From positions 1 through 30,022 of the IMG/VR virus record IMGVR_UViG_3300035670_000963: a stretch of DNA of 30,022 bases, one strand, 5' to 3'. Shown piece by piece: positions 1 through 30,022 of the stretch. A program made the translations under genes and the position numbers. Within the stretch, counting starts at the first letter, position 1. Each line of letters starts with the position of its first letter. The notes beneath the pieces were generated by a model that ran no database searches, had not been told where the DNA came from, and saw only the letters and a list, made by a program, of their open reading frames with translations. Source of the DNA: a virus.

Positions 1-1
1 T

Positions 2-913
2 CCATTATTAACTACAAAAAAGATGGCATGGAAAACTATGGTGACTGAGTTGTTGTGGTTCTTGAGAGGTGATACTAATATCAAATACCTCGTGGATAAT
101 GGTTGTCATATTTGGGATGGTGATGCTTATAAGAATTATTGTAAATGGTATGATTCACAAGATGATGCTGAAAAGGTATATGAAGGTACTGTATTGCCTA
201 CACAAGAAGAGTTTATAAATCGTATTAAAACCGATGATAAATTTGCTAAGAAGTGGGGTGAATTAGGACCAATCTATGGAGCACAGTGGAGAAAATGGGG
301 TGGATTGCAAGATTTAACAGATGATGATAAACCAATTTATTTAGACCAAATCCAAAACTTAATCTCAGAACTAAAAACAAATCCCGATAGTAGAAGATTA
401 ATGGTTAATGCTTGGAATGTAGGTGAACTAAATCAAATGGTACTTCCACCTTGTCATTATGGATTTCAAGTTTATACTAGAGAATTAAATCCTGATGAAA
501 GAGTAAAATATTTTGAAAAAAATCCTGAATCGTGGCCTGATAACGAGATAAGTAATGTACCTAAACGAGCAATCTCTCTAATGTGGAATCAACGATCAGT
601 AGATACATTCCTTGGACTGCCGTTCAACATTGCTTCATATGGTTTATTACTTGAGATTATTGCTAAAGAAGTAAATATGATTCCTGATGAATTGATTGGT
701 AATTTAGGTGATGTTCATTTGTATAACAATCACATAGAACAAGCCAAAGAACAAATCACAAGAACACCATTTGATTTACCTAAATTGCAGATTAATGATT
801 TAAGGTCTGATACCAATACAATATTAGGTGATATTACAAAATGGTCACATGAAGATTTTAAAATTAAGGATTACCAATCACACCCAGCAATCAAAGCCCC
901 ATTATCAAATTAG
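2..913 (+). CDS. thyA: thymidylate synthase, 5' end cut by the window
   Basis: Makes dTMP from dUMP using methylene-tetrahydrofolate, supplying dTTP for replication. The reading frame is open back to base 2, and the residues before the first ATG at 23 (PLLTTKK) match the family's conserved LVTTK stretch, so the N-terminus lies outside the window. Visible landmarks are ELLWFLRGDTNI, GPIYGAQWR, the active-site Cys in LPPCHYGFQVY (codon 452-454), QRSVDTFLGLPFNIASYGLL, GDVHLYNNH and the C-terminal HPAIKAP. Compared with the E. coli enzyme there are two insertions, one of about 40 residues before GPIYG (as in long-form enzymes) and one of about 25 residues after the catalytic Cys. Stop is TAG. The family call is very secure. 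Confidence 0.97.
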   Translation, partial: PLLTTKKMAWKTMVTELLWFLRGDTNIKYLVDNGCHIWDGDAYKNYCKWYDSQDDAEKVYEGTVLPTQEEFINRIKTDDKFAKKWGELGPIYGAQWRKWGGLQDLTDDDKPIYLDQIQNLISELKTNPDSRRLMVNAWNVGELNQMVLPPCHYGFQVYTRELNPDERVKYFEKNPESWPDNEISNVPKRAISLMWNQRSVDTFLGLPFNIASYGLLLEIIAKEVNMIPDELIGNLGDVHLYNNHIEQAKEQITRTPFDLPKLQINDLRSDTNTILGDITKWSHEDFKIKDYQSHPAIKAPLSN

Positions 914-933
914 ATGACTACAAAATAAAGTAT

Positions 934-1149
934 ATGAGTCCATTAGAGTTGGCAACCAAAATCTATAACCATGTCACTAGTCTTAATAGAAGTAGAGAAC
1001 AATGGGATGAATGGGATGATAAACGAGAGATTGAATTTATTAAAAATCTAATTGTTGATAACGAACATAAACCGGTAAGAGAGCATAAACGTTTTACTGA
1101 TGAGTGGGGTAATAGTGATTGGAGAGACACGGGAGAAATGAAAGGATAA
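934..1149 (+). CDS. small charged hypothetical protein
   Basis: A 71-aa protein not recognised by family. It is rich in Trp and charged residues (REQWDEWDDKREIEF, DEWGNSDWRDTGE). Its opening MSPLELATKIYNHV resembles the MTP-EKA--L openings of the next two genes, so it may be a distant relative of that pair. It starts 20 bases after thyA and ends 11 bases before the next start, in the same apparent operon. Function unknown. Confidence 0.7.
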   Translation: MSPLELATKIYNHVTSLNRSREQWDEWDDKREIEFIKNLIVDNEHKPVREHKRFTDEWGNSDWRDTGEMKG

Positions 1150-1160
1150 AAAATAATGTT

Positions 1161-1373
1161 ATGACACCAGCAGAAAAAGCACAGCAGCTATATTTGAAAT
1201 ACTACGGCATACCCTTATATGTTAAAACAGTAAAGGAATGTTGTCACATTGCAGTAGATGAAATAATTCAAACCTTGAATTATGATATTAGAGATTTAGA
1301 TGTAAGAGGTAGTGTGTTAATTGATTTAATTGTATATTGGAGAGATGTAAAAGAAGAAATAAATAAGTTATGA
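1161..1373 (+). CDS. small phage protein, tandem paralogue 1 (MTPAEKA type)
   Basis: A 70-aa protein of a family frequent in Bacteroidota phages, with the pattern MTPxEKAxxL, then xxCxxIAVDEI, then YWxxVKxEIxKL. Here: MTPAEKAQQLYLKYYG, ECCHIAVDEI and YWRDVKEEINKL. I chose the ATG at 1161 rather than the in-frame ATG at 1119 because family members start at MTP and the longer form would overlap the previous gene. The stop overlaps the ATG of its paralogue in an ATGA junction at 1370. Function unknown. Confidence 0.85.
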   Translation: MTPAEKAQQLYLKYYGIPLYVKTVKECCHIAVDEIIQTLNYDIRDLDVRGSVLIDLIVYWRDVKEEINKL

Positions 1374-1588
1374 CACCAAAAGAAAAAGCAGAAGAGTTGA
1401 TTGGCAAATGCTACGATACGTTTGTAAATGATGAAGATGAGCATTATACAGGAACGGCTTGGAGATTATCTAAACAATGTGCATTGGTAGCAGTTGATGA
1501 ATTATGGAATGAATCGGATTATGCTGACGGATACTACCAAAGAAGTGTATACTGGAATGAAGTAAAACAAGAAATAGAAAAGTTATAA
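1370..1588 (+). CDS. small phage protein, tandem paralogue 2 (MTPKEKA type)
   Basis: A 72-aa protein with the same layout as its neighbour: MTPKEKAEELIGKCYD, CALVAVDEL and YWNEVKQEIEKL. The two genes are adjacent, the same length and translationally coupled by a 4-base ATGA overlap, so they look like a tandem duplication that has diverged. The conserved AVDE and YW-VK-EI-KL patterns suggest a small helical fold. No enzymatic motif is visible and the role is unknown. Confidence 0.88.
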   Translation: MTPKEKAEELIGKCYDTFVNDEDEHYTGTAWRLSKQCALVAVDELWNESDYADGYYQRSVYWNEVKQEIEKL

Positions 1589-1589
1589 T

Positions 1590-2003
1590 ATGAATAAAAT
1601 AAACATATACTTAGACGATATAAGAACTCCGATAGATTCTGAATTTTGGACAGTTGTTAGAGATTATGAGGAGTTTGTTGCTAAAGTAACTGAAGTTGGG
1701 CTAGGAAATATAAATATAATATCTCTAGACCACGACCTGGGCCCTACGGCTATTAAAGAGTGGCACAATAATGTTTACCTCAATTACTCTTTAAACTACG
1801 ATAATATAGAGGAAAAGACAGGATATGACTGCGCTAAATGGTTAGTAGAGAGATGGATGGACGGAGAGCCCGTAGTTAAAGTAATAACCCATTCAGCAAA
1901 CGCTATAGGCAGTGCAAATATTATGGGGTATATAAACAACTATAGGCACATTAAGAAGATAGATCAGGACTGCATAAGGGTTCGGATAGATCATACAGTT
2001 TAA
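1590..2003 (+). CDS. cyclic-phosphate processing receiver-domain protein (cREC_REC-like)
   Basis: A 137-aa single-domain protein. It shows LDDIRTP (8-14), a conserved Trp followed by VVRDYEEF (21-29), ISLDHDLG (44-51), GYDCAKWLVE (78-87) and HSANAIGSANI (101-111). I recognise this order as the receiver-like domain called cREC_REC (cyclic-phosphate processing receiver). The acidic LDD and DHD residues correspond to the metal/phosphoacceptor pocket of receiver folds. No output domain is attached, so it acts alone or with a partner. It starts 1 base after the previous stop and lies in the operon running from thyA. The specific substrate is not established by the sequence. Confidence 0.85.
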   Translation: MNKINIYLDDIRTPIDSEFWTVVRDYEEFVAKVTEVGLGNINIISLDHDLGPTAIKEWHNNVYLNYSLNYDNIEEKTGYDCAKWLVERWMDGEPVVKVITHSANAIGSANIMGYINNYRHIKKIDQDCIRVRIDHTV

Positions 2004-2012
2004 TATACAAAA

Positions 2013-2201
2013 ATGTTACATACTATAGCGGTTATAGTTTTAGGGATAGTCATCTTGTTGATAATAGGATTACTTATAGGAACATTGATAGTCAGGGTAG
2101 TAAAAGCTATATACTCTGTTTTAGTGGCAGTAGTTTCTGTATTTTTGATATTCTTACTAATAAAAGCTTTTTTAATTGTAATTAGAAATCTAATAGGATG
2201 A
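2013..2201 (+). CDS. two-helix membrane microprotein
   Basis: A 62-aa protein made almost entirely of two hydrophobic segments (about 4-27 and 33-57) joined by a short basic turn (RVVK). An inner-membrane hairpin is the natural reading. The stop overlaps the next start (ATGA at 2198), indicating translational coupling to the zinc-motif protein. Similar small Ile/Val/Leu-rich proteins recur in the leftward block, for example at 24085. Candidate roles such as a holin-like protein or membrane modulator are only guesses. Confidence 0.75.
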   Translation: MLHTIAVIVLGIVILLIIGLLIGTLIVRVVKAIYSVLVAVVSVFLIFLLIKAFLIVIRNLIG

Positions 2202-2602
2202 AGCCCATACATAAGTTTAATAGCGGCATGGGGGCCACTCTTTGCCACAAATGTAAGAGAATAATAACTGTAGGGTTAACAGATGATCTATATTGTGAAG
2301 AGCATGGAGGTGCCCCTAATAAATTTATCTTAACTAGAAAAAGAGACGGGAAAGTAATAAAAGGAAACGATGTAATCTACGTAGAGTTTGGAGAAGATGG
2401 TAACTACAAAGACTTCACCAAAGAGTTTAAAGTGGGGAGCAACTTAGTGGTAGATTTTAGAGGAGGGAATTTTACATGGATGACAACTAAAATAACAAAT
2501 ATTTTGGAGCAAACAGAAAATTATGTTATATTTGTTACATTGAATAGTGAGTATAAATTAGAAACGAGGCAAAAAGTAACTAATGAAACTGAAAAAAATT
2601 AA
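2198..2602 (+). CDS. zinc-motif N-terminal domain fused to an unknown C-terminal domain
   Basis: A 134-aa protein. The N-terminus KPIHKFNSGMGATLCHKCK, then GLTDDLYCEEH, is a pattern I know from short Bacteroidota phage proteins. It offers a CxxC (C16, C19) and a C33/H36 pair as a probable zinc knuckle. The remaining ~95 residues are beta-rich (VIYVEFGEDG, NLVVDFRGG, NYVIFVTLNSEYKLE) and I do not recognise them. The start overlaps the upstream stop by 4 bases and the end overlaps the ATPase start by 20 bases. Role unknown. Confidence 0.82.
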   Translation: MKPIHKFNSGMGATLCHKCKRIITVGLTDDLYCEEHGGAPNKFILTRKRDGKVIKGNDVIYVEFGEDGNYKDFTKEFKVGSNLVVDFRGGNFTWMTTKITNILEQTENYVIFVTLNSEYKLETRQKVTNETEKN

Positions 2603-3749
2603 ATATACTAGCAATAGAATCAAAGTAAAAAAGACCAATTTATCTGCAGGGAGTGGAGTATTTTATGATTCCGAGTATGTCCATGATTTTCCTGCTGGAA
2701 ATTATTATCTACATGTTCATAACTCTCTTCCTTTTTATGTAGATTTCAAAGCTAAGTATTCTCTAAAAGCAGTAGATTATTTTTTATCTAACGACTATGA
2801 ATTAGTCTGGAGTTTTGAAAAGGTCTCTACAAAATCTTCTATAGATCCACATTCTTTGGTGTTTGAAAAAAACAAAACCCTAGTTATTTTAAAATATAAA
2901 TCAGAAAGTAGAGGAGAGTTGACAAGATTCTCTGATTATCTAAGTGACACAGATAAAGAATCTCCATCTGATTACATCTTAGTAACTTGTTTGCATTCCG
3001 GAGAAGAGGGTATAAACGCTCTAGCAGAAGGGTTATCAGAGTATATAAGAACAGATAAATCAAAGTCTAAGATATCTCTGTTAATGAGTACCAGAGGCGG
3101 TATGGAAACAATAGAGCAAGATATAAAGCATGTAGATATAGACATAGCATCTCACTACGGGGAAGGGTTTGTACCAGTTCATTTAAAAATAATAGAGAAG
3201 TTAAACGAGGAGAAAGGTAAAGGATTGGTGCTACTGCACGGTCTTCCTGGTACAGGAAAAACTAACTATATAAGATATCTTTGTGGCAAGCTGAACAAAG
3301 AAGTTATCTTCTTACCTCCATTTATGGCGGAGAGCATAGCGGGTCCTGATTTCATAACATTTCTAATAGAGCACACAAACTCTATACTAGTGATAGAGGA
3401 TGCAGAGAAAGTAGTTTTAGATAGAGAGGGAGATGGAAGTAGCAGACAGAGCGTAGCAAATTTACTTAATTTGACAGATGGAATACTTAGTGATTGTTTG
3501 TCCATTCAAATCATAGCTACCTTTAATACTTCAAGAGATAGGATAGATAAAGCCTTATTGAGAAAGGGAAGGCTGATAGCGGAGTGGAAGTTTGATGCCC
3601 TTAGTGTGGAAGATTCAAATAACTTATTTAAAAGTATGGGAAAGGAAGCAATAGCTACAAAACCCATGACACTGTCTGAAATATATAATTCTGATGATCA
3701 AGAGTTTGTAGTTCAACAAGAAAGAAACCAGATAGGATTTGGAAGATAA
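2583..3749 (+). CDS. AAA+ ATPase, BCS1-like core with unknown N-terminal half
   Basis: A 388-aa protein. The C-terminal half is an AAA+ module: Walker A GLPGTGKT (220-227), Walker B ILVIEDAE (268-275), sensor-1 Asn in IIATFN (310-315) and an arginine-finger-like LLRKGR (325-330). The spacing resembles BCS1/classic AAA proteins. Residues 1-200 form a separate, unrecognised substrate- or partner-binding region with several beta-like stretches. The start overlaps the preceding gene by 20 bases in another frame. Such ATPases remodel proteins or complexes as oligomers; the target here is unknown. The family call is firm, the role open. Confidence 0.92.
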   Translation: MKLKKIKYTSNRIKVKKTNLSAGSGVFYDSEYVHDFPAGNYYLHVHNSLPFYVDFKAKYSLKAVDYFLSNDYELVWSFEKVSTKSSIDPHSLVFEKNKTLVILKYKSESRGELTRFSDYLSDTDKESPSDYILVTCLHSGEEGINALAEGLSEYIRTDKSKSKISLLMSTRGGMETIEQDIKHVDIDIASHYGEGFVPVHLKIIEKLNEEKGKGLVLLHGLPGTGKTNYIRYLCGKLNKEVIFLPPFMAESIAGPDFITFLIEHTNSILVIEDAEKVVLDREGDGSSRQSVANLLNLTDGILSDCLSIQIIATFNTSRDRIDKALLRKGRLIAEWKFDALSVEDSNNLFKSMGKEAIATKPMTLSEIYNSDDQEFVVQQERNQIGFGR

Positions 3750-3778
3750 CTATTTTTTCACACTTAAATCCAAGAGTT

Positions 3779-3994
3779 ATGGCAACAAAAACAACGAAAA
3801 GCCAACAACAAAAGCTGTTTAACTACCTCCGTAAAAACGGACGTATCACAGCTAAGCAAGCAGAGAAGATGTTCGGAACTAAGAATCTTCGTGCCAGGAT
3901 TACTAATCTCCGTGAACAAGGTTGGGATATTCAATCTGTTCGTAATCCTAAAAATCCACGTACTGTTACTTATGTAGTTAACGAGTACATCTAA
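3779..3994 (+). CDS. small helix-turn-helix DNA-binding protein
   Basis: A 71-aa protein with a basic N-terminus (MATKTTKSQQQKLFNYLRK), then GRITAKQAEKMFGTKNLRARITNLREQGWDIQSV and a short beta hairpin (RTVTYVVNEYI). This is the winged-helix layout of the HTH_39-type phage family: the ITAKQAEKMFG helix pair, the recognition helix LRARITNLR, and a wing. It stands alone, followed directly by a good terminator, and its codons are more C/G-rich (CGT, CTC) than its neighbours, compatible with high expression. A regulatory or chromatin-like role is inferred. Confidence 0.85.
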   Translation: MATKTTKSQQQKLFNYLRKNGRITAKQAEKMFGTKNLRARITNLREQGWDIQSVRNPKNPRTVTYVVNEYI

Positions 3995-4000
3995 TACAAA

Positions 4001-4030
4001 AGCCGGGAGGACAATCCTTCCGGCTATTTT
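4001..4030 (+). terminator. intrinsic terminator after the HTH gene
   Basis: Inverted repeat AGCCGGGAGG (4001-4010) and CCTTCCGGCT (4016-4025) around a 5-base loop, with one G-T wobble, followed by ATTTT. It lies 7 bases after the stop of the HTH gene and 20 bases before the DUF3310 start, closing the rightward transcript. Confidence 0.85.
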
Positions 4031-4049
4031 ACAATCTACAAACAACAAT

Positions 4050-4271
4050 ATGAAAGCTATCGATAGACAAGAAGGAGGTTCTCATTATAAAAGTTTTGTA
4101 ATCCAACCAGTAGAATTTATTCTTAAAAATGATATTCCTTTTATAGAGGGTAACATTATAAAATACGTTATTAGGCACAAACAGAAAAATGGAATAGAAG
4201 ATTTAAAGAAGGCTAAGCACTATATCGATTTGCTTATAGAACACGAATATCAAACACCTACTGACAAATGA
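4050..4271 (+). CDS. DUF3310 (SaV-like) protein
   Basis: A 73-aa protein with the full DUF3310 signature: GGSHYKSFVIQPVEFILKN, EGNIIKYVIRHKQKNGIEDLKKAKHYIDLLIE. The family is very common in tailed phages and is often annotated as a nucleotide kinase-like or SaV-like protein, without proven biochemistry. The stop overlaps the next start in an ATGA junction at 4268, coupling it to the phosphoesterase. Confidence 0.95.
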   Translation: MKAIDRQEGGSHYKSFVIQPVEFILKNDIPFIEGNIIKYVIRHKQKNGIEDLKKAKHYIDLLIEHEYQTPTDK

Positions 4272-5467
4272 GTAAAAAAAGAAACGACCAAATAAGAAGT
4301 TTTTTATTTAGTAATCCAGAAAGACTTCGATGTGATTATGAACTTACAGCTAAAGAGTTTGGAACTACCAGTGAGGCCGTCAGATCTATAGCTAAAAGAC
4401 TTAGGGCATCTGTAGTTAAAGCTCCTCCTGTAGAAAGTGTAGAGGAAGTAGCTACTCCTTTTGAAATAGATGAGCTAGTATTAATGAGGAGAGAGCAGGC
4501 TGAGATAAAAAGTTTAAAGAGGCAATTAGAGAAAACCTTACAGGATTATCAAAAACTGTCTGACGCTTACGATATTGCTTTGAATCTAAAAACATCGCAG
4601 GTAAATGGTAGTATTCCTAAGATAGAATCAAATAAGAAATCTTCTAACGAAGCTACTGCCATAGTGCAGATTAGCGATGGACACTTTGGAAAAATAGTTG
4701 TGCCTTCAACAGTTAATGGGTTAAATAACTATAATCCAGATATTGCTAAAAAGAGAATGCAGAAGTGTGCAGAGAACACAATTAAGCTGATAAAGAAGGA
4801 AAGGGAGGATGTGAAGATAGATAACCTTGTCTTGATTTTGGGAGGAGATTTCTTGGAGAACAGTCAACTCCATAACCATAGTGAAATGACAACTAGTATG
4901 TCTCCTATGGAAGAGACACTCTTTTCTAGAGATGTGTTGCACAAATACATAAAGACTGTTTGCGAGTATGGGAACTTTAAAAAGATAGCCATAGCTTGTA
5001 CAAGAGGTAACCACTCTAGGATAACTCACAGAATGGTGGCATCAGTAGACTACAGAATGAATTATGAGACTATCTTGTATAGCATTTTAAAAGACGATTT
5101 TGCCAAAGAGAAGATTGAATGGACTATCCCTGATTCAGAGGTTGCTGAGGTCGATGTGTACGATAAGATGATCAGAATAGTACATGGACATCAAATAAAG
5201 TTTCAAGGGGGTGTGGGAGGTCTTACTGTTCCTCTTAATAAGTACGTAATGAGGATGGACCAGATTAAGAAAGCGTTTTACAATTTTGTACACCATTACC
5301 ATAACTTGAGCTACCCAACAGTTAGAACAACTGTTAATGGGTCTATTGTGGGGTATGATCCATATGCTATGAGTATAGGGTGTTCATACGAACCTCCTAT
5401 GCAATCTTTTCAATTGTTAGATTCTAAATGGGGCATGACGATCAAAGCTCCTATATTCTGTGATTAA
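4268..5467 (+). CDS. calcineurin-like metallophosphoesterase with HTH/coiled-coil N-terminus
   Basis: A 399-aa protein. Residues 1-50 look like a HTH (YELTAKEFGTTSEAVRSIAKRLR), 70-105 like a coiled coil, and 130-399 form the phosphoesterase. Metal-ligand motifs occur in order: ISDGHFGK (D137, H139), GGDFLEN (D194), TRGNHSR (N248, H249), HGHQ (306-309) and a final HHYH (342-345) in the place of the usual GHxH. This is a dinuclear metal active site for phosphoester hydrolysis. Phages use related enzymes on nucleotides or nucleic acids. The HTH suggests a DNA-associated target, but this is inference. Confidence 0.93.
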   Translation: MSKKRNDQIRSFLFSNPERLRCDYELTAKEFGTTSEAVRSIAKRLRASVVKAPPVESVEEVATPFEIDELVLMRREQAEIKSLKRQLEKTLQDYQKLSDAYDIALNLKTSQVNGSIPKIESNKKSSNEATAIVQISDGHFGKIVVPSTVNGLNNYNPDIAKKRMQKCAENTIKLIKKEREDVKIDNLVLILGGDFLENSQLHNHSEMTTSMSPMEETLFSRDVLHKYIKTVCEYGNFKKIAIACTRGNHSRITHRMVASVDYRMNYETILYSILKDDFAKEKIEWTIPDSEVAEVDVYDKMIRIVHGHQIKFQGGVGGLTVPLNKYVMRMDQIKKAFYNFVHHYHNLSYPTVRTTVNGSIVGYDPYAMSIGCSYEPPMQSFQLLDSKWGMTIKAPIFCD

Positions 5468-5479
5468 ATTATATAGACT

Positions 5480-5764
5480 ATGAACCTGCTACAAGCATTG
5501 ATAGAGGCATACCCAGAAACAGAGTTTCTTATAGCAGATGGATTTGATGATGCTATAATAGGATATCATCAGTCATCTGAAAGGCTTATATATTCAATAA
5601 AGAAGTGTATCGAAATATTGATGAAAGAAGGTATGGAAGAGGAGGATGCCCTGGAACATTTTTATTACAATGTAGAAGGATCTTATGTGGGTGAGAAAAC
5701 TCCTATATGGGCAGACGATACTCTTGATTATGAAGATAATGATAGGGGTGGAAAAATATTTTAA
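5480..5764 (+). CDS. conserved small phage protein (DDAIIG family)
   Basis: A 94-aa acidic protein. ADGFDDAIIGYH, RLIYSIKKCIEILMKEGMEEEDALEHF and VGEKTPIW form a pattern I recognise from a widespread phage and prophage family of unknown function. It follows the phosphoesterase by 12 bases in the same direction. No catalytic motif is evident. Confidence 0.88.
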   Translation: MNLLQALIEAYPETEFLIADGFDDAIIGYHQSSERLIYSIKKCIEILMKEGMEEEDALEHFYYNVEGSYVGEKTPIWADDTLDYEDNDRGGKIF

Positions 5765-5838
5765 AAACATACACTACTTTTTGACTCATAAAGTAAAAAA
5801 CCGCAGTAATGTTTTTACATAGATTTTTTCAATAGACT

Positions 5839-5867
5839 TTGATTTTTTAGGATTTACTAGGGATTTT
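5839..5867. repeat. 29-bp intergenic element, copy A
   Basis: Copy A of the shared pattern TTGATTTTTT, then RRGAWYNACWR, then GGGATTTT. It directly abuts the ATG of the gene at 5868. The two GATTTT blocks start 21 bp apart, two helical turns, as in copies B and C. Relative to the downstream gene this copy has the opposite orientation to B and C. Candidate binding site or promoter element; function unknown. Confidence 0.7.
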
Positions 5868-6284
5868 ATGGACATGTCTAATAAGAGATATCAGCTTGAC
5901 AACTATGTAAAAGATTGGGGACATAGAGTAGTGAAGATTGTGGGACTGGATCATAAAAAAGTAATAGTGGATTATGGGGAAGACAACCAGGCTACATTAG
6001 AGTGGCATGATATCTTCCCCATTCCAATTAAAGTAAACTTACTTGTTCAAATGGGATTCTCTTTGCTAGAAGAAAAACGTAATCCTTATCATGTGAAATA
6101 TTCAATGTCCACAATCATACTAGGTAGACATTACAATGCCACAGGAATAGAATACGATAATAAATCATTATGGAATTTCAGTAACACATCTGTGTTATAC
6201 ATACACCAACTACAAAATATAATGTCTATAATAAACCCTGATATAGATTATTTCATAATAGGAATAAACCAGAATCTTTCTTAA
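5868..6284 (+). CDS. conserved Bacteroidota phage protein, unknown function
   Basis: A 138-aa protein. IPIPIKVNLLVQMGF near residues 50-65 and the C-terminal VLYIHQLQNIMSIIN recall a common Bacteroidota phage/element family ending in HQLQNLYFAL. The ATG at 5868 is followed by a second at 5874; either could be used. The gene is separated from its left neighbour by 103 bp containing the 29-bp element, and it converges tail to tail with the next gene with a 4-base overlap. It is the last rightward gene in the window. Confidence 0.82.
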   Translation: MDMSNKRYQLDNYVKDWGHRVVKIVGLDHKKVIVDYGEDNQATLEWHDIFPIPIKVNLLVQMGFSLLEEKRNPYHVKYSMSTIILGRHYNATGIEYDNKSLWNFSNTSVLYIHQLQNIMSIINPDIDYFIIGINQNLS

Positions 6285-6928
6285 GCGTTATGCCAATAAT
6301 TTATATCAAATAAATTGGTACAAACTTCAATAGCTTCAGTATCTGATATAATTTTAAACCTTCCGTTAGATATCAAACCTACTTTACACAGAAAGGGTAA
6401 TACCTTTTCCAAATAAGGTCTTTGAGCGTAGTTCTTATGTATATCACAAATTACAGAAGGCCAATTATTTACAGGAATCTTTTTGTTAGATATTTCTAAA
6501 AAACAAAGATAGCAGTAGCAATCAAACATCGTACTATTTTTTGGAATAGGTTTACCACCTGATCTGAAAATTGAAGACAGCATTAAGAAGACATACTCAA
6601 GCAGAGACAAGTTATTTAAAACTCCTCTAGGAACTCTTCTATTGTGTCCATACATTTTCTTATCTATATTGAAGAATGTGTTGTAAGGCCATGTGTAAGT
6701 AAATGTACTGTCATACAAATACAGATGCACTCTTATTAGAACATCTGTTCCGTGCTTATTAATGCTGAATGTATCTATTTTGTATCTGCCAAAGTACCCA
6801 TTATCATCTAACAACTTAGATACAGCATTTACTGAGGGCCTGTAAGATCTGGAAAATAATAGTTCATTGATAGATACTTCAAATTGATCACTTTTAAATT
6901 CATCATTTAATATTGGATAATCTTCCAT
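6281..6928 (-). CDS. unrecognised 215-aa protein
   Basis: Not recognised. A soluble mixed alpha/beta sequence with several Cys (MFDCYCYLCFLEISNKK about 138-154, VICDI, FLCKVG) but no classical zinc spacing. It is last in the leftward block and overlaps the convergent gene at 6281-6284, with no terminator hairpin visible between them. Its ATG shares one base with the stop of the upstream gene, so the two are probably co-translated. Function unknown. Confidence 0.8.
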   Translation of the reverse strand: MEDYPILNDEFKSDQFEVSINELLFSRSYRPSVNAVSKLLDDNGYFGRYKIDTFSINKHGTDVLIRVHLYLYDSTFTYTWPYNTFFNIDKKMYGHNRRVPRGVLNNLSLLEYVFLMLSSIFRSGGKPIPKNSTMFDCYCYLCFLEISNKKIPVNNWPSVICDIHKNYAQRPYLEKVLPFLCKVGLISNGRFKIISDTEAIEVCTNLFDINYWHNA

Positions 6929-7263
6929 TAGTTTAGGTTTACAACTATCTCATCTACAATACTAGCATCTACTATAGAATACCTCTTAGATTCTAGAATA
7001 TCTGCTAGGGATTTTAGCTCAGCTAATCTTTCATAGTTTTCATTTCTTTTGTAGTACACAAACAAAAGTCTAATATTATAGATAGCACATTCTAATAAAT
7101 TTGGATCTCTACTATGTACAATATTTTTTCCTAAAAACAAAAGAGATTTGTAAGAAGACTCTATATGTTCTTGAAATTCTGATTTCATTTTTTCACTGCC
7201 TACAGAAAAAACTTCATCTAAATTCTTTTCATGTTCTGATGGGTCAAAGTCTAAGATATTCAT
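6928..7263 (-). CDS. unrecognised helical acidic protein
   Basis: A 111-aa acidic protein that is probably all-helical (HIESSYKSLLFLGKNIV, ECAIYNIRLLFVYYKRNENYERLAELKSLADIL). Not recognised. It lies between the 215-aa protein (1-base overlap) and the HNH protein (10-base gap), so it probably belongs to their unit. Confidence 0.78.
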   Translation of the reverse strand: MNILDFDPSEHEKNLDEVFSVGSEKMKSEFQEHIESSYKSLLFLGKNIVHSRDPNLLECAIYNIRLLFVYYKRNENYERLAELKSLADILESKRYSIVDASIVDEIVVNLN

Positions 7264-7273
7264 GTGCTTGGAT

Positions 7274-7651
7274 TTAGGTAAATATATATAGGGGTTTGTA
7301 GTCGTTATCTATTATCTCTCCGGTAGTAACTAGTACTCTAGTGTACCACTTAAACAAAGCTACATCTTCCTTTGAAATCTTCCAGTCATTTTCTACTACT
7401 TTTCTTAATATAGCACATAGCTTATCTAGTAGAAACTTTTGGAACTCGTCTATAGATTTGTGTCCTTTAAGACTGTTACATTTTCTACAAGCGAATATCT
7501 TATTATTCACCAGAGTATTTCCCTCCGATATTGGAAGGAAATGATCTCTAGTGATGTCTTCAAAGGGGACTTTTACTTTGCAATAATAACAACACTCGCC
7601 CTGTTTCTTATACTGATCGTATAAGGTTGGGCTGAACTTTCTTTTATTCAT
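7274..7651 (-). CDS. HNH nuclease-family protein
   Basis: A 125-aa protein with an HNH fold signature: CYYC (C21, C24), then DHFLPISEG (D36, H37), an Asn in NTLVNNK, and CRKCNSLKG (C55, C58, N59, K62, G63). The two Cys pairs should bind a structural zinc, and the DH and N residues form the nicking/cleaving site. Residues 65-125 are an extra helical tail. It could be a homing enzyme, a terminase- or recombination-linked nuclease, or an anti-host nuclease; nothing shows which. It starts inside the stop of the upstream gene (ATGA at 7648). Confidence 0.88.
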   Translation of the reverse strand: MNKRKFSPTLYDQYKKQGECCYYCKVKVPFEDITRDHFLPISEGNTLVNNKIFACRKCNSLKGHKSIDEFQKFLLDKLCAILRKVVENDWKISKEDVALFKWYTRVLVTTGEIIDNDYKPLYIFT

Positions 7652-7977
7652 CTGTCACTCTCTGTAAAACCTGCTGAATCATGTACGGGGCCTTCATCAT
7701 TAGAAGGGAAATCTTGTATTTGTTTCAATAGCTCTGTAACCTCAGTCTCATTTAGATACCCTCTAACGTCTCCATTTGCTACTGAGTTGTCGTAGTGAAG
7801 CTTTCCACCTTCTCCTAAAACAGCCAGCTCGTACAGACCTTCTCTGCCTCCATAACTGAAATTGTGTCTAACTATACTAGCTCCGTATCCATTATCAAAT
7901 TGGATCCTACACTGAACTCCGTTGTAAAAAGGATCATTTAATTCTATAAACTCTAAGTCATTAAATGTTTTGTACAT
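7648..7977 (-). CDS. conserved phage protein, NGYG family
   Basis: A 109-aa protein with GVQCRIQFDNGYGASIVRH, YGGREGLYELAVL, then VANGDVRGYLNETEVTELLKQIQ. This is a family I recognise across unrelated phages: a beta-rich domain followed by a short helix. Function unknown. The leader reads AAAATTAAAAGTTATG, one of the GTTATG starts typical of this region. It is coupled to the HNH gene by an ATGA overlap. Confidence 0.87.
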   Translation of the reverse strand: MYKTFNDLEFIELNDPFYNGVQCRIQFDNGYGASIVRHNFSYGGREGLYELAVLGEGGKLHYDNSVANGDVRGYLNETEVTELLKQIQDFPSNDEGPVHDSAGFTESDR

Positions 7978-7992
7978 AACTTTTAATTTTTA

Positions 7993-8739
7993 TTATTCTG
8001 TAATTGAATCTTCTTGTGCTTCTTGATTAATTCTTTCTTCTTTAATTAACTCTGAATAGAAATAAATAGTTATTGGTATTATTGGACTTATTATATTCAT
8101 AGCCACAAACTTCTGCGTAAGCCCTATCTCAAACCAGTAGTGTAGAATGTTAACAGACCATGATACTAATCCAAAAAATATAGCAGTATTCCTTTTACCA
8201 AACATGGTAAATATATAAATGCTAGATTCCAAAGATATAGCAAATATCCAACTCATCAAAAAAGAAAGTGTTGATTGATCGCTAAGTAAATAAAATAAAC
8301 TAGACGCATGGTTTATCTGAGTTAATAACGCACAGATAATAGTTATCCTTATGATTCTACTTTTAGTAAAGAAGCTGTTCTTTGTTTCCACTTTTTCTAT
8401 TTTAGGTGATATGAAATTAGTTTTATTTATAATAACCTTTTCTTCCTCTATTTTAATTTCAGGTTTTATTTCTATAAATTCTTCCATAACCTTTTGTTCC
8501 TCTACTTCTTCTTCCTCTATTATAAAATCTTCTGGTAACTCTATCCTTGCGTAGTCTTCCCCATCAGATATAAAAGTATCGAACTCCACCTCCATCCCGT
8601 CAGATAAAAAATATCCAACGTAGTCAGGGTGTATTGGTATAGCCTTCTTTCTCTTTCTATAACCTGCAGAAGACCAATACCAATCGTCTTTACTAGTAAC
8701 CACCCAGCCATTGCTTGCCTTACTTATGGTACCTTTCAC
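7993..8739 (-). CDS. four-helix membrane protein with MKGTI N-terminal domain
   Basis: A 248-aa protein in three parts: an N-terminal soluble domain (1-70, MKGTISKASNGWVV opening), a very acidic linker (about 72-105), and four predicted membrane helices (about 128-152, 158-180, 184-206, 212-235). The N-terminal domain is paralogous to the whole of the next gene (MKGTIIQKENGWFV). The C-terminal helices contain HASSLFYLL and YWFEIG but I do not recognise the family. It probably anchors the small domain to the inner membrane. Confidence 0.85.
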   Translation of the reverse strand: MKGTISKASNGWVVTSKDDWYWSSAGYRKRKKAIPIHPDYVGYFLSDGMEVEFDTFISDGEDYARIELPEDFIIEEEEVEEQKVMEEFIEIKPEIKIEEEKVIINKTNFISPKIEKVETKNSFFTKSRIIRITIICALLTQINHASSLFYLLSDQSTLSFLMSWIFAISLESSIYIFTMFGKRNTAIFFGLVSWSVNILHYWFEIGLTQKFVAMNIISPIIPITIYFYSELIKEERINQEAQEDSITE

Positions 8740-8740
8740 T

Positions 8741-8965
8741 TCATATAAATAGCTCTTTCGTAATATATGCGTAGGGAGTTGTTGTTAGTGGAGTACAAAA
8801 TATGTCCACGTAATACTCAACAAACGCACCTTCTTTTAAGAAAGGTTTATTACTACTTGATAGTTCTATCTTTACACCGTAGGTATAAAAAAACGGAGGC
8901 CTGTCAGTTATCACAAGAGTGTCGACAAACCATCCGTTTTCTTTTTGTATAATAGTACCTTTCAT
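8741..8965 (-). CDS. MKGTI-domain small protein
   Basis: A 74-aa protein. It aligns from residue 1 with the N-terminus of the downstream membrane protein: MKGTI, K-x-x-G-W-x-V, then a basic/aromatic strand, then an xGxxVE-Y/F segment. The result looks like a small beta-barrel-type domain. It lies 1 base upstream of its membrane-fused paralogue, so a soluble and an anchored form of the same domain are made side by side. Function unknown. Confidence 0.82.
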   Translation of the reverse strand: MKGTIIQKENGWFVDTLVITDRPPFFYTYGVKIELSSSNKPFLKEGAFVEYYVDIFCTPLTTTPYAYITKELFI

Positions 8966-8966
8966 A

Positions 8967-9944
8967 TTAGATCATTCTAGCAGCCAGATCAAACGCTTTA
9001 GATATCTTGTCATTAGCATATCCGTAGTTCATATCCCTCATCTTCTGATCAGCAGACTTGTAATCCTTGAGGAAGTTGTAGAACCCAGAGATACCATTAT
9101 AAGCCCCCCACAGTGTACGATAAGCAGCTTCAGTAGTCTGAGTAGGGTGAGTAATGGTGAATGAGTAGACTTGATCTACCAGGTTCTTCATCCTAGTAGA
9201 TGCATCTTTGTCGGACTCTTCTTCTTTAGTAGCTGACTTCATTACAGTCTCAATGTAATGTTTCAACTCCAGGTCAGTCAACCTACGGGTTGTCATACTT
9301 TCAAATGCCATGTTGACTTCATCCATGTACTTAGAAGCTATTCCCATGACCCTAGAAGCCTCTCTAAGTCTGCTCTCAGCTGATGCAGTGTGGGAGATGC
9401 TGACCTTGTTATCGAGGTTCTTAAGAGCTGCTGTGAGGGTGTTGTTACATACTACACGAATGGGAGTGAAGCCTGCGATGATTGTGGTAGAACCATCGTG
9501 AGAGTTGGTAAGCATGATATACTTCTCTACCTTCTCACCACGAACCAACATATCATCAGGAAGCTTAGCAGTAACGAATATCCTTTCACCTCTACCCAAA
9601 GCGCCTGCTGTCTCAAAGATAGCCTCTCCTTTGTCAATGATAGAATCAAAGAAGCTAAACGCATCCTTGTTCTGTACAATACGATACCTACCTTTTACAA
9701 CTCCTAGTATCTCATTGTTGTCGGTCCTAACATTTGCATAGAACCCAGGAGCTTCTACATAAGTACCTTCCCATGCTGGTGCAAACAAAGGACGTTTCTC
9801 TACTCCATAGTTGAGACCTCCCAATTCAATTGCTTGTTCAGATGTCATTGCCTCTGATACATACTGACCTAGACCATGCCAAGCTTTTTCACCACGAGCT
9901 GCAAAAGACCATTTACCGTTGTTGAGATTCAGATTGTGTGCCAT
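8967..9944 (-). CDS. TIGR03299/DUF932 phage/plasmid-like protein
   Basis: A 325-aa protein with the start AHNLNLNNGKWSFAARGE, then AWHGLGQYV, LGVVKGRYRIVQNKDAFSFFD, GRGERIFVTAKLP, SHDGSTTIIAGFTPIRVVCNNTL and a C-terminal WGAYNGISGFYNF. This is the DUF932 (TIGR03299) family, common in phages and plasmids, of full normal length. Biochemical role unproven. Its codons are GC-richer than its neighbours. The leader is a long run of CAACA/AAACAAAC repeats ending in AGTTATG, with AAATCAAAATC further upstream, which suggests strong expression. Confidence 0.94.
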   Translation of the reverse strand: MAHNLNLNNGKWSFAARGEKAWHGLGQYVSEAMTSEQAIELGGLNYGVEKRPLFAPAWEGTYVEAPGFYANVRTDNNEILGVVKGRYRIVQNKDAFSFFDSIIDKGEAIFETAGALGRGERIFVTAKLPDDMLVRGEKVEKYIMLTNSHDGSTTIIAGFTPIRVVCNNTLTAALKNLDNKVSISHTASAESRLREASRVMGIASKYMDEVNMAFESMTTRRLTDLELKHYIETVMKSATKEEESDKDASTRMKNLVDQVYSFTITHPTQTTEAAYRTLWGAYNGISGFYNFLKDYKSADQKMRDMNYGYANDKISKAFDLAARMI

Positions 9945-10149
9945 AACTGTTTGTTTGTTTGTTGTTGATGTTGTTGATTTTGATTTGAAATATAAGATCT
10001 TTCTTTTTATCTGACTTAAAACATTTTGATAGTTTTTTACATTCGGCTATCCAATACACATACATACCCCTTATTTTAGGTAATGCATTTTTTTCTATCT
10101 CCCACTCGTTGCCTGATGCATCTGCGTAGACTGTTCTTTTCAATACCAT
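9913..10149 (-). CDS. small protein whose tail runs through the next leader
   Basis: A 78-aa protein. The first ~50 residues (VLKRTVYADASGNEWEIEKNALPKI, MYVYWIAECKKL) look properly coding. The last ~28 (INNINNKQTNSYGTQ) are the translated leader of the DUF932 gene plus a 32-base overlap with it. Either the protein really has this low-complexity tail or it has lost an earlier stop. Family unknown. The start lies 3 bases after the lipoprotein's downstream boundary. Confidence 0.6.
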   Translation of the reverse strand: MVLKRTVYADASGNEWEIEKNALPKIRGMYVYWIAECKKLSKCFKSDKKKDLIFQIKINNINNKQTNSYGTQSESQQR

Positions 10150-10152
10150 ATA

Positions 10153-10482
10153 CTAGAGTTTAAATTCTCCGCTACCAGCTGGTACTTCAAATTCAATTTC
10201 TATCTCATCTCCCTGGTGTCTATCTGATAAGAAGTCTATCATGCCTCCTATAATAGACAAGTCCTCTTTATCTAATAACTTGAAGTTCATTTCCTTAACA
10301 AGCTCTCCATTGTCCAGAGACCAAGTCATTGCTTGTAGTTTTGCATAGGGTTTTCCTTTGTGTAACACTACGTCATTGTTGACTTGAAACTCTGACTTAG
10401 GAGCTTTCTTTACAGAGCTGCCTTTGAATAGTCCACATCCTGCCAGTAAAACGATTGCGATAATTGCTGTTGCTTTTTTCAT
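10153..10482 (-). CDS. predicted lipoprotein
   Basis: A 109-aa protein. Residues 1-16 form a lipoprotein signal: MKK, a hydrophobic stretch ATAIIAIVL, and lipobox LAGC (C16), followed by a polar Ser/Lys-rich tether and a beta-rich domain (VVLHKGKPYAKLQAMTW, GDEIEIEFEVPAG). It should be exported and lipid-anchored in the host envelope. No family recognised. Leader AAATCAAACAAAATG. Superinfection exclusion or envelope modification is a reasonable guess for a phage lipoprotein, but nothing proves it. Confidence 0.85.
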   Translation of the reverse strand: MKKATAIIAIVLLAGCGLFKGSSVKKAPKSEFQVNNDVVLHKGKPYAKLQAMTWSLDNGELVKEMNFKLLDKEDLSIIGGMIDFLSDRHQGDEIEIEFEVPAGSGEFKL

Positions 10483-10493
10483 TTTGTTTGATT

Positions 10494-10706
10494 TTAATTG
10501 TAAGATATTATTACTTCTCTAGAGTCGGTTAAAAAATTTTCTATACATTCATATAGACCTTTGTTCATATCATTATGAGGAGATTTCTTAAACTTGTTGT
10601 ATAGAGCATAGCATCTTTGAAACTCCTCATCTATAGGAATATCACTAAGCTCCTTTTCATAATTATGCTGATAGAGTCTGGAAAATAGATAAAACTCATA
10701 GCCCAT
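10494..10706 (-). CDS. unrecognised 70-aa protein
   Basis: A 70-aa soluble, Tyr-rich, helical protein (YEFYLFSRLYQHNYEKEL, EEFQRCYALYNKFKK, NKGLYECIENFLTD). Not recognised. It is the first gene of a leftward unit: a terminator and a TATATTTG box lie just upstream. Two ATGs are near (10706 and one 6 bases upstream out of frame); I chose the one opening the long frame. Confidence 0.75.
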   Translation of the reverse strand: MGYEFYLFSRLYQHNYEKELSDIPIDEEFQRCYALYNKFKKSPHNDMNKGLYECIENFLTDSREVIISYN

Positions 10707-10718
10707 GTTGCATGTTTT

Positions 10719-10755
10719 AATTATTACAAATATAGTAAGTTCTTTTTAAATAAAA
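10719..10755 (-). promoter_or_regulatory. probable Bacteroidota-type promoter
   Basis: Read leftward, the region contains TATATTTG (10734 down to 10727), an exact match to the Bacteroidota -7 consensus TAnnTTTG. An AT-rich TTTATTT stretch sits in the -33 zone instead of a perfect TTTG. It sits between the terminator at 10757 and the start at 10706, where a promoter is expected. Confidence 0.55.
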
Positions 10756-10784
10756 AAACCCGCCAACGTAGAAACACGGCGGGG
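10752..10784 (-). terminator. leftward intrinsic terminator
   Basis: Read leftward: CCCGCC (10783-10778), a 13-base loop, GGCGGG (10764-10759), then seven T. It lies about 40 bases after the stop of the gene at 10826 and ends that unit. Confidence 0.85.
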
Positions 10785-10825
10785 TATGACTAACCACAAA
10801 TAAAACATAAGGTTGTAATTCTTTC

Positions 10826-11110
10826 CTAACTTACCAATTCTTTTACTTTAACTACCCAAGCAGTGATGTCTTCAACAAACTTCTTTGCCCTATCTACAGT
10901 AGTAGTGTAAGCGTAGAACTGACAATACTCTGAGTCGAAGTCTATACCGGAGCAGTCTATATGCTTCCGAATATATTCTTCGAGGTCATACGCACTTTCA
11001 AAGTCTCTGAATCTATAGTCTTTAGCTATACTGCCTGTAACGGTGTACTGTTCTCTGTCTTCGTCTAGTTTAAAAATGACGAACCCAATTGGATACTTAA
11101 TGTCTTTCAT
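10826..11110 (-). CDS. unrecognised small acidic protein
   Basis: A 94-aa protein starting MKDIKYPIGFVIFKLDEDREQYTV. An in-frame ATG at 11224 would give a 132-aa form, but its extra 38 residues lie over the next gene and the A-rich leader, whereas ATG 11110 has the standard AAAACAAAAGTTATG leader. The fold is a mixed sheet with FESAYDLEEYIRKHI and a helical C-terminus. A GIDFDSEYCQFYAYTTTVDRA segment is conserved-looking, but I do not know the family. Confidence 0.8.
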   Translation of the reverse strand: MKDIKYPIGFVIFKLDEDREQYTVTGSIAKDYRFRDFESAYDLEEYIRKHIDCSGIDFDSEYCQFYAYTTTVDRAKKFVEDITAWVVKVKELVS

Positions 11111-11150
11111 AACTTTTGTTTTTTTAATTAATGTAAAAATAGAACTTTTA

Positions 11151-11342
11151 TTATTCTTCTTCGCTTTCAAATTCCTCATCAGCCAAATAACTATATTCAC
11201 TGTAAATACTCCAACACAATTCAATCATTTGTTTACGTGCGTAAAATTCAGATTCACTCAGGTCATCACTATCTATATTATCAAAACAATCTCTAAGGTC
11301 CCTAAGCGTGTTTTCAAATCTACAATAAGACATGTTACTCAT
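11151..11342 (-). CDS. conserved phage protein, MSYCRFENT family
   Basis: A 63-aa protein with the pattern MSYCRFENTLRDLRDC, then LSESEFYARKQMIELCWSIYSEY, which I recognise from many phages: short helical proteins of unknown function, often with paired Cys. The start could be the first Met (11342) or the fourth residue (11333); homologues often begin MSN-MSYCRF, so I keep the longer one. Leader AAAACAAAAGTTATG is nearly identical to that of the following gene. Confidence 0.88.
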   Translation of the reverse strand: MSNMSYCRFENTLRDLRDCFDNIDSDDLSESEFYARKQMIELCWSIYSEYSYLADEEFESEEE

Positions 11343-11357
11343 AACTTTTGTTTTTAT

Positions 11358-11738
11358 TTATTTTGAAATCCCAATTAATTTTTTTCCTACTGAAACAATT
11401 TGTTCCAAAACCATCCCATCTATATTCTCCCCACTGTTAATAAACCAATAAGGAAATACTCTAGGGTTATAATTAAGGTGAATGAAATTATCCCAAGATA
11501 CAGTATTGGGTTCCTGTATCTCTACTGCTGTACATTTAACCCAAGCACAAACTGTTTTATGCGCTCCTGCCAATATCTTCAATGCGGTCTTCTGTTGATT
11601 CTTTAACTGGCATTCATACATTACAATTTGAATCTCATCTGGGTCATAGTAACTCACCCCTTCCGGACCCTCTACCTTCCACTTCATGTAGTTCTTTCCT
11701 TTACCTAGATTGAACCTGACTTTGTATAGTCTTTTCAT
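11358..11738 (-). CDS. conserved protein with VRFNLGKGKNYMKW motif
   Basis: A 126-aa protein. LYKVRFNLGKGKNYMKWKV, the MYECQLKNQQKTALKI segment and CAWVKC belong to a conserved phage/plasmid family of unknown function that I recognise by pattern. Probably a compact beta-rich nucleic-acid- or protein-binding domain, but that is a guess. It lies 10 bases after its upstream neighbour. Confidence 0.85.
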   Translation of the reverse strand: MKRLYKVRFNLGKGKNYMKWKVEGPEGVSYYDPDEIQIVMYECQLKNQQKTALKILAGAHKTVCAWVKCTAVEIQEPNTVSWDNFIHLNYNPRVFPYWFINSGENIDGMVLEQIVSVGKKLIGISK

Positions 11739-11748
11739 TTCTTTTAAT

Positions 11749-11979
11749 TTACATCCCTGCTCTTTGAAAGTATAGTTTCTCTAGAACTCTCTGGTAGAAA
11801 GTGTTGGGAATGAACACGTTATCTTCTTCCATGATAACCAGTTTACTAGGGATCATGAAGTCTAACTTCTCTGTTTTGATCCTGTAGATGCCTGGCATCA
11901 TGTCGTTCTCGTAGACATTCTTTTTCTTAAACTTAATACGAGCTGTGCTGTCGTATTTAAAATAAAGATCTTGTACCAT
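11749..11979 (-). CDS. unrecognised basic small protein
   Basis: A 76-aa protein, basic in the first 40 residues (YFKYDSTARIKFKKKNVYEND) with an IMEEDNVFIPNTFYQRVLEKL tail. Not recognised. Its leader reads AAATAGTTATG. It follows the GP88-family gene with a 2-base gap, so it is very likely in the same transcript. Confidence 0.77.
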   Translation of the reverse strand: MVQDLYFKYDSTARIKFKKKNVYENDMMPGIYRIKTEKLDFMIPSKLVIMEEDNVFIPNTFYQRVLEKLYFQRAGM

Positions 11980-11981
11980 AA

Positions 11982-12713
11982 CTATTTACTTTTTTTAGAA
12001 TAACCTTTAATACCTTTCTTTTTAAGATTGCTTAGAGCTACAGATGCTTTGCTGCCCTTCTTCTGAGAACCATGAATCAATAAGCCGAAGCTCTCCTTAC
12101 CATCATAGGCATGGCTGTCATCGTGATCTAACTCCAGATTAAGTTCTATAGCTTGATCCTCAGTGAAGACAACCTCAGCGTATTTAAGCTTGTTGAGCTC
12201 AATCAAATCATCTGATCTACCTCCCTTAGAACTAGTAAGGTTAAAGTTTTCAGGAATAGTCTCCCTCCTCTCTAGCCAATACGGAATACTCTTGGTGTAA
12301 GCATAGAATTTTTTCTTGGGGTACAACCTAGCTACAGCCATCCAAGCATCGAAGTATACCTGTGAGAAGAAGTCCCCTGATACGTGTACCCTTACTGTGT
12401 CTGCTTTAGGTGGTAGGCTATCTACAATAAGATCAGTCATTTTACTAGCTGTCTTAAGTTTCTTCAGTAGGTCATAGTTGTGCCACCTAGCATTCCTAGT
12501 GTTAGTGTACAATGCTTCTTGAGAAGCAGCGAAGCATCTGAATACTTGGTCCTTGCCGTCCTTGATCTTTCCTGTAGATCGATCCGCGGAAGCCTTACAC
12601 TCAAATGCAAAAGGGCAGCTATGCCCTGCCGGTAAAGAGAAGGTGTAGATGTTCTTGGATAATTTAGCGTTACCCTTTCCGAACTTTAGTAGTGTAATTT
12701 TGTCAGTCTTCAT
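11982..12713 (-). CDS. GP88-family phage protein
   Basis: A 243-aa protein with LLKFGKGNAKLSKNIYTFSLPAGHSCPFAFEC near the N-terminus, then FRCFAASQEALY, VRVHVSGDFFSQVYFDAWMAVA and FYAYTKS. This matches the gene product 88 family first named in mycobacteriophages and found in many phages. Conserved Cys residues (CPFAFEC, FRCFA) may hold a metal or cluster, but the biochemical role is not established. The very basic C-terminus (LKKKGIKGYSKKSK) may bind nucleic acid. It overlaps the end of the DnaA-like gene by 11 bases. Confidence 0.87.
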   Translation of the reverse strand: MKTDKITLLKFGKGNAKLSKNIYTFSLPAGHSCPFAFECKASADRSTGKIKDGKDQVFRCFAASQEALYTNTRNARWHNYDLLKKLKTASKMTDLIVDSLPPKADTVRVHVSGDFFSQVYFDAWMAVARLYPKKKFYAYTKSIPYWLERRETIPENFNLTSSKGGRSDDLIELNKLKYAEVVFTEDQAIELNLELDHDDSHAYDGKESFGLLIHGSQKKGSKASVALSNLKKKGIKGYSKKSK

Positions 12714-13005
12714 GTGCTATTTGTTTTATTTTTTCTCTTATTGATTGGGACTTCAATCTAAATATTTCATCGGTCTCATACATGTTCTTGTACACTTTAA
12801 TCCCATGTCTAACCGTAGCATGATCCCTACCAGTAGCTCTTCCTGTCTCCGGTAAATTTAGCCCCATGTGAGTGAGAGATCTGTAAAGAGTATGCCTAGC
12901 CAGGGATACCATACCAGATCTATTCTTCGACAATAGTTCTTCTTTTGTTATGTTATAAGCTTTGCATATAACATTTAGAATTTTTTCAAATTGTTCTGCT
13001 GACAT
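12703..13005 (-). CDS. free-standing DnaA domain IV-like DNA-binding protein
   Basis: A 100-aa protein that is only the C-terminal DNA-binding part of a DnaA-like initiator: an N-terminal helix with YNITKEELLSKNRSG, ARHTLYRSLTHMGL, ETGRATGRDHATVRHGI (signature about 54-70) and a final helix. The RDHATV motif corresponds to the DnaA-box-contacting loop RDHTTVLH. There is no AAA+ ATPase or oligomerisation domain. It could mark a phage origin, compete with host DnaA for its boxes, or regulate transcription. Leader TTTAAAACAGATAAACATG. Confidence 0.88.
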   Translation of the reverse strand: MSAEQFEKILNVICKAYNITKEELLSKNRSGMVSLARHTLYRSLTHMGLNLPETGRATGRDHATVRHGIKVYKNMYETDEIFRLKSQSIREKIKQIAHED

Positions 13006-13024
13006 GTTTATCTGTTTTAAATTT

Positions 13025-13294
13025 TTAACTGCTGAATACTATTTTACTATACGCTCCCATATCTACCTCTTCCAGATCATCGTAGAATATTTCTTGGCCG
13101 TCTTCTACAACGTGATCAGGCAGATATCCTACTCCGTCTAACAAAGCTTCTGCAGTTATACTAAATACTCCATCTTCTTCTAACTGATCTAGGACACGGT
13201 GGTGATGGAAGAAGTTCTCTATAATGTCTTCATCAAAGTACCAGTGTAAGAATGAAGATCTATTGACAACTAATACAGGTTTTTCTTGTTCCAT
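13025..13294 (-). CDS. unrecognised acidic protein
   Basis: An 89-aa strongly acidic protein (DEDIIENFFHHHRVLDQLEEDG, VEDGQEIFYDDLEEVDMG). Not recognised. The HHH cluster near residue 30 is unusual but fits no metal motif I know. Acidic small phage proteins are sometimes DNA mimics; this is only a possibility. Leader GAAAACAAATAAACTATG. Confidence 0.75.
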   Translation of the reverse strand: MEQEKPVLVVNRSSFLHWYFDEDIIENFFHHHRVLDQLEEDGVFSITAEALLDGVGYLPDHVVEDGQEIFYDDLEEVDMGAYSKIVFSS

Positions 13295-13297
13295 AGT

Positions 13298-13495
13298 TTA
13301 TTTGTTTTCAATTACCTTGAATTTTTTAAGTATGTATTTTAACTTGGACATCGATGTAGATAGTCCTTCTTCTTTTGGGATTTCTTTATCCCACATATTT
13401 ACCCCTTCAAAAATTACGGATTCACCATCCGCGCAGTCAAAACAGAATCCAAATCTTAATTCCATTTCTCTTTCGCAACATTTACATTGTGCCAT
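13298..13495 (-). CDS. zinc-ribbon small protein
   Basis: A 65-aa protein. CKCCEREMELRFGFCFDCADGESVIFEG gives two CxxC pairs (C4/C7 and C18/C21) and is a phage family pattern I recognise (LRFGFCFDCA). It probably forms a zinc ribbon with a short basic tail. Function unknown. Leader AAAACAAATAACATG, 3 bases upstream of the next gene. Confidence 0.85.
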   Translation of the reverse strand: MAQCKCCEREMELRFGFCFDCADGESVIFEGVNMWDKEIPKEEGLSTSMSKLKYILKKFKVIENK

Positions 13496-13506
13496 GTTAT
13501 TTGTTT

Positions 13507-13719
13507 TTAATTAGTTTGTGTGTCATGTATTTGGTTTTTGCAGTTACCCTTATGGGCTAAAACATCGTTTCTATTGTCTCCTCCGAGTTCTCCGATGTAT
13601 TCACAACCATCAATAACATAGGTGTTAATTATTCTATTACCTAGTTGTTGTGAATGAACAGCGTTTGGGTCTTGGGTTTCACAGCTTGCGAGAGTTAATA
13701 TTACTAATAGTCTTTTCAT
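13507..13719 (-). CDS. short predicted lipoprotein
   Basis: A 70-aa protein. MKRLLVILTLASC is a compact lipoprotein signal with lipobox LASC (C13); the rest (ETQDPNAVHSQQLGNRI, CEYIGELGGDNRNDVLAHKGNCKN) is a small soluble domain with two Cys that could form a disulfide outside the cytoplasm. Similar mini-lipoproteins with an IDGCEYIG segment occur in phages, to my knowledge. Anchored in the host envelope; exact role unknown. Confidence 0.82.
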   Translation of the reverse strand: MKRLLVILTLASCETQDPNAVHSQQLGNRIINTYVIDGCEYIGELGGDNRNDVLAHKGNCKNQIHDTQTN

Positions 13720-13720
13720 G

Positions 13721-14629
13721 TTATCTTAATTTTTTATACGTTTCTATTAGTGATGATAGTGATGTTTTTATCGCTCTCCAAGAATTGTAATCAGACTTCT
13801 TTACATCTAGTGAGGATATGTTCCTCTCTAACCCTACAAGCTCATTCATCAAATAACCTAACGTCCCTTTGTCTAACACCTTCTGAGATTGTTTTGCAAG
13901 ATGGATAGATAAGATATCAGAAAGACGCTTCTTGATTCCATTCATCCTCTCAATGCATTCTTCGTATGTGCCAATGAATGAAAAGTTGCTCTTCTCAAAC
14001 ATTTCTATTCCATATATATACTTGTCGTCAATCTTGGCATAAGTTAAGCCATTATGATTTGGGATGTCTATTCTTGATTTGTCTATACCGAACTCACTAC
14101 AAGCCTCATGTAGAAGAGTAGGCTTGCTCATTACAAGCTTACACTTTGTTTCAGATATATCACTAGCGTTGAACGCTTGCATTGGAACGATACATTTGTA
14201 TTCACTGACTGGGTAGGTGACAAACTCTATTTCTAGATTGTAAACAGTCTCTTGCGTTTCATACACTGCAGAATAAGACTTGGCAAATATAACCGCCCTA
14301 ACCTCGTCTTCTATAGTGTTATATTCAAAGCATAACGAATCCTCATCCCATTTTCTAGTTTGATTAATCTTATTCAACTCTATATTATAGTCTATAACAG
14401 ATACACTCTCACCATTCTCTTTAGTGTACCCAACAGTCACTCTACTAGAAGTCTTATGCGTTGCCGTAATTGGTTTCTCTTTAGTTACAATCAGTTCACC
14501 ACTCTTGAACCCAAGAAGGGGGTCTATTACAGGTTTTCCGTTTATCTCCATGGAATTATTATATCCAGTCTTGAATGTGTAGAACCCTGTCTTGGGGTCA
14601 TGTCCTACTACTAGTTTGTCATTTTGCAT
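13721..14629 (-). CDS. unrecognised 302-aa protein
   Basis: Not recognised. The N-terminus (VVGHDPKTGFYTFKTGYNNSMEINGKP, LLGFKSGELIVTK) and middle are beta-rich; the last ~90 residues (YEECIERMNGIKKRLSDILSIHLAKQ, LVGLERNISSLDVKK) are helical and may form a coiled coil. It sits between a lipoprotein and a conserved phage protein but has no signal peptide itself. Leader AAAACAAATAAACTATG identical to that at 13294. Confidence 0.82.
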   Translation of the reverse strand: MQNDKLVVGHDPKTGFYTFKTGYNNSMEINGKPVIDPLLGFKSGELIVTKEKPITATHKTSSRVTVGYTKENGESVSVIDYNIELNKINQTRKWDEDSLCFEYNTIEDEVRAVIFAKSYSAVYETQETVYNLEIEFVTYPVSEYKCIVPMQAFNASDISETKCKLVMSKPTLLHEACSEFGIDKSRIDIPNHNGLTYAKIDDKYIYGIEMFEKSNFSFIGTYEECIERMNGIKKRLSDILSIHLAKQSQKVLDKGTLGYLMNELVGLERNISSLDVKKSDYNSWRAIKTSLSSLIETYKKLR

Positions 14630-14632
14630 AGT

Positions 14633-15028
14633 TTATTTGTTTTTAACGATTTCAATTAATTGTTTCAGACAAGCAAGTTCTGCTTCTTCGTAGGTCTTGT
14701 ACTCGGACTCAACAAAGGAATCGTGAGTTTTGAAGTGTTCAAATTCTGAAATTCTGACTTCATGTACAACATCTTCCCAGTCATCTCCATCACAGTGAAA
14801 ATCAATTACAGATATTATTTTGTGCTTCTCCCTAAACCATCTAAATGCTTGTGAAAATGTTGGTGCTTTTACTCCATCATGTGAGTCGTAACTATCAGGG
14901 GTGTGTAATAGTATGTGAGTCACTCCTTTGTTTTTCCATTCATAGTAGCAAGCCTCCATGCAGTATTCATCAAACCCAAGTTGTTCAAGTTCTAATGCCT
15001 GTTTGTACGGTACATATTCTTCATCCAT
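14633..15028 (-). CDS. conserved phage protein with YVPYKQALELEQLGF motif
   Basis: A 131-aa protein. YVPYKQALELEQLGFDE, APTFSQAFRWFREKHKI and YEEAELACLKQLIEIVK are the three landmark segments of a common phage protein family of unknown function. The region between them is enlarged and acidic (FHCDGDDWEDVVHE). Three bases separate it from the next gene. Confidence 0.88.
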   Translation of the reverse strand: MDEEYVPYKQALELEQLGFDEYCMEACYYEWKNKGVTHILLHTPDSYDSHDGVKAPTFSQAFRWFREKHKIISVIDFHCDGDDWEDVVHEVRISEFEHFKTHDSFVESEYKTYEEAELACLKQLIEIVKNK

Positions 15029-15032
15029 GTTG

Positions 15033-15209
15033 TCAATCTTTTAAATTAGTGTAAATAATCATGTAAATACAATACACCATAGTCACCATACAAACGCCCA
15101 GCAGTATTCTTATTGATATCTGTGGATAGTAGAATGCTAGAGATAGCATGGCTGTAATGATGGTTACAAATATGAAGGTGTATAGCGCTGCTCTTGCTTT
15201 TCTTGTCAT
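15033..15209 (-). CDS. two-helix membrane microprotein
   Basis: A 58-aa protein read as MTRKARAALYTFIFVTI, then ITAMLSLAFYY, then ISIRILLGVCMVTMVYCIY. A basic N-terminus is followed by two membrane segments (about 9-28 and 32-53). Its start shares ATGA with the upstream small gene, and an SD-like GAGGAGG lies 9 bases upstream, a rare strong ribosome site in this region. Function unknown. Confidence 0.75.
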   Translation of the reverse strand: MTRKARAALYTFIFVTIITAMLSLAFYYPQISIRILLGVCMVTMVYCIYMIIYTNLKD

Positions 15210-15367
15210 GACTTATCCTCCTCTTTAATTAGTTTGTACATAACGTAAGAAATCTGATAGGCAAATATGTACTTAAGAATGTCTTCTGTTTTTGCGTCTT
15301 TAAGAGTGAGGGTTATTATGGCCATACAAAAAAACTGTACTAATATAAACAATCCAAATGTTTTCAT
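15206..15367 (-). CDS. one-helix membrane microprotein
   Basis: A 53-aa protein starting MKTFGLFILVQFFCMAIITLTLKD: one N-terminal membrane segment (4-22) followed by a polar helix and a charged C-terminus (KLIKEEDKS). Leader AATAAGTTATG fits the local start context. It overlaps its downstream neighbour by 4 bases, so the two microproteins are probably made together and may work as a pair. Homology unknown. Confidence 0.72.
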   Translation of the reverse strand: MKTFGLFILVQFFCMAIITLTLKDAKTEDILKYIFAYQISYVMYKLIKEEDKS

Positions 15368-15370
15368 AAC

Positions 15371-15754
15371 TTATTTTTTAGGTGTAAACTGCTCAACTGA
15401 TAAAATATAATCATTTGTTACCCATGTATTACGTTTTGTATAATATCTATCTCCCATTTTGAATGCTCTATGTTCCTCTACCTTACCTTCATAATTGGTT
15501 TTAACCATGTATTGATTATATGGATCGAACCGAGCATGGAATACTTGGGTATCTTCTTCTTTGGCTAAACTCTCTTCATACACCCAACTCTTCTGCATCC
15601 ATTCAAATATGTGGATACGTTCTCCTTCAGTCATTAAATACCAGTATTTATCAGTTAGGCTCTGCCAGAACATAGTTCTAGCAATTGGACGTGGCGGTAT
15701 ACATGCTTCAGCTAAGAACGCTAATTCAAAAAAGTCAATTGTAAATGTACTCAT
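15371..15754 (-). CDS. conserved phage protein, IDFFELAFLAEACIPPRPIAR family
   Basis: A 127-aa protein. IDFFELAFLAEACIPPRPIAR and MFWQSLTDKYWYLMTEGERIHIFEWM in the first half, then FDPYNQYMV, form a family I recognise from Bacteroidota and other phages (helical N-terminus, beta-rich C-terminus). No function is known. It lies 3 bases upstream of the microprotein gene. Confidence 0.88.
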   Translation of the reverse strand: MSTFTIDFFELAFLAEACIPPRPIARTMFWQSLTDKYWYLMTEGERIHIFEWMQKSWVYEESLAKEEDTQVFHARFDPYNQYMVKTNYEGKVEEHRAFKMGDRYYTKRNTWVTNDYILSVEQFTPKK

Positions 15755-15764
15755 TGTGATTAAT

Positions 15765-15856
15765 TTAAAATTTTCCCCAATTAGATTTCTTTTTTAATTC
15801 TTCTGATATTTTAAATCCTGTTTTCTACCCATTAAGGTTTTATGCAGTTGTGTCAT
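15765..15856 (-). pseudogene. possible frame-disrupted microgene
   Basis: From ATG 15856 the frame reads MTQLHKTLMGRKQDLKYQKN and stops at 15794. Switching frame around AGAAAACAGG at about 15820 instead gives TGFKISEELKKKSNWGKF, ending in TAA at 15765. The joined 30-residue reading looks more protein-like than either part and resembles the GFKxSEExKKK pattern of NUMOD3-type segments. It may be a broken or frameshifted small gene, or chance. Confidence 0.25.
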
Positions 15857-15859
15857 GTT

Positions 15860-16051
15860 TTATTTTTTAAAAGAAAGTAACTTTATTAAACTATTAGGGT
15901 CTGTAGTTGCCAGTAGAATAGCATTTGCTATGGCTGGTACAACAAAAGATGGATCTTCGACCCATTCTTCTTTAGACCAGCTTACTACAGGAGTCCCATC
16001 ACTTGTGGAGATGTCAATATAATCTTCCGTAATATCAACTATCATATTCAT
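15860..16051 (-). CDS. small conserved-looking protein
   Basis: A 63-aa protein with MNMIVDITEDYIDISTSDG, then PVVSWSKEEWVEDPSFVVPAIANAILLA. The WSKEEWVEDPxxVxPAIANAI stretch looks like a phage family I have seen but cannot name. Start could be residue 1 or 3. It begins 4 bases after the next upstream gene's stop. Function unknown. Confidence 0.78.
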   Translation of the reverse strand: MNMIVDITEDYIDISTSDGTPVVSWSKEEWVEDPSFVVPAIANAILLATTDPNSLIKLLSFKK

Positions 16052-16055
16052 TTAT

Positions 16056-16592
16056 TTAGTCCTCAATGAAAAATTCTGTATACTTCTCCATACCTTCAGG
16101 CTCTAAGAACTCTGTGGATATTATATCGCCTGCCCAAGATCCTACATTAGTATCATCATCATCTCTGTAGTCTCCACCACCTCTTCCATTGCCTGAGGAT
16201 GTCAGAATGGATAACGGATGTATCCTCCAGTCGCCCTCTCCATTTAATTCAGGAAGACCAGGAACCTCTTCCATATCAATGTACACATTCTTAGAATGAT
16301 TTACAATGTACCTAATCTCTGGTCCATCCATAACACCTTCTGATACATTTGTAAATTCATCTAAGGCTACGTCATACAAGTTACGATCTGGATCATCTGT
16401 AAATAATAACTTATCTCCATAGTCTCCAGCCCACACAAGTTGAGTCTTATGCCATGGGTTTCCTGGAGATAGTAGATTTTCTACTCGCTTCATGTAAGTA
16501 TGTCCTACCCAAGAATGTTCCATTAACTTTGCACCGAATGGTGATACGAATTGTTTAGCATCTAAAGATACTGCTTTATAGTATTGTCCCAT
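16056..16592 (-). CDS. conserved MGQYYKAV-family protein
   Basis: A 178-aa protein. The opening MGQYYKAVSLDAKQFVSPFGAKLMEHSW is the signature of a well-spread phage and bacterial family of unknown function; VWAGDYGDK and VGSWAGDII further on match its WAGD motif. Full length for the family. Its position among small early genes gives no specific clue. Leader CAATCAATAACTATG. Confidence 0.9.
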   Translation of the reverse strand: MGQYYKAVSLDAKQFVSPFGAKLMEHSWVGHTYMKRVENLLSPGNPWHKTQLVWAGDYGDKLLFTDDPDRNLYDVALDEFTNVSEGVMDGPEIRYIVNHSKNVYIDMEEVPGLPELNGEGDWRIHPLSILTSSGNGRGGGDYRDDDDTNVGSWAGDIISTEFLEPEGMEKYTEFFIED

Positions 16593-16594
16593 AG

Positions 16595-16939
16595 TTATTG
16601 ATTGTTTTCTTCTTGTTTCTTTGTTACGTACTTTTCTATAGCGTATTCTACGATAGACTCTATTTCATAGCTATCAAAATCTACATTTGATATAGAAACT
16701 TCTATAGTGTTTCCGTTAACGTCTGTGTCTATGTCATAATTACTAATGACATCAATCCCCTTGCGGTCAAGTTGATCTTCTATCTCCTGTGCAATATTAC
16801 CTATGACATCTGCACCTAGTTCCGATGCTTCTGTTTCAAGATCTTCAACCATCTTGATTACATCTGATACGGGAATAAAAGCACTTGATGATAGTGTTCC
16901 TGCTGCTTTAAGCTTTTCGATAAGTTCTTGCTTTTTCAT
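16595..16939 (-). CDS. unrecognised acidic protein
   Basis: A 114-aa protein with an N-terminal helix (KKQELIEKLKAAG), an IPVSDVIKMVEDLE helix, and a C-terminal half of DIDTDVNGNTIEVSISNVDFD and EIESIVEYAIEKYV. Not recognised by name, though the layout (helix, then D-N-x-EVS strands, then a helix) is regular and clearly coding. It lies 2 bases from its downstream neighbour and overlaps its upstream one by 32. Confidence 0.8.
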   Translation of the reverse strand: MKKQELIEKLKAAGTLSSSAFIPVSDVIKMVEDLETEASELGADVIGNIAQEIEDQLDRKGIDVISNYDIDTDVNGNTIEVSISNVDFDSYEIESIVEYAIEKYVTKKQEENNQ

Positions 16940-17117
16940 TTTCTAATTGTTTAATTGTTTGATAATTGTTTCTGACAAATTTTACTAAGCCCATGAGACT
17001 TAGGCTATTAGCGTTCGCTAATTTAAAGACTTCCTCTCTCCAAGGGAGCTCTTGTTCGAATATCCAAATCAAGAGATCGTAATCATCAAGGTGGGATATG
17101 TTTGATTTAGTTGACAT
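16908..17117 (-). CDS. small helical protein overlapping the next start
   Basis: A 69-aa helical protein (DYDLLIWIFEQELPWREEVFKLANANSLSLMGLVKFVRNNYQ). The last ~20 residues (IKQLENEKARTYRKA) are encoded in the leader and first 32 bases of the next gene, as with two other gene pairs here. The N-terminal part has convincing coding character. Family unknown. Confidence 0.7.
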   Translation of the reverse strand: MSTKSNISHLDDYDLLIWIFEQELPWREEVFKLANANSLSLMGLVKFVRNNYQTIKQLENEKARTYRKA

Positions 17118-17140
17118 GTTATATATTTTTTATTATAGCT

Positions 17141-17707
17141 TTAACAATTTATCATACAGTGAACAACACCCACAGCCTCTTCCATACAATTATCTTCTCC
17201 ATAGTATCCCCAAGAAGCTTCCACTTCTTCTCTATGTTCATCTCCGTTATCGGATGTAGATATTTCATATATCTTAAACCCATAAACATCTCCTCTAAGA
17301 TATTGATCATAGGTCTCTACCTCTCCTTCTAATACTGACTGAGCCTTCTTAATGATCTCTTCATCTACTTTACCGTACTCCTTAATCAAATCTTCTTTAG
17401 TGGCAAATATAAATCCTACTTGCATACTGTCCCACCTGTCACCAAAAGGTTTGGTAGACATAGTAATACCACTATGATCATACAGATAAAGCTTGAGTAT
17501 GATAGGAGGATATCCTAATTCTTTTTGGACATCTAACCAAGTAAGACAATCACTAAAATCGTAGTCGTGTTTATCTCCTAGGTTATACTTACGGTGTTGA
17601 CATACCATAGTACCTAGGTTGTCCCACTCCCTTGGAGATTCTGGATCTTCGTCTTGAATAATTTCTATCTCGTAATTTTCTATACGTTTTGTACTTACTA
17701 CTTCCAT
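17141..17707 (-). CDS. conserved phage protein, SPREWDNLGTM family
   Basis: A 188-aa protein. IIQDEDPESPREWDNLGTM and HRKYNLGD, LYLYDHSGITMSTKPFGDRWDSMQVGFI and LEGEVETYDQYLRGDVYGFKI are the landmarks of a family found in many phages, including ones of Gram-positive hosts. Function unknown. It is the first gene after a terminator; the 29-bp element copy B ends 12 bases before its ATG, making it a candidate for control by that element. Confidence 0.92.
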   Translation of the reverse strand: MEVVSTKRIENYEIEIIQDEDPESPREWDNLGTMVCQHRKYNLGDKHDYDFSDCLTWLDVQKELGYPPIILKLYLYDHSGITMSTKPFGDRWDSMQVGFIFATKEDLIKEYGKVDEEIIKKAQSVLEGEVETYDQYLRGDVYGFKIYEISTSDNGDEHREEVEASWGYYGEDNCMEEAVGVVHCMINC

Positions 17708-17719
17708 TTTGTATATACT

Positions 17720-17748
17720 TTGATTTTTTAAGAACGACAGGGGATTTT
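17720..17748. repeat. 29-bp intergenic element, copy B
   Basis: Reads TTGATTTTTT, AAGAACGACAG, GGGATTTT on the + strand. It lies between a leftward terminator and the start at 17707. Read in the direction of the gene it is AAAATCCC, then AAAAAATCAA close to the ATG. Same length and spacing as copies A and C. Confidence 0.75.
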
Positions 17749-17754
17749 CAAGCT

Positions 17755-17788
17755 GTATAAAAAAGGGGCAAGATTTCTCCTGCCCCTA
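17755..17788 (-). terminator. leftward intrinsic terminator
   Basis: Read leftward: AGGGGCA (17787-17781), a 10-base loop, TGCCCCT (17770-17764), then a T-run. It lies 25 bases past the stop of the gene at 17813. Confidence 0.88.
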
Positions 17789-17812
17789 GTTACAAACAAC
17801 AATCAACCAAAA

Positions 17813-18106
17813 CTAATCAAACACTCTTGAGATAGTTTGGTCAAGAGGATTGAACTCTACCTGATTGTAAGAGTGGTAGGTTCCTTTCTCAAACACCATC
17901 CTATCATGTTCATCGTGGGTAAGAACCCCCATATCTTTGAGCATGAAGGTGATGCTGTCAGCTGTTACATCATACTCGATCTCTGATTTAGAATCAAGGA
18001 TGTGTTTGATCATCTGTCCAGTTACTGCTGATACGTGTTCACCTTCACCGAGACAGAGACGCTTTGCTGTTTTCTTTGCTTTGTTAGATGCTTTCTTGTT
18101 TGACAT
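17813..18106 (-). CDS. small protein with basic N-terminus
   Basis: A 97-aa protein. The first 17 residues are very basic (SNKKASNKAKKTAKRLC), suggesting nucleic-acid binding; the remainder (VSAVTGQMIKHILDSKSEIEYDVTADSITFMLKDMGVL) is helical. Not recognised. GC-richer codons than its neighbours and a terminator straight after suggest high expression. Upstream it carries TTCTTAACAATCAAAAACAAAACAAAATG, which partly matches copy B of the 29-bp element. Confidence 0.78.
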   Translation of the reverse strand: MSNKKASNKAKKTAKRLCLGEGEHVSAVTGQMIKHILDSKSEIEYDVTADSITFMLKDMGVLTHDEHDRMVFEKGTYHSYNQVEFNPLDQTISRVFD

Positions 18107-18151
18107 TTTGTTTTGTTTTTGATTGTTAAGAACGAAGTTAATAATTAATTT

Positions 18152-18604
18152 TTAATTTTCCAAATAGTTTTCTTCTTGTTTAAATTCAAATACCCACTCT
18201 TCTACAGGCTTAAGATCTTTAAGAGATATCTCAGTTTCTACAAAGAAAGATGACTCTGAATCATCACTTACCTTATAATATAAGTATCCTGGATGAATGA
18301 TTATCTTAGATCCTACCGGACTAAACAGACAACTTTCATCTTCCATAGTCTCTTCTGGATCTGCGAAGTATATTTCCTCAGGCTCTATAGGATAGTTTAT
18401 AGTTATGTGGTGTCCTTCATCATTTCTATTATATAGACCCATCTCATCCATACAATACTCAGTTAGATACTTTATCTTTTCTATGTCTTTACTACTAAAA
18501 ACAAGTAGTACCTTCTCTGGTATATATGAATACCACTCTTTGGAGTGATAGTCAAAAGTCTTTAATAAGTAGTAGTGAGTAGGTTTCTTTTTTCTTTGTG
18601 CCAT
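18152..18604 (-). CDS. unrecognised 150-aa acidic protein
   Basis: A 150-aa protein with a basic start (MAQRKKKPTHYYLLKTFDY) and then mostly acidic, beta-rich sequence (ITINYPIEPEEIYFADPEETMEDE, IIIHPGYLYYKVSDDSE). Not recognised. The leader TAATCAAATGG is almost absent: the gene begins 4 bases after the upstream stop. Confidence 0.78.
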   Translation of the reverse strand: MAQRKKKPTHYYLLKTFDYHSKEWYSYIPEKVLLVFSSKDIEKIKYLTEYCMDEMGLYNRNDEGHHITINYPIEPEEIYFADPEETMEDESCLFSPVGSKIIIHPGYLYYKVSDDSESSFFVETEISLKDLKPVEEWVFEFKQEENYLEN

Positions 18605-18608
18605 TTGA

Positions 18609-19358
18609 TTAGGTTTCAGAATACATTAAGCTGAGGTACTGATCTTTAGTTAGGTGGTATTGATTCACTTTCTTAGAGTTAGGTCCCTCCTTAGCAATGA
18701 TGATATCACCTTGACGATAGATTCTCTCAGGCTTGTCGATGTCTAGTCTGATAGTCCATGCAATAGCTTTGATTGCATCATACTTCTTTTCTACCTCATC
18801 AGCCCATTCTCTTATGCCATCTTTCAAAGCTGCTGTTTCTGGAACATAGATCCAATACTCACGATTGGTTGTGGTACACCAGCAACGTACTGCAATGTAC
18901 TTAGACCTAGCTCTCCACCTAGAGTTGTCAGTCTCTGTACCTTTGTAAAGTTCATTGGGATCAACTGAGTACAACTCGTACACATCTTCGAACTCATAGT
19001 CATAGATGTCATTCTTGTCATCCCAACGCTTACGATGTTTCTTAAGTACTTGCTTATCCAACAGCTTTGGATTAGCTGCTTTGAATAACTCAACCACACC
19101 AATACAGTCAAAGAAGATTCTTCTCATCTCTGCATTCTTCTGTCCGAATGCTTCTTGTACTGTAATAGGATTGATGTCATCCCACATATCTTTTACAAAA
19201 GATCCGAACTCCAACAAGGCATCCGACTTGATCACTGCCCTTCTGAAGTGTTCATAGGTTGGGAACTTGGTTTTCCAAAGTCGCATAGCCTCGTCCAAAG
19301 ACATGCCAGCGACTCCTGAAACTGTGTAGTTTGCTTTTCTGAAATCGAACTGTTTCAT
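18609..19358 (-). CDS. unrecognised 249-aa protein
   Basis: A 249-aa protein with a helical N-terminal half (MSLDEAMRLWKTKFPTYEHF, VQEAFGQKNAEMRRIFFDC, VLKKHRKRWDDKND) and a beta-rich C-terminal half holding ARSKYIAVRCWCTTTNREYWIYVPE and AIAWTIRLDIDKPERIYRQGDIIIAK. The last segment (W-T-hydrophobic, then YRQGDIIIAK) resembles a family of phage proteins I cannot name. GC-richer codons. Leader AAAACAAAAAAACAAAACAATG. Confidence 0.83.
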   Translation of the reverse strand: MKQFDFRKANYTVSGVAGMSLDEAMRLWKTKFPTYEHFRRAVIKSDALLEFGSFVKDMWDDINPITVQEAFGQKNAEMRRIFFDCIGVVELFKAANPKLLDKQVLKKHRKRWDDKNDIYDYEFEDVYELYSVDPNELYKGTETDNSRWRARSKYIAVRCWCTTTNREYWIYVPETAALKDGIREWADEVEKKYDAIKAIAWTIRLDIDKPERIYRQGDIIIAKEGPNSKKVNQYHLTKDQYLSLMYSET

Positions 19359-19381
19359 TGTTTTGTTTTTTTGTTTTGTGA

Positions 19382-20056
19382 TTATGAAATTGAAATGTGT
19401 ATCTCTTTATCTTCGTCCATGTATTTAGAGTAATGAAAGTCTTCTATGAGTACCTCATAGTTTCCTTCACTGTCTCTAGTCAACTCTGAAGCACTTTGAT
19501 GTAGTTCCATGTAGACGTTATTTATCTCACAGTATTCGCTACATATCTCTGGATCATCTAATGCTTTTTCTATTTCTCCTATAAGATATTTTGAGGTAGC
19601 TTTCTCAAACTGTATATGATCTTCAGATACGGGTCCGTTACTTATTATAAGTCTCACATCTGCTGCGACATCTTCTCCATACCCATGAAGATGAATCATG
19701 ATAGAGTCAAACCAAAAGTCTTTAGGTATCTTTATTTTTAGAGGAGTATCAAATGAATACTTGAAGTCTTGACTATCTGTACAAGAATCACTACCTACAA
19801 AAGCAGTAGCATCAGCATTCAAACTCGCTTCTCCGCTACAAGAGAAGTCTCCTGCAAATGAGTAATATCCTATGTCCTCTGCCATTTGATCAATTAATTT
19901 GGACTCTATGGCCGCTCTGTCCCTGTAACAATCAATAGATTCTCCTTTTATGAAAAGGTCATAACAACCCTCATCGTTACCACCTTCCCATGTGATTTTA
20001 ATGTCGGTAGTGCCATACTTTTTTACTATGGCATCTATCAATTCTTTTCTAGTCAT
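19382..20056 (-). CDS. acidic protein, tandem paralogue 2 (GGNDEG motif)
   Basis: A 224-aa acidic protein. Landmarks: IKITWEGGNDEGCYDL (about 19-34), then FAGDFSCSGEASLN, ATAFVGSD, and FDSIMIHLHGYGED, RLIISNGPVSEDHIQFE. Each has a counterpart in the neighbouring gene at 20076, so these are paralogues in tandem. The TWxGGNDxG and AGDFSxxGE motifs recall a phage/bacterial DUF6878-type fold, but I am not certain. Unknown function. Confidence 0.82.
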   Translation of the reverse strand: MTRKELIDAIVKKYGTTDIKITWEGGNDEGCYDLFIKGESIDCYRDRAAIESKLIDQMAEDIGYYSFAGDFSCSGEASLNADATAFVGSDSCTDSQDFKYSFDTPLKIKIPKDFWFDSIMIHLHGYGEDVAADVRLIISNGPVSEDHIQFEKATSKYLIGEIEKALDDPEICSEYCEINNVYMELHQSASELTRDSEGNYEVLIEDFHYSKYMDEDKEIHISIS

Positions 20057-20075
20057 GCTTTTGTGTTTTGTTTTT

Positions 20076-20735
20076 TTAATATGTGTGGCTATCTACTACA
20101 GATATTTCATGCTCCTTACAGTTGGATACCCTATCTTCATAGCTTATAGATTCTATAACAAATACTAAGTTTTCTCCAACCTCGTCCATATCATCTCTGT
20201 TTATAACCCAATCATTATACACACTACCAACAGTACAATTCAACTTACTTATCACATCTGTTATATCCTTTTCTAGAGTCTCTTGTATTTTATTTTGTAA
20301 ACCTATATGTTCCTCAAATACAGGACCATTGCTAATATTAAATCTACAAAAAACCCCAACAGGATCGTATTCCCAATCACCAGATATTTCTATGGATATG
20401 CTGTCGAAGTTGAAAGCCTTAGGTACTTCTACTTCTATATTACAGTCCGCAGATTCATACTCACTAGTAATTTCTTCCCCTTCTCCTACAAAGGCACTTT
20501 TCTCTGAGTCATAGAATACTTCTCCACGAGCACTAAAGTCTCCAGCCCAACTGCCGTAGTCTAAAGCATCATCTATCAAATCAGATATATCAGACTCTAG
20601 ATCATCTCCAAAGTCAAGACCCCTACCATCTATATAGACAGTAATGGTACCGCTATCATTACCCCCATCCCAAGTTACTTTGATTTCTTTTCCTTCTTTA
20701 ACAATGGCATCTAATTCTTCTTTAAGATTTTTCAT
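20076..20735 (-). CDS. acidic protein, tandem paralogue 1 (GGNDSG motif)
   Basis: A 219-aa acidic protein: IKVTWDGGNDSGTITVYIDG, SWAGDFSARGEVFYD, SAFVGEGE, FDSISIEISGDWE, FNISNGPVFEEHI. These align with the next gene downstream across the whole length despite low overall identity, so an old duplication. The two are separated by a 19-base leader. Its start overlaps the previous gene by 14 bases. Confidence 0.82.
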   Translation of the reverse strand: MKNLKEELDAIVKEGKEIKVTWDGGNDSGTITVYIDGRGLDFGDDLESDISDLIDDALDYGSWAGDFSARGEVFYDSEKSAFVGEGEEITSEYESADCNIEVEVPKAFNFDSISIEISGDWEYDPVGVFCRFNISNGPVFEEHIGLQNKIQETLEKDITDVISKLNCTVGSVYNDWVINRDDMDEVGENLVFVIESISYEDRVSNCKEHEISVVDSHTY

Positions 20736-21111
20736 TTGTTGTTTCTTTTATTTCTGATAAATCGAGAGATGCTTTTACTTTCCTAGTCTCATCGGCTTTC
20801 ATCATCCAAGGTTGGACTTGTAAACCTTTCAACCAATCTTCTACCGTAGGCACAAACCCACAGTCTTCAAAGATATGATCGTAAGCAATCTGCCTAACCT
20901 CTACCATCTTACCATCTGAGTTAGTGATGTAATCACCAAAGACCTGCTCTGCTAACAACATACCGAAAGAGTTGTGTAAGATAGCACGATGTTTGAATAT
21001 CGGCATGTGTCCTTTGGTTGAATCAAACCATCGATGAATTGCAATGTAATCTTTAATCTCTCCTCCGTATTTCTTTACTGAGGACCTAGAGTGTAATAGT
21101 GGAGTTCCCAT
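20722..21111 (-). CDS. DUF6915-like protein
   Basis: A 129-aa protein with TPLLHSRSSVKKYGGEIKDY, IHRWFDSTKGHMPIFKHRAILHNSFGMLLAEQVFG and YDHIFEDCGFVPTVEDWLKGLQ. The order HxRSSxxxxGG, IHxWFDxxK, RHRAxxHxxxG, EDxGxxP---DWL matches the family I know as DUF6915, present in many phages. The conserved His/Asp residues look catalytic or metal-binding but no activity is established. Confidence 0.87.
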   Translation of the reverse strand: MGTPLLHSRSSVKKYGGEIKDYIAIHRWFDSTKGHMPIFKHRAILHNSFGMLLAEQVFGDYITNSDGKMVEVRQIAYDHIFEDCGFVPTVEDWLKGLQVQPWMMKADETRKVKASLDLSEIKETTNEKS

Positions 21112-21114
21112 GTG

Positions 21115-21297
21115 TTAAGGTTTTTTATCTGTTATTGTAAATTTTATACCGCCTTCATGATTGAAGTTATTAAATACATCGTCATCGTCCGAATCATAAT
21201 CTTCAAACTCACAATGGTCCTTACAATCAGGACATATACCATAATCTAACATCATTGGATTAGTAACTGAGGCTCCACAACAAGATGATACTTTCAT
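21115..21297 (-). CDS. zinc-knuckle small protein
   Basis: A 60-aa protein starting MKVSSCCGASV, then YGICPDCKDHCEFEDYDSDDDD. Cys pairs C6/C7, CPDC (C22/C25) and C29 give a zinc site; the pattern SSCCGAxV---GICPDCKEHC is frequent in phages. I use ATG 21297 (leader AATAAACAATTAACAATG) and not the in-frame ATG 21393, which would lie inside the upstream gene. A very acidic middle follows the zinc site. Confidence 0.83.
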   Translation of the reverse strand: MKVSSCCGASVTNPMMLDYGICPDCKDHCEFEDYDSDDDDVFNNFNHEGGIKFTITDKKP

Positions 21298-21314
21298 TGT
21301 TAATTGTTTATTTA

Positions 21315-22610
21315 TTATAAAAAGAATCCAAACCTCTCTTCCTTCTCTGTGAGGAATAGATTGAATAGATGATTTTGAAATGCCCTTGAACAATCCTTGA
21401 AGCCAGTCTTAAGATGCTCGTTCTCTTCTATCAGAGTAACCACAACTTGTTTCCTACCCATGTCAAAGATTCTAGTAGACAATAGTATTGTACCTTGATG
21501 AGCCCTGCCAAGTACTTCCCTATCTTCAAACTCTACAACTTGAATAGGATACCCTATCTGATACTGACACTCATCGCAGAATTTAGTTGCCTCATCTAAT
21601 ATGAACTGCTGCTTACTAGTTGGAGTAACTGTTTTATATCCGATAGCAGCTCCAGAATCATCTAGTCCATATATCTTGACATCTGAGAAAGCATTTCTAA
21701 TAGCCATTGCCATCTCTACACTGACGATGTAGAAAGGCTTGGACTGTTGAATCTCTATAAAATACCCAGCCACATTGTCTATTATAATACATCTATTGTC
21801 AATAGCTTGTCGCCAAGTAGTACTAAGTGTACCACCAATTCCCCATCTCCAAGGAAGTCTAGACTCCCATGTGCTGTCAACAAAAGCTTTTTCTAATATA
21901 GTCCTGGCTACATGAACACTAGTACATCTGTTCAGTATCTTGGCTACCTTGTACTCTGCATTGAATAGACTGTCAATAAGTCTGCTCTCATTGATTTCAA
22001 AATCTGTACAATCATATTCAAATAAGGACTTAGTACCTAAGTCAAACCAACATCTGATACCTTTTCTGTACAGGACAACATTATTATCTGGATCTGTCTG
22101 AGGATATATCTTGCCTCCCTTCTCAGTATAGAAAGCATCCTCTCTATCAAAAGCAAAGTAAGAGTTCCATCTAGACATGATGTCTTCTAGTAAGGGGTGA
22201 TGTTCTACAAAGAATCTGGTATATCCTTCCCTACCTTGAACATTCTCAGTTTCTTGGATAAGATTGTAACCACCTTCATCTATACTATTAGAAACCCATT
22301 CACGAATAGCCATCCATGGTTGCCATTGAGGCCCCATATCAGTAGTCAATGAAGTCTCTCTACCACCGATAATAATCTTCTTGAAGTTCACACCTCTGAA
22401 GTCTACATCCTCAGTCGCAATGTCTATCTTCTCTTCTCCCGAATAGATTGCAAACTTGATACCGTGTTTGATAAGAGTAGCGATAGCATATTTGTTACCA
22501 GATCCAAAGAAACCAATCATGTTCTTGGAATCTCTCTTAGTAGAAGCCCCTAGCAAAATCAAAGATGAAATATCCAGTTCACCTTTGTTCTCAATTAGTA
22601 AATGTTTCAT
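21315..22610 (-). CDS. GHKL-type ATPase with degenerate zincin-like C-terminus
   Basis: A 431-aa protein starting MKHLLIENKGELDISSLILLGASTKRDS. The ATP-binding core shows GFFGSGNKYAIATLIKHGI (G-rich loop) and WMAIREWVSNSIDEGG, the N-box (E, N and D residues) of the GHKL fold. The C-terminus VVVTLIEENEHLKTGFKDCSRAFQNHLF resembles a metallopeptidase helix with HExxH replaced by ENEH, so the peptidase site is probably lost. I prefer ATG 22610 (AAACAGTTATG) to the ATG 18 bases upstream (22628). Such GHKL phage proteins are rarely characterised; chaperone-like or kinase-like roles are possible. Confidence 0.85.
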   Translation of the reverse strand: MKHLLIENKGELDISSLILLGASTKRDSKNMIGFFGSGNKYAIATLIKHGIKFAIYSGEEKIDIATEDVDFRGVNFKKIIIGGRETSLTTDMGPQWQPWMAIREWVSNSIDEGGYNLIQETENVQGREGYTRFFVEHHPLLEDIMSRWNSYFAFDREDAFYTEKGGKIYPQTDPDNNVVLYRKGIRCWFDLGTKSLFEYDCTDFEINESRLIDSLFNAEYKVAKILNRCTSVHVARTILEKAFVDSTWESRLPWRWGIGGTLSTTWRQAIDNRCIIIDNVAGYFIEIQQSKPFYIVSVEMAMAIRNAFSDVKIYGLDDSGAAIGYKTVTPTSKQQFILDEATKFCDECQYQIGYPIQVVEFEDREVLGRAHQGTILLSTRIFDMGRKQVVVTLIEENEHLKTGFKDCSRAFQNHLFNLFLTEKEERFGFFL

Positions 22611-22642
22611 AACTGTTTTTTTATACATTTTTTACAATACAC

Positions 22643-22671
22643 TTGATTTTTTGGGAACCACAAGGGATTTT
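22643..22671. repeat. 29-bp intergenic element, copy C
   Basis: Reads TTGATTTTTT, GGGAACCACAA, GGGATTTT on the + strand. It lies 32 bases upstream of ATG 22610 and overlaps the stop codon of the gene at 22670 by two bases. Same length and GATTTT spacing as copies A and B. Confidence 0.75.
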
Positions 22672-23011
22672 ACTTGAAGTATATTACAATGCGATTCTCT
22701 TTTAATACAGCACGGGAAGCTTCAAACTCTAACGCAATGTTCTTGGGAAGTACTACTCTACGAAGCTCTTCTACTTTAGTCTCTCTAGTTCTGATAGTAT
22801 GACGAGCCAGCCCCATCTCTTTTTTGAATTTAACAATCCTCTGTGCAATAGATAGTACAGGCCTCTTCAATTTTTTTGCTGCTATCTCAGAGTTCTCTTT
22901 GTTAGACTTACCATTAGATATCAGTGACTTGATGAAGTCGTCTTCTTTTTTAGAATAGAAAACAATCTTTGATCCAGGTTTACGTCCTGGTTTTAATTTT
23001 TTGTTAGGCAT
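22670..23011 (-). CDS. Myb/SANT- or HTH-like basic protein
   Basis: A 113-aa protein starting MPNKKLKPGRKPGSKIVFYSKKEDDFIKSLISNGKSN, followed by EIAAKKLKRPVLSIAQRIVKFKK. The layout is a basic AT-hook-like GRKPGSK, then a SANT/Myb-like helical region ending in a recognition-like helix. It probably binds DNA. ATG 23011 is preferred to 23068, which would overlap the neighbour, because its leader is AAACAAAAATCAAAATCTATG. Unnamed family. Confidence 0.78.
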   Translation of the reverse strand: MPNKKLKPGRKPGSKIVFYSKKEDDFIKSLISNGKSNKENSEIAAKKLKRPVLSIAQRIVKFKKEMGLARHTIRTRETKVEELRRVVLPKNIALEFEASRAVLKENRIVIYFK

Positions 23012-23027
23012 AGATTTTGATTTTTGT

Positions 23028-23573
23028 TTAGGAGATTTGTGCAATTGAGACCATAGGGGTCGTATCAAAATAGGGAGCTACAACATACTTTCCGATATTA
23101 GTTTGAATACTAATATGTTTAATAGGTTTTGTTTTATTTGTGCGGGATAGTACTTTCTCTTTTCTGTGTTTAAAGAAAGCAGATATCGTTTCTTCTACAC
23201 CTACGCCCCTTAATGAAAATGTCATCACTGCATTTCTCTTAAATTTAATGACAGCAGATTTTAGGGTTTGTATCGCTCCGCAATAATCTAAATCATACAC
23301 GGTCTTATCTTTGTCGGGTATCGTATCGTTGATGTTACCAAAACGATATTTGAACATGGTGTCCCCTTTGATATCAGTAAGTTGTTTCATCATTACTGTA
23401 GGGTCTTCTTCCCATATCTCTTCTATCTCAAATCCATTTAACTTACACCACTCTACATACTCATTTATGTCAGGACCCGCTAATCCGATTATCTTAGACT
23501 TTTTGTAATGCGAGAACAAGAAATCTCTCACAGCCTTTTTTTGTTTGGCTTCTTTGTAAGATACTTTAGTCAT
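23028..23573 (-). CDS. possible Rossmann-fold/methyltransferase-like protein
   Basis: A 181-aa protein. KIIGLAGPDINEYVEWCKLNGF (about 27-48) resembles motif I (G-x-x-G-P-D) of a SAM-binding fold, EIEEIWEED a second acidic strand, and YDLDYCGAI about 95 the acidic strand before a catalytic loop, then MTFSLRGVG. No clear DPPY or similar catalytic motif is present, so this may be an inactive or non-standard methyltransferase, or another nucleotide-binding protein. Gene placement gives no further clue. Confidence 0.72.
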   Translation of the reverse strand: MTKVSYKEAKQKKAVRDFLFSHYKKSKIIGLAGPDINEYVEWCKLNGFEIEEIWEEDPTVMMKQLTDIKGDTMFKYRFGNINDTIPDKDKTVYDLDYCGAIQTLKSAVIKFKRNAVMTFSLRGVGVEETISAFFKHRKEKVLSRTNKTKPIKHISIQTNIGKYVVAPYFDTTPMVSIAQIS

Positions 23574-23598
23574 GGTTTAAAATTTAATAAATTACAAT

Positions 23599-23805
23599 CT
23601 ACTTTGCTGGGGCAAACATTTCTCTCATTCCATTGATGTACCTATCATATTCTTCCCTGCCCATATCACTCATCAGTTCCTCTTTAACCTTCCAATACTG
23701 TTCTACCAGTGCATTCTGTACCGTCTGATTATATCCACCATTATCAATTTCCCAATTCAAACTAACTAAATCACTAAATAACTGACGTTGATAAGCTGTT
23801 AACAT
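23599..23805 (-). CDS. conserved phage protein with MGxEEYDRY motif
   Basis: A 68-aa helical protein: TAYQRQLFSDLVSLNWEIDNGGYN, then YWKVKEELMSDMGREEYDRYINGMREMFAP. The Q--LF-DLV-LNWEI and MG-EEY-R----REMF patterns belong to a small phage family known to me but without function. Gap of 11 bases to the upstream gene. Confidence 0.84.
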   Translation of the reverse strand: MLTAYQRQLFSDLVSLNWEIDNGGYNQTVQNALVEQYWKVKEELMSDMGREEYDRYINGMREMFAPAK

Positions 23806-23816
23806 ACATTTTAATT

Positions 23817-24074
23817 TTAGCTTCTGAAATAAAGTTCTCCATTGTTCTTGTAGATATACTCTTGACCATTCTCTACGATGGTGACTAGCTGTCCATTCCT
23901 AAGACCCTCAGAGTAGAACTTGGCGTATGGATCAGTAGAAGCATCTAATACTTTAAGTACGTTCTCTGGGTTTACTCTACTACATCCGTAGATAGGAGTA
24001 TGGGTAAAAGCAATTCTAACTTCTGGAAAATGATTCTTTAACAACTCTCTGTAATAACCTTTTGGAGGATTCAT
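23817..24074 (-). CDS. unrecognised 85-aa protein
   Basis: An 85-aa protein: MNPPKGYYRELLKNHFPEV, FTHTPIYGCSRVNPENVLKVLDA, YIYKNNGELYFRS. Probably an alpha/beta small domain, not recognised. Its leader has AAATCATCAAACATG. No membrane segment, in contrast to its upstream neighbour. Confidence 0.78.
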   Translation of the reverse strand: MNPPKGYYRELLKNHFPEVRIAFTHTPIYGCSRVNPENVLKVLDASTDPYAKFYSEGLRNGQLVTIVENGQEYIYKNNGELYFRS

Positions 24075-24084
24075 GTTTGATGAT

Positions 24085-24237
24085 TTAAAATATTAAAGAT
24101 ACAATTAAATAAACTATAACAATTATAATAAACAGTCCTAGAAATATTTTAAGTAAGGCTCCTAGTAATCTTAGTACAAGACCAAGGACTACTAGAAACC
24201 CTACTATGAATATAGCAGTGTAGATCAACTGCATCAT
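24085..24237 (-). CDS. two-helix membrane microprotein
   Basis: A 50-aa protein: MMQLIYTAIF, IVGFLVVLGL, VLRLLGALLK, IFLGLFIIIV, IVYLIVSLIF. Two hydrophobic segments of about 20 residues with a Leu-Lys turn between. The start overlaps the upstream stop in an ATGA junction, so it is coupled to the gene at 24234. It resembles the two-helix microprotein at 2013 in composition and size. Function unknown. Confidence 0.75.
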   Translation of the reverse strand: MMQLIYTAIFIVGFLVVLGLVLRLLGALLKIFLGLFIIIVIVYLIVSLIF

Positions 24238-24569
24238 ACAGGAGGCTCATTTTCGAAGTGCATAGATATAGGATCAGCCTGTACTATCTCTACCCATTTA
24301 CCGTTCCAAGGTTGACCATTCAAAGATAGTGCCCCTCTAGAAGTTATTCTGAAACTACCTATACCGGATAGTCTGTTTCTAGTAGTGCTAGTATTCCACC
24401 CGGCAGTAGTGATAAATAATCTACCGTCATGAGTATGAACTGCTATCCTGTTACCGAATAGAATCATAGAAGCATTACCATTTTTGTCCACAGACACTAC
24501 TGTGTTGTGGGTCTTCTTGTTCTTTCTTTGTAAGAAAGCTTGAGTTGCATCAAGTGTTACTCTTCTCAT
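24234..24569 (-). CDS. conserved phage protein with GNxIA...TRxRL motif
   Basis: A 111-aa protein: AFLQRKNKKTHNTVVSV, ILFGNRIAVHTHDGRLFITTAGWNTSTTRNRLSGIGSFRI and LNGQPWNGKWVEI. I recognise the AF---xxxxxNTxV, LxGNxIA, GWxTxTTRxRLN-like order from a phage family of unknown function. A beta-rich domain is likely. It overlaps the microprotein start by 4 bases and the zinc-protein end by 4 bases. Confidence 0.87.
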   Translation of the reverse strand: MRRVTLDATQAFLQRKNKKTHNTVVSVDKNGNASMILFGNRIAVHTHDGRLFITTAGWNTSTTRNRLSGIGSFRITSRGALSLNGQPWNGKWVEIVQADPISMHFENEPPV

Positions 24570-24853
24570 TGTATTTTATTTAATGGTTCCAATTTTAATA
24601 TTTTAATAGCCATCTTGTGTGCAAAAGCTATAGCACAACTTCTACAACAGAAGTAGGATATTCCATCATAAAAGTATTTAGTCTTACGTTCACGTTCCTC
24701 TTGTGGAGTATTCCATCCCCACCAACTCTTTCTCATTATGATTGTCTGATCACAATTAAGACACTTAGGTCTAAGTTCTTTTGGGGGTTTTGTTTCTACC
24801 ATAGGAGTCATAGAACAATCAATCCTAACGTAGGGTTTCTTTTTTTTTGCCAT
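24566..24853 (-). CDS. zinc-binding small protein
   Basis: A 95-aa protein. A basic start (MAKKKKPYVRIDC) is followed by CLNCDQTIIMRKSWWGWN and FCCRSCAIAFAHKMAIK: CxxC pairs at about C32/C35 and C70/C73, separated by ~35 residues, forming a zinc site. The WWGWN stretch and CCRSCAIAFAH helix suggest a treble-clef-like finger. Not recognised further. The leader carries AAAATCAAAATCTAATAATTTG. Confidence 0.8.
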   Translation of the reverse strand: MAKKKKPYVRIDCSMTPMVETKPPKELRPKCLNCDQTIIMRKSWWGWNTPQEERERKTKYFYDGISYFCCRSCAIAFAHKMAIKILKLEPLNKIQ

Positions 24854-24866
24854 GCTTTACAAATTA

Positions 24867-25151
24867 TTAGATTTTGATTTTACAAATTGGAAGCTTTACA
24901 TAACCAGATTCTACATGAGTTACTGGAGGTTCTACAAAGTCATTGTCAATAAGGAACTTTAACATACCTTCATTCTCACTATAATCTTTTACAGCTACAT
25001 AACCTTCTACATTAGTAAGCTCAGGAATATTAACAGTGGCTATTGCATAAGGCACTCCATCTACAGCGCCGTTGAGTTGAATCCTGTTAGGACATATTGA
25101 AGTGATAACCTTTACTGTGACTTCACTTCCGTTAAAATTGTAAGTCTTCAT
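24867..25151 (-). CDS. conserved protein with YSENEG motif
   Basis: A 94-aa protein starting MKTYNFNGSEVTVKVI. Its centre, AIATVNIPELTNVEGYVAVKDYSENEGMLKFLIDNDFV, resembles a family common in Bacteroidota phages and conjugative elements, where VxVKxYSENEGM is conserved; I am not sure of its number. I use ATG 25151, coupled by ATGA to the upstream microgene, rather than the ATG at 25175. Function unknown. Confidence 0.8.
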   Translation of the reverse strand: MKTYNFNGSEVTVKVITSICPNRIQLNGAVDGVPYAIATVNIPELTNVEGYVAVKDYSENEGMLKFLIDNDFVEPPVTHVESGYVKLPICKIKI

Positions 25152-25270
25152 ACATTTTGATTTAGTGTCCCACAATGTGGACAGATTGGTTTTGATTTCT
25201 TTTTCTTGTAGATTGTTTGAGTGAATAGTTTTTTACAATTAACACACTTGATAAACTTTTCTTTCACCAT
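25148..25270 (-). CDS. 40-aa zinc-ribbon microprotein
   Basis: MVKEKFIKCVNCKKLFTQTI followed by YKKKKSKPICPHCGTLNQNV. The two knuckles, CVNC (C9, C12) and CPHC (C30, C33), form a compact zinc ribbon. The protein is very basic and could bind RNA or DNA. The stop overlaps the next start in an ATGA junction. Leader TTTAGAGTTATG. Confidence 0.82.
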   Translation of the reverse strand: MVKEKFIKCVNCKKLFTQTIYKKKKSKPICPHCGTLNQNV

Positions 25271-25279
25271 AACTCTAAA

Positions 25280-25311
25280 GTTAAAGGGGGAGCCTTTAAG
25301 CATCCCCCTTC
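25280..25311 (-). terminator. leftward intrinsic terminator
   Basis: Read leftward: AAGGGGG (25310-25304), a 13-base loop, CCCCCTT (25290-25284), then TAACTTT. It lies 8 bases after the stop of the gene at 25319. The T-run is short, so moderate strength. Confidence 0.72.
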
Positions 25312-25318
25312 TTTGTGA

Positions 25319-25615
25319 CTAGAACAACTCTTCCTTCAAGGCAATCAGTCTAGCCAACCCATCTTCAAGACTTTCGATCTTGACTTGGACGTTAACTACA
25401 TTCTGTGCATTGAGTGGAAACTGAGACTTGTACCTAACCAATGAAGCCTTTTCACTTGCCAGTGATCGCTTTGTGGCTAGAATATCTGCCTCTAACGATT
25501 GTTGCATTTCCTCTACTCTGAACTCCACTTCTTGAAGTTCTTTCTCTTGAGACGATTGAAGGAGCAACTCTTTGTACTTCAATGCCGCTGCTGCTGGTGA
25601 TTTTACTTTCGTCAT
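25319..25615 (-). CDS. coiled-coil small protein
   Basis: A 98-aa helical protein: AAAALKYKELLLQSSQEKELQEVEFRVEEMQQSLEADI, then LEDGLARLIALKEEL. Long heptad-like helices suggest a coiled coil. Not recognised. GC-richer codons and a terminator after it suggest good expression. Its first 164 bases are overlapped by the end of the upstream frame; this frame looks the real one in that overlap. Confidence 0.8.
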   Translation of the reverse strand: MTKVKSPAAAALKYKELLLQSSQEKELQEVEFRVEEMQQSLEADILATKRSLASEKASLVRYKSQFPLNAQNVVNVQVKIESLEDGLARLIALKEELF

Positions 25616-26096
25616 TGTAATCGGTGTTCAGTTCCGCTGTCCCCCGGTTTGTTGTTATTGTGTGATGATAATACTCTGCTAATACAAAGGCTTTCATTGG
25701 GTACCAAAATCCATGTTCTACAGAATAGAAACTATCTTCTTTATGACGATTATTTATGTCAACATCTTTAACCTCCACATCCTCTCCTATATCAGGAAGA
25801 TCAACCTCTCCAATACAATCCCACTCCCACTCTTCTACATCTCTCCATCTACGGACAGTGTTACCTATATGGAACGTATCGTATTTAGGATGAACCTTAG
25901 CAGGGCTCTTATTTACTATCTTAAAGTGTTCAGGTGCACCACACCAACACTCATATACATTCTGTAATTTATACACTTTTTCGTCTTCATTGCCCTCATC
26001 TACAGATTCAACATAATACTCTTGGCCAACCTTAACCCAATTTCCGTGATTGTCATCTAATATTCTAATAGTATCTCCTACTTTTGCATGTCCCAT
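25452..26096 (-). CDS. 214-aa protein, possibly with an aberrant C-terminal extension
   Basis: Residues 1-150 look coding: VGDTIRILDDNHGNWVKVGQEYYVESVD, WCGAPEHFKIV, YDTFHIGNTVRRWRDV, DSFYSVEHGFWYPMKAFVLAEYYH. Residues from about 160 (TNRGTAELNTDYNDESKITSSSG) run through the leader of the coiled-coil gene and 164 bases into it, and look random. A lost stop is likely; the true end would be near 25640. The first half has SH3-like beta repeats and is otherwise unrecognised. Confidence 0.68.
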   Translation of the reverse strand: MGHAKVGDTIRILDDNHGNWVKVGQEYYVESVDEGNEDEKVYKLQNVYECWCGAPEHFKIVNKSPAKVHPKYDTFHIGNTVRRWRDVEEWEWDCIGEVDLPDIGEDVEVKDVDINNRHKEDSFYSVEHGFWYPMKAFVLAEYYHHTITTNRGTAELNTDYNDESKITSSSGIEVQRVAPSIVSRERTSRSGVQSRGNATIVRGRYSSHKAITGK

Positions 26097-26097
26097 A

Positions 26098-26391
26098 TTA
26101 CTTTATTTTTTTAGATTTCTTTTCTAATAATTTGTGCAACAATTTCAATTCCTTATCAGCTACAGGAACAGGTATCTCAGGCACAAAAGTATCTTCTATG
26201 TCTATCATATCGTTCATGATTTCTTTTATCTCAGCTGATGATGTAGCCTTGTGTATTCTATCTCTCATGTCATCACAAGCACTGTAAAAGGCTACCAACA
26301 TATTGGTAGACTTCTTTTTAAACTTTGCAATCAGAAATAATAAAACTACACTGGGTAATGTAATCCCTACTACTAAAATACTATTAGTCAT
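26098..26391 (-). CDS. membrane-anchored small protein
   Basis: A 97-aa protein. TNSILVVGITLPSVVLLFLIAKF is an N-terminal membrane anchor (4-24), followed by a basic stretch and two cytoplasmic helices (SACDDMRDRIHKATSSAEIKEIMNDMID, DKELKLLHKLLEKKSKKIK). The topology is N-out, C-in by the positive-inside rule. I have seen similar anchor proteins in Bacteroidota phages but know no function. The ATG overlaps the upstream stop by 8 bases. Confidence 0.8.
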   Translation of the reverse strand: MTNSILVVGITLPSVVLLFLIAKFKKKSTNMLVAFYSACDDMRDRIHKATSSAEIKEIMNDMIDIEDTFVPEIPVPVADKELKLLHKLLEKKSKKIK

Positions 26392-26572
26392 TTTTATTTT
26401 GTTTTTTATTGTTATCCCATTTGTTAATAATCTTTACAGCAGCCTTGAACTTTTCTGAATCGTAATGAATCAAGTCAATAAACTTTTGAACTAGAATCTT
26501 TCTTTCAATGTCATTAAGTTCTCTGTAGTCTTTTGCTGTCATGATACCTTTTTCAAATAACTCTGTTCCCAT
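26384..26572 (-). CDS. small helical protein
   Basis: A 62-aa helical protein: ELFEKGIMTAKDYRELNDIERKILVQKFIDLI, FKAAVKIINKWDNNKKQNKND. Unrecognised; basic C-terminus. It is the first gene after a terminator, with AAATCAAAAACGTATATTATG upstream. Overlaps its downstream membrane-anchored neighbour by 8 bases. Confidence 0.78.
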   Translation of the reverse strand: MGTELFEKGIMTAKDYRELNDIERKILVQKFIDLIHYDSEKFKAAVKIINKWDNNKKQNKND

Positions 26573-26594
26573 AATATACGTTTTTGATTTAAAT

Positions 26595-26623
26595 AAAACC
26601 CCCCGACTTTATTGTCGAGGGGC
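26595..26623 (-). terminator. leftward intrinsic terminator
   Basis: Read leftward: CCCCTCGAC (26622-26614), a 6-base loop, GTCGGGGGG (26607-26599), one mismatch, then TTTTATTT. It closes the gene ending at 26632. Confidence 0.88.
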
Positions 26624-26631
26624 GTTTGGAA

Positions 26632-26856
26632 TTACCACAAGAGGTTCTGGAGATCTTCTAGCTTTTTTCTTACGCCAGACTTAGATAGCTTTTCTGACGT
26701 GTCAAATTCAACTGAGTTACCATCCTCGTTAACTACTGTTACTTTCACTCCAAAGTTAGTAGGATCCTTGTACAACTCTGAGATAGTGTCTTGTACATTC
26801 TCTATCGGAGAATAGTACGGAACAGCACGGTCGGTTCTTATGATTTTTAGCATCAT
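26632..26856 (-). CDS. unrecognised 74-aa protein
   Basis: A 74-aa protein: MLKIIRTDRAVPYYSPIENVQDTISELYKD, then VKVTVVNEDGNSVEFDTSEKLSKSGVRKKLEDLQNLLW. Probably a small alpha/beta fold with a C-terminal helix. No family known to me. It has its own terminator and a 44-base gap upstream (no hairpin, no TAnnTTTG), so it may be read through from the HTH gene. Confidence 0.78.
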   Translation of the reverse strand: MMLKIIRTDRAVPYYSPIENVQDTISELYKDPTNFGVKVTVVNEDGNSVEFDTSEKLSKSGVRKKLEDLQNLLW

Positions 26857-26900
26857 ATCTGTGGTGGTTTTATACCGTCTTATAACCTGACGTTTTTATC

Positions 26901-27149
26901 TTAGAAGGGAAGTTCTCTTAATGACGTACCCCTATCGTCTCTATATACAATCTCTTTCTTTGTATTCACATACATTCTATTCTCTTGTCCTTTGTGGACC
27001 TCAATATGATTCCTTCTTATTATTTCATATACAGTGGTATCACATACCCCTAACACTTCAGCAGCAGCTTTAACCGACCCTTTCCAATTGATTGCTTTGA
27101 TAACAAGACAAGCATTATTAAACTCTAGATTCAGTATTTCTTTTGACAT
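26901..27149 (-). CDS. helix-turn-helix regulator-like protein
   Basis: An 82-aa protein. GSVKAAAEVLGVCDTTVYEIIRRNHIEVHKG (about 24-54) is a clear HTH: AAEVLGV first helix, TTVYEIIRR recognition helix. A basic/aromatic tail with MYVNTKKEIVYRDDRGTSLRELPF follows. No ligand-binding domain, so a small DNA-binding regulator or nucleoid-type protein. Homology to a specific family is unclear (Fis- or AraC-like HTH pattern). Confidence 0.82.
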   Translation of the reverse strand: MSKEILNLEFNNACLVIKAINWKGSVKAAAEVLGVCDTTVYEIIRRNHIEVHKGQENRMYVNTKKEIVYRDDRGTSLRELPF

Positions 27150-27167
27150 AACATATGTTTATAAGAT

Positions 27168-27201
27168 TAAAAAGAGAAGGCAATAAGAATAAAGCCTTCG
27201 T
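27168..27201 (-). terminator. possible leftward intrinsic terminator
   Basis: Read leftward: GAAGGC (27199-27194), a 12-base loop, GCCTTC (27181-27176), then TCTTTTT. Between the membrane microgenes and the HTH gene. Six-base stem, so weaker than the others. Confidence 0.6.
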
Positions 27202-27225
27202 ATAAACCAAATGCTAAACACTGTA

Positions 27226-27345
27226 TTATTGTTTCTTTTCTTTGAAAGATTGTATAACTATAACACCAATACAACAGCAGATAAAAACTGCAAACAATGA
27301 GATTTGAGAGTAGTAGATAACTTTGTCAAGGATAGATTCAGGCAT
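27226..27345 (-). CDS. one-helix membrane microprotein with CCC cluster
   Basis: A 39-aa protein, MPESILDKVIYYSQISLF then AVFICCCIGVIVIQSFKEKKQ. One membrane segment (about 15-31) that carries three adjacent Cys, flanked by a basic tail. Leader CCAAAAGGTTATG matches two other starts of this region, which supports it as a real gene. Function unknown. Confidence 0.68.
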   Translation of the reverse strand: MPESILDKVIYYSQISLFAVFICCCIGVIVIQSFKEKKQ

Positions 27346-27358
27346 AACCTTTTGGATT

Positions 27359-27466
27359 TTAATTGTTAAAAAAGGCAATATAAATTGAAACAGAAATAAA
27401 CAGTAGGCTCGAAAAAATCAGAACCGCTAGGGAAAATAGCACAAGCTTGTCGTTCAATGGTTTCAT
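27359..27466 (-). CDS. one-helix membrane microprotein
   Basis: A 35-aa protein, MKPLNDKLVLFSLAVLIF then SSLLFISVSIYIAFFNN. A short polar N-terminus and one membrane segment (about 9-32). The start overlaps the RadC-like stop in an ATGA junction, so it is coupled to it. Unrecognised. Confidence 0.65.
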   Translation of the reverse strand: MKPLNDKLVLFSLAVLIFSSLLFISVSIYIAFFNN

Positions 27467-27909
27467 AATAAACCTCTTTCGCTGAATGAAAAATACCCTT
27501 CGCTTGTGACAATGATGTGGTCTAGCAAAGAGAAGTCATGATACTTACAAGCCTCCCGTACTTTATCAGTAATATCTTTATCTCCTTCTGAAGGTTTTAA
27601 AGTACCTGACGGGTGGTTGTGACTTAGGATTATAGATGTTGCGTTAGACATCAATGCTAATTGCAGGATCATTCTTACATCCGCTACTGTTCCGGTAATG
27701 CCCCCAGAACTGATAGGATAGTACCCTATAATTTTGTGTCCTTTGCTTAGAGCTATGAATATAAATTCTTCTCTCCAATCTATCAGGCTTTTATTAAAAC
27801 ATTTTCTACAATAGTCGGCAGCATCTTCTGGGCTGTTTATTGGAAACATCTCTCCAAACTTACCAGTTTTTTGATAGCTGATTTTAAATTTTGGGATAAA
27901 GTTCTTCAT
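27463..27909 (-). CDS. radC: RadC-like JAB/MPN domain protein
   Basis: A 148-aa protein holding only the JAB domain of RadC: EEFIFIALSKGHKIIGYYPISSGG, SIILSHNHPSGTLKPSEGD (H97, H99, S107, D110) and LLDHIIVTSEGYFSF. The JAMM metal-ligand set is complete, so it could be an active metallopeptidase-type or nuclease-type enzyme; RadC's real activity is not settled. It lacks the N-terminal HhH part of full RadC, as is usual in mobile elements. Overlaps its upstream gene by 26 bases. Confidence 0.93.
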   Translation of the reverse strand: MKNFIPKFKISYQKTGKFGEMFPINSPEDAADYCRKCFNKSLIDWREEFIFIALSKGHKIIGYYPISSGGITGTVADVRMILQLALMSNATSIILSHNHPSGTLKPSEGDKDITDKVREACKYHDFSLLDHIIVTSEGYFSFSERGLL

Positions 27910-28093
27910 ACGTTTTGTTCATTGCGTTAGTAATCTTGTCATGTACAGTGTCCAGCATACTTATCAATTTGTGTACGCTAGGCGGTGCAGTTTCTATCGA
28001 CATCTCATTATAAGACTTGATGATACTGCTATTCTTTTCCCAAATAAGATTGGATAAAAGATGCAACTCTTCTAAAGACAGTTCTACATTCAT
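27884..28093 (-). CDS. small helical protein upstream of RadC-like gene
   Basis: A 69-aa helical protein: MNVELSLEELHLLSNLIWEKNSS, then PSVHKLISMLDTVHDKITNAMNKTYEEL. Unrecognised. It overlaps the RadC-like gene start by 26 bases, so the two are probably co-expressed. It is the first gene after the terminator at 28131; the leader holds CGATCAAAAAACATTTATTATG. Confidence 0.77.
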   Translation of the reverse strand: MNVELSLEELHLLSNLIWEKNSSIIKSYNEMSIETAPPSVHKLISMLDTVHDKITNAMNKTYEELYPKI

Positions 28094-28130
28094 AATAAAT
28101 GTTTTTTGATCGTTAATAAAAAGATGATAT

Positions 28131-28163
28131 AAAAAAGCTCCCCAGTATAGACATACAGGGAGG
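28131..28163 (-). terminator. leftward intrinsic terminator
   Basis: Read leftward: CTCCC (28162-28158), an inner GTAT/ATAC hairpin, GGGGAG (about 28143-28138), then C and six T. A strong stop for the 3D-domain gene, 43 bases after its stop codon. Confidence 0.85.
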
Positions 28164-28205
28164 TAACTCCTTATTCCATGTACCGATGTGTGAACATCAG
28201 TTCGT

Positions 28206-28619
28206 TTAAAGTTTCTTTATGGTAACACTATCAATCTTATCTCCTTTGTCCTTTGGATTAATCAGCAGGTCTATCTTCTTTTTGAAACGCTTGTTCATCA
28301 CATCATGAACAACATAGGTCCCTGAATACTTACCCGCTTGAATATAAACACTGTCCCCAAAGGCAAACGTATCTTTGAGATCTCTGCTGATTGCAATAAC
28401 CTTATGCTTCTTAGGATTCTTTTTATTTAGAATAAACCCTGAAGCAGTCTCGTACGGATTAGAATCAGTCTGACTTCTAGATACGGTATAGGTAGTCATT
28501 GTAACTACAATACTATCTTCTGCTGCTTTAGGTGTAGGACTCGGATTAAAACAAGAAACCCCCACGCTACCTGAAGCAATGGGGGTTATCACTAGGGAAA
28601 GTGCAATCAATGCCTTCAT
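28206..28619 (-). CDS. secreted 3D-domain (double-psi beta-barrel) protein
   Basis: A 137-aa protein. Residues 1-20 form an export signal (MKALIALSLVITPIASGS), with a possible poor lipobox (GVSC at 20-23). The rest matches the 3D domain, named for three conserved Asp: YTVSRSQTDSNPYETASG, VIAISRDLKDTFAFGDSVYI, GTYVVHDVMNKRFKKKIDLLI. All three Asp are present. The domain occurs in cell-wall-associated proteins such as Firmicutes MltA/YabE-type enzymes; an exported phage copy could act on peptidoglycan or at the envelope. No known catalytic partner beside it. Confidence 0.87.
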   Translation of the reverse strand: MKALIALSLVITPIASGSVGVSCFNPSPTPKAAEDSIVVTMTTYTVSRSQTDSNPYETASGFILNKKNPKKHKVIAISRDLKDTFAFGDSVYIQAGKYSGTYVVHDVMNKRFKKKIDLLINPKDKGDKIDSVTIKKL

Positions 28620-28705
28620 TTCTTTCTATTTGATTTATTTATAGTCTTGAGGTTCTCATTCATACCCCAAATCAACACGGCTATTATCATTAGTGCTATA
28701 CCCAT
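28616..28705 (-). CDS. 29-aa membrane microprotein
   Basis: A 29-aa peptide, MGIALMIIAVLIWGMNENL then KTINKSNRKK: one membrane segment (2-15) and a basic tail. The stop overlaps the start of the 3D-domain gene in an ATGA junction, so it may assist or regulate translation of that exported protein. Too short for homology, but the coupling is convincing. Confidence 0.55.
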   Translation of the reverse strand: MGIALMIIAVLIWGMNENLKTINKSNRKK

Positions 28706-28711
28706 GACTTA

Positions 28712-29221
28712 CTAATTTAACATTGAAGGTTCGTTAAGACTCTCTATCCTATCTAATCTATTACATATATCAGCCCAATACTTACCCCCTTCATCTGTAT
28801 CTTCCCAAGCAATAACTCCTTCAAGCCATTCGGTAGGATCGATATTGTAAACATTATCAGAATACATCTCATTTAATAGTCCTTCCCCTCTCTGCTTCTC
28901 AATAGCATTGTTTAACCTATGCCTCTCGATAGGCTCAAGCATTTCAATGAACTCTGAAAAGGTAACTCCACCGCCATATTTGTTATTCAAATTATGGCAT
29001 ACATCATACCAATAGTCTACCCCTTTGATAGTAGCATCCCAGGAGAATGCCCTAAGAACAAACTCATGAGGACAACAAATATCCCCACTGAAATACTCTT
29101 TTATCCCGGACGACTTAAGAATCTTGCCGGAGTTATCAAACTCCATCATGAAGTTTGACGCTACCTCTAAGGGAATCATAGATAAGAACTGACTGATGTT
29201 AACTCTGGTTTTCTTTTTCAT
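28712..29221 (-). CDS. protein with two FW/YW-type repeats
   Basis: A 169-aa protein with an internal repeat: FSWDATIKGVDYWYDVCHNLN (about 58-78) and IAWEDTDEGGKYWADICNRLD (about 137-157), each F/A-W-x-x-T-x-x-G-x-x-Y-W-x-D-x-C-x-x-L. This motif is common in small phage proteins of unknown function. The leader ends AAAAGGTTATG, with TATAAAATCAAATA further upstream (the 23-bp repeat). Function unknown. Confidence 0.85.
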   Translation of the reverse strand: MKKKTRVNISQFLSMIPLEVASNFMMEFDNSGKILKSSGIKEYFSGDICCPHEFVLRAFSWDATIKGVDYWYDVCHNLNNKYGGGVTFSEFIEMLEPIERHRLNNAIEKQRGEGLLNEMYSDNVYNIDPTEWLEGVIAWEDTDEGGKYWADICNRLDRIESLNEPSMLN

Positions 29222-29240
29222 AACCTTTTTTTTGGTTTTT

Positions 29241-29263
29241 TATTTGATTTTATAAGTGATTAA
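29241..29263. repeat. 23-bp direct repeat, copy 1
   Basis: TATTTGATTTTATAAGTGAT followed by TAA; exact match to 29868-29890. It covers the stop codon of the gene at 29260 and part of the next gene's leader. Confidence 0.9.
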
Positions 29264-29568
29264 TAATACTCTTCTTCATTAGGCACTGGGATATCTACTG
29301 CCTTCTTATTAAGTACAAGATGGTCGGGTAGCATTTCTACAAAAGTCCTAGCCATCTCCATCCTCCAATTAGGGAAGGTCTCTTCTTCATTAGGCTGATA
29401 GTCTTCTAATGTCCTACCTTCAAAGGCATTAGCCTTAGCCCCCTTAGATAGATAAAAAGCTTGATAAATGTTATCCACATGGTAAATCTGCCATATATAA
29501 CCGTTTACACTATTGCGGATAACTAAAGTTTTAGGGTAAGTATCCCCTTTCGAAATGTCTTCAAACAT
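29260..29568 (-). CDS. unrecognised 102-aa protein
   Basis: A 102-aa acidic protein: KTLVIRNSVNGYIWQIYHVDNIYQAFYLSKGA, EDYQPNEEETFPNWRMEMARTFVEMLPD. Probably mixed alpha/beta; no family known to me. Leader AAACCAAAGGTTATG. Its stop codon lies inside the 23-bp repeat. Confidence 0.8.
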   Translation of the reverse strand: MFEDISKGDTYPKTLVIRNSVNGYIWQIYHVDNIYQAFYLSKGAKANAFEGRTLEDYQPNEEETFPNWRMEMARTFVEMLPDHLVLNKKAVDIPVPNEEEYY

Positions 29569-29589
29569 AACCTTTGGTTTTTATTTGGT

Positions 29590-29865
29590 TTAAAAATACT
29601 TGTATGCAATTACCGCTTCTGAATTGTCACGGCTAAGAGTAACATAGTACCCACTAAAATAGGAGTCTGCAAAGATTCCATGGGTAAAGTTACGATTGGT
29701 CCGCATAAACATACTCAAAGGTAGGGCGGTATCCCAACCCTTGAAAGAGTGAATCACGAAGGTATCTTCCTCCGTAACATCAAAGTCACGAATAGCATAA
29801 GTCTTCAAGCTATCCGGAAGATCTGAAAAACTATATATCTCCGACCTGTTATAATTCCTAGTCAT
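29590..29865 (-). CDS. unrecognised 91-aa protein
   Basis: A 91-aa protein: SEIYSFSDLPDSLKTYAIRDF, FVIHSFKGWDTALPLSMFMR, FSGYYVTLSRDNSEAVIAYKYF. Its FSDLPDSLKxYAIxDF opening resembles a phage family but I cannot name it. The leader TATAAAATCAAATATCATG lies in the 23-bp repeat. Confidence 0.8.
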   Translation of the reverse strand: MTRNYNRSEIYSFSDLPDSLKTYAIRDFDVTEEDTFVIHSFKGWDTALPLSMFMRTNRNFTHGIFADSYFSGYYVTLSRDNSEAVIAYKYF

Positions 29866-29867
29866 GA

Positions 29868-29890
29868 TATTTGATTTTATAAGTGATTAA
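29868..29890. repeat. 23-bp direct repeat, copy 2
   Basis: Exact copy of 29241-29263. It covers the stop codon of the partial gene at 29887 and the leader of the gene at 29865. The same placement at a stop/leader junction in both copies suggests a functional element. Confidence 0.9.
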
Positions 29891-30021
29891 AATTTAGATG
29901 CTTTGTCTATCCACTCTGCTACCTCATTAGCACTACAATAACCTATAACCTTATCATGACCGAAGTCATAACAATTATCATCCTTATCCCATATAGCTAT
30001 CTCCGCACTAATACTAACTCC
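29887..30021 (-). CDS. partial CDS, 5' end outside the window
   Basis: The frame is open from the window end to a TAA at 29887, giving 44 residues: GVSISAEIAIWDKDDNCYDFG, then VIGYCSANEVAEWIDKASKF. No start is visible. The IWD-x-DD and AEWIDK parts look coding but the family is unknown. Confidence 0.7.
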   Translation of the reverse strand, partial: GVSISAEIAIWDKDDNCYDFGHDKVIGYCSANEVAEWIDKASKF

Positions 30022-30022
30022 A

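Follow-up and report, generated by a model that had tools for sequence, protein, structure and literature searches.

An AT-rich element of about 43 bp was found in three gaps between genes of the window, the whole stretch of DNA analysed here, which is an IMG/VR virus record of 30,022 bases. The element consists of four blocks at fixed spacing, and it is lineage-restricted and conserved in a Flavobacterium-type phage group. From its sequence we infer that the element would be a double-stranded cis site, bound by a transcription regulator that the phage encodes and that controls the start of as many as three units, a reading to which we assign a probability of about 0.5. As a sequence family the element is new; regulator or promoter sites of phages, the kind to which it probably belongs, are already known.

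The nearest cultured phage by DNA similarity was Immutovirus (Flavobacterium phage immuto), through a 172-bp match in thymidylate synthase with 83-84% identity. Nine related IMG/VR records were gathered by protein and pattern searches: G001, G002, G003, G004, G016, G017, G018, G019 and G020. G001 and G003 are two contigs from one sample (244 bp overlap at 97.5%), G019 is a partial contig, and G016 stops within the gene preceding the first element site and carries no site at all. Since the 99-kb record G002 encodes a tail sheath, a DnaB-type helicase, ribonucleotide reductase, GroEL and, by inspection, a family A type DNA polymerase, the element-bearing viruses are taken to be myoviruses. A 313-bp gap of the window (27150-27462) is occupied in G002, G003 and G004 by a counter-oriented gene of about 380-420 codons, apparently lost in the window.

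Three copies of a 29-bp sequence are located on the forward strand of the window at positions 5839-5867, 17720-17748 and 22643-22671. The sequence-only reading had described them as equal in length with GATTTT blocks 21 bp apart, which proved exact for each copy. No further match was found in the window with up to three mismatches; 100 shuffles gave a mean of 0.15 matches and none of the 100 reached three, and chance does not account for the three exact copies. The nine relatives were scanned with a matrix derived from these copies only; the top 11 sites scored 24.7-38.2 and the next 17.2, with control maxima of 20.9 for the reversed matrix and 20.5 for Markov sequences. After iteration of the matrix, the window and its relatives together held 14 sites scoring at least 32.7, the next score being 16.2.

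All 14 sites fall in three syntenic gaps between genes and have one genomic orientation throughout, and the matrix scan of the window and the nine relatives located no site in the other genome arm. Site 1 was present in every record spanning its gap (8/8: the window, G001, G002, G004, G017, G018, G019 and G020), site 2 in two out of six (the window and G002; absent from G001, G004, G018 and G020) and site 3 in four out of five (the window, G002, G003 and G018; absent from G004). The site 1 29-mers of the relatives share 21-29 of 29 bases with that of the window, whereas fourfold-degenerate positions in the exonuclease gene, within a few hundred bases of the site, keep just 32-56% identity. The pattern that a phage operator or activator site should show, recurrence at several gene starts, was thus found in one lineage, in three syntenic gene-start gaps and across ten records. 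As only one to three copies occur per element-bearing record, the element points to a small regulon; the earlier proposal of a regulator site or promoter class holds for a phage-specific cis element ahead of genes and fails for a general promoter class.

Chance similarity of AT-rich DNA, or a recently copied repeat without function, is highly improbable as an explanation of these sites. The element is indeed AT-rich, and the bare pattern matches thirteen IMG/VR contigs, only two of them from relatives; the remaining contigs are unrelated and probably matched by chance. Against this, the scores are far above those of shuffles and controls, and the sites are retained in synteny, with a fixed 43-bp geometry, despite saturated synonymous sites. 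A functionless or chance repeat is refuted by the matrix scans together with this syntenic conservation. Occurrence at chance frequency inside genes and lack of conservation in relatives, named beforehand as outcomes that would speak against the element, were both looked for and neither was seen, the sites being conserved and intergenic.

Outside the group, the whole 160-kb Immutovirus record (MW353175) contained no copy with up to three mismatches, and a tight pattern gave no matches in 84,980 prokaryote genomes. In a BLAST search of the phage collection, matches to isolated phages were weak (E 0.6 or worse) and included no member of the element family. The Phocaeicola BLAST matches inspected fall within coding sequence. 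Records that carry distant relatives of the 432-aa gene behind site 3 likewise lacked the element.

An ungapped alignment of all 14 sites extended the element to about 43 bp, because a fourth block (AAAA on the reverse strand, TTTT on the forward strand) lies outside the 29-mer at a fixed distance in 14/14 sites, with positions 39-41 invariant. In leftward reading the element is AAAATCCC-N2-GTGTTTCC-N-AAAAAATCAA-N10-AAAA, with AAAATCCC at positions 0-7, GTGTTTCC at 10-17, AAAAAATCAA at 19-28 and AAAA at 39-42. Beyond the right end of the 29-mer, this alignment shows no more than background conservation. The copies first reported are real, and their size of 29 bp is too small; their 11-base centre, listed between the two shared sequences, is itself kept in the relatives (RGGAA..ACA). 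The element is asymmetric, made up of short repeats on the same strand that form no dyad, and its A-tracts (0-3, 19-24 and 39-42) are about 20 bp, or two helical turns, apart. A regulator would contact one face of the DNA through the four blocks at fixed spacing, with the A-tracts about 20 bp apart.

The placement of the copies between genes, two ahead of leftward genes and one in reversed sense before the rightward ATG at 5868, was confirmed. Placement points weakly to a transcriptional role, because in a compact co-directional array an intergenic element will nearly always have a gene behind it. Site 2 (17706-17748, reverse strand) is located in the gap 17708-17812 between an intrinsic terminator of a leftward unit (17764-17787, reverse strand), which is conserved in six records and lies directly upstream, and the ATG of a 188-aa gene (17141-17707, reverse strand; phrog_6186, function unassigned), whose start codon it overlaps. 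In the four relatives lacking site 2, the conserved terminator is followed by only some 20-30 nt before the ATG. Site 3 (22629-22671, reverse strand) occupies the gap 22614-22669 ahead of a leftward gene of about 432 aa (21315-22613, reverse strand; phrog_8203), its right end overlapping the stop codon of a gene for a D5-like protein; in G004, without site 3, the two flanking genes overlap. By eye the 432-aa protein carries motifs resembling those of GHKL ATPases (FFGSGNKYA and REWVSNSIDEGG), and its distant homologues are found in Pseudomonas Yua-like and Bordetella phages.

At both sites the element fills nearly the whole gap from terminator or stop codon to ATG and leaves hardly any room for a separate promoter, so that activation or an intrinsic promoter is favoured there. 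The same observation lends support to a tentative alternative, in which the 43-bp element acts on its own as a phage-specific promoter, firing leftward from every site and served by a phage sigma factor or by a modified host polymerase or another polymerase. Its single orientation at all sites is consistent with this. A non-exhaustive search of 20 long G002 proteins turned up no recognisable phage RNA polymerase, which argues against it.

Site 1 (5825-5867, reverse strand; the 29-mer read on the forward strand at 5839-5867 and the fourth block at 5825-5828) lies in the gap 5765-5867, directly before a rightward 138-aa gene (5868-6284, forward strand; phrog_10066, function unassigned). In seven of the eight records its orthologue is the first gene after site 1, an extra ORF lying in between in G018, and the protein model of the 138-aa gene is beta-rich without a helix-turn-helix. 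In every related record spanning the 138-aa gene, convergent genes meet at the end of it, and the maximum of the cumulative GC skew is found there or within about 0.6 kb. At site 1 the element and its gene face in opposite directions, which is unusual for an activator box and counts against a regulator site. An AT-rich imperfect dyad, ACTTTTTGAC..AAA..AAAAAA (5777-5801), is located upstream of the element, at a nearly constant distance of about 40 bp from its start, with near-perfect arms in G002, G004, G017, G018 and G020; it was found at site 1 only, sites 2 and 3 being without it. An operator is favoured at site 1 by the dyad at fixed distance and by the reversed orientation. In G017, G018 and G020, site 1 comes after strong rightward hairpins, so that the gene behind it in these records probably needs a promoter of its own.

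At site 1, a promoter within the element would transcribe into the rightward arm, giving an RNA that is short or antisense. Conservation of site 1 reaches further on the leftward side and not on the right, as such a promoter would predict, but its transcription would leave the 138-aa gene behind and meet no consistent leftward terminator. An apparent leftward T-run at +37/38 from site 1 is an arm of the dyad without a consistent hairpin and was rejected. By sequence, site 1 would suit an operator as well as a promoter of antisense RNA.

Known promoter types did not account for the element, in agreement with the sequence-only reading, which had found no host promoter consensus to explain it. 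The expected host type is the Bacteroidetes sigma-ABfr promoter, with a -7 box TAnnTTTG and a -33 box TTTG (PMC6847099). Near matches (5/6) to TAnnTTTG were the best obtained, without a full match at an offset common to all sites, and, read rightward, weak TAnnTTTT matches lie ahead of sites 1 and 3. Sigma-70-like sites occurred at the level expected from shuffles and not above it. In the 14-site alignment no conserved TATAAT-like -10 box follows the element in either direction, a further point against the element acting as a promoter by itself; the lack of a canonical core promoter at a fixed position counts against a regulator site as well. A structured RNA element (riboswitch, leader or terminator) was rejected as well, as no Rfam family matched and no conserved fold was found on either strand.

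An example of the host type in the window precedes a 97-aa gene (17813-18106, reverse strand). A partial copy of the element had been suspected at this place; instead, a separate conserved host-type promoter is present (18107-18151, reverse strand), with a -7 box at 18133-18140 that reads TAACTTCG in the window and TAACTTTG in G002, G018 and G020, the orthologues reading TTAACTTTGTTTTTAACAATC in accordance with TAnnTTTG. The 97-aa protein (function unassigned) shows 83-97% identity across five relatives, while its neighbours are strongly diverged.

Phage activator sites that take the place of a -35 element are known from the MotA box of T4 (PMC2988021) and from Mor of phage Mu (PMC4390567). 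The MotA box, (a/t)(a/t)(a/t)TGCTTtA, is about 9-10 bp long, is centred at -30 in nearly 60 promoters and lies 12 bp from a good sigma-70 -10 box (PMC2988021). Like it, the element would be phage-specific, mark a small class of transcription starts and replace host promoter recognition; unlike it, the element measures 43 bp, occurs in one to three copies and shows no core box, the TGCTT core being absent from its conserved blocks. With the Mu middle promoter Pm, where the Mor site has the form of an inverted repeat of 16 bp and an UP element is present (PMC4390567), it would share the small number of sites, the A/T-rich tracts and the character of a long activator-dependent promoter, whereas its short same-strand repeats form no dyad and no -10 box was found. 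The MotA and Mor sites are functional analogues only, the defining features compared being different. The literature searched gave no account of promoter elements in Flavobacterium phages or in phages related to them.

A role in replication or genome maintenance, as a fork barrier, origin-linked repeat or initiator box, is unlikely. Such a site could be used by the DnaA domain IV protein that the phage encodes (PF08299), and an asymmetric element in the same orientation everywhere, with site 1 less than 1 kb from the cumulative GC-skew maximum, would suit it. DnaA boxes are 9-mers of the type TTWTNCACA bound by DnaA domain IV, and on inspection the core of the element resembles half a box, ..ACA(C)A being a frequent reading. 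What recurs is the ..ACA part alone, and some sites are without it; three of the eight site 1 copies read TTTACT in place of ACACA. The skew tracks gene direction, a counter-oriented gene having a reversed skew in three records, so that the maximum marks convergent genes and is not a proven terminus; a replication terminus near site 1, suggestive as the skew was, was rejected on this ground. The lack of sites in the other arm also speaks against a replication site.

Regulation of transcription by a phage protein remains the preferred reading, and the units controlled would be the 138-aa gene at site 1, the operon of the 188-aa gene behind the terminator at site 2 and the operon of the 432-aa gene at site 3. 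Several candidate regulators are encoded by these phages. The D5-like protein (22670-23014, reverse strand; phrog_323), encoded next to site 3, was modelled as a three-helix helix-turn-helix and is hypothetically a regulator of the element; neither its model nor that of the 138-aa protein had a significant match in the PDB. A second candidate is the stand-alone DnaA domain IV protein (12703-13005, reverse strand; E 1e-14). In G020 two adjacent DnaA domain IV matches were observed (70220-70561 and 70574-70969). Proteins with HTH_39 (3779-3994) and HTH_17 (26901-27149) domains are further putative regulators. In the partial contig G019, which carries site 1, HTH_39 was not detected, which weakens that candidate, and a DnaA-like protein was not detected beside its usual neighbour.

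It is conceivable, at low probability, that the DnaA domain IV protein or the D5-like protein has been recruited as the dedicated regulator of a three-site regulon through the phased, orientation-fixed 43-bp element. If so, this would be a mode of promoter recognition undescribed for Bacteroidetes phages in the literature searched. Transcription control in Bacteroidetes phages is poorly described, and a precisely bounded element of one to three copies may serve as a probe for finding the phage-encoded regulator. The element would mark three uncharacterised gene units as coordinately controlled.
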